Shown one piece after another: positions 1-49,816 of a stretch of 49,816 nucleotides of DNA (positions are counted from its first letter, which is position 1; the number at the start of each line of letters is the position of its first letter). Position numbers and translations under genes: made by a program. The stretch is from Draconibacterium orientale (GTDB lineage Bacteria > Bacteroidota > Bacteroidia > Bacteroidales > Prolixibacteraceae): NCBI GenBank assembly GCA_020726265.1, contig DYSZ01000005.1, forward strand, positions 1-49,816, in the 5' to 3' direction. The notes under the pieces were generated by a model that saw only the letters and a list, made by a program, of their open reading frames with translations, was not told where the DNA came from and searched no databases.

Positions 1-2
1 CC

Positions 3-368
3 GAATATGCCACCGACATTGTGTTTAAAAAACAGGAGGGTTTGCAACAAATCTATAGCGAACTTGTGGCCACTGCCATACATACAGTCAAACCTGAAAA
101 CATTGCAACCTTTTTTGGGCGCAAACTTGACCCCCGGTACCAGGGTGAAATGGGCAACAATTACAATGTACGCATCGAAGGCAGCCGCATAAAACACACC
201 ATGGGTTCAGTATCGATAAAAATGTACGACAAGTTCAGTAAAATATTGCGAATAGAAACAACAGCAAACGATTCGTATAAATATTACCTCACCAAAATCG
301 GGAAAGAAACCATCATAATGGCTCAGAAAATTAAAGAACTGGTGCTGGTGCCAGCATATTGCTTTTGA
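3..368 (+). pseudogene. Left-truncated, internally deleted remnant of a hypothetical (transposon-associated-type) protein
   Basis: The reading frame is open from the window edge (EYATDIVFKKQEG...) to a stop at 368, so the true start lies outside. The first ~80 residues (key words TAIHTVKPENIATFFGRKL and IKHTMGSVSIKMYDKF) resemble a family of longer uncharacterised bacterial proteins that I recognise only from memory. In that family IETT-ND is followed by about 100 or more residues before a C-terminal YKYYLTK-G segment. Here IETTAND runs straight into SYKYYLTKIG, which suggests an in-frame internal deletion. The piece from 369 to 531 shows no further gene, only an AT-rich convergent gap before the DUF3810 gene. 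Function unknown. The pseudogene call is inference; it could also be a short divergent paralogue. Confidence 0.5.
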
Positions 369-531
369 ATATTATGCCAAAAAATACATCAAATTGAAAG
401 ATAAGGTACTACGTTTTTAACCTGCAGATTTAAGGGAAAATAATAAAATCTTCGGATTGTCTTATATGGACTCTTTTGGCTAAAAAAAATCTTTCATAAT
501 AAAAAAGTACACACAAAAATAGCTTATTTTA

Positions 532-1632
532 CTACTGTTTCAGCCCATATTTTTTCTGAAATCCGGTGTCATACGAGTAATCCATCACAAACTTCACCAC
601 GCCGCTGTATTCTTTTACACCCTCCTTTATTTTGTTGGTTTTCAAGTAAAAATCGTTCACTTTCGAAGCTGCATCGTCAATTTTTTCGTTGCGCAGGCTC
701 ATCCAGTTTTCGCGTATTTTTTGCAGGTCTTTTTTCACCCGTTTGTCGAGTTTTGCAATAATAGCATCGTATTCACCGAGTTGGTACCCCTGGTACAGAA
801 AATATTGCAGCACGTGTAAATTGGCCGAGTATTGCAGTTGTTTCGATTTGCTGTTTGTACAAACAAGCCAGGCATAAAAATTGGCTTCGCCCTCGTTTGT
901 AATGCCCAACTGGTGCGCTTTTTCGTGAGCAAGAATAAACGGGTATTCCACCGGGAGAATATAGGTGTTTATATGTACCTCGTTAAAAAACGGCCCGTAA
1001 TAACCAGAGATTCCGGCCTGTGCAAAAAAGTGGCTCATGGTAACCGGTTTGGCTGGTCGTTTACCTCCCGGATATTTTATTTTCAGTGCAGGGACCAGTT
1101 TTTTATACGAGACTTCAATCCGGGCATCCACTTTTCCGGGGTCCCAGCCATCGAAAGTACACCACGATTTGTTTGTGTTTTCAACCAGTTTTCGCAACTG
1201 TGCCACAAATTCTTTTGTATCCGTGTTTCTGTGTTTCAGTGCCAGCCGGTTGTAAATATCGTTTCTGAAATAGTTGAAACCCCACAAAACATAAAACAGG
1301 ATGTAAACCGAAGCCATCACATTCAATACAATTTTTCCGGCAGTTGAAAACCTGATTCTTCGAAGAATAAGCAATGCAATAAGTACAACAAAGGCAGCTA
1401 AAAGCAGTACATAAAAAATATCGTCGAGCGAAAAAGGCGCAAACCTGCTGATATTTGAAAAGATTGCTGCAATTACGGGGTAAATTCCACGCGAATAGAT
1501 TTTTTCAGTTACCCCCGGAAACCGCCAGGCAAGTTGTGTGAGTCCGAAAACAGTTACCGCAGTAACAGGTAAGACCAGCCATTTCTTCAACCCCAATTTT
1601 CGCATTGATTTACTTTTCTTTTCGTCGGCCAA
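532..1632 (-). CDS. DUF3810 family membrane-anchored zinc metallopeptidase-like protein
   Basis: The protein has 366 residues. The N-terminal third carries about three hydrophobic segments (near 17-36, 71-91 and 100-120), followed by a soluble domain outside the membrane. Residues 236-240 read HEKAH, followed by QLGITNEGEANF with E247/E249. This fits a gluzincin-type HExxH plus downstream glutamate zinc site, as in the DUF3810 family of Bacteroidota. The substrate is unknown. The gene is monocistronic on the minus strand and diverges from the outer-membrane protein gene at 1782. Start: ATG at 1632; no alternative is obviously better. Family assignment is fairly sure; peptidase activity is inferred from the motif only. 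Confidence 0.8.
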   Translation of the reverse strand: MADEKKSKSMRKLGLKKWLVLPVTAVTVFGLTQLAWRFPGVTEKIYSRGIYPVIAAIFSNISRFAPFSLDDIFYVLLLAAFVVLIALLILRRIRFSTAGKIVLNVMASVYILFYVLWGFNYFRNDIYNRLALKHRNTDTKEFVAQLRKLVENTNKSWCTFDGWDPGKVDARIEVSYKKLVPALKIKYPGGKRPAKPVTMSHFFAQAGISGYYGPFFNEVHINTYILPVEYPFILAHEKAHQLGITNEGEANFYAWLVCTNSKSKQLQYSANLHVLQYFLYQGYQLGEYDAIIAKLDKRVKKDLQKIRENWMSLRNEKIDDAASKVNDFYLKTNKIKEGVKEYSGVVKFVMDYSYDTGFQKKYGLKQ

Positions 1633-1781
1633 AATAAACCCAAAGCAGCTATTTAACCAAATAAAACCGGGTTTGTTTCCTCTTTCTTTAAAAGCTGATT
1701 TTTTTATTGATAATTTTTGTGGCGCATTTTTTACCGGATGGATTGATTTTGCAATATTTGCACTCTTTGAAACAAAAACTG

Positions 1782-2702
1782 ATGAAGAGAAACTTCCTCG
1801 CCCTGTTTTTACTTTTTCCTACATTCTGGATTTTTGGCCAGTCGCGCCCCACCGGCGAATGGATAGATTTCGGCAGCGATCACATTAACAAATGGCTGCA
1901 GATTGCACCCGCCAAACTCGGCCCAAACGCGCTGCCAGTGCCTGCAATGGATTTTGCCCGGCTCGATAGTTCATCAAACATCGAAGCCGGTTTACATGCC
2001 CATGTTATGGAAGGAGACAATGCTTTAAACACCTATTTGAGTTTTTATTGGGCAGTAGTTCCCAAAAGGGTAGTGGTTCAAATTTGGGGAAATCCCACGG
2101 AAACATTTCAAACCGACAATTCGGTGCGCGATGAACGCCAAATTTATTACGACGATACAGGCTGGATCACTCAGGTAGGCGACCTCTGGATAAGTACTTA
2201 TGTACAACTGGTGAAAGGGAAAAAACGCTGGCCTGATATCGGGATTAATTATTCGCATAAAACCACCACAGGCGGTGCAGTCCAGGGAAGATATACCGAA
2301 GGAGGAGCTGAATACTACTACATAGCATTTGGAAAATCATTATTTCCAAAAAATGGTTTTATTAATGAAGTAAGGCTGGCTCTGATGGGAGGATTTTATG
2401 TATGGCAGACCAATAAAGTGGAGATGGCGCAGGATGACGGTGGGTTATTTGAATTTGGATTCAGCCTTAAAAGCAAAAACATCTCATGGCAAAATGAAAT
2501 TGGAGGATTCAACGCTTATGATGCCTATCGGTATATGAATGTCAGGGGAAATAACGATCCGCTGGTAATCCGCTCAAATATAATAAGATCAGGGAAAAAA
2601 TTTGATTATAAACTGGAATACCAGACTGGCTTGCACGATTATCATTATAACACTTTCCGGTTTTCGGTTTTTTATAATTTTGATGGCGAAATTAAACTGT
2701 AG
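1782..2702 (+). CDS. Secreted/outer-membrane beta-barrel-like protein, function unknown
   Basis: I place the start at the ATG at 1782, because it gives a clean signal peptide (MKRNFLALFLLFPTFWIFGQ, cleavage after GQS). The upstream in-frame extension has no signal character. The mature part (~286 residues) is rich in alternating aromatic/polar strands, for example near LAWQNEIGGF-type segments and the final VFYNFDG. The last residues end in a strand rather than in the usual terminal phenylalanine. This suggests a small outer-membrane beta-barrel or a beta-sandwich. I do not recognise a family. It is followed after 62 bp by the methyltransferase-like gene, possibly co-transcribed. Confidence 0.65.
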   Translation: MKRNFLALFLLFPTFWIFGQSRPTGEWIDFGSDHINKWLQIAPAKLGPNALPVPAMDFARLDSSSNIEAGLHAHVMEGDNALNTYLSFYWAVVPKRVVVQIWGNPTETFQTDNSVRDERQIYYDDTGWITQVGDLWISTYVQLVKGKKRWPDIGINYSHKTTTGGAVQGRYTEGGAEYYYIAFGKSLFPKNGFINEVRLALMGGFYVWQTNKVEMAQDDGGLFEFGFSLKSKNISWQNEIGGFNAYDAYRYMNVRGNNDPLVIRSNIIRSGKKFDYKLEYQTGLHDYHYNTFRFSVFYNFDGEIKL

Positions 2703-2764
2703 TTAATAGAAATTAATAATATTGCAATTGATTTTAAACCGAAATTTCATTATAAATATTATGA

Positions 2765-3517
2765 ATGGCATTGCGCAGTGAGTTTAAAAAACAGGGTAAC
2801 TGGCTTTTTAAATACAGGAGTTTTATTCCACTGGCGGTGTTACTCATCGGATCAATTCTTGTTATTTACGCTGAATTCAAACCCGGGGTCTCTTTTGTCA
2901 AAGAAACTCCCTTTGAGAGTATTTATGAGATATTCTGTATCCTTATCAGCCTGTTCGGGTTATACATCCGGATAATCACTGTCGGACATACACCAGTAAA
3001 TACTTCTGGCCGAAATGCCTCAAAACAAATTGCCGATACACTGAATACATCCGGAATGTATAGTATAGTAAGACATCCGCTGTATCTGGGGAACTTTTTT
3101 ATGTGGCTTGGTACTGCATTGTTAACCGGAAATTTATGGTTTATTGTTGCTTTTTTCCTTTTCTACTGGGTTTATTATGAGCGGATTATGTATGCAGAGG
3201 AACAATTTTTGAAAAAATCTTTTGGTAAGGTTTATACAAGTTGGGCAAAAACGGTTCCCGCATTTGTTCCAAATTTCACGAATTATACAAAGCCTGATCT
3301 GCCGTTTAGCTGGAAAAAGATACTTAAAAAGGAAAAGAACGGTTTTGCTGCCATTTTTCTCATTTTTACTTTTTTCGATGTTGCAGGCGAGCTGATTAAT
3401 GGAAGAACCGATTTTAATTATTACCTCATTGGAATTTGTATTCTGACATCATTTCTTTACCTGGTATTAAAATATCTGAAGTGGAATACAAACGTACTGA
3501 ATGAAACCGGAAGATAA
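2765..3517 (+). CDS. Isoprenylcysteine carboxyl methyltransferase (ICMT/PEMT)-like membrane methyltransferase
   Basis: The protein has 250 residues with about five to six membrane segments (near 17-36, 52-72, 108-134, 190-210 and 217-235). The cytoplasmic SAM-binding signature of the ICMT/PEMT/NnrU fold is present: SGMYSIVRHPLYLGNF at about 97-112, followed by the EE pair in YAEEQFLKKSFG. Family members methylate lipids, isoprenylcysteine or small molecules. In Bacteroidia close relatives are sometimes labelled lipid A 1-phosphate O-methyltransferase (LmtA), which is possible here but not proven by the sequence. The overlapping ATG at 2761 leads to an immediate stop, so 2765 is the start. Confidence 0.7.
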   Translation: MALRSEFKKQGNWLFKYRSFIPLAVLLIGSILVIYAEFKPGVSFVKETPFESIYEIFCILISLFGLYIRIITVGHTPVNTSGRNASKQIADTLNTSGMYSIVRHPLYLGNFFMWLGTALLTGNLWFIVAFFLFYWVYYERIMYAEEQFLKKSFGKVYTSWAKTVPAFVPNFTNYTKPDLPFSWKKILKKEKNGFAAIFLIFTFFDVAGELINGRTDFNYYLIGICILTSFLYLVLKYLKWNTNVLNETGR

Positions 3518-3672
3518 TTGCCTGACCGATTGCTGAACTTCATAATTGTGAATTTTGCTGTATTTATTCCTGTTTCTGCCTCATTCACTATTTGTAATAA
3601 ATCGGGTTACTAAAGGTGTTTAGAAGGTGTAAATCCCTATTATTGCAAATAATTTTTAAGCTAAAGTTACCG

Positions 3673-4890
3673 ATGCTGAGATTAATATTGTTGATACTGA
3701 TACTTTCTACTGTAAGTAAAACAAATCAGGCCGGAGTTATTGACCCTGATAAAGATGTGCAGAGAATTCACAAAAAAGCACTCACCGTTGATACCCACTG
3801 CGATACTCCGATGAATTTGTTAGACAGCACTTTCGATATCGGGATAAAAAACAAACCGCCGCAAAGCCGTGTCGATTTTCCACGCATGAAAGAAGGTGGT
3901 CTCGATGCCATGTTTTTTGCAGCGTTTACCGGTCAGAGACCAAGAACACCTGATAATACGCAGGAAGCCTACAAAATGGCTAACGATATGATTGACGCCA
4001 TCTATGGAGCATGCACCAAATACAGCGAAATGGCCAGCGTTGCAGTAAGTTCAAAAGAAGCTCCAAAGTATGAACAAGCCGGAAAACTGGCCATTTACAT
4101 CGGGATGGAAAATGGTTTTCCGATTGGAACCGATTTATCGCGGATAAAAGAGTTTTACGACAAAGGCGTTCGTTATATCACGCTTTGTCATTCATACAAC
4201 AACGATATCTGCGACTCATCGACTGACAAAAAGGGAGCTGAACACAACGGATTGAGCCCTTTTGGAAAAAACGTGGTTAAAGAAATGAACCGGCTGGGAA
4301 TGATTGTGGATGTTTCGCACATTTCCGACAAGGCTTTTTATGATGTGATTGCCACCAGCAAAGCCCCGATAATTGCCTCGCATTCAAGTGTGCGGGCTAT
4401 TGCAAAACATCCGCGGAACATGACTGATGATATGATAAAAGCTTTGGCCAAAAATGGCGGTGTGATTCAGATTTGTCTTCTTGACGAATATATAAAAGAC
4501 CCCGACACAACTTCGGTTTATTATCAGAAAAGGAAGGAGTTTTACAGCAATTATGAAGCGCGGTCGGCTTCATTAACCGAAGAACAGAAAAAAGAACTTC
4601 GCAGGGAATGGCGCAGTTTAAGCGAAAAATACCCGAACCCACTGCCCAATGTTTCCGATTTTGTCGATCACATCGACCATGTAAAAAAGCTGGTAGGTAT
4701 TGATTATGTGGGAATTGGCAGCGATTTTGATGGCGGCGGCGGTGTTGACGGTTGTGCCGATGTGAGCCAGTTTCCGAATATTACAGCCGAAATGCTGAGA
4801 CGCGGTTACACCGAAGATGAAATTATAAAAGTTTGGGGTGGTAATTTTTACAGGGTTTTTGCCGGGGTGGAGAAACTGGCGCAGCAATAA
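3673..4890 (+). CDS. Membrane dipeptidase (renal dipeptidase family, peptidase M19)
   Basis: The start is set at the ATG at 3673, which begins a signal peptide (MLRLILLILILSTVSKT). An in-frame ATG at 3616 would bury it behind a basic stretch. The mature 380-residue enzyme shows the M19 amidohydrolase-type barrel. The HxD zinc pair is VDTHCDT (H42, D44), the bridging glutamate is in IGMENG, the metal histidines are in LCHSYN and in the VDVSHISD...ASHSS segment, and the catalytic-site aspartate is in GIGSDFDG. M19 enzymes cleave dipeptides, including D-amino-acid-containing ones, so a role in periplasmic peptide turnover is plausible. It appears to be a single gene with 154 bp of featureless leader. 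Confidence 0.9.
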   Translation: MLRLILLILILSTVSKTNQAGVIDPDKDVQRIHKKALTVDTHCDTPMNLLDSTFDIGIKNKPPQSRVDFPRMKEGGLDAMFFAAFTGQRPRTPDNTQEAYKMANDMIDAIYGACTKYSEMASVAVSSKEAPKYEQAGKLAIYIGMENGFPIGTDLSRIKEFYDKGVRYITLCHSYNNDICDSSTDKKGAEHNGLSPFGKNVVKEMNRLGMIVDVSHISDKAFYDVIATSKAPIIASHSSVRAIAKHPRNMTDDMIKALAKNGGVIQICLLDEYIKDPDTTSVYYQKRKEFYSNYEARSASLTEEQKKELRREWRSLSEKYPNPLPNVSDFVDHIDHVKKLVGIDYVGIGSDFDGGGGVDGCADVSQFPNITAEMLRRGYTEDEIIKVWGGNFYRVFAGVEKLAQQ

Positions 4891-4910
4891 ATCTTTTCTC
4901 TGCGCGTATT

Positions 4911-4918
4911 TACCTTTG
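4911..4918 (+). promoter_or_regulatory. Candidate -7 box (TACCTTTG) upstream of cvpA
   Basis: TACCTTTG matches the Bacteroidota sigma-ABfr -7 consensus TAnnTTTG exactly. No clear TTG -33 element lies 17-20 bp upstream. It would leave an ~100 nt leader before the CvpA gene at 5025. Confidence 0.3.
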
Positions 4919-5024
4919 TAATATTCCGTTAAACCATTCTTATCGTGTTTTTACCGATTTTTGCCATACAATTCGGGATATAATTCTATAAATTCACAGC
5001 CATAAAATCGGAACTTAACTTAAC

Positions 5025-5561
5025 ATGAACTTTATCGATTACATCATCATTTTTATCCTGTTTTTTTCCTTAATAGGAGGTTATAAAAACGGACTGATTG
5101 CAGAAGTTGCGTCATTTGCGGCGCTTATTCTTGGCATCTGGGGTGCAATTCACTTTTCGCAAATCACCACCGAGCAGCTGGTTAAGTATTTTAAATTGCA
5201 AACAGTTTACCTCGATATTATTTCGTTTGCCGTTACATTTGTCATCATCGTGATTTTGGTTCATATTGTTGCCGATGTGGTAAGCAAAATGGTGGAATCC
5301 GGCTTACTGGGTATTTTCAACAAAATGGGCGGTGTAATAGTGGGATTATTGCGTTCACTGCTTTTTCTGAGCATCACTTTAATGATTTTTGATAAAATCG
5401 ACAACGACATGCACTTTATCCCTGAAAACGCGAAAAAGGAATCGCGGATGTACGAGTCAATCAGAAATCTTGCACCTTCTATTTTCCCGTTTATCGATTT
5501 GTGGGACGAAAACGGCGATTCAGAAAAGGAAGAAAACAATCCTGTTGCCAGAGATTTGTAA
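5025..5561 (+). CDS. cvpA: CvpA family inner-membrane protein
   Basis: The protein has 178 residues and four predicted membrane helices in the CvpA arrangement: an N-terminal MNFIDYIIIFILFF segment, the GGYKNGLIAEVAS loop, then helices near 28-45, 65-88 and 100-125. A polar C-terminal tail follows. CvpA proteins are linked to colicin V production in E. coli and to envelope homeostasis elsewhere. The precise function is unknown. It sits between the M19 dipeptidase and tyrS, each separated by more than 100 bp, so operon membership is doubtful. Confidence 0.85.
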   Translation: MNFIDYIIIFILFFSLIGGYKNGLIAEVASFAALILGIWGAIHFSQITTEQLVKYFKLQTVYLDIISFAVTFVIIVILVHIVADVVSKMVESGLLGIFNKMGGVIVGLLRSLLFLSITLMIFDKIDNDMHFIPENAKKESRMYESIRNLAPSIFPFIDLWDENGDSEKEENNPVARDL

Positions 5562-5637
5562 CTGAGATAAACAAACAAGCCCTAGTTTTCACGACCATTT
5601 TTATTCAGACTGAACCCGAATAACTTGCATCATTTTT

Positions 5638-5645
5638 TATCTTTG
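5638..5645 (+). promoter_or_regulatory. Candidate -7 box (TATCTTTG) for tyrS
   Basis: This is an exact TAnnTTTG match about 25 nt upstream of the chosen tyrS start at 5670. It lies inside the extended open frame that precedes it, which supports the downstream start. No convincing -33 element. Confidence 0.35.
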
Positions 5646-5669
5646 CGCAAATTTTTAAAAAACTTGCTC

Positions 5670-6962
5670 ATGAATTTTGTGGATGTGTTAAAATGGCGGG
5701 GAATGTTACACGATGTAATGCCCGGAACACAGGAACAACTCGATAAAGAATTAACAGCTGCATACCTTGGAATCGACCCGACAGCCGATTCGCTGCACAT
5801 TGGCCATCTTGTTGGTGTAATGATGCTCAAACATTTCCAGATTGCCGGTCACAAACCCATTGCGCTTGTTGGCGGAGCTACAGGAATGATTGGCGACCCT
5901 TCGGGCAAATCGCAGGAACGCAACCTGTTAGACGAACCAACCCTCCGGCACAACCAGGAATGTATAAAAAAGCAACTGGCCCGCTTTCTCGATTTCGAAA
6001 GCGATGCGCCAAACGCCGCCATCCTTGTGAACAATTACGACTGGATGAAAAGCTTTTCGTTCCTCGATTTTATCCGCGACATCGGAAAGCACATCACCGT
6101 AAATTATATGATGTCGAAAGATTCGGTGAAGAAAAGACTGGGCGAGGAGTCGAAAACAGGGATGTCGTTTACCGAATTTACCTACCAACTGGTACAGGGT
6201 TATGATTTTCTGTACCTCAACGAAAACCACAACTGTAAATTACAATTGGGTGGTTCCGACCAGTGGGGAAACATTACCACCGGAACTGAACTGATTCGCC
6301 GTAAAGGCAGAGGTGAAGCATTTGCGCTTACCTGCCCGCTCATCACAAAAGCTGATGGTACAAAATTCGGGAAAACCGAATCTGGAAATGTTTGGCTTGA
6401 TGCCGAGCGCACTTCGCCGTACAAGTTTTACCAGTTCTGGCTGAATACTTCTGACGATGATGCTGAACGTTACATTAAAATATTTACGCTGCTTTCGAAA
6501 GAAGAAATTGAAACCTTGGTTTTGCAACACAAGGAAGCGCCACATTTGCGTGTGCTTCAGAAAAAATTGGCCGAAGAAATTACAGTGATGGTTCACACAC
6601 GCGACGATTATGAAATGGCGGTTGAGGCAGCACAAATTCTTTTTGGCAGCGGCACAGCCGAACAGTTGCGTAAACTAAACGAATCAACATTTCTTTCCGT
6701 TTTCGAAGGGGTTCCAAAATTTACAATTGCCAGGGAAGCTATTGAAAACGGGATTGGAGTGGTTGAACTGCTTGCCGAGAAAACCCGCGTTTTTGAATCG
6801 AAAAGTGAATTGCGCCGCACTGTTCAGGCCAACGGATTAAGCATAAACAAAGAAAAAGTTGCCGATGGGGAAATGCGAATCGACAGTTCGTTCCTTATCA
6901 ACGGAAAATACATGCTGGCACAAAAAGGCAAGAAAAATTACTCGGTAATTATTGTTGAGTAA
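5670..6962 (+). CDS. tyrS: Tyrosine--tRNA ligase
   Basis: A 430-residue class I aminoacyl-tRNA synthetase that charges tRNA-Tyr in the cytoplasm. The HIGH signature is at 43-46 (SLHIGHLVG). The KMSKS-equivalent is KFGKT at 232-236, as in bacterial Tyr[10 protein letters not shown] at about 194-201 lines the tyrosine pocket. A C-terminal S4-type RNA-binding segment occupies about 365-430. The ATG at 5670 is chosen over an upstream TTG at 5625: it gives the family's usual N-terminus, and a -7-like box lies between the two. Single gene, complete. Confidence 0.97.
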
Positions 6963-7111
6963 ATGCCCATAATTCAAAAATAAAATAAATAATAAACATC
7001 TTTTTCTGACGTTACATATAACGATCGGATTAAACCATATTCTTATGAAACAGACAGTGTCCTTTACCCGAATCTGTTTGTCTCAGCCGGGATATTAAAA
7101 CAGCGTTTTTT

Positions 7112-8062
7112 ATGAATAATTTTTTTGACAACCAACGTATTGTAACCCTTATCTGGAAACGAAAAATTCATTTTGTAATTGTTGGTATTGCAGCCGTGGT
7201 TTTAGCCGCCATTTTTTCAGGTCCGGCGTTTATCAGGCCAATGTACAAATCAACGGCACGAATTTATCCATCCAACATTGGTGAAATGAGTGAAGAATCA
7301 AAAACCGAACAAATGCTCGAGATCATCAATTCGAACGATGTAAAATTGAAGATGTTTGAAGTTTTTCCGTTACACGAAGATTATAAGCTGAAAAAAGACG
7401 ATCCGCAATACCTCACCTACATGTTCGATATTTATAATAAAAATGTAAGTGTCTCGAAAACTCAATACGAAACGGTTGAACTCGTTATATTGGATTTTTT
7501 TCCTGGAAGAGCTGCGGTAATGTGCGATTCGCTCATTCACTTTTACAACCAGAAAGTTGGCCAGATACACAAAGCCAAACGCGGTGAAGTGCTGGTGATT
7601 TTGAAAAAGCAGCTCGAAAAAAAGCAGTTCGAATACGATTCGGTTTATGTAAGGTTGAATAAAATCAGGTCTGAATCGGGAATTGTCGATTTTCAAAACC
7701 AGGTTCCCGAAGTTACACGGGGTTATATGACTGCATTAGCTACAGGGAGGGGTTCGGCAGCCGATACAAAAGAAATTAAAAATCTGTACGACAATATGCT
7801 TGCTTCCGGAGCTGATGCTTTCAGGCTTGAAAAAGAGTACAACAATCTGATTAACAGTCTTGATTCAATTCAACTGCTTTACGATATCAACTTAAGTGAA
7901 TATGAAAAGGAAATTACTTATAGCCATGTGGTTGAAAAGCCCTTTGCAGCGGATAAGAAATCATATCCGGTGCGCTGGATAATTGTATTCTTCTCGGCTT
8001 TCTCAGCAGTTTTCATGGCTTTGCTGGTATTTCTTGTCCTTGATTACCGCAAAGAAGAATAA
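7112..8062 (+). CDS. Wzz/GumC-type chain-length determinant (polysaccharide co-polymerase-like) protein
   Basis: The protein has 316 residues with the Wzz topology. A short cytoplasmic N-terminus is followed by a membrane segment at about 20-40, then a long extracytoplasmic helical region with heptad-like stretches (around 150-180 and 230-265). A second membrane segment sits near 288-310, ending in a short basic/acidic tail. The tail is too short for a BY-kinase domain. The next gene, 9 bp downstream, is an O-antigen ligase/polymerase-like protein, so the two probably set length and finish assembly of a surface polysaccharide. No glycosyltransferases for that polysaccharide are in the window. 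Confidence 0.7.
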   Translation: MNNFFDNQRIVTLIWKRKIHFVIVGIAAVVLAAIFSGPAFIRPMYKSTARIYPSNIGEMSEESKTEQMLEIINSNDVKLKMFEVFPLHEDYKLKKDDPQYLTYMFDIYNKNVSVSKTQYETVELVILDFFPGRAAVMCDSLIHFYNQKVGQIHKAKRGEVLVILKKQLEKKQFEYDSVYVRLNKIRSESGIVDFQNQVPEVTRGYMTALATGRGSAADTKEIKNLYDNMLASGADAFRLEKEYNNLINSLDSIQLLYDINLSEYEKEITYSHVVEKPFAADKKSYPVRWIIVFFSAFSAVFMALLVFLVLDYRKEE

Positions 8063-8071
8063 CAAAAACCA

Positions 8072-9529
8072 GTGTTTCAAAAAGCTGCCATAAAATTATC
8101 TCTGTTTTATATCATCTCAGTAAGCTTTGTATTATTGAATGTATTTTTCATGGTAAAACGGAATACCATGGTGATAAATGCGCTTCCCTTTATTCTCGCA
8201 ATTTTGTTGGTGGTTATTTTTTCTTTCGATAAAATTATTTACCTCATTGCACTTTTTGCCCCGCTTTCTGTAACTCTTTCCGAAATCATGCCAGGGTTTG
8301 GATTTGATATGTATCTGCCAACAGAACCTCTCATACTTGGTTTATTGATTGTTTTTATTCTGAAAGTGTTTTCTGAAAGAGGATTTGACAAACAAATACT
8401 TACTCATCCCGTTTCGCTGGCAATTTATGTTAATTTGACATGGATATTTTTAACATCACTTACCAGCACAATGCCGGTTGTATCACTCAAGTTTTTATTC
8501 TCTCGAATTTGGTTTGTTGCTGTGCTTTATTTTTTAACAGCAAAACTTTTTTCTGAAGGAAAGAATATTGAAAAATACATTTGGCTGTATGTAATTTCAT
8601 TGATAATAGTCATTTTTTATACGCTTTACCATCATCTTGGGTATGGTTTATGGAATAAGGAAGTGGCAAATTTTGTATGTAATCCTTTTTATAAAGATCA
8701 TACTTCTTATGGGGCAGCGCTTGCAATGTACCTGCCATTTCTGATGATGTTTTCGTTTGCAGGATTTGTTTCGCGGAAAGAGAAGATATTTTCGGTTGTG
8801 GCAATGTTAATACTGTTTGTAGGATTTGTACTTTCATACACCCGGGCAGCCTGGCTGAGTTTTTTTGCTGCCGGAGTAGTTTTTGCAGTTATAAAACTAA
8901 ACGTCAGGTTTAAGCCACTTTTCATAACATTCATTTCGCTTATTGCTTTTTTTATACTTTTTCAGAATCAGATATTAATGAGTCTGGAACAAAACTCGGA
9001 GCAATCATCAGCTGATTTAAAAACACACATTTCATCAATGTCGAACATTACCAGCGATGCTTCCAATCTCGAACGTATCAACCGATGGAGTTGTGCTATC
9101 AGGATGTTTGAAGACAAACCTGTCTTTGGATTTGGGCCTGGTACTTACATGTTTAAATATGCACTTTACCAGTTGAATGAAAACAGAACCATTATCAGCA
9201 CCAACTCGGCTGATGGAGGAAATGCCCACAGTGAATATCTCGGCCCTTTATCGGAGTCAGGAGTTTTAGGGATGCTTACCTTTTTGCTTATTATTGGAAC
9301 TGTAATTTATACTGCAGTACACACATACATGAGACTGAAAGATAAACGCCTTAAATCAATAGTTCTGGCCACTTTAATTGGTTTAATTACCTATTATGTA
9401 CACGGTTTTCTTAATAACTTTCTCGATACCGACAAACTTTCGGTTCCGTTTTGGGGATTTACTGCAATGATCGTGGCCATTGATATTTATTCCCGAAATA
9501 AAATTCAGGCACAAAAAAATCCGGACTAA
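8072..9529 (+). CDS. O-antigen ligase / Wzy polymerase family membrane protein
   Basis: The protein has 485 residues with about eleven to twelve membrane helices. One large extracytoplasmic loop (about 300-385) contains SNLERINRWSCAIRMF and PVFGFGPGTYMFKY. This is the typical Wzy_C/WaaL signature in which an arginine- and glycine-rich loop faces the periplasm. The gene starts with GTG at 8072, only 9 bp after the chain-length gene, which indicates an operon. WaaL and Wzy cannot be separated on this evidence. The 3' end overlaps a hairpin that probably terminates the convergent efp gene. Confidence 0.8.
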   Translation: MFQKAAIKLSLFYIISVSFVLLNVFFMVKRNTMVINALPFILAILLVVIFSFDKIIYLIALFAPLSVTLSEIMPGFGFDMYLPTEPLILGLLIVFILKVFSERGFDKQILTHPVSLAIYVNLTWIFLTSLTSTMPVVSLKFLFSRIWFVAVLYFLTAKLFSEGKNIEKYIWLYVISLIIVIFYTLYHHLGYGLWNKEVANFVCNPFYKDHTSYGAALAMYLPFLMMFSFAGFVSRKEKIFSVVAMLILFVGFVLSYTRAAWLSFFAAGVVFAVIKLNVRFKPLFITFISLIAFFILFQNQILMSLEQNSEQSSADLKTHISSMSNITSDASNLERINRWSCAIRMFEDKPVFGFGPGTYMFKYALYQLNENRTIISTNSADGGNAHSEYLGPLSESGVLGMLTFLLIIGTVIYTAVHTYMRLKDKRLKSIVLATLIGLITYYVHGFLNNFLDTDKLSVPFWGFTAMIVAIDIYSRNKIQAQKNPD

Positions 9530-9542
9530 GTCAGACCGGATT
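9513..9542 (-). terminator. Rho-independent terminator of efp, overlapping the 3' end of the O-antigen ligase gene
   Basis: The arms AATCCGG (9518-9524) and CCGGATT (9536-9542) form a perfect 7-bp stem around an 11-nt loop. On the minus strand the stem runs into a tract of T residues (the A-run at 9513-9519 on the plus strand), which is the orientation needed for efp. The hairpin includes the stop codon region of the convergent gene. Confidence 0.7.
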
Positions 9543-9562
9543 CCCTTGTATTCAATACCTTT

Positions 9563-10132
9563 TTATGATCTCACACGTTCGCTGTACGACCTGTCTTCGG
9601 TGTTTACTTTAATAATATCGCCTTCGTTAATAAACATCGGAACCATCACTTCGGCACCGGTTTCAACGGTTGCTGGTTTTAAAGCATTCGAACTTGCGGT
9701 ATTGCCCTTTTCACCGGCAATGGTCGAAGTAACAACTAGTTCAACTACCGGTGGCATTGTGGCTGTAAGTGGTGTTTCTTCCTCGGCATGAAAAATTATC
9801 TGGATGATTTGTCCTTCCTTCATCAGGTCGGAGTTGTCAATCATTGTGTCGGGTATGGTGGTTTGCTCAAAAGTTTCAGTATTCATCACGTTCAGTCCCA
9901 TGTCATCTTTATAAAGGAACTGGTATTCGCGGGTTTCAACCCTTACGTCGTCAACTTTTACACCCGAGTTGAAAGTATTTTCAATTACCCTGCCTGTTTT
10001 TACGTTTCTCAGTTTGGTACGAACAAAAGCGGGCCCTTTTCCTGGTTTTACGTGAAGAAAACTTACAATTGTGTGAACCTCTCCTTTAAACATGAAACAC
10101 AATCCGTTTCTGAAATCTGCTGTTGATGCCAT
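9563..10132 (-). CDS. efp: Translation elongation factor P
   Basis: A 189-residue EF-P with KOW-like domain I and two OB domains. It promotes peptide-bond formation at polyproline stalls on the ribosome. The domain I tip loop reads HVKPGKGPAFVRTKL, with the loop lysine at K32. Position 34 of the loop is a proline, so any modification would act on K32. The final OB domain ends GDIIKVNTEDRSYSERV, as expected. Its own promoter and terminator are visible (10159-10187 and 9513-9542), so it is probably monocistronic. Confidence 0.97.
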   Translation of the reverse strand: MASTADFRNGLCFMFKGEVHTIVSFLHVKPGKGPAFVRTKLRNVKTGRVIENTFNSGVKVDDVRVETREYQFLYKDDMGLNVMNTETFEQTTIPDTMIDNSDLMKEGQIIQIIFHAEEETPLTATMPPVVELVVTSTIAGEKGNTASSNALKPATVETGAEVMVPMFINEGDIIKVNTEDRSYSERVRS

Positions 10133-10158
10133 TAATATTTTATTTTCAAATTAAGCCG

Positions 10159-10187
10159 CAAAATTAATCAAAACAGTTATAAATCAA
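10159..10187 (-). promoter_or_regulatory. Promoter of efp, Bacteroidota type
   Basis: On the minus strand TTG (10187-10185) is followed after 18 nt by TAATTTTG (10166-10159), an exact TAnnTTTG. The predicted transcript begins about 20 nt before the ATG at 10132. This is the best-formed promoter in the window. Confidence 0.65.
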
Positions 10188-10280
10188 TCTGCTGAATAAT
10201 TTTTTAGTCAAAAAATCTGCTGATTTTTCACTACCGACGATTGTTGACTGAAGTTTTACCGGTTTTTAACACAGTTATTC

Positions 10281-10994
10281 TCAGCCTAAAATTTTGTTTT
10301 TGGGGATAGTAGCCACAAAATTTTTAAGGTAAAACGGCTCGAAATAGGCCACATCCTCAAATTGTTTCGCCACATATTTTCGGTTCGAAAGATGAGTCAT
10401 AAAAGCGGCTGAAGTAGTTGTTGGTCCGGCAAAAACCGCATTTTCGTGTTGCAATACGCCTGCACATTTAGCTGCACCGTTACCAAAAAACAACACAGGT
10501 TGTTTTTCCAATGTTTCAGCAAGGAAATCAGAAGTAATTATTTCGGCTGAAACCGGCCTGATTTCGATACCGGCCAAATCGTACAATGAAGTATAAACTT
10601 CCATCCTGCGGGCATCAATCATAGGGCAGAAAAGTGGTTCGGCATCCGTCGTAATATTCGTAAACCTGCTGAAATTTGTAGCAGTGTAAACGCCAAGCGT
10701 TTTAAGCGAACCAACCGATATCAGCGGAATCCCTAACCCATAGCACAAACCTTTTGCTACAGAAACGCCAATCCTCAATCCGGTGTACGACCCCGGACCT
10801 TTGCTTACGGCAACTGCATCCAGCATTTTTTTATCGAGCTTGTTTTCGCTGAAAAGCTGCTCAATAAACACCGTCAGCAACCGCGAGTGGTTCATTCCTT
10901 CGGTGCTTTCTTTCAGGTAAACCGTCTCGCCATCCTTAGCCAGCGAAACCGAACAAACCTCTGTGGATGTTTCGATATTTAAAATTAGTACCAT
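10281..10994 (-). CDS. tsaB: tRNA threonylcarbamoyladenosine biosynthesis protein TsaB
   Basis: A 237-residue ASKHA-fold protein that partners TsaD and TsaE in t6A37 modification of ANN-decoding tRNAs. The N-terminal NIETSTEVCSVSLA and the diagnostic GPGSYTGLR (66-74) followed by IGVSVAKGL are clear. The zinc-binding HxxxH motif of TsaD is absent, which points to TsaB. Downstream efp is 148 bp away with its own promoter. The C-terminal half is divergent, as is usual for this family. Confidence 0.93.
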   Translation of the reverse strand: MVLILNIETSTEVCSVSLAKDGETVYLKESTEGMNHSRLLTVFIEQLFSENKLDKKMLDAVAVSKGPGSYTGLRIGVSVAKGLCYGLGIPLISVGSLKTLGVYTATNFSRFTNITTDAEPLFCPMIDARRMEVYTSLYDLAGIEIRPVSAEIITSDFLAETLEKQPVLFFGNGAAKCAGVLQHENAVFAGPTTTSAAFMTHLSNRKYVAKQFEDVAYFEPFYLKNFVATIPKNKILG

Positions 10995-11020
10995 AATCTT
11001 CTCTGCAAAAATTGTTGCAG

Positions 11021-11028
11021 CAAAAATA
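11021..11028 (-). promoter_or_regulatory. Candidate -7 box (TATTTTTG) for tsaB
   Basis: An exact TAnnTTTG on the minus strand, about 27 nt upstream of the tsaB ATG, inside the 187-bp gap that separates tsaB from the DUF6427 gene. No clear TTG at the expected -33 distance. Confidence 0.4.
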
Positions 11029-11181
11029 GTGATTCCTGTGAAACAGGAGGGGGATTATTTTTTTGAGTTCAACCGCTCAAAACTTTGGAATGCACCTTAC
11101 AAATCTGATCCTGAGAAACAATGAAGGGGGTTTTTACTGGCAGAAGAAACATTATCATTTAATAATTGAATAACCTGCGTT

Positions 11182-12189
11182 TTATACTTTTACAAAATCG
11201 AAATAACGCGCCACCTGCATAAATGCAGATGCCAGTAACAACAGAGAAAAGAGTAATTCGCTCCAGAAAGTTGAAGTTATAGACGAAAGAAGATTGGCAA
11301 TAAGAAAGGAAACGGGAATAAACAAAATGATAAGAAATTCCTGAGACGTGGCTGGAACCAGCGCAAAACTGAACATCGAAAAAACAAAAAGAATGAAAAG
11401 AACCTGGAAATATTTTCTTGTACTCACTTTGCTCGAATCGTATAACTGCAGCATTTTAAAGCTGCCAATAATTGTCAGAAGCGCAATAATTCCGGCGTAA
11501 CCTAACAACAGGTAGTTTTTGCTGAAATGACTCACCGGTGTGAGGATGTTATCTCCGAAAATGGTAATTGCCTCAACAATCCTGTCGGTGAAGAAGAGAT
11601 AACTGAACGCAAAAAGCCACGGCAACAGAAACCCGATAAACAGTGCAAAATAGTCGCGGAACAGTGGCTCGCGGCGCAATACCGAAACTGCAATAAATAA
11701 CGCCGGAAGCAGCGCCAGCAGGTTAAAATAGAACAATGAACCGATGCTTAGAAATAATCCGGCGTTAAAAAAGTGGGTTACTGGTTCGGGGTTGTTAAAT
11801 ACCGAAAAAATGCTGTAAATCGAAAGCATTAACAGTATTGCGGCAAGATAAAGAGGGTGGAGTGTGTGCATCGGAGTGAGTCCGCCAACCAACAGGATAA
11901 AAACCAGTGCCGGAAGTTTTGTGCGCACTTTAATCAGCGAAAAACTGATGTTAATCTGCTGTATAAGGAATGAAACGAACAAAACAATGGCCAGCGACAG
12001 CGCCACCTGCAACAGCGGCAATTGCTGGGTTACTGAATAAATAGGTGAATAAAGCAAATCTTTACCTTCGCCTTCGAAAAATGTGTACCCGAGCGGAACC
12101 ATTAACGACTGCAACCAAAGCAAAACAGCAATTACGAGGTAAGCAATATTTACCAGAGACCCCTGCGATTTTAAAAATTTCAGTATCAT
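11182..12189 (-). CDS. DUF6427 family multi-pass membrane protein
   Basis: The protein has 335 residues and is very hydrophobic, with about nine to ten membrane helices. Features include LVGGLTPMHTLHPLYLA near 100 and RREPLFRDYFALFIGF near 175. I recognise it as the Bacteroidota DUF6427 type; no function is established. It begins 3 bp after purD, so the two are co-transcribed. The pairing with a purine enzyme is probably only positional. A weak hairpin near 11033-11045 lies downstream. Confidence 0.7.
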   Translation of the reverse strand: MILKFLKSQGSLVNIAYLVIAVLLWLQSLMVPLGYTFFEGEGKDLLYSPIYSVTQQLPLLQVALSLAIVLFVSFLIQQINISFSLIKVRTKLPALVFILLVGGLTPMHTLHPLYLAAILLMLSIYSIFSVFNNPEPVTHFFNAGLFLSIGSLFYFNLLALLPALFIAVSVLRREPLFRDYFALFIGFLLPWLFAFSYLFFTDRIVEAITIFGDNILTPVSHFSKNYLLLGYAGIIALLTIIGSFKMLQLYDSSKVSTRKYFQVLFILFVFSMFSFALVPATSQEFLIILFIPVSFLIANLLSSITSTFWSELLFSLLLLASAFMQVARYFDFVKV

Positions 12190-12192
12190 GGC

Positions 12193-13461
12193 TTATAAAT
12201 CAAAACCGATATCTTTTCGGAAATATTTCTTTTCAAACTGAATTAACCCGGCATTTTTATACGATGTGGTCAGTGCTTCGGCTCGTGTTGCGCCGTATGA
12301 ACTCACAGCAATTACACGGCCACCAGCGGTTACTACTTTCCCATCAACCGGTTTTGTTCCGGCATGAAAAACAATACTGTCGGTTACAAGTTCAGTACCT
12401 GAAATTTCTTTGCCGTTTTCATAGCTCCCGGGGTACCCTCCCGAAACAAGCATCACAGTGGCAGCAGCGCGGGCATCGGGTTCAATGGTTGCTTTGTCAA
12501 GCGTACCTGTGGCAGCGGCAACGAGCAGGTCGGCAAAATCCGATGTTATGCGCAACATCACCACTTCGGTTTCAGGGTCGCCCATCCGCGCGTTGTATTC
12601 AATTACAAACGGTTCGCCATTTACGTTAATCAACCCGAAAAACACAAACCCGCAATAGTCAATTCCCTCTTTTTGCAAACCCGCAATGGTGGGCTGAATA
12701 ATCTGTTTCTCCACCTTTTCCATAAAAATAGCATCGGCAAACGGCACGGGCGAAACAGCACCCATTCCGCCGGTGTTCAGACTGGTGTCGCCTTCGCCAA
12801 TGCGTTTGTAATCTTTGGCTTCGGGCAGTATTTTGTAGTTTTTGCCATCGGTAATTGCAAAAACCGATACCTCGATTCCGCTTAAAAATTCCTCAATCAC
12901 CACTTTGCTGCTGGCGTCGCCAAATTGTCCGGCTAACATTTCTGTCAAAGCGCTCTCGGCTTCAGTAATCGAATCGATAATCAGTACGCCTTTCCCGGCA
13001 GCCAGGCCATCGGCTTTTAAAACATACGGTGCCTGAAGCGATTTCAGAAAAGCAATTCCGTCGGGTAGATTCTGGTTGGTAACAGTGATAAACCGGGCTG
13101 TCGGAATGTGGTTTCTCATCATAAACTCCTTGGCAAAATCTTTACTGCCCTCAAGCTGTGCTCCCATTTTTTTCGGGCCCACCACCATGATGTTTTTCAG
13201 TTCGGTGTCGGCGGCAAAAAAGTCGTGCAGGCCTTCCACCAGCGGCACTTCGGGCCCTACAAGCATCAGGTCGATTTTATGGGTTATTGAGAATTCTTTT
13301 AATTGCTGAAAGTCGCTTACTCCGGCGGCAAGATTGGTTCCGAGTTGGGCAGTGCCTGCATTTCCGGGGGCAAAAAACAGGTTGGCCACTTTTGGGCTCT
13401 GTTTTAATTTCCAGCCAAATGCGTGTTCGCGACCTCCTGAACCAACTATCAATACATTCAT
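12193..13461 (-). CDS. purD: Phosphoribosylamine--glycine ligase (GAR synthetase)
   Basis: A 422-residue ATP-grasp enzyme joining phosphoribosylamine and glycine in de novo purine synthesis. The N-terminal [14 protein letters not shown] (5-18), the ATP-grasp core with [17 protein letters not shown], and the metal-binding [12 protein letters not shown] segment are all present. A C-terminal GARS-C domain ends in FRKDIGFDL. The start is placed at the ATG at 13461. The frame is open to 13563, but that extension crosses the terminator hairpin at 13541-13577 and adds no family residues. Upstream transcription from the DUF2723 gene should stop at that hairpin. Confidence 0.96.
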
Positions 13462-13540
13462 TTTTTTTAGGTTTTGCGCGTGAAGATAGAATTTATTCAA
13501 ATTCGATTCCTGTTGTTTTTGTGAATAAAAGATTAAATCA

Positions 13541-13577
13541 AAAAAGCCGGGTACTTTTTGCAAATGCCCGGCTTTTT
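13541..13577 (-). terminator. Strong rho-independent terminator after the DUF2723 gene
   Basis: A perfect 11-bp stem formed by AAAAAGCCGGG (13541-13551) and CCCGGCTTTTT (13567-13577), loop 15 nt, flanked by A and T runs. On the minus strand it lies 15 nt past the DUF2723 stop and ahead of purD. It is symmetrical enough to work in both directions. Confidence 0.85.
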
Positions 13578-13591
13578 CTGATTTTATAAAG

Positions 13592-16500
13592 TTAGTTTAC
13601 CCCGAATTTCGTCAGCCCCGACTGCAATGCCTCGCCGGCTTTTTTGGCAAGTTCGGGTTGGTTGTTCACTTTGGCAGTACGTTCAATCAACTGCATAAAA
13701 AACAGCGTTCGCTGAATTTCCTCGTTGATGCTTTTGCTCTGAACAAACTTGCTGTCGAGTGAGAAGTAGTAGTTTAAATCATCGTTAAACGAATCTAAAG
13801 CGATTGTCAAAGCCTGTGCTCCTTTTTCTGTCGCGCCGGCTTTTAAATAATTATTGGCTAGTTCGATGGTGAAATAACCCGGAGGCACAATACGTTGCGG
13901 AATCAATTCGAAACAACGATCGATAACTGCAATGGCAGACTCATTTTTCCCCTCTTCGATAAGCGTGGAGGCAAGGCGTTGAAAGCTGTTGGAAACATTA
14001 GTCATCATCCGCACATTGTTTTCGTCGATATATACATTCGGGTCGTTTATACCGCCCCATTTGAATTTGTTCATCAGGTTGTCGTACATAATATCCGAAG
14101 CCACAACACCAAACAACAACCTGTCGGGCTGACTTTGCCCTTTAATCGGAACCAGCCTATAGGCAAATCCTTCAAGCTGAAAATAGTTTTCAAGGTTGAG
14201 GTATTTATCGCTGCCAACGGTCATCGCCCAGTAAATGGGTCGTTCCCAGTTGTTGGTTGCCAGCAGGTCGAGTATCATCAGTTCATCTTTCGAAACATAA
14301 TTCCGGTCAGAAAGGTCGATGTACATGGTGTCCACAATTTTATCATAATCTTCGGGTCTTACCACTTTATTTCGTATAACAGCTTCTTTATCAATTTTAA
14401 AGCTGATGATTTTTTTAGGTATATAGGCAGCATTTTCGGCTTGTTGCAGTTTCGTGGCCGGATTTTCGTCAGAAACAAAATTGATAGCTTCTTTCGCCCC
14501 GATGGTTGGTCTGTTTAATCGCTGGTTATCTATAAGATATACAATATCACGGGTTCCCTGCCTGTATTTTTCAGGGGCCATTGAAATTGGCATCGGTGCC
14601 GAGTTGTACGCCTGTCGTCTCATTTGGTTGATGTACCAGTCGGTTTGCAGATAGCTGAGGTTGCAAACACGCACATCGGTGCGCACACCTTCAACCTCCT
14701 GGTTGTACCACAAAGGGAAGGTATCGTTGTCGCCATTGGTAAAAATGATACCGTTTGGCGCACAGGTTACAAGGTAATTGGCGCCAAAATCGCGGGCAGT
14801 GTAACGGCCCGAGCGATCGTGGTCGTCCCAGTTTTCGGCGGCCATAATTCCGGGAACCAAAACGAGCGAAAGTACACTGGCAATTCCGGCAGCAACAGTT
14901 TCGGGCATAAATTTTTTCAATCCTTCGGCCAATGCCAGTACACCAAGACCGAGCCAGATGGCAAACGCATAAAACGATGCCGCGTAAGCATAATCACGCT
15001 CACGTGGCTGATGCGGATACTGGTTCAGGTAAACTACAATGGCTAACCCAGTCATAAAGAACAGCAGGAAAACCACCCAAACACCTTTTTTACCTTCGGC
15101 GCCTTTGCTGTACTGGTAAAACAAACCAAGTAACCCAAGCAACAACGGCAGGAAATAATAGGTATTCCGTCCCTTGTTTCCGTCCAGACTTGCAGGCAGG
15201 TTTTGCTGGTCGCCCAACCGCGCTTCGTCGATAAAGTTGATGCCGCTGATCCAGTTTCCGTGAATCACACTGCCATGACTTTGAATATCGTTCTGGCGGC
15301 CCACAAAATTCCACATAAAATAGCGCCAGTACATGTAGTTTACATGGTAGCGAAAGAAAAACCGCATATTTTCGGTAAAAGTTGGTTTTATAATTACTTC
15401 GTTTTCGCCCTGTTCGTTACGGTGCTGAATACGGTTTCCCTTTATTTCACCCCAGTCTTTGTAATCCTGGGCATGTGAGGGTTCCATGGTACTCCACATC
15501 CTCGGGAAAACCATATTAAATTTATCATCGTAATTCGGAACCACGCGGCGATAAGTTATTTTGTATTTGCCATCGATTTGTGAATAAACCGGTTTCCCTT
15601 CGAGATAACGGTTTTGCGGGTTGAGTGGTGAATCAAAAAACTGACCGTACATTAACGGGCGTTCACCGTATTGCTCGCGGTTGAGGTAACTTAAAAGCGA
15701 AAATGCATTGTTGGGGCTGTTCTGGTCCATGGGTGGCTGTGCCGATGAACGGATAATTATGAGTGCAAACGAAGAATAACCAATTAGAATTACTGCAACT
15801 CCGGCCAGAATTGTATTCCACACCACAAGTTGCTTTTTGAGTGTGTACCAGATTCCGTAAGCAATACCGGCGATAATGGCGGCAATATAAAATAAAATCC
15901 CTGAGTGGAATGGCAGACCGAAAGTGTTTACAAACAGTAACTCGAACCATGAGCCGATGGTAACAACCCCCGGAATAATGCCATACATGATGAACCCGAG
16001 AATGGTAACCGACAAGCCAAGTGCAATAAGAATGCCATTGCGGGTAACATCGTATTTCTTAAAATAATAAACAAAAACAATGGCCGGAATTGCCAGCAGG
16101 TTCAGCAAGTGCACACCGATGGAAAGACCGATGATGTAAGCGATGAAAATAAGCCAGCGGTTGGCCTGGGGTTCGTTGGCCACGTTTTCCCACTTCAGGA
16201 TGGCCCAGAAAACCACGGCTGTCATCAGCGAAGATGAGGCATAAACTTCGCCTTCAACCGCCGAAAACCAGAAGGTATCAGAAAAGGTGTAGGCAAGCGC
16301 TCCCACAAATCCACTGGCTAAAATGGCAATGGTTTGTCCGGTTGAAAGCTCTTTACTGTTGTTCACCAGCTTTTTGGCAAGATGGGTGATAGTCCAGAAC
16401 AAAAACATAATGGTAAAAGCACTGGCCAGCGCCGACATTGCATTTATCAGCATTGCGGCATCGCCTGCGCCGCCAAACAGCGTGAAAATACGCCCGACTA

Positions 16501-16675
16501 TCATAAACAGTGGCGCTCCCGGAGGATGTCCCACTTCAAATTTGTACGAGGTGGTGATAAACTCGCCGCAGTCCCAGAAACTCACGGTTGGTTCAATGGT
16601 CATCATGTAAACAATGGCTGAAATAAGAAAGGCAGCCCAGCCTAAAATGTTGTTGTAAAGTTGGTATTTCTTCAT
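13592..16675 (-). CDS. DUF2723 family (GT117-type) protein O-mannosyltransferase-like membrane protein
   Basis: The protein has 1027 residues. The N-terminal half carries about a dozen membrane helices of GT-C type. The first extracytoplasmic loop reads [11 protein letters not shown] (31-40), placing acidic residues D35 and E38 where GT-C enzymes use a catalytic acid, followed by GHPPGAPLF. The C-terminal ~400 residues are soluble, with helical-repeat character towards the end (about 850-1000). The family is established as a Bacteroidota glycosyltransferase related to protein O-mannosylation. The substrate here is unknown. Single gene with a strong terminator; full length for the family. Confidence 0.85.
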
Positions 16676-16825
16676 TTGGTATCGATATCAATGATATTCA
16701 GTTGCGATTTTTAAAAATAACAGGGGCGAAGATAATGGTTTTGTTACAAACTGATTGACAGGGCGGTTTTTTTAAGAATCTTTAAAAAGATTGACATTAA
16801 ATCATAGGTGTATGGTGAAATTTAT

Positions 16826-16981
16826 GAGATTCCTCGCTTCGCGTCGGAATGACTGTTTTCTGGATATTGTCGCATTTGGGAGGGGAGGTTTTGCGGCGAA
16901 GCCGCAAAACCTCCCCTCCCAAATGCCCGTAAACCTAACTTATTGTCATTCTGAACGAAATAAAATGAAGTGAAGAATCTC
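16826..16981. repeat. Nested palindromic element: outer GATTC/GAATC arms around a perfect 26-bp hairpin
   Basis: Inner part: arms 16872-16897 and 16901-16926 are exact reverse complements (26 bp) around a 3-nt GAA loop. The stem includes GGGGAGGTTTTGCGGC. Outer part: GAGATTC...GGAATGAC (16826-16853) pairs imperfectly with GTCATTC...GAATCTC (16945-16981). The layout matches the element at 37550-37690. It occupies most of the 342-bp gap between pgeF and the DUF2723 gene. A short open frame crossing it (16791-16973) is not a gene. Confidence 0.85.
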
Positions 16982-17017
16982 ATCTTTAATTTATTTTTTA
17001 ACAGGACACTATTGATT

Positions 17018-17770
17018 TTAAATCAGCATAATTCCCGATACCATACGACCCGTTTCAGCCCCTTCTTTCCGGGCTGAAAAATACCGGTCGTTGAGGGTAA
17101 ATGAGCATTCACCTATGATTTCAATGTTTTTGGTCTGTAACCCGGCATGGAGTAAAACCTGGCGGTTGGCTTCCCACAAATCGATGTGGTTTTTGCCCGA
17201 AGAATTTAAACGAATGGCTTTTCCGGCGTTGGGAATTGAACGCAACACGGCTTCGGTAACTTCGTTGCCCACTTCGTACATTGCCGGACTGATTGACGGG
17301 CCGATGGCAGCAATGATGTTCGCAGTGTCGGAGCCAAATTTATCTGTCATTTTCTGTACGGCTGCGGCTGCAATCTTTTTAACAGTTCCACGCCAGCCTG
17401 CATGAATGGCTGCAATTACTTTCTTTTTGCTGTCGAACAACAAAATGGGAACACAATCTGCCGTTTGCACACAAATGCAAATGCCTTTTTGGTTGGTTAC
17501 AAGCGCATCGGTTTCGGTGATTTCGCAGTCGGGAACTCCGTCAATTTCTGCCACACAATCGGTGTGGGTTTGCCGCGGAAAAACAAGCTGCTGCACTTCA
17601 ATGCCCAACTTTTCAGCCAACTGTTTGCGGGTTTCGGTATAAATTTCGGGCGAGTCGCCGGTAAATCGTGTATTTTCAGTATCAAAAGATTGTTTAGTGC
17701 TTGTAAACGCTACAAGGTTTTGGTACGGTGAGAATATGTTGTAGTGAATAAAATTGTGTTTTTTATGCAT
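17018..17770 (-). CDS. pgeF: PgeF/YfiH family peptidoglycan-editing factor (polyphenol-oxidase-like, purine nucleoside phosphorylase fold)
   Basis: A 250-residue DUF152/YfiH protein. The metal-site residues fit the family: QTHTD (H69), TADCVP (C106) and IHAGWRG (H123). AIGPSIS, EVGNEV and the terminal NDRYFSARKEGAETGRM are also typical. In E. coli the protein keeps non-canonical stem peptides out of peptidoglycan precursors; other members show adenosine or purine nucleoside phosphorylase activity. The start overlaps the stop of the upstream Crp/Fnr gene by 8 nt, implying co-transcription and translational coupling. Confidence 0.92.
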   Translation of the reverse strand: MHKKHNFIHYNIFSPYQNLVAFTSTKQSFDTENTRFTGDSPEIYTETRKQLAEKLGIEVQQLVFPRQTHTDCVAEIDGVPDCEITETDALVTNQKGICICVQTADCVPILLFDSKKKVIAAIHAGWRGTVKKIAAAAVQKMTDKFGSDTANIIAAIGPSISPAMYEVGNEVTEAVLRSIPNAGKAIRLNSSGKNHIDLWEANRQVLLHAGLQTKNIEIIGECSFTLNDRYFSARKEGAETGRMVSGIMLI

Positions 17771-18437
17771 GACTGATGAGTTCGTTGAGTGCTTTTTTAT
17801 TGAGAAATGTTACCGTTTTAGCCGAAATACTAATCAGCCCGTCTTTTTGCATTTCGCCGAAAACACGTGCGAGCGACGGGCGCGTAACCCCAAACAAATT
17901 GGCCAGTTGTTGCTGCGTGTTTTTTAGTTCAACCGAATGAAACCTGTCGCCGGCCTGTTGCAGCAGGAAATAGGCAACTTTTCCTTTTATCGTTTTGAAA
18001 CTCAGAAATTGTAGTTTCTGCGACAAAAACTGCGCCCGCGAAATGCTGTTAAGGTAGTTGCGCAAAAGCTGGCTGTTCATCTGGAGCAGTTTCAGAAATT
18101 CGCTGACAGGAATGACTAAAATGCTGCATTTCTCATTGGCAGTAACCGTAACCGGGAATTTGTTTTCCTGTCCGAACAGAAATGCCGCTGCCAGTGGTTT
18201 TGGCGCTTCAACGTCTTCAATTTTTATTGTTTTTCCGGAGTAATCAATCATTTCGCCACGCACGCTTCCCGAAATCACAATATTCAGGTTGGTCACACGC
18301 TCGCCGGCAACTACAACCACTTCGTCTTTACTGAATTTTTTAATTTGAAAATGAATCTGTTTCAGTAGCTTTTCTGCTTCAGTTTCAGAAATGCCACTGA
18401 AAACGGGGCAAAGTGTTAAAAGCTGGTAATCGATCAT
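17763..18437 (-). CDS. Crp/Fnr family transcriptional regulator
   Basis: About 224 residues from the ATG at 18437 (MIDYQLL); an in-frame upstream start at 18482 is possible. The cyclic-nucleotide-binding-like beta-roll spans about 10-125, with FSKDEVVVVAGERVTNL. The C-terminal Crp-type winged helix has the recognition region QQLANLFGVTRPSLARVFGE (~175-195). No N-terminal cysteine cluster is seen, so there is no sign of an Fe-S sensor; haem or NO sensing as in DNR is possible but unproven. It faces the broken 4Fe-4S protein gene at 18514 and overlaps pgeF. Confidence 0.88.
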   Translation of the reverse strand: MIDYQLLTLCPVFSGISETEAEKLLKQIHFQIKKFSKDEVVVVAGERVTNLNIVISGSVRGEMIDYSGKTIKIEDVEAPKPLAAAFLFGQENKFPVTVTANEKCSILVIPVSEFLKLLQMNSQLLRNYLNSISRAQFLSQKLQFLSFKTIKGKVAYFLLQQAGDRFHSVELKNTQQQLANLFGVTRPSLARVFGEMQKDGLISISAKTVTFLNKKALNELISHA

Positions 18438-18483
18438 TTTCTGTTTTGTAACAATTGGTACTGGTTTACAAACGTACCGCACC

Positions 18484-18491
18484 TACTTTTG
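18484..18491 (+). promoter_or_regulatory. -7 box (TACTTTTG) of the 4Fe-4S pseudogene, next to an inverted repeat
   Basis: TACTTTTG matches TAnnTTTG and sits 22 nt upstream of the ATG at 18514. An inverted repeat TTTGTAA (18445-18451) / TTACAAA (18466-18472), spacer 14, lies just upstream. It could be a binding site for the divergently encoded Crp/Fnr regulator, which would keep the promoter architecture after the gene itself decayed. Confidence 0.4.
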
Positions 18492-18513
18492 TTTTCAAAT
18501 TAAACGGAAAGAA

Positions 18514-19225
18514 ATGATTCGTGAAATTGTAAAGATAGATGAAGATTTGTGTAATGGTTGTGGCGACTGTGTTCCGAACTGTCACGAAGGAGCTTTGCAC
18601 ACCTGAAACATTTACAGGAGCACGGCGAAACCGGATTCCTGAATGTTGCGCTGACTTACATAAAAGCTAACCGCGATTTTATGCCTTTCAAAATAAGCGA
18701 AGTGCACGAACTTTTGCACAGCGACAAAAAGGAACAACCCTCACAAGCGCAACCGGCTCCGGGTTGTGGTTGTGCAGGCTCGGCTCCGCAGTCGTTTTCT
18801 GTTGCCGGAATAAAATGGCATCAGAGCCGGCAGGTGAAGTGCCTTCTGAACTTACCCAGTGGCCTGTGCAGATGCATCTTATCAACCCGGTGGCATCGTA
18901 TTTCAATGGCGCCGATTTGCTGGTTGCCGCCGACTGTGCTGCATTCTCGTATGGTAATTTTCATAACCATTTTATAAAAGGCAAAAAGCTTGTAATTGCC
19001 TGTCCGAAACTCGACCAGGGAAAAGATATTTATGTACAGAAACTAGTAAAACTGATTGACGATGCGCGGGTAAACACCATTACCGTGGTTATTATGGAAG
19101 TTCCGTGCTGCGGTGGTTTATCGCAAATGGTGCAGATGGCAACGCAAACGGCTTCGCGCCGGGTACCTGTAAAAGTAGTGGTTATTGGTATTAAAGGCGA
19201 TGTATTATCGGAAGAGTGGTTTTAA
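18514..19225 (+). pseudogene. Broken 4Fe-4S ferredoxin-domain protein gene (internal deletion plus frameshift)
   Basis: From the ATG at 18514 the frame encodes MIREIVKIDEDLCNGCGDCV and NCHEGAL, an N-terminal 4Fe-4S CxxCxxC...C motif, then hits TGA at 18604. The remainder continues in another frame with HLKHLQEHGETGFLN and GCGCAGSAPQ. A second shift near 18800-18815 leads into the intact C-terminus (LTQWPVQMHLINP, AADCAAFSYGNF, CPKLDQ, VPCCGGL), ending at 19225. Complete homologues have a second cluster motif of some 60-70 residues between EGAL and the HLKHL segment, and it is missing here. Such proteins often neighbour a Crp/Fnr regulator and hydroxylamine reductase (hcp). No hcp is present. 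Two independent lesions argue for a true pseudogene. Confidence 0.85.
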
Positions 19226-19328
19226 CGACCTCGTCTTTCTTTCAAAATCCTGATTGCACGAAGCAAATTGAAAACATTTCATTTTTGTTAAATCTTAATT
19301 TATAAAAACAAAGAAAAAGTTATTATCT

Positions 19329-19336
19329 TACTTTTG
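19329..19336 (+). promoter_or_regulatory. Candidate -7 box (TACTTTTG) for the DedA/ATP-grasp gene
   Basis: Exact TAnnTTTG match 37 nt before the ATG at 19373, in the 147-bp gap after the pseudogene. No clear -33 element at the usual distance. Confidence 0.4.
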
Positions 19337-19372
19337 GTAAAAACAGAAATTAATAAATTCTAATCAGATCAG

Positions 19373-21097
19373 ATGCTGAATATCCTGACCGAAACATGGA
19401 TACGCCATTGCATGGTTTTATTCCTTCTGACTTTTGTGCAGGAAGATGTTGCTATTGTTGCAGCGGCATTTTCAAAAGTAGAATATGGATTACCCTTCGG
19501 GCTTGCATTTTTAAGTGTTTTCACCGGAATTGTAACTGGAGACCTTGTAATTTACGGATTGGGCTGGATGGCTCAGAAAAGTCCGTGGTTACGGTCCCGA
19601 ATTATTGGTCCGCGCGTTGACCAGGTAAAAGTATGGCTCGAAAGTAATTTTGTTCGGGTGGCTACCATTTGTCGCTTAACTCCGGGTTTACTTTTCCCCA
19701 CTTTCGTTGCATTTGGCTGGTTTCGGTTATCAGCCAAACGGTTTCTGGCAATTTCGCTCATTACCGCTTCGGTATATTCCTTTTTTGCCATGTTACTTGT
19801 TTTGATATTGGGACAGGCAGTATTTTCAAAACTGGGTTACTGGTCGTGGGGACTGATGTTGTTGCTGGCTTTGGCTTATCCGTTTGTAAAATCGGTTAAA
19901 AGTATTGGAAAGCTAAAAAACGGCGGAGCAAAAAGAGAGCTTGTGATTCCTTCCCTCGATGTTGTCAGAAAAAACGGGGAAAAAGAATTTCACAAAGGAA
20001 TGCCTTCACTTACCGGGATTAAAAGATTGATTGCACAGGCCGAACGATTACCCGACTGGCTTTTCTATATTCCCGTGGGGTTACGGTGGTTATGGCTCTC
20101 AATCAGGCATTTTAGTCTTACAATGCCAACCATTACAAATCCGCTGATCGAAAACGGTGGTTTTTGGGGCGAATCGAAAAGTGATATTATGGATAGTGTT
20201 GATGCCAGCCAGCACAAATTTATGGCCCGGTACATTACATTTAAAAGAATTCATACTGATGTGAATGACGATTTACCGATTGCCCTTGAATGCATCCGCA
20301 ATTCGAAGATTGAATTCCCGATGGTGGTAAAACCCGATATCGGCTGGCAGGGTTTTGGCGTAAGGTTGTTAAAAACACCCGAAGACCTTGCTGTGTATTT
20401 GAAATCGTATCCAATAAATGCGCTGATGATTTTTCAGGAATATATCGGTTTTGATGGTGAAGCTGGCGTATTTTATGCCCGAAAACCCAACGAGGAAAAG
20501 GGCACTGTATTTTCACTTACATTGCGTTATTTCCCGTTTGTAACAGGTGATGGAGTTTCTACGGTGAAAGAACTTATCATGAAAAATCCAAGAACAGGTT
20601 TTAAATCGCATTATTTTTTTGGAACACATAATGGTCACCGGGGTTTGTCAACCGAATTACTTAGTAAAATTCCTGATGAAGGAGAAATGGTGAGATTAGC
20701 CTTCATTGGGAGTATCAGGATTGGCGGAATTTACCGTGACGCCCGTTATTTAATAACCCCTGAATTATCTGACCGGTTTGACGAAATAGCAAAAAGTATC
20801 CCTGAGTTTTATTATGGTCGTTTCGATATCAGGTTCAGTACAATCGAGTTGTTGATGGCCGGAAATGATTTTTCAATTTTTGAAATCAACGGTTCCGGCT
20901 CCGAACCTATTCATGCGTGGGATCCTGAAGTGCCCTTTTTCAAGATATACAAAGAGTTGTTTAAAACTCAGAAACTGATGTTTGAAATTGCAGCCCAAAA
21001 CCGGAAGAGGGGTTTTAAACCAGCGCCTGTAAGTGATTTTTTAAAAGCATTTTACACCCAGAATAAATTGCTTGATAGTTATCCGGGGTCAGAATAA
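19373..21097 (+). CDS. DedA/VTT membrane domain fused to an ATP-grasp ligase domain
   Basis: The protein has 574 residues. Residues 1-170 are a DedA/SNARE-associated (VTT) domain. GIVTGDLVIYGLGW (52-65) corresponds to the conserved G..xGD...Y..G re-entrant helix, and RLTPGLLFPTFVAFG (101-115) to the second conserved R..P motif. After a linker, residues ~280-560 form an ATP-grasp domain. MVVKPDIGWQGFGVRLL (317-333) supplies the ATP lysine and glycine-rich loop, IFQEYI (353-358) the hinge, and FEINGSGSEPIHAWDP near 505 the Mg-binding E and N. DedA proteins include lipid-carrier flippases; ATP-grasp enzymes form carboxylate-amine bonds. The fusion suggests ATP-dependent modification linked to transport. 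The substrate is unknown. The gene stands alone between a pseudogene and a terminator. Confidence 0.8.
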   Translation: MLNILTETWIRHCMVLFLLTFVQEDVAIVAAAFSKVEYGLPFGLAFLSVFTGIVTGDLVIYGLGWMAQKSPWLRSRIIGPRVDQVKVWLESNFVRVATICRLTPGLLFPTFVAFGWFRLSAKRFLAISLITASVYSFFAMLLVLILGQAVFSKLGYWSWGLMLLLALAYPFVKSVKSIGKLKNGGAKRELVIPSLDVVRKNGEKEFHKGMPSLTGIKRLIAQAERLPDWLFYIPVGLRWLWLSIRHFSLTMPTITNPLIENGGFWGESKSDIMDSVDASQHKFMARYITFKRIHTDVNDDLPIALECIRNSKIEFPMVVKPDIGWQGFGVRLLKTPEDLAVYLKSYPINALMIFQEYIGFDGEAGVFYARKPNEEKGTVFSLTLRYFPFVTGDGVSTVKELIMKNPRTGFKSHYFFGTHNGHRGLSTELLSKIPDEGEMVRLAFIGSIRIGGIYRDARYLITPELSDRFDEIAKSIPEFYYGRFDIRFSTIELLMAGNDFSIFEINGSGSEPIHAWDPEVPFFKIYKELFKTQKLMFEIAAQNRKRGFKPAPVSDFLKAFYTQNKLLDSYPGSE

Positions 21098-21116
21098 ACA
21101 CACTGTGTTAAATAAA

Positions 21117-21150
21117 AAAGGGACATCCGCCGGTTGATGGATATCCCTTT
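21117..21150. terminator. Bidirectional terminator between the DedA fusion and the rhodanese gene
   Basis: AAAGGGACATCC (21117-21128) and GGATATCCCTTT (21139-21150) form a 12-bp stem with one mismatch and a 10-nt loop, flanked by A and T runs. The genes on either side converge. It shares a 17-nt identical core (GGACATCCGCCGGTTGA) with the terminator at 24534-24567. Confidence 0.8.
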
Positions 21151-21178
21151 CGGTATTAAAGTCGAAACGATTTTTGGT

Positions 21179-22195
21179 TTATTTATTGTATTCGTATCCT
21201 TTGATTTCGTTGGCGGAAAAAACCGACATACCGCCTTTTGCAACCATTTTATCGTAAATCATTCCATTGGTTCCATACAAAAGTGATTTTGCATCGTAAC
21301 CCAGCAAACGCAGATAAGCTGTAAGAAATGCACTGGTTTGACCTGTATAGCAATAAACAACAACTGGTTTGTTGGTTGGCAATGTAGTAAGGTCGGCAGC
21401 ATATTTCATTGATACTTTTGGTTCGTATTGCATTGCTCCAGGAACGTGACCTAAAGCAGCATCGCTGTATTGTGCAGCAGGCCAGTAATTAACAACCTGA
21501 TAAGTGGTTAAGCTTCCAAAAACAGTGGTGTTAGTTATTGAAGCAGGAGTAAAACCTTCGGTAAGCAAAGTGGCAACGCGGGCTTCGAGAATTTCCAGTC
21601 CGGTGGTTTTACCGGTTGAAAGTTTTGGTAAATTGCCTTTTGCACTTTTTACTGTTTCAGTGGCAACAAACTGCGAAGCATAGGCATTACCGTTGGCAAT
21701 TGCAGTATTCCATCTTCCGGCAAAATCGGCATGCCACGAGCACATTCCCCATTTCATTGAAAATACTTTGCTATAACCCATAATACGCAATAACGAAGCG
21801 GCATAACCAGCTGTCTGTCCGGTGTAACATACAATTGCTACTTTGTCGTATTTCGACATGTCAATACCTTTGATATGTGTTAAAACATCGGCAAATGCCA
21901 CATTTTTAGCATTTTTGATATACCCGGTTGCAAAATCTGCTGCAGAACGAATATCGATAATATAAATTTTACCGGTTTCGTTCAGTGTTTTCACGTCTGT
22001 GGCGGCAATAATTGTTGGCATATCCGTAGCTACAAAATCTTTACCTAATGGTGAGCTTGTACTTTCGAGATATTTTACCAAAACCTCGGCTTCATTTACT
22101 TCTTCAACTGGAGGAGTGTCATCACCATTGTTACATGCTGTAACTGCGAATAACACGAAGAAAAGTGCATAGAATAAGAATTTAAACTGTTTCAT
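21179..22195 (-). CDS. Tandem-rhodanese-domain lipoprotein
   Basis: The protein has 338 residues. The signal peptide ends in a lipobox FAVTAC with lipidated C21, so it is anchored in the envelope. Two rhodanese domains follow: one at ~60-160 with the active-site loop CYTGQT at C123, and one at ~230-335 with CYTGQT at C282 and the conserved GHVPGA before it. Both cysteines are present, so both domains could be catalytically competent in sulfur or persulfide transfer. It lies 30 bp downstream of the multihaem cytochrome gene and is almost certainly in its operon. Physiological substrate unknown; an extracytoplasmic sulfur-redox role is inference. Confidence 0.85.
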   Translation of the reverse strand: MKQFKFLFYALFFVLFAVTACNNGDDTPPVEEVNEAEVLVKYLESTSSPLGKDFVATDMPTIIAATDVKTLNETGKIYIIDIRSAADFATGYIKNAKNVAFADVLTHIKGIDMSKYDKVAIVCYTGQTAGYAASLLRIMGYSKVFSMKWGMCSWHADFAGRWNTAIANGNAYASQFVATETVKSAKGNLPKLSTGKTTGLEILEARVATLLTEGFTPASITNTTVFGSLTTYQVVNYWPAAQYSDAALGHVPGAMQYEPKVSMKYAADLTTLPTNKPVVVYCYTGQTSAFLTAYLRLLGYDAKSLLYGTNGMIYDKMVAKGGMSVFSANEIKGYEYNK

Positions 22196-22225
22196 AAAAA
22201 TTAGCGTTTTTATTTGTTATTGAAA

Positions 22226-23632
22226 TTATTTCTGTAAAAACCAATCTTGTGGAAGTTTCCCATCAACAGTAATTGGTTTTGTTGCTGATTTTTCCCATTC
22301 AAGTAAATCTGAATCAAAAAGATATAGCTCTTTATTGATCAGGGTGCCATTTTCGTTTCTAATGTGGCAGCTGGTATAGCAAACACCACCCGGAACTAAT
22401 TTTGTTCGGCTTGTCCAGCGTAAAATGTTATGCGGCGTAGTGTAATTATAAGTCGGGAATGCATCGAAATTGGCATATTGCGGAACACCATAAACCGACC
22501 AGTTATCAGGTGCAGCCAAGGTTCTGCGAACCAATGCATATTTTAAGCCTGTTTTAATATCGGGCAGTGGATTCATGGCAATTTTATAACTCATATACGA
22601 AGGTACTCTTGCTCCTTCGCCATGTACATGGCAACTGCCGCAGTTGTTGTAATTCTGCGAGTGACAAACCTGGCAGTTAAAGTCATCGGCATGCATCAGG
22701 TGCCAGGTATTCGAAGTGGTAGCTTTGGCATGGCACTGTGTGCACTTTGGCAGTTTGGAATAGGCATATCGCTGGTCAACCGATTTCCCATCGCCATGTA
22801 ATTCGGTTCCTGTGTGACAATCGGTACAAGCATAATTATTGGCTGTTAAATGTACATCGGGCTGGGTGCCTGGAGCAACACCAAGGTAAGCATGACCGCC
22901 GCGCGAAACATGGCAGGTAACACAAACATTCACCATGTCGGGCGTTTTTGTAAAGCTGTGGCCATTAGCTAAACCACCTCCACCCGTTGGCGGGCGAACC
23001 ACGTGACAGTTGCCACAGGTTCCGTGACAGGTGGCGCAGTTTTTTGAGTAGCCTTCTTTGTGGCTTGCCTGCAATTTGTCAAATTCCGAAACTCCTGATA
23101 ACCCGCTTCTCATGGCTACCTTTCTCATTTGTCCTGTGCCATTGTGAATGCTGGTTACAAAGTTTTTGGTGATTTCGGCATGGCAGGTGTTACATTTGGT
23201 TTTATACTCTGCCGAAGGGTGTTTAATAAAATCGCCTGAATGGGCTTTTAACTTATCATCAGTTTTATCTGTACCGTTGTGACAACCGACACATCCGATT
23301 TTATAATGCGAATTTTTCTTGAATTCTTCGTACCCGGCACCGTTCATATAAACCCTGTCATAAGGTTCGTAATGTGGTGCTTCTCCACCACAACCCCCGG
23401 CAGGTGCTTCAGTATCGGGAGAGAAAACTTTCTGAAGATGGGCATAATTGGTGTGGCAACCTTCGCAGGATGCAACACTCATTTCTTCCGGTTCCTCTTC
23501 AGTCGGTGGTTCCGAATTACAGGCTGTACTAAGTAAAACAATTGTTATTATGGCAACTCCAAGGAAAGCTATTATCCGCAGGTTGTTTAACACGATTGCA
23601 GAGTTGCGTTTTGTATGTTTTTGAAAACTCAT
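22226..23632 (-). CDS. Multihaem c-type cytochrome lipoprotein (ten CXXCH plus one CX3CH)
   Basis: The protein has 468 residues from the ATG at 23632, which is followed by a long signal peptide ending in LLSTAC (lipidated C38). A start further upstream at 23680-23689 is possible. I count ten CXXCH motifs: CEGCH, CVGCH, CNTCH, CATCH, CGNCH, CVTCH, CTDCH, CTQCH, CQVCH and CGSCH, from about residue 56 onwards. A CYTSCH (CX3CH) lies at 418. The CATCHGTCGNCH and CQVCHSQNYNNCGSCH pairs indicate closely packed haems, as in decahaem or octahaem electron conduits. It is likely on the outer face of a membrane, passing electrons. Partner reductase not seen. It is followed by the rhodanese lipoprotein; a divergent Crp/Fnr gene lies upstream. 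Confidence 0.9.
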   Translation of the reverse strand: MSFQKHTKRNSAIVLNNLRIIAFLGVAIITIVLLSTACNSEPPTEEEPEEMSVASCEGCHTNYAHLQKVFSPDTEAPAGGCGGEAPHYEPYDRVYMNGAGYEEFKKNSHYKIGCVGCHNGTDKTDDKLKAHSGDFIKHPSAEYKTKCNTCHAEITKNFVTSIHNGTGQMRKVAMRSGLSGVSEFDKLQASHKEGYSKNCATCHGTCGNCHVVRPPTGGGGLANGHSFTKTPDMVNVCVTCHVSRGGHAYLGVAPGTQPDVHLTANNYACTDCHTGTELHGDGKSVDQRYAYSKLPKCTQCHAKATTSNTWHLMHADDFNCQVCHSQNYNNCGSCHVHGEGARVPSYMSYKIAMNPLPDIKTGLKYALVRRTLAAPDNWSVYGVPQYANFDAFPTYNYTTPHNILRWTSRTKLVPGGVCYTSCHIRNENGTLINKELYLFDSDLLEWEKSATKPITVDGKLPQDWFLQK

Positions 23633-23769
23633 AATAGTAATTTTTTTGATGGTGATTCCCTGTTTTTGATCAAGTTTCATCGAATGCAAAGGTTATTTAA
23701 AACCAGTTGGGTTTGAGTTGAAAGGAATTGATTCGCATAACCGATATGGCAAATTTGATACAGAGAGCA

Positions 23770-23814
23770 AACTGATCTGCATCAGTTTTCAACATGATTT
23801 TTTAACTACATTTG
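23770..23814 (+). promoter_or_regulatory. FNR/Crp-like operator and promoter of the divergent Crp/Fnr gene
   Basis: AACTGATctgcATCAGTT (23770-23787) is a perfect 7-bp inverted repeat with a 4-nt spacer. It is close to the classical FNR half-site arrangement TTGAT-N4-ATCAA. An exact -7 box TACATTTG lies at 23807-23814. With a start point about 6 nt after the box, the operator centre falls near -41, the class II activator position. The site is shared with the cytochrome operon, whose start is 138 bp away in the other direction. Confidence 0.6.
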
Positions 23815-23835
23815 CCTTGTTCGTAAATCTTAAAA

Positions 23836-24531
23836 ATGGATTCTAATCAATCATATTCCAGTTGTTGCATTGGTCACCACAAATGCAATTGTTTTAATGT
23901 CCTTTCACAGAAAGAGTACGATTTTCTGTTTTCGAATTCTGTTTTGGTCAAATTCGACAAACAGGAAATTATATACAAACAGGGAGGCATGGTATCCAGC
24001 ATTCTGATGGTGGAAAGCGGCTTGGTAAAAGTTTTTATTGAAAACGACAGCAATCTGTTGGTGCTGAAAATTGTAACAGCCGGAAAACTTTTGGGACTTA
24101 CGTCACTCTCAGAAAAAAACAATACTTACCAATACAGTGCAATGGCGTATGTCGATTCTATAATCAGGCAAATCGATATCAATGCTTTCAGAAAAGTGGT
24201 GAAGGAGAATGCCATTTTTGCCAAAGAGATTATTGATATGCTGAATTCAAACAGTATCCAGATTAATGGTCGGTTTTTTTGTCTGTCACACAAACAATCG
24301 TTTGGTAGGCTTGCCGATATTTTATTGTGTTTGAGCGAAAGGGTTTTTAAAGAAAAGGAGTTTGAACTTCCGTTATCGCGAAAAGAACTTGCCGAGTTAA
24401 CAGGCTTGCAACCCGAAACTGTGATCAGGTTATTAAAACAATTTACAAACGATGGTTTGATCAGAGTTGATGGTAAACGGCTGGGAATATTAGACCTTCA
24501 GGCATTGCGCGAAATCAGCGAAAAAGGATAA
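23836..24531 (+). CDS. Crp/Fnr family regulator with N-terminal cysteine cluster
   Basis: The protein has 231 residues. An N-terminal SSCCIGHHKCNC motif puts four cysteines at 10, 11, 17 and 19, reminiscent of the FNR N-terminal Fe-S cluster ligands, although the spacing differs. The cNMP-like beta-roll follows (~25-140, with DKQEIIYKQGG), then a Crp-type winged helix with RKELAELTGLQPETVIRLLK (~187-206). It is probably a redox or oxygen sensor. It is divergent from the cytochrome/rhodanese operon, and the shared gap carries an FNR-like palindrome. The inference is that it controls that operon and itself. Confidence 0.88.
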   Translation: MDSNQSYSSCCIGHHKCNCFNVLSQKEYDFLFSNSVLVKFDKQEIIYKQGGMVSSILMVESGLVKVFIENDSNLLVLKIVTAGKLLGLTSLSEKNNTYQYSAMAYVDSIIRQIDINAFRKVVKENAIFAKEIIDMLNSNSIQINGRFFCLSHKQSFGRLADILLCLSERVFKEKEFELPLSRKELAELTGLQPETVIRLLKQFTNDGLIRVDGKRLGILDLQALREISEKG

Positions 24532-24533
24532 AA

Positions 24534-24567
24534 AAAAGGACATCCGCCGGTTGACAGACATCCTTTT
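24534..24567. terminator. Terminator between the Crp/Fnr gene and fba, homologous to that at 21117
   Basis: AAAAGGA (24534-24540) pairs with TCCTTTT (24561-24567) around a 20-nt loop containing GCCGG. The A-run on one side and T-run on the other suit both convergent genes. It shares GGACATCCGCCGGTTGA with 21121-21137. Confidence 0.7.
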
Positions 24568-24614
24568 CTATAGCATCAGAATTTTTGATTTCTAATTCTT
24601 CTTTCTTAATTCAA

Positions 24615-25610
24615 TTAAGCCTGTCCTGCAGAACCCAAAACGCTAATATTTTTGTGCATGTACAGTTTTTTCAGCGAGTCGCGGGCTGGACCGAGGTATT
24701 TCCGCGGGTCGAATTCGCCCGGGTTTTGAGTTAACACCTTGCGGATTGCAGCAGTCATCGCGATACGACCGTCAGAGTCGATGTTGATTTTGCAAACAGC
24801 CGATTTTGCAGCCCTGCGCAACCATTCTTCAGGAATACCAACAGTGTCTTTCATTTTGCCACCATATTCATTCACTTCTTTTACCAGATCCTGCGGAACT
24901 GAAGAAGAACCGTGCAATACGATTGGGAAGCCGGGAATGCGTTTTTCAATTTCTTCGAGAATATCGAAACGGAGCATTGGCGGGATTAGAATGCCTTCTT
25001 CATTGCGTTTGCACTGTGCAGGTGTGAATTTGTTTGCACCATGCGAAGTTCCGATTGAAATGGCAAGCGAATCCACACCTGTTTTTTTAACGAAATCTTC
25101 CACTTCTTCGGGGCGGGTGTAAGTTGAATGTTCTGCAACCACATCGTCTTCAATACCGGCTAAAACGCCAAGTTCGCCTTCAACGGTAACGCCGTGGGCA
25201 TGTGCGTATTCAACTACCTGTTTGGTAAGCTCAATATTTTTTTCGTAGGAGTGGTGCGAGCCATCAATCATTACCGATGAAAAACCACTGTCGATACATT
25301 CTTTGCAAAGGTCGAAAGTGTCGCCGTGGTCGAGGTGAAGAACGATCGGAATTTCGTAACCGAGTTCTTTTACATACTCAACAGCGCCTTTGGCCATGTT
25401 GCGGAGCAAAGTGGCGTTGGCATATTTACGGGCACCCGACGAAACCTGCAGAATTACCGGTGATTTGGTTTCAACACAAGCTTGAAGAATTGCCTGTAAT
25501 TGTTCGAGATTATTGAAATTGTACGCCGGAATAGCGTATCCGCCTGCAACTGCTTTCGCAAAAAGCTCTTTGCTGTTTACAAGGCCTAAATCTTTATAAC
25601 TGACTGCCAT
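24615..25610 (-). CDS. fba: Fructose-bisphosphate aldolase, class II
   Basis: A 331-residue zinc aldolase splitting fructose-1,6-bisphosphate in glycolysis. Zinc-site residues are visible in HLDHGDTFD (H and D), GELGVLAGIEDD (E), GTSHGANKF (H) and LHGSSSVP (H). The ATG at 25610 (MAVSYKDLGLVN) is preferred over an upstream TTG. Single gene, full length, with a terminator just downstream. Its divergent partner is the GntR regulator at 26022, with a 411-bp gap between them. Confidence 0.93.
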   Translation of the reverse strand: MAVSYKDLGLVNSKELFAKAVAGGYAIPAYNFNNLEQLQAILQACVETKSPVILQVSSGARKYANATLLRNMAKGAVEYVKELGYEIPIVLHLDHGDTFDLCKECIDSGFSSVMIDGSHHSYEKNIELTKQVVEYAHAHGVTVEGELGVLAGIEDDVVAEHSTYTRPEEVEDFVKKTGVDSLAISIGTSHGANKFTPAQCKRNEEGILIPPMLRFDILEEIEKRIPGFPIVLHGSSSVPQDLVKEVNEYGGKMKDTVGIPEEWLRRAAKSAVCKINIDSDGRIAMTAAIRKVLTQNPGEFDPRKYLGPARDSLKKLYMHKNISVLGSAGQA

Positions 25611-25781
25611 CTTATTTAATTTTAATTGGTTAAACAATTTTTAGTGGGGTGAATTTACGACAAAATAACTTAACACACAGCACCTTTCCCTGATGCCCGC
25701 CCAAATTTAACCCAGTAATAACATCTTTTAACGGCTGAAAATCTGGTTTCCGAATTTTGGTTGCAGCAGAATGTTGAATTC

Positions 25782-25883
25782 CGGTGAGTGCATTCCTCTC
25801 GCCTGAGGCGAGACGTAGTAAGCGAACGAAACATTAAAAAAGTCCTTGACGGAATCGCATTCCTCGTCAGCTCGCTGCGAGGA
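25782..25883. repeat. Palindromic intergenic element between fba and the GntR gene
   Basis: It contains the hairpin CTCGCC-TGA-GGCGAG (25798-25812) and, 50 bp on, TCCTCG...CGAGGA (25861-25882). CATTCCTC occurs twice (near 25791 and 25858), which gives the block a duplicated, REP-like look. No coding potential. Copy number elsewhere is unknown. Confidence 0.5.
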
Positions 25884-25914
25884 GTTTCAATTGGCAAATT
25901 CAAAAAAAATATTT

Positions 25915-25932
25915 CTGTAATATGTATTACAG
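25915..25932. promoter_or_regulatory. Candidate GntR/FadR operator (perfect palindrome) upstream of the GntR gene
   Basis: CTGTAATATGTATTACAG: perfect 7-bp arms around ATGT. The GTAA...TTAC core agrees with the GT...AC rule of FadR-subfamily operators. It lies 90 bp before the GntR start, suggesting autoregulation, and in the gap shared with fba. A near copy at 28667-28684 and weaker ones at 41972-41989 and 42003-42020 extend it to the MurNAc genes. Confidence 0.65.
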
Positions 25933-26021
25933 CATTTTGGTTTCGAAAAATGATTTTCTTTGTATCAATAGGGTTTTAAAACAGGTTACTTAACCATTAC
26001 AATTTTCAACACCATTTTATT

Positions 26022-26762
26022 ATGGATCTTGATCAGATATTTCAGAAAATCGGTACCACCCAAACGTTAAGCCAGAAGATTGAACGTAACATTGAACGTG
26101 CCATCCGCGAGAAAAAACTTCCGATTGGTTCGAAACTTCCTTCAGAGCGCGAATTGTGCGAAATGTTTGCAGTGAGCCGTACTGCGCTGCGCGAGGCGCT
26201 CAGGCGATTAAGTGCACGCGGCCTGATTCAGATTAAAAAGGGTAGTGGAATGGTGGTTACCAACATCGACATAAAAGATGCAATCAGTTCGCTCAATTTG
26301 TATTACGACCTCAAATTTGATGAAAACCTGATTGGACAGATCATCGAACTCAGGCTCGCTTTTGAACCCGAAATTGCAAAAATGGCTGCCATCAACCGCA
26401 CCGATGAAGACCTGAAAAATATGGAAGCTAACCTGGTGGAGTTCGCTAAATGCAACCCCGACAATACACAGCTTGAATCGGACATCGACAACCGGTTTCA
26501 CCTAACTGTGGCCCGCGCTACCGAAAACCCTTTTGTAATTGTTACCATGGAGCCGGTGCACAACCTTTTACCGCGGATGCGCAACTTTATTTACGCCAAC
26601 ATTGAGGGCGAAAAGGAAATAACTTTAGGGTATCATAAGGAAATTGTTAATGCAATAAGGGAGCGCGATGCCGACCGTGCCTACGAAAAAATGCAGGCAC
26701 ACATCGATCGCAATATGCAGTTGTACAACAAGTTTTTCAAACAAATAAAATTGCCCGATTAA
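26022..26762 (+). CDS. FadR/GntR family transcriptional regulator (FCD domain)
   Basis: The protein has 246 residues. The winged helix spans ~10-80 with SKLPSERELCEMFAVSRTAL and a GSGMVV wing. The C-terminal FCD domain (~95-230) keeps the metal/ligand pattern: the aspartate and histidine of DIDNRFHLTVARA, then YHKEIVNAI and HIDRNM. FCD regulators sense small carboxylates or sugar acids. Its neighbours murQ and the kinase make MurNAc or MurNAc-6-phosphate an attractive effector, since it carries a lactyl carboxylate. That is inference. Candidate operators are found upstream of itself, at the kinase/acetyltransferase divide and before susC. Confidence 0.9.
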   Translation: MDLDQIFQKIGTTQTLSQKIERNIERAIREKKLPIGSKLPSERELCEMFAVSRTALREALRRLSARGLIQIKKGSGMVVTNIDIKDAISSLNLYYDLKFDENLIGQIIELRLAFEPEIAKMAAINRTDEDLKNMEANLVEFAKCNPDNTQLESDIDNRFHLTVARATENPFVIVTMEPVHNLLPRMRNFIYANIEGEKEITLGYHKEIVNAIRERDADRAYEKMQAHIDRNMQLYNKFFKQIKLPD

Positions 26763-26782
26763 TGCCATTTAGTTGGTATTAA

Positions 26783-26834
26783 CAGACTTCGACTATGCTC
26801 AGTCTGACCGTCACCCTGAGCGCAGTCGAAGGGT
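26783..26834. repeat. Bacteroidota palindromic repeat, copy 1
   Basis: A 52-nt element with arms CTTCGACTATGCTCAG and CTGAGCGCAGTCGAAG. It sits between the convergent GntR and murQ genes and is 47/52 identical to 33251-33302 by direct comparison. The hairpin could act as a terminator or mRNA 3' stabiliser. Confidence 0.8.
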
Positions 26835-26889
26835 ATTTTGCAATCAACTAAAAGCTTTTTGCCGTAAATAAACGAGATTGATACCTAAA

Positions 26890-27711
26890 TTATAACTCCT
26901 GATTTTTGGCTTTTTCCAACACTGCATTCACCGACCCATGCAGAAGCAGTAAACGCTTGGCAGTTTGTTCATTATAGCCCAGTTCAGCCATAATCATTAG
27001 CGTGCCGCGATGAACCAGTTTCTGGTTGGTAAGCTGCATATTTACCATTTTGTTGCCTTTCACCCTGCCAAGTTTTATCATCAGCGAAGTGGTGATCATG
27101 TTCAGGATGAGTTTTTGCGAAGTCCCCGATTTCATGCGGGTGCTTCCGGTAACAAATTCAGGCCCCACAATAGCTTCAATAGCCACATCGGCATTTTGGG
27201 CAAGTACACTGTTCTGATTATTTACAATACACCCCGTAAGTATGCCATTTTCGCGGGCTTTTCGCAGCGCACCAACTACATACGGTGTGCGGCCCGAAGC
27301 AGCAATGCCAACCACAGTATCCAACGGATTGATATTAAATTTCCGAAGTTCATTCCAGCCCATTTCTTCGTTGTCTTCTGCTGATTCAACAGCTTTGCGG
27401 ATGGCGCGGTCACCACCGGCAATCAGTCCGATTACAAGGTCGTAACCAACCCCGTAGGTTGGAGGAATTTCTGAAGCATCCAGAATGCCCAGTCGTCCGC
27501 TGGTACCAGCGCCTAAATAAAACAAACGGCCACCTTTTTTCATGCGCTGCAGAATTTGCTCCACCAGCATTTCAATTTTCGGAATTGTCGCATTTACTGC
27601 CGGCAAAACTTTTTTGTCTTCTTCGTGAATGTTCAGTAAAAGTTCTTTTACCGACATCTTTTCCAGATCGTTGTGTAGTGAATCTTTTTCGGTAATGCTG
27701 TCCTGGTTCAT
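26890..27711 (-). CDS. murQ: N-acetylmuramic acid 6-phosphate etherase
   Basis: A 273-residue SIS-fold enzyme removing D-lactate from MurNAc-6-phosphate to give GlcNAc-6-phosphate. Family hallmarks are FYLGAGTSGRLGILDASEIP (glutamate in ASEIP), AVESAEDNEEMG, GIAASGRTPYVVGAL and TGSTRMKSGTSQKL. The C-terminus is a little shorter than the usual ~300 residues, but all core motifs are intact. It overlaps the upstream kinase gene by 4 nt, so kinase and etherase are translationally coupled and follow each other in the pathway. Confidence 0.96.
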   Translation of the reverse strand: MNQDSITEKDSLHNDLEKMSVKELLLNIHEEDKKVLPAVNATIPKIEMLVEQILQRMKKGGRLFYLGAGTSGRLGILDASEIPPTYGVGYDLVIGLIAGGDRAIRKAVESAEDNEEMGWNELRKFNINPLDTVVGIAASGRTPYVVGALRKARENGILTGCIVNNQNSVLAQNADVAIEAIVGPEFVTGSTRMKSGTSQKLILNMITTSLMIKLGRVKGNKMVNMQLTNQKLVHRGTLMIMAELGYNEQTAKRLLLLHGSVNAVLEKAKNQEL

Positions 27712-28571
27712 GGTAGGTTTGTTTTAATCTTTTCTGCTTGAATATGATATTGAACAAGTCCGTCAATCGGTTCTTTGAGAATAACCGGATTTGAAAAATT
27801 GTATTGTGTCAACACTTTTTTCAGAACTGAACTGAAATGCCAGGCTACAGAGCCGGCGAAACCAATCGTCGTTTCATGTCTCGAAGGGAGTTTTAATACA
27901 TTGCGTTCGATAAATGCTTTGAAGTTGGTTTCAACAAATTGCTGACAATAGGGATGCTCCAGATTTTCTGACAGAAAAGGAGTGAAAGTGGCAAGAAATT
28001 GGTTAGGCCGTACTTCGCGGTAAACGCGGTTCAGCGCTTCTTCGCGGGCGAGGTTAAACTTTTGCTGAAAAGCAGACCGTAATTCAGCGGGCATAACTTC
28101 CTTAAAATAATCGCCAAGCAGGTGTTTTCCCATCACTGCGCCGCTGCCTTCGTCGCCCAGAATAAAACCCAGCGGCGAAACATGGCCGGCAATGATTTTA
28201 CCATTGTAAAAACAGGCATTCGAACCGGTTCCCATAATGCAGGCAATGCCTGACTGATTTCCAAGCAGCGCATGACAGGCTCCCAGCAAATCGCTTTGTG
28301 TTTCAATGTTTGCTTCGGGATAAAAGCTGCGCAACGCATTTTTTACGATTTCTCCTTTTTCGGCACTCACCACACCGGCACCGTAAAACCAGATTTCAGA
28401 AACTCGCGAACCGGTCACCGGGAACAACTTTTCACCAATTTCAGATGCCATATCTTCGGCGGTCCTGAAAAACGGGTTCATGCCCTGCGTGGTGATTTCG
28501 GCTTGCACGCCGGTTTGGTCAGCCAGTCGCCAGGCTGTTTTTGTCGATCCGCTGTCGGCTATTAAAATCAT
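27708..28571 (-). CDS. murK: BadF/BadG-type ASKHA kinase, probable MurNAc/GlcNAc kinase (MurK-like)
   Basis: A 287-residue ASKHA kinase. ADSGSTKTAWRLAD is the phosphate-1 loop, IACIMGTGSNACFYNG the phosphate-2 loop, and LGFILGDEGSGAVMGK the conserved N-acetylglucosamine-kinase-type motif. It belongs to the BadF/BadG/BcrA/BcrD (NAGK-like) group. In Tannerella forsythia a kinase next to murQ (MurK) phosphorylates cytoplasmic MurNAc. The same position and 4-nt overlap with murQ support that role here, although a preference for GlcNAc cannot be excluded. First gene of its minus-strand operon. Confidence 0.85.
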   Translation of the reverse strand: MILIADSGSTKTAWRLADQTGVQAEITTQGMNPFFRTAEDMASEIGEKLFPVTGSRVSEIWFYGAGVVSAEKGEIVKNALRSFYPEANIETQSDLLGACHALLGNQSGIACIMGTGSNACFYNGKIIAGHVSPLGFILGDEGSGAVMGKHLLGDYFKEVMPAELRSAFQQKFNLAREEALNRVYREVRPNQFLATFTPFLSENLEHPYCQQFVETNFKAFIERNVLKLPSRHETTIGFAGSVAWHFSSVLKKVLTQYNFSNPVILKEPIDGLVQYHIQAEKIKTNLP

Positions 28572-28657
28572 GAGCGGTTTATTGTTTTATTCAAGTTAAA
28601 TTGCAAAAAGTTCATACTAACATTTCAAGGTGTAAATATAGAAATATTGATTAAACA

Positions 28658-28686
28658 CAAAGCAATATGTAACATGTATTACCAAA
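28658..28686 (-). promoter_or_regulatory. Candidate kinase/murQ promoter with GntR-type operator in its spacer
   Basis: On the minus strand TTTG (28686-28683), 17 nt, then TTGCTTTG (28665-28658, one mismatch to TAnnTTTG). The intervening DNA is occupied by ATGTAACATGTATTACCA (28667-28684, plus strand), which matches the 25915 palindrome at 14 of 18 positions. An operator lying between -33 and -7 would fit repression. Confidence 0.5.
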
Positions 28687-28908
28687 TTTTTTTCAGATGA
28701 TTTACAATGGCATAATACCTGCTTTTGAATTGTTGAGTTTTTGTTTTAACTTGGAAATGATTACCATGGCTGTTTAGAGGGTCAGCTCAATCGGTTTTTG
28801 TATAATTATTTGAAATATAGCAAGATGAATATTTTTATAGATTGTATAATCAAACAATTACAGAAATATTTTCATCATGAAAAAAATGGTATTTTAAGTA
28901 TTTTACGA

Positions 28909-28937
28909 TTTGCAATATGTATATTTTAATATATTTG
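28909..28937 (+). promoter_or_regulatory. Candidate promoter of the acetyltransferase/amidase operon, with an operator half-site
   Basis: TTTG (28909-28912), 17-nt spacer, then exact TATATTTG (28930-28937), 33 nt before the ATG at 28970. The spacer begins with TTGCAATATGTAT (28910-28922), matching the left half and centre of the GntR-type palindrome. Confidence 0.5.
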
Positions 28938-28969
28938 CAATCTGTCATACATCTTATAATTATAATGCT

Positions 28970-30079
28970 ATGCCAAAATCAGAACGCTATCTTGCACTCG
29001 ATGTTTTAAGGGGAATCACTGTTGCCATGATGATTTTGGTGAACACGCCCGGAAGCTGGTCGCATGTATATTCACCGCTTTTGCATGCCAAATGGCATGG
29101 CTGCACGCCCACCGACCTTGTTTTCCCGTTCTTTTTGTTTGTGGTGGGAGTTTCCATGTTCTTTTCGTTTTCGAAATACAGCAATACATTAAATAAAGAA
29201 ACGCTGATAAAAATTGGCAAACGCACACTGCTAATTTTTGCAATCGGGTTGTTTCTGAATTCATTTCCGCAGTGGGCTGCCGACTACTCAAAGCTGAGAA
29301 TTTTGGGTGTTTTGCAGCGGATTGCCATTGCTTACGGGTTGGCATCAGTTCTGGTTCTGGCGGTAAATCGCAAATTCTTGCCTTACCTGGGTGCTGCCAT
29401 TTTGCTTTTGTACTGGGGTTTGCTCTGGTATTTTGGCGGAGCCGACCCATATTCGCTTGAGCAAAATGCAACGCTGGCTTTTGATTCGGCAATTTTGGGA
29501 GAAAACCACATCTACAAAGGGTTTGGAGTACCTTTTGACCCCGAAGGTTTGTTTAGTACAATTCCGGCGGTGGTTACAGTTATCATTGGTTATCTGGTTG
29601 GGAATCTCATTCAAACCAACGAGCGAAAGTGTGTACCCAATAAATTGCTGCTTGTGGGTGTGGCAGGAGTGGCTGCCGGTGCTTTGTGGGGATTGATTTT
29701 CCCTTTGAATAAACCACTTTGGACAAGCTCGTATGTTTTGTACACTGCCGGCTGGGCTGCCATGTTGCTGGGTGCGTTGGTCTGGGTAATCGATATAAAA
29801 GGCTTCTCACGCTGGAGCTCATTTTTTGTGGTTTTTGGTGTAAACCCGCTGTTCATTTTTGCATTGTCGGGGCTGTGGGCAAAAATTATGGGGAGGCTAA
29901 TCAAAATTGCCGATCCCGATGGAGAAATGATAAGTGGTTCCAAATGGTTGTACACTGAGATATTTGTTCCATTGGCCGGAAACATGAATGGCTCGCTGTT
30001 GTATGCCATCAGCCATGTTCTCGTTTTTTGGCTGATTGGTTACATTTTATACCGGCGCAAAATTTTTATCAAAGTGTAA
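28970..30079 (+). CDS. NagX/HGSNAT-like membrane acyltransferase (DUF5009 family)
   Basis: The protein has 369 residues and about ten membrane helices. The N-terminal RYLALDVLRGITVAMMILVN, then HAKWHGCTPTDLVFPFFLFV, is the signature shared with heparan-alpha-glucosaminide N-acetyltransferase and bacterial NagX; the histidines in this first loop are the likely acyl carrier. Such proteins transfer acetyl groups across the membrane to amino sugars. Here it heads the plus-strand operon that includes a secreted amidase-like protein, so it may acetylate amino-sugar fragments in the periplasm. The ATG at 28970 starts the conserved N-terminus; the open frame upstream is promoter DNA. Confidence 0.85.
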   Translation: MPKSERYLALDVLRGITVAMMILVNTPGSWSHVYSPLLHAKWHGCTPTDLVFPFFLFVVGVSMFFSFSKYSNTLNKETLIKIGKRTLLIFAIGLFLNSFPQWAADYSKLRILGVLQRIAIAYGLASVLVLAVNRKFLPYLGAAILLLYWGLLWYFGGADPYSLEQNATLAFDSAILGENHIYKGFGVPFDPEGLFSTIPAVVTVIIGYLVGNLIQTNERKCVPNKLLLVGVAGVAAGALWGLIFPLNKPLWTSSYVLYTAGWAAMLLGALVWVIDIKGFSRWSSFFVVFGVNPLFIFALSGLWAKIMGRLIKIADPDGEMISGSKWLYTEIFVPLAGNMNGSLLYAISHVLVFWLIGYILYRRKIFIKV

Positions 30080-30095
30080 TGCCGCAAAATTTACA

Positions 30096-33000
30096 ATGAA
30101 ACAAACAAAATCAATACAGGTGAAAGGACTAAACAGTTTGATGATACTGGCTTTTATGGTTTTGGCGCTTGTTTTTGCAAAAACAGAAACTGTAACGGGT
30201 CAGCCCCAAAAACGGGTTAAAAAAGCCCATTCAGCAGCCGAAAGATTTTCGGAAGAGGCCAAAAACGGATCTTCGTTTTCCACAAAAGTTGATACAGTAA
30301 TTATCGACAGCCACCAGAAAACTTTTACCCTGAAAATGACTGACGGTTTTTCTGATAATCCGTTTCGCGAAGAAAATACAGAAGATTACTATTCATTATT
30401 AAAGGATGCGTCAGGCAGAAAGTTCAGAGAATACACATTCAGCATCGAAACGATAGGGAAGGAAATCGGCGATTTGATACCCAATTATTACAGAAATCAG
30501 ACTGAAAAGGATGTAAAACGCCTCAGTTTGCAACATGCAAATCAGCCGGGTTTGGTAAAGAATATCTCGAAAAACTACACATTCTCACAAGGTTTATCGG
30601 GCTGCCATATTGCGCTTTGGCACAGCCACGGCTGGTATTACGAAAACACGCTCGACCGATGGGAGTGGCAGCGCGCTCGCGTTTTCCAAACCGTTGAAGA
30701 CATCTGGACCATGAGTTTTGTGGTTCCGTACATTGCGGTAATGCTCGAAAATTCCGGAGCAAATGTGTTGATTCCACGCGAACGTGATACCCAAATCAAC
30801 GAAGTGATTGTGGATGCTGATGGTTCGTCGGCTAATGCTGAATACATTGAATCCGGCATTTGGCAACCCAGCGCTCAGCCGGGTTTTGGACTGAAAGTGC
30901 CTTTTTTGTTCGATGGCGAAAATCCTTTTCAAATGGGAACTTCGCGCCGCATCAAATCTGATTCACAGGGCTCTGCCAGCATCCGTTTTGTTCCTGAAAT
31001 ACCCGAAAGCGGGAGCTATTCAGTTTCAGTTTCATATCGTTCTGATACTGAAAATGTTTCCGGCACCAGATACACCGTGTATCATGCAGGTGGCAAAACC
31101 GAATTCAGCATCAACCAGCAAATGGGCGGTGGAACATGGATTTACCTGGGTACTTTTCGGTTCGAAAAAGGCAAAAATCCCGAAAGTGGCAGCGTCGAAC
31201 TCAGCAATAAATCGAATAAACCCGGCGGGTTTGTTTCGGCTGACGCGGTGAGATTTGGCGGCGGCAGTGGAAATATTGTCCGCGGTAAAACAGATCAACT
31301 CGCGGAACTTCGCAAAATCCGCGACGAAAAAGGTTTCGAGACCGATTCATCGTTGTGGTTGCCGTTTGCAAGCCGCCGGCCACGCTACCAGGAGGCTGCG
31401 CGCTACTACCTGCAATATGCCGGAATGCCCGACTCAACAGTTTACAGCATCAACCGAAAAAAGGAAGACTACTCGCACCGCGGCAGCGACGCCGCTTTGT
31501 ATGCTGCACGCGAAAGCGGAAAAGAAGATTACAAGGACGATTATATGAGCCGCGGCGAATGGGTGAATTACCTGATGGGAATCAGTACCAAAACGGGGCA
31601 ACCTACTCAAGGACTGAATATCCCGGTGAAACTGGCGCTCGCTTTTCATAGCGATGCCGGCAATACCCCCGACAGCGCGATTATTGGCGCTTTGGGCATT
31701 TACAATACAACAGTTGGCGCCGACACCTTCCCAAACGGACTGTCGAAATGGGCCAGCCGCGATTTGTGCGACATTGTTCAGACCCAGGTTACCGATGATT
31801 TGCGCCGTTTGTACGAACCCGACTGGACCCGCCGCGGCATGTGGAACAAACAATATTCCGAAGCGGTGAAACCAAAAGTGCCCACCATGCTTTCCGAGTT
31901 TTTGTCGCACCAGAATTTTGCCGACATGGCGCTGGCCACCGACCCGCGGTTCAAATTCGATGTCAGTCGTGCATTTTACAAAGGAATACTCAGGTTTTTA
32001 TCTGCACAAAACGGAACAAATTACACTGTGCAGCCGCTGCCGGTTTCACATTTTGCCCTGCATACCGAAAATATTGGAATCAGGCTGAGTTGGAAGCCAG
32101 TAGCCGACCCGTTGGAACCCACGGCTGTGCCAACATCTTACCGGATTTATAAGCGCATCGGAACAGGCGGATTTGATAACGGAACCGATGTTCCCAACAC
32201 CACTTTTCTTTTCAACGAACTCAATCCGGGAGTGATTTACAGTTTTAAAATTACTGCGGTAAACAGTGGCGGCGAAAGTTTCCCCTCCGAAATTCTGGCC
32301 TGCAGTTTCAACGGCACCCAAAAACCAGTGCTGGTGGTAAATGCCTTCGACCGTATTTCGGCGCCGGCAGTTTTTGATAACGGAAAAGAAGCCGGTTTTA
32401 ACAATGCCGAAGACGAAGGAGTAAGTTACATCAGCGACATCGCGTTTATTGGCGACCAGTACGATTTCGACAAAAAATCGCCATGGAAAGACGATGATGC
32501 ATCGGGTTTTGGCTCGTCACACGCCGACCAGGAAGCCTTGGTGAAACACGGAAATTCGTTTGATTATCCGCTGGTACACGGCGCTGCAATCGTCAACAAT
32601 GGTGGCAGTTTTATTTCGATGAGCGACGAAGCTTTCGAAACCGGCAACTGGGATAAAAACAGCTATGCGATGCTCGACATTATTTTTGGCGAGGAAAAAA
32701 CCACGCGGCGGTTGTACGGAAACAACGCCCCTGCATTTACGCTGTTTACGCCCGCAATGCGCAGCGCAATCGGAAAATATGCCTCTGTTGAAAATGCAAA
32801 AATTCTTGTTTCGGGTGCGTATGTAGGTATCGACCTCGAATTGTGCGGCGACACATTGGCAAAGAAATTTGCCGCGTTGGTACTGCATTACCGGCACATG
32901 ACAAACCACGCCAGCAAATCGGGCGAAATTTTCCCTGTCAACAGCATGAAATCAGATTTTCCGTCCGGGGTCAGTTTTGTGCAGAATTACAATCCTGCCA

Positions 33001-33218
33001 TTTATAAAGTTGAATCACCCGATGCCATTGAACCTGCAGACAAGGAATCCGGCGTTTTGTTCCGCTACTACGGCGACCAGAAAAGTGCTGCCGTGGTGCA
33101 CAACGGAAAAATCAAAACCATGGTTTTTGGTTTTCCGTTTGAGACAATAACAACCGATGCGGAACGAGATGAATTGATGAAACAGATTTTGACGTACTTT
33201 GGATTGAAAGAAAAGTGA
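30096..33218 (+). CDS. Large secreted N-acetylmuramoyl-L-alanine amidase-like protein with golvesin-C-like insert and FN3 domain
   Basis: 1040 residues from the ATG at 30096, with a signal peptide or N-terminal anchor at 11-36. An amidase_3-like catalytic core appears split. Putative zinc ligands are H176/H178 in ALWHSHGW and a glutamate near 190. An LENSGANVLIPRERD segment corresponds to the family's L...GA.V..TR.. strand, followed by H518 in ALAFHSDAG and E601 in MLSEFLSHQNFAD. Between the second and third parts lies a golvesin-C-like beta domain (~265-390). An FN3 domain follows (~655-735), then a C-terminal domain to 1040 that I do not recognise. It probably trims stem peptides from murein outside the cytoplasm. 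It begins 16 bp after the acyltransferase gene. Confidence 0.75.
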   Translation: MKQTKSIQVKGLNSLMILAFMVLALVFAKTETVTGQPQKRVKKAHSAAERFSEEAKNGSSFSTKVDTVIIDSHQKTFTLKMTDGFSDNPFREENTEDYYSLLKDASGRKFREYTFSIETIGKEIGDLIPNYYRNQTEKDVKRLSLQHANQPGLVKNISKNYTFSQGLSGCHIALWHSHGWYYENTLDRWEWQRARVFQTVEDIWTMSFVVPYIAVMLENSGANVLIPRERDTQINEVIVDADGSSANAEYIESGIWQPSAQPGFGLKVPFLFDGENPFQMGTSRRIKSDSQGSASIRFVPEIPESGSYSVSVSYRSDTENVSGTRYTVYHAGGKTEFSINQQMGGGTWIYLGTFRFEKGKNPESGSVELSNKSNKPGGFVSADAVRFGGGSGNIVRGKTDQLAELRKIRDEKGFETDSSLWLPFASRRPRYQEAARYYLQYAGMPDSTVYSINRKKEDYSHRGSDAALYAARESGKEDYKDDYMSRGEWVNYLMGISTKTGQPTQGLNIPVKLALAFHSDAGNTPDSAIIGALGIYNTTVGADTFPNGLSKWASRDLCDIVQTQVTDDLRRLYEPDWTRRGMWNKQYSEAVKPKVPTMLSEFLSHQNFADMALATDPRFKFDVSRAFYKGILRFLSAQNGTNYTVQPLPVSHFALHTENIGIRLSWKPVADPLEPTAVPTSYRIYKRIGTGGFDNGTDVPNTTFLFNELNPGVIYSFKITAVNSGGESFPSEILACSFNGTQKPVLVVNAFDRISAPAVFDNGKEAGFNNAEDEGVSYISDIAFIGDQYDFDKKSPWKDDDASGFGSSHADQEALVKHGNSFDYPLVHGAAIVNNGGSFISMSDEAFETGNWDKNSYAMLDIIFGEEKTTRRLYGNNAPAFTLFTPAMRSAIGKYASVENAKILVSGAYVGIDLELCGDTLAKKFAALVLHYRHMTNHASKSGEIFPVNSMKSDFPSGVSFVQNYNPAIYKVESPDAIEPADKESGVLFRYYGDQKSAAVVHNGKIKTMVFGFPFETITTDAERDELMKQILTYFGLKEK

Positions 33219-33250
33219 TAATGAATCAATGTCGTTTAGATAGTAATAAA

Positions 33251-33302
33251 CAGACTTCGACTTCGCTCAGTCTGACTGTCACCCTGAGCAAAGTCGAAGG
33301 GT
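33251..33302. repeat. Bacteroidota palindromic repeat, copy 2
   Basis: 47/52 identical to 26783-26834, same orientation. Arms CTTCGACTTCGCTCAG / CTGAGCAAAGTCGAAG. It stands between the amidase-like gene and the glycosyltransferase gene, in a 311-bp gap that otherwise holds only the next element. Confidence 0.8.
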
Positions 33303-33355
33303 GTTTAAGATTGTTTATTTTGGCCATGAGAATGAGATATTTATCAGTAAGATAA

Positions 33356-33481
33356 AACTCCGAAGGAGTTAGATTTGAATAACCCGATCCCGAAACTTCG
33401 GGATCAACCCCGGGAAAATGTGTGGGAAAATAACCGTCCGCGAGTGGAATCCCTTCTGGGAAATGCCGTAATTTCGGACGG
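33356..33481. repeat. Composite of short palindromes upstream of the glycosyltransferase gene
   Basis: Ordered hairpins: AACTCC-GAA-GGAGTT (33356-33370), GATCCCGAA/ACTTCGGGATC (33386-33404), and CCGTCCG (33434-33440) with CGGACGG (33475-33481). The first two are of a type scattered through Bacteroidota genomes. It may interrupt or insulate the operon. Confidence 0.6.
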
Positions 33482-33529
33482 AAAAGCACAAAAAATGGTA
33501 AGTGAGTTGTAACAATAGAAATAAAAAAT

Positions 33530-34996
33530 ATGAAAAACATAACCTGTTTTCTTCCCTTCGGAACACCCGAAGAAACGCGACAAACCGTTGCAGAACTGCA
33601 AGAATCGCCGCTGATTGAAAAAGTTATTTTGGTGTGCAAACCCGGTGAGTCGGCTGAAATTGATGGCGTTGACCGGCTCGAAGCCGAATCCATCAGTTCA
33701 GGAAAAGCTGTGCTGAAAATGGCCGAAATTTCGGACACAGCATACACCCTGATTTATAACCATACCAGCGCCCTGAAGATGGGACAACTGGCTATTGAAC
33801 GATTTTTTCAGGTTGCCACTGATACGCAAAGCGGATTGGTGTATTCGAATCACCTCGCGGTAAAAAATGGCAAAGTTGAAAACATTCCCGTAGTCGATTA
33901 CCAGGAAGGCAGTTTGCGCGACGATTTTAATTTTGGCTCGGTGCTGTTTTACAACACCGGAATGCTGAAAAAAGCCGCTGCCGGAATCGACGAATCGTTC
34001 AAATTTGCCGGGTTGTACGCGTTGCGGCTGGGTGTTTCGCTATTGGGTGGAGTTCTTCGAATACCTGAATATTTATACACCGAACAGGAACCAGATTTGC
34101 GGAAATCGGGCGAAAAAATCTTCGACTACGTTGACCCGAAAAACCGCGCCGTGCAAATTGAAATGGAAATTGCCTGCACCCGTCACCTGAAAAAGGCAGG
34201 CGCTTTTCTCGAACCTGTTTTCACCCCGGTGAAGTTCGGTGAGCTGGAATTTGCCACCGAAGCATCGGTTATCATTCCTGTAAAAAACCGGGTGCGAACC
34301 ATCGAAGATGCCATCAAATCGGTGCTTTCACAAAAAACTACGTTCAGTTTTAACCTGATTATTGTTGACAATTACTCCACTGACGGCACCACCGAAATCA
34401 TTGCAAAATACGCACAGGCCGACAAGCGGCTCATTCATATCATTCCCGAACGGAAAGACCTTGGCATTGGAGGCTGCTGGAATGAAGCAGCGATGAACTC
34501 TGCCTGCGGAAAATTTGCCATTCAGCTTGATAGCGACGATATTTATTTCGACGAAACCACGGTGCAGCAGGTGGTTGACGCGTTTTATGCGCAAAACTGC
34601 GCCATGGTGGTGGGTACTTACCAGATGGTAAATTTTGCACTTGAAGAAATTCCGCCCGGCATTATCGACCATAAAGAGTGGACGCCCGACAATGGCCGCA
34701 ACAATGCGTTGCGAATCAATGGACTGGGTGCTCCGCGGGCGTTTTATACACCGGTGTTGCGCAAAATTCCGGTGCCGAATGTAAATTACGGCGAAGATTA
34801 TGCGCTCGGGCTGGCCATTTCGCGCAGGTACCAGATTGGCCGCATTTACAACCCGATTTACCTTTGCCGCCGCTGGGACGACAACTCCGACGCTGCATTG
34901 AGCACCGAAGTGATGAACGGCCACAACCTATACAAAGACCGCATCCGCACCATCGAACTGCTCGCCCGCAAAAACATGAATCGGGGAAATGAGTAA
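33530..34996 (+). CDS. Tandem family 2 glycosyltransferase-like protein
   Basis: 488 residues, no signal peptide or membrane segment, so cytoplasmic. The C-terminal half (~245-450) is a canonical GT2: ASVIIPVKNRVRTIEDAIKS, IVDNYSTDGTTEIIAKYA, and the acidic QLDSDDIYFD metal motif, later VNYGEDYALGL. The N-terminal half (~1-200) looks like a second GT-A fold in which the acidic motif is replaced by LIYNHTSALKMG, so it may be non-catalytic. Acceptor and donor are unknown. A glycosyltransferase inside a murein-recycling cluster is unexpected. It may build a storage or modified sugar, or may work with the DUF4922 protein next door. Confidence 0.75.
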   Translation: MKNITCFLPFGTPEETRQTVAELQESPLIEKVILVCKPGESAEIDGVDRLEAESISSGKAVLKMAEISDTAYTLIYNHTSALKMGQLAIERFFQVATDTQSGLVYSNHLAVKNGKVENIPVVDYQEGSLRDDFNFGSVLFYNTGMLKKAAAGIDESFKFAGLYALRLGVSLLGGVLRIPEYLYTEQEPDLRKSGEKIFDYVDPKNRAVQIEMEIACTRHLKKAGAFLEPVFTPVKFGELEFATEASVIIPVKNRVRTIEDAIKSVLSQKTTFSFNLIIVDNYSTDGTTEIIAKYAQADKRLIHIIPERKDLGIGGCWNEAAMNSACGKFAIQLDSDDIYFDETTVQQVVDAFYAQNCAMVVGTYQMVNFALEEIPPGIIDHKEWTPDNGRNNALRINGLGAPRAFYTPVLRKIPVPNVNYGEDYALGLAISRRYQIGRIYNPIYLCRRWDDNSDAALSTEVMNGHNLYKDRIRTIELLARKNMNRGNE

Positions 34997-35033
34997 TGAA
35001 TAATTGAATGGGAAAAATTTTCAAAACATATTT

Positions 35034-35123
35034 GGGCTGAAGCCCTCGTTTTAAAGGAGTCTGTCTAACCCCAGCCTTGAGGCTGGGGTTAAGCAAGACA
35101 ACTGAAAAAGGACTTTAGTCCTT
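35034..35123. repeat. Three consecutive palindromes of Bacteroidota type
   Basis: GGGCTGAAGCCC (35034-35045), then a perfect 12-bp stem TAACCCCAGCCT (35066-35077) / AGGCTGGGGTTA (35080-35091), then AAGGACTTTAGTCCTT (35108-35123). They fill most of the 173-bp gap before the DUF4922 start and could fold as a run of hairpins in the mRNA. Confidence 0.75.
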
Positions 35124-35169
35124 AAAAATGAATGGTAAATCGTACTTTGTAAATGGTAAATCGAATGTA

Positions 35170-36177
35170 ATGCAACAACTGCAACATATAATTTCAGCAA
35201 CCGGGCAAACCGCAGAACAGGTTATGACTCAATTTGCCGAAGACCAAAAACAAAGCTGGCCGCTGGCTGCAGCTAATTACACGGGCCTTGCCAGCGTGGA
35301 GGAAAAGCAGTTTAATATCGGCGGTTTTGTGGTAAAAGTGCAGTTCAATCCCGAACGAATCAGGTCGTCGGCAGCAAAAGTTGATACAGCATCGATTACC
35401 GCCCGCAAATGTTTTTTGTGCGACGAAAACCGGCCGGTTGAGCAAAAAGCCATCGGCTGTGGTGACAGGTTTCAGATTCTGGTAAACCCATTTCCCATTT
35501 TTCACCGGCATTTTACGGTTTCATCGCTGGCGCACACCGACCAGTTGTTTTTTGAAAACATTGCCGAAATGTTGCAAATTGCCAAAAAAATGGAAGGATT
35601 CACCGTGTTTTACAACGGTCCAGAGTGTGGCGCTTCGGCTCCCGACCATCTTCATTTTCAGGCAGGAGAAAATGGTTTTATGCCGGTGGAGGCTGAATTC
35701 CAAACATTAGTAACCGATAAAAACAACCTGCTTTTTGAAACCGGTTCAACAAAAATCTGGGCTTTTGAAAACTACCTACGCCGCATGATTTCCATCGAAA
35801 CCACCGATTTTGAAGAAGCCGTTCAGGCGATTCAGTTTTTTACGGCAAAGTTTCATGAATTTCAACCCGAAAAAAAGGAACCGATGTTGAACGTGCTCTG
35901 TTATTTTTCGGATGCAAAATGGACAGTACATTTATTTCCAAGGAAATTACATCGTCCGTCACAGTTTTTTGCGGAAGGAGAGGAACAGATTCTGCTCAGC
36001 CCGGCATCCGTCGATTTTGGCGGCATTTTTATCACACCCCGGAAAGAAGATTTCGACAAAATAACAGCAGCCGATATCGCCGATATTTTTGAGCAGGTTA
36101 CCATCGGCGGTCAGGTTTTCGGGCAACTGACAGCCGCAATAAAAAATGAGTTTCAAATTAAAATACAAAAGCCATGA
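35170..36177 (+). CDS. DUF4922 protein, HIT/GalT/Ap4A-phosphorylase-like nucleotidyl transferase
   Basis: 335 residues from the ATG at 35170. The catalytic-type motif NGPECGASAPDHLHFQAG places H160-x-H162 where GalT and Ap4A phosphorylase use HxH-x-Q. KCFLCDENRP (C81, C84) resembles the metal-binding CxxC of that superfamily, and VNPFPIFHRHFTV is the conserved strand. The likely chemistry is nucleotidyl or phosphate transfer on a sugar nucleotide or dinucleotide; no substrate is known. Two earlier in-frame ATGs (35128, 35131 region) lie in a duplicated 12-nt stretch right after a hairpin, so the later start is preferred. It overlaps the SpoIID-like gene by 4 nt. Confidence 0.75.
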   Translation: MQQLQHIISATGQTAEQVMTQFAEDQKQSWPLAAANYTGLASVEEKQFNIGGFVVKVQFNPERIRSSAAKVDTASITARKCFLCDENRPVEQKAIGCGDRFQILVNPFPIFHRHFTVSSLAHTDQLFFENIAEMLQIAKKMEGFTVFYNGPECGASAPDHLHFQAGENGFMPVEAEFQTLVTDKNNLLFETGSTKIWAFENYLRRMISIETTDFEEAVQAIQFFTAKFHEFQPEKKEPMLNVLCYFSDAKWTVHLFPRKLHRPSQFFAEGEEQILLSPASVDFGGIFITPRKEDFDKITAADIADIFEQVTIGGQVFGQLTAAIKNEFQIKIQKP

Positions 36178-37508
36178 ACCAGCCAACCATTAAAGTGGGC
36201 ATCATGTACGAACCTGAAATCAGGTTTGTGCTGAACGGTTATCACATGTTACGCGAAACCGGCGAAATCATGAACGGGGCGCAAACCGTTTCATTTTCAG
36301 AAGGTAAAATTGTTTTAAACGGCGTGCCCGTAAAATCGGCGAATGTGGTACTTAATCCGGTTGACCCGAAAACTGCCTCTTTCGACTTGTTCGATGTGAC
36401 CATCGGCATTCATTTTCATTGGGAACGAAAAGAAAACCAGCGGTTTAAAGGCTCGCTCTGTATTATTGTTGAAAACGAAAAACTCACGGCAATCAACGAT
36501 ATTCCGCTGGAAGATTACCTTGAAAGTGTGATTTCGTCGGAAATGAGCGCTACCAGCAGCATCGAACTTTTAAAAGCGCACGCGGTGATTTCGCGGTCGT
36601 GGCTGCTGGCGCAGGTGATTAAAGGAAAGGAGCTGAAACAGTCGGCAAAAAATTACAACCCGGTTGCAGAAACGGCTACCGAATACATCCGTTGGTACGA
36701 CCGCGAAGACCATGTGAATTTTGATGTTTGTGCCGATGACCACTGTCAGCGCTACCAGGGAATTACGCGCCAAACCAGCGAACTGGTGCGGCAGGCCATT
36801 ACCGAAACTTTTGGATTGACTTTAATGCACAACGGCAAGGTTTGCGATGCCCGTTTCTCGAAAAGCTGTGGCGGCGTGGCCGAAACTTTTGAAAACGTTT
36901 GGGAACCCGAGGTACACCCGTATTTGCAGGCGATTGTCGATAATCCGCAAAATCCGGAAGGGTTCGACCTCGATTTGACAAAAGAAACGGCAGCAGAAAA
37001 TTGGATTCGCAGCGCGCCGGAAGCGTTTTGCAACACGCACGACAAACAGGTGCTTTCGCAGGTTTTAAACGATTACGACCAGGAAACCACCGACTTTTAC
37101 CGCTGGAAAGTTAACTATTCTCAGCAGGTTATTGCTGAATTAATTGCGCGAAAAAGAGGCCATGATTTTGGCCAAATCGTTGATTTAATTCCTGTTGAAC
37201 GTGGAAAATCGGGAAGGCTGAAAAAACTGAAAATTGTGGGCAGTAAACTCACGCTCACCATCGGGAAAGAACTCGAAATCCGCAAAACGCTTTCCGAATC
37301 GCATTTGTACAGTTCGGCTTTTGTAGTCGATAAACTGAAAATTGAAAACGGAATTCCGCAGGAATTTGTTTTAACTGGTGCCGGTTGGGGTCACGGCGTG
37401 GGGCTTTGCCAGATTGGCGCCGCTGTGATGGGCGAAAAAGGACATGTATTTGACGAAATTTTGATGCACTATTTTCGTGGAGCCGAACTTGAAAAATTGT
37501 ATCAATAA
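36174..37508 (+). CDS. SpoIID/LytB domain protein without signal peptide
   Basis: The protein has 444 residues. A SpoIID-type murein lytic transglycosylase domain is evident: PLEDYLESVISSEMSATSSI contains the catalytic-type glutamate E123, then LLKAHAVISRSWLL, FSKSCGGVAETFENVW, and the terminal GAGWGHGVGLCQIGAAVM with HYFRGAEL. SpoIID cleaves denuded glycan strands and normally acts outside the membrane. Here the N-terminus (MNQPTIKVGIMYEPEIRFVL) has no signal or membrane segment. The start is fixed by the ATGA overlap with the DUF4922 stop, so the protein should be cytoplasmic. With an AmpG-like importer downstream, an action on imported anhydro- or denuded muropeptides is plausible. Confidence 0.85.
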   Translation: MNQPTIKVGIMYEPEIRFVLNGYHMLRETGEIMNGAQTVSFSEGKIVLNGVPVKSANVVLNPVDPKTASFDLFDVTIGIHFHWERKENQRFKGSLCIIVENEKLTAINDIPLEDYLESVISSEMSATSSIELLKAHAVISRSWLLAQVIKGKELKQSAKNYNPVAETATEYIRWYDREDHVNFDVCADDHCQRYQGITRQTSELVRQAITETFGLTLMHNGKVCDARFSKSCGGVAETFENVWEPEVHPYLQAIVDNPQNPEGFDLDLTKETAAENWIRSAPEAFCNTHDKQVLSQVLNDYDQETTDFYRWKVNYSQQVIAELIARKRGHDFGQIVDLIPVERGKSGRLKKLKIVGSKLTLTIGKELEIRKTLSESHLYSSAFVVDKLKIENGIPQEFVLTGAGWGHGVGLCQIGAAVMGEKGHVFDEILMHYFRGAELEKLYQ

Positions 37509-37549
37509 AAAGAAATACAAAAGGTTACAGAATATGATAGAATCATTCG

Positions 37550-37690
37550 GATTGCTTCGCGTTGCTCGCAATGACGTTTTCCATTTTCTGGTTGGATAAG
37601 GAAGGAGGTTGGTTAGCGGCAAGCCGCCAACCAACCTCCTTCCCCTGACACGTAAGAAATGTCCGTCATTGCGAGCGTAGTGTAGCAATC
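37550..37690. repeat. Nested palindromic element, second copy of the 16826 architecture
   Basis: Outer arms GATTGCTTCGCG...GCAATGACG (37550-37576) and CGTCATTGCGAGCG...GCAATC (37664-37690) flank an inner 21-bp hairpin with one mismatch (37600-37620 / 37623-37643, loop AA). The inner stem again contains GGAGGTT and a GCGGC/GCCGC tip. It lies between the SpoIID-like and permease genes in a 279-bp gap. Confidence 0.8.
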
Positions 37691-37747
37691 TGAAACTAAA
37701 ACATTTGATGTAGAAAAAGGATTAACAACTGCCACCATTTCTTCAAT

Positions 37748-37776
37748 CTCCCCCTTGGGGGAGTTGGAGGGGGCTT
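37748..37776. repeat. Short C/G palindrome upstream of the permease
   Basis: CTCCCCC-TT-GGGGGAG (37748-37763), then GTTGGAGGGGG. A common Bacteroidota repeat type. It ends about 12 nt before the ATG at 37788 and supplies a purine-rich tract that could serve ribosome binding. Confidence 0.6.
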
Positions 37777-37787
37777 ATAAAACCAAA

Positions 37788-39653
37788 ATGAAACAAACTA
37801 AAACGACCACCCGCAATCCCTGGGCGTGGATTCCCACACTCTATTTTGCCGAAGGAATTCCGTATGTTGTTGTAATGACAGTGGCCGTCATCATGTTCAA
37901 GCGGCTGGGGATTTCGAATACCGACATCGCGCTGTACACCAGTTGGTTGTATTTGCCCTGGGTGATAAAACCACTCTGGAGCCCGGTGGTCGATTTGCTG
38001 AAAACCAAACGCTGGTGGATTGTCATCATGCAATTGGTGATTGGTGCAGCGCTGGGAGGCATTGCACTGGCCATACCGTTGCCTGTTTTCTTTAAAATCA
38101 CGCTCATTTTTATGTGGCTGCTGGCGTTTAGCTCAGCCACACACGACATTGCCGCCGACGGGTTTTACATGCTCGGTCTCGACGAACACAAACAGGCTTA
38201 TTTTGTGGGAATACGCAGCACATTTTACCGCATTGCCATGATTACAGGGCAGGGGCTGCTCATCATTTTAGCCGGTTTTTTCGAAACTACCACCGGTTTG
38301 CCACCGGTCGAAATCAGTGCCGTTGCAAGTCCGTCGTTTTCAAAAGAAATTGTTTTGCCCGAAGTTGTACAAAACAATACGGGCGGAGAAAGCTATTTTA
38401 TGGTTTTTCCTAAGAAAGCTGAATTGTCAATCCAAAATATTCCTACTTCACAACTCGATTCTATTCGGAAAATCATTTCGGCACACAATATCGAAAACGG
38501 ATTTGTACACCAAACGGGCGCACAGGCAAACAATCAGAATGGCAAATCCGGTGAATCATGGTGGACAGCTCATGTTTCGTCACCGTTAAAATCGTTTTTA
38601 AAAGAACATTTTGGCGATAAAACGGCAGAAATTCCGGCCAACCAACTCACAGGAAATGTAAGCGTGGTTGCTGTAAAACTAAGCGCGAAACCCGAAGAAA
38701 ACAAAGAGATGGTGCTGAACCTGAAATTCAACAGTGGCGATAAAAGCATCAAACTCATCGAAGGCGAACGACTGGCTTTTAATTCGCATAACTACGACAA
38801 GCCGGCTTACCTGCTTTTACAGTGCGACCCGAAACTTTCGCGCCCTACGGAAGCTGTTTTTAAGGGAACATCCGGAAACCTGCAACTGGCGTGGAGTATC
38901 ACTTTTATAATTCTGGCCGCGATGTTTGCGCTGTTTTCGTTGTACCACCGGTTTATTCTTCCACATCCGTCCGCCGATGTTCAGGCTGCACGCCACCAGA
39001 ATTTTCTGAAAGAGTTTTTCAAAACTTTTGGCTCGTTTTTTAGACGAAAAGATATCGGACTGATTTTGTCGTTTTTGCTTTTGTACCGACTGGGCGAATC
39101 GCAGATTATTAAAATGGCCTCGCCATTTATGCTCGACCCGCGGCAGTTGGGCGGTTTGGGACTCACCACTGGCGATGTGGGTTTGCTTTACGGGACTTTT
39201 GGCATTCTGGCGCTAACAGTTGGCGGTATTTCAGGAGGATTGGCGGCAGCAAAAAAAGGATTGAAATTCTGGATTTGGATTATGGCGCTGGCCATCAACC
39301 TGCCCCACCTTGCGTATGTGTACATGGCTTATTTTCAGCCTGAAAGCCATTTGATTATCGGACTCTGCGTGGTTATCGAGCAGTTCAGCTACGGTTTTGG
39401 TTTTACCGCGTACATGTTGTACATGATTTATGTTTCGGAAGGCGAACACAAAACCGCACATTTTGCAATTGCTACAGGTTTTATGGCGCTGGGAATGATG
39501 ATTCCCGGCATGTTTTCGGGCTGGCTGCAGGATATTATCGGATACCGCCATTTCTTTGTGTGGGTGATACTTTGCATGATTCCCGGTTTGCTGCCCGTAT
39601 TTTTTGTAAAAATCAAACCCGGTTTCGGCATAAAAAAGAAAGAAGAAAAATGA
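37788..39653 (+). CDS. ampG: AmpG-like MFS permease with ~200-residue extracytoplasmic insert
   Basis: 621 residues from the ATG at 37788. The MFS core matches the AmpG/acetyl-CoA-transporter group: TLYFAEGIPYVVV, KPLWSPVVDLLKTKRWW, and SSATHDIAADGF (~115-126). AmpG imports anhydromuropeptides in Gram-negative bacteria. Between the fifth (~147-165) and sixth (~366-385) helices lies a soluble stretch of about 200 residues. It contains short beta-rich repeats such as ENKEMVLNLKFNSGDKSIKL and should face the periplasm. Ordinary AmpG lacks this. It overlaps NamZ by 4 nt (ATGA), tying import to periplasmic cleavage. Confidence 0.85.
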   Translation: MKQTKTTTRNPWAWIPTLYFAEGIPYVVVMTVAVIMFKRLGISNTDIALYTSWLYLPWVIKPLWSPVVDLLKTKRWWIVIMQLVIGAALGGIALAIPLPVFFKITLIFMWLLAFSSATHDIAADGFYMLGLDEHKQAYFVGIRSTFYRIAMITGQGLLIILAGFFETTTGLPPVEISAVASPSFSKEIVLPEVVQNNTGGESYFMVFPKKAELSIQNIPTSQLDSIRKIISAHNIENGFVHQTGAQANNQNGKSGESWWTAHVSSPLKSFLKEHFGDKTAEIPANQLTGNVSVVAVKLSAKPEENKEMVLNLKFNSGDKSIKLIEGERLAFNSHNYDKPAYLLLQCDPKLSRPTEAVFKGTSGNLQLAWSITFIILAAMFALFSLYHRFILPHPSADVQAARHQNFLKEFFKTFGSFFRRKDIGLILSFLLLYRLGESQIIKMASPFMLDPRQLGGLGLTTGDVGLLYGTFGILALTVGGISGGLAAAKKGLKFWIWIMALAINLPHLAYVYMAYFQPESHLIIGLCVVIEQFSYGFGFTAYMLYMIYVSEGEHKTAHFAIATGFMALGMMIPGMFSGWLQDIIGYRHFFVWVILCMIPGLLPVFFVKIKPGFGIKKKEEK

Positions 39654-40882
39654 AACAAATAACAATTACAATTGCCTGTTTCTTAATGGTATTTACCACA
39701 GCTTTCAGTTCGCCAAAAGTGAAAACCGGCGTCGAAGTTTTGCGCGAATCGAACTTCAAAATCCTCCAGGAGAAAAGGGTTGGTTTGATTACAAACCCCA
39801 CCGGCGTTGATTCGCAACTGAAATCAACAGTCGATATTCTGAATGAAGCACCGGGTGTAAAACTTGTGGCGTTGTACGGACCTGAACATGGCGTGCGTGG
39901 AGATATCCATGCCGGCGACCATGTTGAAACAGTTACCGACGCACAAACAGGATTACCCGTGTATTCGCTCTACGGAAAAACACGCAAAGCCACTCCCGAA
40001 ATGCTGAAAGATATTGACGTTTTGGTGTATGATATTCAGGATATCGGGTGCCGCTCTTATACCTACATCAGTACGATGGGGCTGGCGATGGAAGCTGCTG
40101 CCGAAAACAACATCGAATTTGTGGTTTTAGACAGACCCAACCCAGTGGGCGGACTGAAAATTGAGGGCAACCTGGCCGAAGACAGGTTTATTTCGTTTGT
40201 GAGCCAGTTTAAAATTCCGTATTTGTACGGGCTTACCTGTGGCGAACTGGCCAAAATGCTTAACAACGAAAAAATGCTGGGAGCGCAGTGCAAACTCACT
40301 GTTGTGCCAATGAAAGGCTGGAAACGCAGCATGACTTTCGACCAGACCGGGCTGCCGTGGGTGCTTACTTCGCCGCACATTCCACACGCCACTTCGCCCT
40401 ATTTTTATGCCGCTTCGGGTATTTTGGGCGAATTCAGTTTTATGTCGATTGGCGTGGGTTACACACTGCCGTTCCAGATTTTTGCAAAAGATTCGATTGA
40501 TGCACTGGCACTTACCACACGGCTGAACAACCTGCAAATGCCGGGCGTGATTTTCCGCCCCATTTTTATGAAACCCTTTTATGCCACGGGGCAGGGGAAA
40601 AATTATTCAGGAGTTCAGTTTTATTTTACCGATTACAAAAAGGTGAGGATTACCGAAATACAGTTTTATGTAATGCAGGAAATGGCTGCGCTTTATCCCG
40701 AAAAGAAATGTTTTAGTCCCGAAACCGAATCGCGGTACAACATGTTTGACAAAGTTTGCGGCAGCGACCAAATCAGGTTGCTGATAGCAAAAAATATGCG
40801 CGTTGACGACATGCTTCCTTACTGGAGAAAAGATGAGGAAACGTTCAGAAAACTGGCAAAGAAATATTGGATGTATAAATGA
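39650..40882 (+). CDS. namZ: Exo-beta-N-acetylmuramidase NamZ (DUF1343)
   Basis: 410 residues. The signal peptide MKQITITIACFLMVFTTAFS is followed by a DUF1343 domain over the whole protein: RVGLITNPTGVDS, LYGPEHGVRGDIHAGD, PVYSLYGKTRK, VLVYDIQDIGCRSYTYI and VVLDRPNPVGG. Characterised DUF1343 enzymes from Bacillus and Tannerella release terminal MurNAc from peptide-free murein (GH171). The start is set by the 4-nt overlap with the permease; an upstream frame extension lies inside the permease gene. It also overlaps the next gene by 4 nt. Confidence 0.93.
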   Translation: MKQITITIACFLMVFTTAFSSPKVKTGVEVLRESNFKILQEKRVGLITNPTGVDSQLKSTVDILNEAPGVKLVALYGPEHGVRGDIHAGDHVETVTDAQTGLPVYSLYGKTRKATPEMLKDIDVLVYDIQDIGCRSYTYISTMGLAMEAAAENNIEFVVLDRPNPVGGLKIEGNLAEDRFISFVSQFKIPYLYGLTCGELAKMLNNEKMLGAQCKLTVVPMKGWKRSMTFDQTGLPWVLTSPHIPHATSPYFYAASGILGEFSFMSIGVGYTLPFQIFAKDSIDALALTTRLNNLQMPGVIFRPIFMKPFYATGQGKNYSGVQFYFTDYKKVRITEIQFYVMQEMAALYPEKKCFSPETESRYNMFDKVCGSDQIRLLIAKNMRVDDMLPYWRKDEETFRKLAKKYWMYK

Positions 40883-41913
40883 TTCCAAAGCGAAAATATC
40901 CGGCTGATTTTGAGCAGCTCGCCCGCGTGCTTCGTCGCGAAACACCCGACAGGCCGGTGCTTTTCGAGTATTTTGTAAATGCCGGATTGATTTCGTTTTT
41001 TAACGACAGGCCTTTCGAAGCGGCTGAAACTCCTGAACAAAAAATCAGGGATATTATCGGTTTTTTCCACACTTCCGGTTATGATTATGCGACTATTCCT
41101 TCGCGCTATTTTGGCGGATTTTCGTTCACCACTGCCGACCAGGAAAAAAAAGCAACCGTTTCGCAGAACGAAGGCAGTGTGATTACCGACAGAAACACAT
41201 TTGAAAAATACAACTGGCCCAATCCCGAACAGGGCGATTTTGAATTGCTGGATAATATGGCAACTGAGTTAAAAGATGGGATGAAGCTTGTGATTTCGGC
41301 ACCCGGCGGGCTGCTCGAAAATGTGACAAGCCTCGTTGGTTTCGAGAACCTCTGTTTTATGCTGTACGAAGATGAGGAATTGAGCAAGGCCATTTTCGAT
41401 GCGGTGGGTTCTCGGCTGCTGCGGTTTTACGAAACCTGCAGTTCGGTTTCAACCGTGGGTGCACTCATTGTAAACGACGACTGGGGTTTTAAAACGCAAA
41501 CCATGATTCCGCCCGAAATGCTGTGCGAACTTGTATTTCCGTGGCACAAAAAAATAGTGGAGGCCATTCACCATAACGGAAAATTTGCCATTCTACATTC
41601 ATGCGGAAATCTTGAAGCCGTGATGGATGATGTGGTGAATGAACTAAAATTCGATGCAAAACACTCGTTTGAAGATGCCATCATTCCGGTGGAGGATTTC
41701 TGGCAACAATGGCATGGAAGAATTGCGGTAGTTGGTGGCATCGATTTGGATTTTCTGACACGCGGAAATCCGGAGGAAATTTTGAAAAGAGGCCATAAAA
41801 TATTGGAATTAACCGGTCTGAAAGCTTATGCACTGGGTTCGGGGAACAGCATTCCGGGCTATGTTCCGGTTGAAAATTACCTGGCCATGATTTCTGCTGC
41901 CGGCGATTTTTAA
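40879..41913 (+). CDS. Uroporphyrinogen-decarboxylase-like (URO-D/MtaA superfamily) protein
   Basis: 344 residues, TIM-barrel URO-D superfamily. AILHSCGN (~236-243) matches the H-x-C zinc motif of corrinoid methyltransferases of the MtaA type. The usual C-terminal zinc cysteine is not seen: the corresponding stretch reads YALGSGNSIPGYVPVENY. True haem-pathway HemE motifs at the N-terminus are also absent. So neither haem synthesis nor a standard Co-methyl transfer is obvious. The 4-nt overlap with namZ makes it a translationally coupled member of the recycling operon. Its job there is unknown; a lyase or demethylase step on a sugar-derived carboxylate is speculation. Confidence 0.75.
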   Translation: MIPKRKYPADFEQLARVLRRETPDRPVLFEYFVNAGLISFFNDRPFEAAETPEQKIRDIIGFFHTSGYDYATIPSRYFGGFSFTTADQEKKATVSQNEGSVITDRNTFEKYNWPNPEQGDFELLDNMATELKDGMKLVISAPGGLLENVTSLVGFENLCFMLYEDEELSKAIFDAVGSRLLRFYETCSSVSTVGALIVNDDWGFKTQTMIPPEMLCELVFPWHKKIVEAIHHNGKFAILHSCGNLEAVMDDVVNELKFDAKHSFEDAIIPVEDFWQQWHGRIAVVGGIDLDFLTRGNPEEILKRGHKILELTGLKAYALGSGNSIPGYVPVENYLAMISAAGDF

Positions 41914-42479
41914 TCTCCTGTTTTAAAGACAAAATCCTGCAGGTTTTAGTCTCAGCTTTTCTTAGTAATAATTATAATACATGTTCAATTAATGGGATTA
42001 ATATTATATATGTATTACAAGTTGATTTTTTCGATACCAAAAATCATATTTTAAGATGTTTGTAACAGATCGGAGAATTACTTTACCAATACGATAGATT
42101 CTGAATATGATTATATATAGCTGCATATTAGATTGACTTTCATTTGTTTTACAAAAGAATACTGCCGGTTTATTTTAAAAAGAAAAACTCACTTTCAATT
42201 CTTTTGACAAATATTAATTAATAAATTGAAAAACAGATATATACATAATTGAGACTATCGAATTGAAAAAATTGGTATTATATCTTACAAAAATGCATGT
42301 TTATTTAAAAAATTATCCTTACTTTGGGTGCGAATAAACCAGAATTAAGCTATTGAAAACATATAAAACAATAAATCAAACTTGCATCCAATGATTATCG
42401 GAAGAGATATCAATCAGTTTTTTAACTATCATAAATTCAAATATTTAATATCATTCATCATGTAATTACTAATTGTACT
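41914..42479. promoter_or_regulatory. 566-bp AT-rich leader of the susCD operon with GntR-type half-sites
   Basis: No gene. Two sites resemble the 25915 palindrome. 42003-42020 has ATGTATTACAA, a strong right half and weak left half. 41972-41989 has AATACATG, the same core in reverse orientation. A -7-like TTACTTTG sits at 42319-42326 (one mismatch), leaving an ~150-nt leader. The rest is low-complexity A/T without recognisable structure. Confidence 0.45.
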
Positions 42480-45400
42480 ATGAAAAAAACGTTAGCTATT
42501 CTCTTATTTTTGGGCCTGTTTGTTCAAATGGCAACGGCACAAAAAAGGTCGGTTTCCGGAGAAATCCGCGAAAAGAAGACCAGTGAGTTACTACCCGGGG
42601 TTACAGTGCTTGAAAAAGGTACGTCGAACGGAACAGTAACCAGTACAGACGGACAATACCAGATTTCGGTTTCGGAAGGAGCCACGCTGGTGATCAGTTA
42701 TGTTGGTATGACAACCCAGAAAATTAAAGTGGGTAGTGTATCAACAATCAATGTCAATCTTGAGTCAGCCTACGAAGAGCTGGATGAAATTGTAGCCGTG
42801 GGTTACGGAACTCAAAAGAAAACAAACCTGACGGGTGCAGTAGCATCGGTTGATATGAAAGTGCTCGACTCGCGCCCCATTCCTGATGTAGGTCGTGGCC
42901 TGCAGGGAACAACACCTGGTTTGAGCGTTGTGGTTCCGAGTGGTGAAATCGGGTCCGACCCGATTATGAAAATCCGCGGACAGCTTGGCTCAATGCAGGG
43001 ACGTTCGTCTCCATTAATTTTGATGGACAATGTTGAAATTCCTTCAATTCAGATGGTGAACCCTGATGATATTGAATCGATTTCAGTTTTAAAAGATGCT
43101 GCTTCAGCTTCAATATATGGGGCGAAAGCTGCATTTGGTGTTATTCTTATTACCACAAAAAAAGGCGCTAAAACCGAGAGTGTGAATGTAACTTACTCCG
43201 GTAACCTGGCATTTCAGAACATTTCGAAAAAAATGGAGATGGCTGAACTTGATGGGCTGGAATATACTACACTGGCTTTTGAGCGCGTCGGTGGAGTTGT
43301 GGCTGGTGCATTTTGGCAAATGACCCGCGAAGGCTATGACAAAGCAAAAATCTGGCAGGAAACTTATGGAGATGTGGTAAAACCAAACGACCCCATGTTG
43401 TATGGTCGCGACTGGTATGTTGATGCCAGCAACAGAAAAATAGGGTTAAGAACCTACGATCCATACGATTATATGGTAAACGAATGGACACCAACACAGA
43501 CCCATAACGTATCGGTGAATGGCAAAAGCGGAAAAACCGAATACAATGTGGCTTTTGGCTATCTCGACCAGACTGGTTTGATTAAGCCATCCAAAACAGA
43601 TGATTTTCAACGTTACAATGGTTCTGTCAGGCTGGGTACATATATTACTGATAACCTGAAAGTATATGCAGGCTCTATGTATTCGAAGCGAAACAAAAGC
43701 TATGCTTATGCAACCAGTTCAACCACTGCCGACCCGTGGTTGTACATATATCGTTGGGGGCCGACATATCCTATGACCACAGAAGATGGTGACCCACTCC
43801 GCAGCCCGGCGTACGAAATGTCGGCTGCAAATACAGCGAATCAGGAAACAAATTACCTGAGTATGAACGGAGGGCTCAATTATTCTCCAACAAAAGACTG
43901 GAAAATCAATTTTGATTATACGCATGCCAATCAGGAATACATGGAGAAAAACCCGGGAACAAGATACACCGCACGTGATACTTGGTCGGCTGCTGTTGCA
44001 AGAAACGATGTCGATGGCAACCGGATTTATGTAAACAATGCAGGCGAAGAAGTTCCTTCAACTGCCGAAGGCGCCATGCCGGCATATCAGTTGGTTATGA
44101 AAACCTACACTTCTGTTGGCGCCAATCCTGATCATGTTTACCAGATTGCTCAGAATATGCAGTGGAACACCATTAACCTGAATACCACTTACGATTTGAA
44201 TTTCGATGATGTGCATAAATTCAATTTTATGTTGGGTATGAACAGCGTAAGTATGACAAGCACCTCCAACTGGTCGCAGATTACACAGTTGGTTGATTAC
44301 GAAAATCCTCAGTTTAACCTGGCTTACGGAACACAAACTGCTGGTGGTAATGAATACTGGGAATCGCAGTTAGGTTTCTTTGGAAGGATGAACTACAATT
44401 TTAAAGAAAGATATCTACTGGAAGCCAACCTGAGATACGATGGAACTTCTAAATTTCCGACCGACCTGAAATGGCGCTGGTTTCCATCATTCTCAGCCGG
44501 GTGGCGTGTAAACGAAGAATCGTGGATGGACTGGTCAGAATCGTGGCTTGATGCACTGAAATTTCGTGGCTCATGGGGTACCATCGGCGACCAGTCTGTA
44601 CCCGGATCACTCTATGTCCCAACAATGAGCGGTTCGATGACAAGCTGGATGATTTCGAATGCAAAACTATACCAGTTTGGCACACCGGGCGCAGTTTCTA
44701 CTTCGGTTACATGGCAGGATATTACCACACTCGACCTCGGTTTTGATGCGCGTTTCCTGAAAAATGAACTTGGTTTAGGCTTCGACTGGTTCCAACGCGA
44801 TACAAAAAACATGATTGTTCCGCTTGAAGGAATTCCTGCAACATTTGGTACTGGTGCACCACAAAGTAACTATGGTTCGCTGAGAACAAACGGTATTGAG
44901 GTGCAGGTTGATTATGTTCACAGGTTTAAAAACGGATTGGGTATCAATATGGTGGCTACTTTCTCTGATGCAGTTACAGAGATTACTGAGTACGGAACAA
45001 CCCAAAGTATTGATAGCTGGTATGTGGGAAAAACCTACGGCGAAATCTGGGGTTACGAAACCGACCGTTTATATCAGAAAGAAGATTTTGAATACGGAGG
45101 CGATGGTAAATTACAGAAAGTGGAAGTTACCGATCCGAAAGGAACAAAATACACTGTTTACAAACAAGCCGACCCGAATTCACCAACACAAGGCAGATTA
45201 CAATCGGGTAACTTTTTGTTTGGCCCCGGCGATGTGAAATTTAAAGATTTAAATGGCGACGGTGTAATTGATCCGGGTAACCGATTGCTTACAAATGCAA
45301 ATGGCGAAGCCGATTATGGCGACCTGAAAGTGATTGGAAATTCAACACCACGTTACCAGTATGGTTTACGTGCAGGTGCTGATTTTAAGGGAATCGATTT

Positions 45401-45881
45401 CTCAGTATTTATTCAGGGTGTTGGAAAACGTGATGTTTGGGGTAACGGATTTTTGGCGATCCCCGGTTTCAACTCTTCGGATGGTGCCATGCCACAAGCC
45501 ATTGCAGGCGATTTCTGGCGCGAGGACCGCACCGGTGCTTTTTACCCGGCTCCATACAACCAGGCCGGAAGCAATACCTCTCTTAATATGCAGGTACAAA
45601 CCCGCTACTTGCTGAATATGGCTTACACACGTATTCAAAACATCACACTTGGCTACTCATTGCCAATGTCTGTAATCAGTAAAGTCAATATCAGCAAAGC
45701 ACGTTTTTATGTTTCGCTCGAAAACTTCTTTACTTTCGACAAACTGGGCGGGCTGCCAATCGATCCTGAAGTAATTTCGGGTTACTCCATGTGGAATTCT
45801 TCTTATTACAATATGGGCCGCACAGGTATTGGGGTTCCAACCTATAAAAGTGCTTCGTTCGGTCTTCAGTTAAACTTCTAA
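42480..45881 (+). CDS. susC: SusC/RagA-type TonB-linked outer-membrane transporter
   Basis: 1133 residues. A signal peptide (MKKTLAILLFLGLFVQMATAQ) is followed by a carboxypeptidase-D-regulatory-like domain (~22-100), a TonB-box-like DEIVAVGYGTQKK, a plug domain (LQGTTPGLSV, ILMDNVEIPS, SISVLKDAASASIYGAKA), then a 22-stranded barrel ending in SFGLQLNF with terminal phenylalanine. It takes up oligomeric nutrients across the outer membrane with the SusD partner 13 bp downstream. The substrate is not readable from sequence. Location after namZ, and an operator-like site shared with the GntR gene, favour murein- or glycan-derived ligands. No sigma/anti-sigma pair is nearby. Confidence 0.95.
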   Translation: MKKTLAILLFLGLFVQMATAQKRSVSGEIREKKTSELLPGVTVLEKGTSNGTVTSTDGQYQISVSEGATLVISYVGMTTQKIKVGSVSTINVNLESAYEELDEIVAVGYGTQKKTNLTGAVASVDMKVLDSRPIPDVGRGLQGTTPGLSVVVPSGEIGSDPIMKIRGQLGSMQGRSSPLILMDNVEIPSIQMVNPDDIESISVLKDAASASIYGAKAAFGVILITTKKGAKTESVNVTYSGNLAFQNISKKMEMAELDGLEYTTLAFERVGGVVAGAFWQMTREGYDKAKIWQETYGDVVKPNDPMLYGRDWYVDASNRKIGLRTYDPYDYMVNEWTPTQTHNVSVNGKSGKTEYNVAFGYLDQTGLIKPSKTDDFQRYNGSVRLGTYITDNLKVYAGSMYSKRNKSYAYATSSTTADPWLYIYRWGPTYPMTTEDGDPLRSPAYEMSAANTANQETNYLSMNGGLNYSPTKDWKINFDYTHANQEYMEKNPGTRYTARDTWSAAVARNDVDGNRIYVNNAGEEVPSTAEGAMPAYQLVMKTYTSVGANPDHVYQIAQNMQWNTINLNTTYDLNFDDVHKFNFMLGMNSVSMTSTSNWSQITQLVDYENPQFNLAYGTQTAGGNEYWESQLGFFGRMNYNFKERYLLEANLRYDGTSKFPTDLKWRWFPSFSAGWRVNEESWMDWSESWLDALKFRGSWGTIGDQSVPGSLYVPTMSGSMTSWMISNAKLYQFGTPGAVSTSVTWQDITTLDLGFDARFLKNELGLGFDWFQRDTKNMIVPLEGIPATFGTGAPQSNYGSLRTNGIEVQVDYVHRFKNGLGINMVATFSDAVTEITEYGTTQSIDSWYVGKTYGEIWGYETDRLYQKEDFEYGGDGKLQKVEVTDPKGTKYTVYKQADPNSPTQGRLQSGNFLFGPGDVKFKDLNGDGVIDPGNRLLTNANGEADYGDLKVIGNSTPRYQYGLRAGADFKGIDFSVFIQGVGKRDVWGNGFLAIPGFNSSDGAMPQAIAGDFWREDRTGAFYPAPYNQAGSNTSLNMQVQTRYLLNMAYTRIQNITLGYSLPMSVISKVNISKARFYVSLENFFTFDKLGGLPIDPEVISGYSMWNSSYYNMGRTGIGVPTYKSASFGLQLNF

Positions 45882-45893
45882 AATACAGGAAAT

Positions 45894-47720
45894 ATGAAAA
45901 AGATAATTATAGTTTTATTGACCGCAGTAACCCTTGTGTTCAGCAGTTGTGAGGATTATCTCGATAAACCTTCGTTAACAACTATGAACGATGACAACTA
46001 CTGGACAAGCGAAAACAGTCTTCGCCTGTTTGCCAATGGTTTTTACTCCAACTATTTTGTAGGATACAACAGTTCCTGGGGTGTTGATTATGCATCGCTG
46101 CGCGGTTACACATTTTCCGACGACCTCGCTTCGTCTGGTAAACAGGGCGGTTTTGAAACACAGGCACCATCATCGCGTGCAGCTACATCTGAAACTGCAG
46201 CATGGCTTTCTACTTACACAGGATCAACCTGGAATTTTGCATGGGTTCGCAAATCAAATCTTTTTATAGAAAGAATTGACCAGATGAAAGACGACAAAAT
46301 CACAGCCGAAGCCTATAAACACTGGAGTGCTGTGGCACGTTTTTTCAGGGGTTATGAATACAGTCGTTTGGTGAGCGTTTTTGGCAATGTGCCATACTAC
46401 GACAAAGTTTTACTTGATACCGAAATTGATCTGATGTACAAAGACCGCGACGACCGCACCATGGTGATGGACAAGGTTTACGACGATTTTGTGTATGCAC
46501 TCGACAACATGCGCCTTTCAGACGAAAGCGCCCAGTACCTGAACAAATACATTGCAGCTTCATTCATCTCGCGTTTGATGTTGTTTGAAGGAACCTGGCA
46601 GAAATACCACCTGAACAACAACGAAAAAGCAGCTAAATACCTGAATCTTGCAGCAACAGCAGCCCAATTTGTGATTGATTCAAAAAAGTATTCGTTTGCC
46701 AGTGATTTCCGTTCGCTTTTTGGTTCAGAAGATTTGTCGGGTAACAAAGAGGTGATTTTGTTCCGTCAGTACGATGCAGCTATTGGAGTTACACATCATA
46801 TTGCATCGTATTCGAATGGCTACGAAAGTCAAAGCCCTGGACCAAACCTTAAACTTGCAAAGTCTTTTATTTGTAACGATGGAAAACCGTACAAATTATC
46901 GACGGTTGAAAATGCCGGCAAACTCAATATAAAGAGTGTTGTAGCCACCCGCGACCCGCGTTTCGAAGCTACTTTCTGGGATTCTCCTAAAAAGGAGTCG
47001 GCTACACTTCTGTATGCCTGTAAGTTTATCGACCGCGAAGGTGTTAAATTGTACCCGGGTCCGTATCCGGCAAAATATGGTTCTAACACAAATACAAACG
47101 ATGCACCCGTAATTCGTTTGGCCGAAGTGGTTTTAAACTGGATTGAAGCCAAAGCCGAGTTGGCCACTTTGGGTGGAACTCCGGTTGCACAAGCCGATAT
47201 CGATGCATCAATCAATGCCATCCGCAACCGTCCGCTCGATGCAACTGCCACAGCAAAAGGGATTAAGAAAACAGCCCCGCTTTCGCTGGCAGCACTTCCT
47301 GATGATCCTGAACGCGATGCCGATGTTCCTGCACTGATCTGGGAAATCCGTCGTGAACGCCGCATGGAATTCGTGTTTGAACATTCACGTCTGCTCGATA
47401 TTAAACGCTGGAAAAAAATCAATTATATGACCAATACCGACCCTGATAATTTGCTGGGTTTGTGGGTCGATTTTCAGGCTGAATATCCCGAATGGCTGGT
47501 GAAAGCAAAAGAAGGAAAACTGAAAGTGAAAAAGGAAGACGGTACAATTGTTACATACAACGCTACAAATAAGGCTGATATGGTTGGCTACTACATTCCT
47601 GAAAACGTTTCAAACCGCGATGCTTTTACCGAAAGGGTTTATCTCGCTCCGGTTGGAAATACACAAATCAGCGAGTATATCGACAAAGGTTTCACTCTGA
47701 CACAAACTCCTGGATGGTAA
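45894..47720 (+). CDS. susD: SusD/RagB-type surface lipoprotein
   Basis: 608 residues. The signal peptide ends in VFSSC (lipidated C19), with the acidic EDYLD export tail. TPR-like helices and the SusD-core features follow: LRLFANGFYSNYF, YEYSRLVSVFGNVPYYDK and the C-terminal IRRERRMEFVFEHSRLLDIKRW. It binds the ligand and acts as lid for the SusC barrel. Full length, co-transcribed with susC; a terminator follows. Confidence 0.95.
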   Translation: MKKIIIVLLTAVTLVFSSCEDYLDKPSLTTMNDDNYWTSENSLRLFANGFYSNYFVGYNSSWGVDYASLRGYTFSDDLASSGKQGGFETQAPSSRAATSETAAWLSTYTGSTWNFAWVRKSNLFIERIDQMKDDKITAEAYKHWSAVARFFRGYEYSRLVSVFGNVPYYDKVLLDTEIDLMYKDRDDRTMVMDKVYDDFVYALDNMRLSDESAQYLNKYIAASFISRLMLFEGTWQKYHLNNNEKAAKYLNLAATAAQFVIDSKKYSFASDFRSLFGSEDLSGNKEVILFRQYDAAIGVTHHIASYSNGYESQSPGPNLKLAKSFICNDGKPYKLSTVENAGKLNIKSVVATRDPRFEATFWDSPKKESATLLYACKFIDREGVKLYPGPYPAKYGSNTNTNDAPVIRLAEVVLNWIEAKAELATLGGTPVAQADIDASINAIRNRPLDATATAKGIKKTAPLSLAALPDDPERDADVPALIWEIRRERRMEFVFEHSRLLDIKRWKKINYMTNTDPDNLLGLWVDFQAEYPEWLVKAKEGKLKVKKEDGTIVTYNATNKADMVGYYIPENVSNRDAFTERVYLAPVGNTQISEYIDKGFTLTQTPGW

Positions 47721-47732
47721 AAATCTGGTTAC

Positions 47733-47816
47733 TTCGGGTGAATTGAACCCGAAAATTCATAGACTTTAGTTTAGTTAATCTTGCATCGGGTGACCAAAAA
47801 TCACCCGATGTTTTTT
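47733..47816 (+). terminator. Hairpin plus strong terminator after susD
   Basis: TTCGGGT (47733-47739) and ACCCGAA (47747-47753) form a first 7-bp stem. A second, perfect 10-bp stem CATCGGGTGA (47784-47793) / TCACCCGATG (47801-47810) is followed by six T residues. The terminator ends only 24 nt before the next ATG, so the downstream gene depends on readthrough or on a promoter located before the stem. Confidence 0.9.
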
Positions 47817-47840
47817 ATTTTCAACCCAAAATAGTGGATA

Positions 47841-49679
47841 ATGAAAAAGATTTTGCTGGTTGTTCTTGTTTCACTAATTGTTTTTGCACTTAGCGCACAA
47901 TCATTCAAATTTGCACTGGTTACCGACAGCCATGTTGGTGGAAGCACCGGAGCAGCCGATCTGGAACTTACAATTGCCGATATCAACCTGAATCCCGAAA
48001 TTGAGTTTGTGATTTTATCGGGCGATGTTACCGAATTTGGTTCTGAAAAGGAATTGCTTGAAGCCAGAACAATTCTTCGTGAACTGAAAGTTCCTTTGTA
48101 TGTTTTACCCGGAAACCACGACTCAAAATGGTCGGAAAGCGGCAACAACGATTTTGTTACCTTTTTCGGGGCCGAAGAATTCAGTTTCGAAAAGAACGAA
48201 TTTCTGTTTATAGGTACGGCCAGCGGGCCAAATATGCGGATGGCCCCCGGGCTTGTTCCGCGCGAACAGATGGTTTTTCTCGAAAAAACACTCCGGCAGA
48301 TGTGTGACACTACCCAACCTGTAATTTTCATCAATCATTATCCGCTCGACGAGTCGCTGGCCAACGCCGGCGAAGTAACCGACCTGTTGAAAACCCGAAA
48401 TATTCAGGTGAGTTTGATGGGTCACGGGCATGCCAACAAAACATTCGATTTCGATGGTATTCCGGGTGTAATGTGTCGCTCAAATCTCAGGGCAAAAAAT
48501 GAAGTCGGGGGATACAATATTGTGGCCATAACTGCTGATTCAATCAGTTTTACCGAACAGAATCCGGGTGGAAACGGAAATCGGTGCTGGTGCAAAATTC
48601 CGGTTCAGCATCACAGGTTTAAACCCAAATCAACCAGCATTTCAGAAACAGATTTCTCTGGTATTTTAAAATATCCAGAAATCAGTATAAAATGGAGATT
48701 GCAGGACAACAGCGATATTGGAACCGGAATTACAGTTGCCGGAAAGTGCGCAGTGTATGCCAATACCCGTGGCGAAATTGTGGCTGTTCAGAAAAATACG
48801 GGGAAAACAGCCTGGCGGTTTGTCACCCGGGGAAAAGTGTATTCAACACCGGTAATCAGAAAAAACAGGGTTGTGGTGGCCTCAACCGACAAAAATATTT
48901 ATTGCCTTAATCTGAAAACAGGTAACCCCGAATGGCATTTTGAAACCGGCAAACCCCTTGTTGCTTCGCCGGTAATTGATGGTGAAACAGTGTTTATCGG
49001 TTCATCCGAAGGTATGTTCATGGCCATCGATTTAAATTCGGGTAATCTGAAATGGCAGTTTAGCGGAGTGAACGGGTTTGTCGAAACGAAACCGCTGGTT
49101 TATCAAAACAGGGTTTATTTTGGCTCGTGGGGCAACACTTTTTATGCACTCGACAAAGAGACAGGTGCATTGCGCTGGAAACGCGAAAAATATAACAACC
49201 GCATGTTATCGCCGGCGGCAGTCTGGCCTGTGGCGGCAAATGGTAAAATATTTATTGTGGCTCCCGACCGCCGGATGACTGCCCTCGATGCCAAAACAGG
49301 CATCGAAATCTGGGATTCAGGAGAATATTCATGCCGCGAATCCATCGGAATTTCAAAAGATGGGAAACATGTGTATATCAAAAATATGACCGAAGGACAT
49401 GTGATGGCATTCGAAACAGCGGCAAACGAACAGCAAACAGCGTGGGATTGTCCTGCTGAACTGGGCTACGAAATAGGCCCGTCGCCAATCACCGAAGCCG
49501 ACAATTTGATTTTTGTTCCCACTTCGCTCGGTGAAATTGTGGCCATCGGCAAAGAAACACACACGGTTGAATGGCGGATAAAACTTTCCAACGCACTTGT
49601 AAATGGCGTTACTGCTGCCGGTAAACGCCGGATTCTTGCAACCACGTTTGACGGGTCGGTGGTGGCAATTCAGTACTAA
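47841..49679 (+). CDS. Secreted calcineurin-like metallophosphoesterase fused to a PQQ/BamB-like beta-propeller
   Basis: 612 residues with a signal peptide (~1-19). The phosphoesterase domain (22-~235) has all five motif blocks: D29-x-H31 (TDSHVGG), D62 (SGDVTEFG), N92/H93 (PGNHDS), H166 (INHYPLD) and H195/H197 (MGHGHAN). Residues ~290-612 form a propeller of PQQ-type blades with repeated G-x-x-x-W endings (GKTAWRF, GNPEWHF, GNLKWQF, GALRWKR, GIEIWD). It is probably periplasmic. Substrate unknown; neighbouring susCD suggests dephosphorylation of an imported phosphorylated glycan or lipid fragment. The remaining 137 nt of the window hold no gene start I can support. Confidence 0.88.
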   Translation: MKKILLVVLVSLIVFALSAQSFKFALVTDSHVGGSTGAADLELTIADINLNPEIEFVILSGDVTEFGSEKELLEARTILRELKVPLYVLPGNHDSKWSESGNNDFVTFFGAEEFSFEKNEFLFIGTASGPNMRMAPGLVPREQMVFLEKTLRQMCDTTQPVIFINHYPLDESLANAGEVTDLLKTRNIQVSLMGHGHANKTFDFDGIPGVMCRSNLRAKNEVGGYNIVAITADSISFTEQNPGGNGNRCWCKIPVQHHRFKPKSTSISETDFSGILKYPEISIKWRLQDNSDIGTGITVAGKCAVYANTRGEIVAVQKNTGKTAWRFVTRGKVYSTPVIRKNRVVVASTDKNIYCLNLKTGNPEWHFETGKPLVASPVIDGETVFIGSSEGMFMAIDLNSGNLKWQFSGVNGFVETKPLVYQNRVYFGSWGNTFYALDKETGALRWKREKYNNRMLSPAAVWPVAANGKIFIVAPDRRMTALDAKTGIEIWDSGEYSCRESIGISKDGKHVYIKNMTEGHVMAFETAANEQQTAWDCPAELGYEIGPSPITEADNLIFVPTSLGEIVAIGKETHTVEWRIKLSNALVNGVTAAGKRRILATTFDGSVVAIQY

Positions 49680-49816
49680 TTTGTTTGGCATAGTTTGGAA
49701 AATTCATTTTTCAACCTCAGAGACTGTTTTGAATTATAAAAATTTTAAAGGACAATTCACCGGCAGATGTTAAGAATTAAACAAATGATTATCAGTTAGC
49801 TGCACTTTTGGCTATT

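Follow-up and report, generated by a model that had tools for sequence, protein, structure and literature searches.

Introduction

SpoIID enzymes are cell-wall enzymes that work outside the membrane, and peptidoglycan recycling of the Escherichia coli type proceeds through AmpG, NagZ, AmpD, AnmK and MurQ. For Tannerella forsythia, PMC5388701 describes an ampG/murTKQ operon (Tanf_08345–08385) that gives one transcript by RT-PCR and has the order xanthan lyase, gtf, gtf, lytB, ampG, ybbC (NamZ), murT, murK and murQ. According to PMC7670621, this organism grows on GlcNAc-anhMurNAc via AmpG and has no predicted AnmK, free anhMurNAc gives restricted growth only, and its metabolic strategy for anhMurNAc is, in the words of the authors, still to be explored. 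Because free anhMurNAc supports only restricted growth, the disaccharide would have to be the substrate of any route in T. forsythia.

Sequences and samples

The window is the whole stretch of DNA that was analysed, 49,816 nucleotides of Draconibacterium orientale (GCA_020726265.1, contig DYSZ01000005.1, positions 1–49,816, forward strand), and the region studied is 26022–49679. Neighbourhoods were taken from named loci, the best 80 of 553 DUF4922 relatives, with up to 10 kb of DNA on each side; some contigs end short of 10 kb around DUF4922, and neighbour counts are minima. Presence of genes was counted in a phylum sample and an order sample (n = 148 each; together 295 genomes), with counts of AmpG-like permeases covering the phylum sample (148 genomes) and those of AnmK both samples. 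The module, or trio, denotes the tandem glycosyltransferase (GT), DUF4922 and the long-insert SpoIID subtype.

Results

The region holds a Bacteroidota cluster for the scavenging of peptidoglycan sugars, of the kind known from T. forsythia. On the plus strand, a golvesin-C/fn3 protein (30036–33218) is followed by a tandem two-domain GT2 (33530–34996; Pfam PF00535), an Apa2/GalT-type DUF4922 protein (35128–36177; HxHxQ and CxxC motifs), a SpoIID-family protein without signal peptide (36174–37508; TIGR02669, 169.9 bits), an AmpG-like muropeptide permease of 632 aa (37755–39653; TIGR00901, E 7.7e-52, 176.3 bits against a curated cut-off of 350) and the exo-beta-N-acetylmuramidase NamZ, whose translation carries a signal peptide (39650–40882; PF07075, PF20732). 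The NamZ ORF opens at 39560 and its likely start is the ATG at 39650. This core order is identical to that of the T. forsythia operon (golvesin/xanthan lyase-like, GT, DUF4922 slot, SpoIID/LytB, AmpG, NamZ), hence the neighbourhood is not new; we infer from position, not from sequence, that the second 'gtf' of T. forsythia is DUF4922. The preliminary description had noted that the trio has no assigned place in the pathway; its members indeed have no assigned role, but a cluster including these slots had already been described in T. forsythia.

MurNAc-6-phosphate etherase MurQ (26890–27711, minus strand) passes the TIGR00274 cut-off of 302 with 306.5 bits. The adjoining kinase of BadF type (27708–28571, minus strand) was rightly named MurK-like, since its best PDB matches are 8oqw and 8ow9 (E ~1e-74); 8OW9 is T. 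forsythia MurK with MurNAc, and the apo code is printed there as 8QQW (PMC10465942). Both genes belong to the cluster as in T. forsythia, but they run divergent from its other genes, so the region comprises at least two transcription units. Unlike the T. forsythia operon, the window also has a NagX-like gene upstream, URO-D after namZ and SusCD downstream. The role of MurT could be taken by the NagX-like gene, or by an SSF symporter adjoining a second NamZ (L051). ORF coordinates and profile searches agree with the ORFs and families first named, and also confirm four 4-nt overlaps, namely kinase/murQ (27708–27711), DUF4922/SpoIID (36174–36177), permease/namZ (39650–39653) and namZ/URO-D (40879–40882).

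Compared with E. coli-type recycling, the window shares an AmpG-like permease and MurQ, and its genome also AnmK, whereas it adds MurK for free MurNAc and the three-enzyme module; AnmK is often absent in module genomes. The permease has an insertion of ~190 residues between TM5 and TM6, as judged by eye. None of the 148 phylum-sample genomes reached the curated TIGR00901 cut-off, hence the term AmpG-like.

Gene-order comparison over Bacteroidota confirmed that GT, DUF4922 and SpoIID co-occur with ampG, namZ, murK and murQ. Near DUF4922, in the best 80 of 553 loci, GT was found in at least 69, AmpG in at least 54 and SpoIID in at least 50, which is more than chance. Since co-occurrence is seen over the named loci and an AmpG-like permease accompanies the module in 22/22 genomes of the phylum sample, the lack of co-occurrence that would have spoken against the single-pathway reading is not seen for the trio genes. 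The new observation is that the tandem GT, DUF4922 and the SpoIID subtype behave as one fusible module, co-inherited without needing linkage. The complete trio occurs in 59 of the 295 genomes of the two samples, SpoIID alone in 1, and GT alone or DUF4922 alone in 0. Strong DUF4922 matches in the phylum sample number 22 of 148, with long-insert SpoIID and GT in the same 22; the order sample has DUF4922 in 38 of 148, GT in the same 38, and long SpoIID in those 38 and one further genome (G263). GT and DUF4922 are far apart or on separate contigs in three genomes (G074, G082, G132), and the single GT copy carries one in-frame stop in G082, G226 and G275. In a third check, 4 of 30 named-locus genomes, which may be incomplete, gave no match to the SpoIID subtype. 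Eight ORFs fuse trio members in a fixed order, and five of the eight are also seen by Pfam. In both samples, whether a genome carries the trio depends largely on its family, and named isolates in which the trio lies together include Bacteroides fragilis (L119) and Dysgonomonas (L069, L090).

DUF4922 has the Apa2 fold and the HxHxQ active-site motif with intact active-site residues, which places it in the Apa2/GalT group; a difference from the superfamily of Ap4A phosphorylase Apa2, GalT and ADP-glucose phosphorylase is that some genomes have it fused to GT or SpoIID. The AF2 model of the GT (pLDDT 93.3) matches K4 chondroitin polymerase (2z86) best, and two GT-A-like modules per chain are common to both. 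However, the halves are placed differently (rmsd 21 over both). The C-half is canonical, with DSDD and ED in 75/75 sequences of alignment A2, whereas DxD was not found in the GT-A-like N-half, where the columns judged equivalent by eye are T, K or variable (column 78 is K in 44/75). With DSDD in the C-half only, the GT differs from enzymes of the K4 type, which have DxD in both modules.

The SpoIID protein matches structures 4rwr, 5i1t and 5txu. Catalytic Glu123 (xxEM motif) and the zinc ligands H180, C186, H190 and C191 are invariant in 53/53 sequences, the roles of Glu and of the Cys/His zinc residues being taken from PMC6934232. A crude hydropathy screen of 56 SpoIID sequences found no clear signal peptide and no N-terminal hydrophobic segment. 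Because of these missing signal peptides and the fusions to GT or DUF4922, SpoIID, whose active site is intact, is predicted to be cytosolic, and an exported enzyme acting on the wall outside the membrane does not agree with the same two observations. The SpoIID domain, the catalytic Glu and a clostridial-type Cys/His zinc motif are shared with the lytic transglycosylases of Bacillus subtilis and Clostridioides difficile; unlike these, the window protein has no recognisable export signal and no link to sporulation, and proteins of its type share an operon or a fused chain with a GT and a nucleotide-handling enzyme.

An AmpG-like permease is present in 22/22 module genomes versus 25/126 others in the phylum sample, with phylogeny not corrected for. 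AnmK is rarer with the module in both samples, in 9/22 versus 95/126 genomes of the phylum sample and 6/38 versus 94/110 of the order sample, again uncorrected for phylogeny. In the phylum sample, AnmK occurs in 24/25 AmpG-positive genomes without the module versus 9/22 module genomes, and its presence differs within 8 module-carrying families. The module is not a strict substitute for AnmK, because AnmK is kept in 14/59 module genomes, including that of the window (G000:C37), and in the control Bacteroides ihuae, where DUF4922, a SpoIID domain, an AmpG match and AnmK are all present.

Discussion

The association with AmpG and the depletion of AnmK in module genomes suggest an AmpG-fed route in which AnmK is dispensable. 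We give a probability of about 0.5 to the trio being a cytosolic module on AmpG-imported sugars that makes AnmK dispensable. According to this scheme, AmpG would bring cell-wall sugars into the cytosol, where SpoIID would attack imported GlcNAc-anhMurNAc at its 1,6-anhydro-MurNAc end by ring opening or transfer, or alternatively MurNAc-GlcNAc bonds in imported oligosaccharides. DUF4922 would move a nucleotidyl or phosphoryl group on the sugar via a nucleotidyl-histidine intermediate, and the GT would use or make an activated sugar. The net result would be an (anhydro)MurNAc route feeding MurK/MurQ or cell-wall precursors. Its weak point is that it offers no reason for a GT in an anhydro-sugar route. 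A more specific version, which we regard as speculative and distinctly unlikely in its details, is that SpoIID transfers the GlcNAc-MurNAc of GlcNAc-anhMurNAc to phosphate or another acceptor, so that the energy stored in the 1,6-anhydro bond is kept, that DUF4922 interconverts sugar-1-phosphate and nucleotide sugar, and that the GT uses the product. If so, anhydro-muropeptide sugars would re-enter biosynthesis without AnmK, in some lineages on one polypeptide.

The likeness of both GT halves to K4 chondroitin polymerase, together with the action of SpoIID enzymes on polymers, may instead indicate that the trio makes and trims its own polymer. DUF4922 would recycle nucleotide sugars, from which the GT would build a glycan of alternating HexNAc type; SpoIID would cut this glycan, and peptidoglycan recycling would only supply precursors. 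In several Ignavibacteria-type genomes, the DNA fetched around GT-DUF4922 contains no recycling genes, as such a polymer would allow. However, the N-half lacking DxD makes a two-site polymerase doubtful, and a permease in every module genome of the phylum sample as well as the depletion of AnmK would be left unaccounted for, so we consider this unlikely. Somewhat less probable still, the trio may serve in glycosylation of the envelope or of proteins and only happen to lie within a scavenging operon, its co-occurrence being due to common descent and operon transfer. The family-level distribution is in line with it, and earlier work cited in PMC5388701 termed the T. forsythia operon glycosylation-related. 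Across 30 sampled families, unlinked three-way co-occurrence, repeated fusions, the association with AmpG and the depletion of AnmK all argue against such a passenger unit, as does full conservation of the SpoIID catalytic residues.

The same conservation makes it very improbable that SpoIID is a non-catalytic partner of the amidase-enhancer type, leaving the chemistry to GT and DUF4922. T. forsythia LytB is annotated 'amidase enhancer precursor' (PMC5388701) and the four named-locus genomes with DUF4922 in which SpoIID was not found would fit, but every one of the 59 sampled genomes that have GT and DUF4922 also has SpoIID, and none of the eight fusions includes an amidase. It is also highly unlikely that all genes of the region form one pathway, including the URO-D/MtaA-like protein (40879–41913, plus strand; PF01208), SusC (42480–45881, plus strand; TIGR04056 in NCBIfam, 766 bits), SusD (45894–47720, plus strand) and a calcineurin-like metallophosphoesterase fused to a PQQ/BamB-type propeller (47841–49679, plus strand; Pfam). 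The namZ/URO-D overlap points that way, and SusC and propeller genes flank some related clusters too. Against it stand the divergent murK-murQ pair, a 566-nt gap between URO-D and SusC, and the finding of URO-D in at least 1 of the best 80 of 553 loci (L088, 68% identity), which does not bear out its early inclusion in the pathway; no PDB match to URO-D was found at E 0.001. URO-D is a lineage-specific passenger, peripheral to the cluster. Membership of the last three genes is weakly supported: among the same best 80 of 553 loci, SusC was found in at least 13, SusD in at least 5 and the propeller protein in at least 7 (36–39% identity), and the SusC/SusD outer-membrane pair is an occasional neighbour.

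A cytosolic module on AmpG-imported sugars offers candidate genes for a published open question, namely how T. forsythia without AnmK uses AmpG-imported GlcNAc-anhMurNAc (PMC7670621). A cytosolic lytic transglycosylase beside nucleotide-sugar enzymes would be unexpected. The idea is testable, as the natural fusions lend themselves to expression in one piece and the trio occurs in named isolates.

The golvesin-C/fn3 protein, which takes the place of 'xanthan lyase' in the T. forsythia gene order, occurs in at least 33 of the best 80 of 553 loci, and its golvesin part matches the xanthan lyase structure 6f2p in a PDB profile search. It had been called amidase-like; Pfam gives only golvesin-C and fn3, and searches of Pfam, NCBIfam and PDB profiles (the last up to E 1) found no amidase match. 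H198, E221, H538 and E621 are invariant in 27 golvesin/fn3 sequences of >900 aa, the window's included, and would presumably suit a divergent Amidase_3 site, so that the protein is possibly a divergent amidase. For the NagX/HGSNAT-family membrane protein (28910–30079, plus strand), found in at least 17 of the best 80 of 553 loci, the family name stands (PF07786), but the acyltransferase function is not established, at 157.8 bits against the NF046061 equivalog cut-off of 480. Finally, a GntR/FCD protein (26022–26762, plus strand; Pfam) is a candidate regulator of murQ-murK, which it adjoins in at least 3 of the best 80 of 553 loci with 60–61% identity.

Co-inheritance and fusion of the three genes

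The genes for the tandem GT2 glycosyltransferase (GT; 33530-34996), the DUF4922 protein (35128-36177) and the SpoIID subtype (36174-37508) are inherited together as a module. Across a phylum sample and an order sample of 148 genomes each (295 distinct genomes), all three genes were found in 59, SpoIID alone in one, and GT or DUF4922 alone in none, at thresholds of E 1e-3 (phylum) and 1e-15 (order) for DUF4922 and E 1e-40 for GT. In the phylum sample, where the window's genome is the only representative of its order, strong DUF4922 matches were present in 22/148 genomes, weak matches in two genomes (G027, E 8e-6; G136, E 9e-4) being left out of the module count, and the tandem GT profile matched exactly these 22 (E up to 1e-40). 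PF08486 SpoIID was found in 45/148, and its long-insert matches (at least 339 bp) fell in exactly the 22 DUF4922 genomes; the remaining listed matches span 255-288 bp. The long-span criterion emerged from the phylum sample itself and was carried over to the order sample, in which DUF4922 and GT occupied the same 38/148 genomes, and long SpoIID (at least 327 bp) these 38 and G263. The latter is the sole genome of the 295 with the SpoIID subtype and without GT or DUF4922, and other cluster genes were absent from the 13 kb fetched around its locus (L142, contig G263:C119).

The three genes are not always neighbours. GT and DUF4922 were on different contigs in G074 and G082 and more than 1 Mb apart in G132, and in the order sample they were on separate contigs in 7/38 genomes (G179, G189, G203, G226, G242, G306 and G313), where contig ends can mask linkage. 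Throughout taxonomic family f15 (13 genomes), SpoIID was separated from DUF4922, by contig in 12 and by hundreds of kb in G124. Moreover, among 30 genomes of named loci (L numbers) without SpoIID seen beside DUF4922, the subtype was located elsewhere in 26 (E 1e-187 or better), with in-frame stops in 2 of these, and was not found in 4, which may be incomplete genomes. The only GT copy carried an in-frame stop in 3/59 module genomes (G082, G226, G275).

Eight fusion ORFs were confirmed by our own profiles, 5 of them checked against Pfam, and their domain order is constant: GT, DUF4922, SpoIID. One joins all three domains (L134, 1005 aa, its reading frame running off the contig), four join DUF4922 to SpoIID (L122, L135, L136, L137) and three join GT to DUF4922 (L138, L139, L140). 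The last of these comes from G230, where a canonical cluster (L141) has no DUF4922 and the domain is fused to a second GT at the separate locus.

Association with AmpG and AnmK

An AmpG-like permease, defined as a TIGR00901 match with E up to 1e-25 (no genome exceeding the curated cut-off), was present in 22/22 module genomes and 25/126 others of the phylum sample (Fisher p 1.5e-13, phylogeny ignored). AnmK (PF03702, E 1e-3) showed the opposite tendency, with 9/22 module genomes against 95/126 others (p 0.002), and among AmpG-positive genomes 9/22 with the module against 24/25 without it (p 5e-5); in the order sample, where a two-piece match in G211 was scored present, it was found in 6/38 module genomes and 94/110 others (p 9e-15), phylogeny being ignored in all three tests. 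Eight families (f1, f13, f15, f18, f29, f33, f43, f87) contain module genomes both with and without AnmK, which suggests repeated loss (or gain) of AnmK. Strict replacement of AnmK by the module is ruled out because AnmK persists in 14/59 module genomes, among them the window's. In the control Bacteroides ihuae, too, AnmK coexists with DUF4922, a SpoIID domain and an AmpG match; its genome and the window's, having both, count against a simple swap. NamZ was rejected as a discriminating marker, since it was found in 146/148 genomes.

In the mechanism that we propose, AmpG would import (anhydro)MurNAc sugars into the cytosol, and the three module enzymes would act on them there, so that AnmK would no longer be needed. 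Going by the chemistry of the three families, a SpoIID enzyme forms a 1,6-anhydro ring, or could reopen it; an Apa2/GalT-type enzyme reacts by way of a nucleotidyl-histidine intermediate, and a GT2 enzyme uses a nucleotide sugar. A bolder version, in which ring energy would be conserved as a sugar-1-phosphate and then as a nucleotide sugar, we consider improbable. Our literature search, judged mostly from titles and the starts of abstracts, found no recycling role for DUF4922, this GT or this SpoIID, and no precedent for three predicted cytosolic proteins that are inherited together, can be fused, and go with AmpG but with a scarcity of AnmK; among the full texts searched, the term DUF4922 occurred in two plant papers only.

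Relation to a known operon and identities of the genes

The cluster belongs to a known operon type. In Tannerella forsythia, Tanf_08345-08385 is described as xanthan lyase, gtf, gtf, lytB, ampG, ybbC, murT, murK and murQ, forming one transcript by RT-PCR (PMC5388701), with the same core gene order as in the window. The second gtf would be DUF4922, judged from its position in the DUF4922 slot and not from its sequence. PMC7670621 reports that T. forsythia AmpG imports GlcNAc-MurNAc and GlcNAc-anhMurNAc, that anhMurNAc alone gives restricted growth only, and that AnmK is not predicted; its authors leave the anhMurNAc strategy open. The trio makes this question directly testable.

All genes named in the preliminary description, which read the region as one of murein recycling, were located in the window at the coordinates given there, and its four 4-nt overlaps are genuine. 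MurQ passes the NCBIfam cut-off (306.5 against 302 bits). The MurK-like kinase is borne out by its top PDB matches, 8oqw and 8ow9 (E about 1e-74), followed by K1058-type 8ow7 (E 1e-56); 8OW9 is MurK and 8OW7 is K1058, each with MurNAc (PMC10465942). For the NagX-like protein the family likeness holds, and the equivalog cut-off was missed by a wide margin. In the protein at 30036-33218, described as amidase-like, the recognisable domains are golvesin and fn3 only, and profile searches of Pfam, NCBIfam and PDB gave no amidase match. The PDB profile search matched its golvesin part to the structure of a xanthan lyase, which would explain the T. forsythia label. An H/E/H/E set is invariant in 27/27 long aligned sequences; even so, amidase is a candidate role only, which the protein may have.

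Promoter-like sites in 28000-43000 numbered 19 (mean of shuffled sequence 22.2, sd 5.2) and terminator-like sites 26 (shuffled mean 21.4, sd 4.7), so close to the shuffled means that operon limits cannot be drawn from them. A GntR/FCD regulator (26022-26762) adjoins murQ-murK in the window and in L070, L071 and L074 (60-61% identity), and is a candidate regulator of MurNAc catabolism. AmpG (37755-39653) has about 190 additional residues between TM5 and TM6, predicted by eye to be periplasmic, and its homologues fall into two length classes, 418-493 and 554-643 aa, one short fragment aside.

Neighbourhoods of DUF4922

The DUF4922 profile gave 80 named loci, the best 80 of 553 confirmed relatives, so that neighbour counts are biased to window-like clusters and, many contigs being short, are minima. 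In the fetched DNA of these loci, neighbours numbered at least 69 for GT, 54 for AmpG, 50 for SpoIID, 33 for the golvesin protein, 31 for MurK, 28 for NamZ, 26 for MurQ, 17 for the NagX-like protein, 13 for SusC, 7 for the propeller, 5 for SusD, 3 for GntR and 1 for URO-D. Presence in 1/80 loci removes URO-D, which had been included in the region, from the core genes. This protein (40879-41913) had no PDB match by sequence at E 0.001; its HxC motif resembles the zinc site of MtaA-type methyltransferases, with Ser in the place of the third ligand.

Gene order is altered in some loci, e.g. L113, L124, L125 and L038, and Ignavibacteria-type loci have a GT-DUF4922 pair without recycling genes in the fetched DNA. 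Their neighbours, a histidine kinase, a STAS protein, a sigma-54 regulator and a SpoIIE phosphatase (families c8, c10, c12, c13), were set aside as functional partners, being a conserved, unrelated neighbourhood. In G047, a second GT-DUF4922 pair (L050, contig C140) has DUF4922 split in two with other ORFs between, and contig C67 carries an unbroken copy.

At L051 8915-11676 (G000:C107), a second NamZ of the window's genome is immediately followed by a sodium:solute symporter of the SSF type, which may import MurNAc; its family (c23) also occurs next to module clusters elsewhere, among them that of B. fragilis (L119). Two Bacteroides loci (L118, L119) have a D-lactate dehydrogenase-like FAD oxidase/Fe-S protein (c15) between NamZ and NagX, as would be expected if it oxidised the D-lactate that MurQ releases. 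NlpC/P60 hydrolase (c34) and mandelate-racemase/muconate-type (c28) families near L053, L055, L056 and L091 are a possible stem-peptide branch. Upstream of the region, multihaem-cytochrome-like and double-rhodanese genes lie at 21179-23689.
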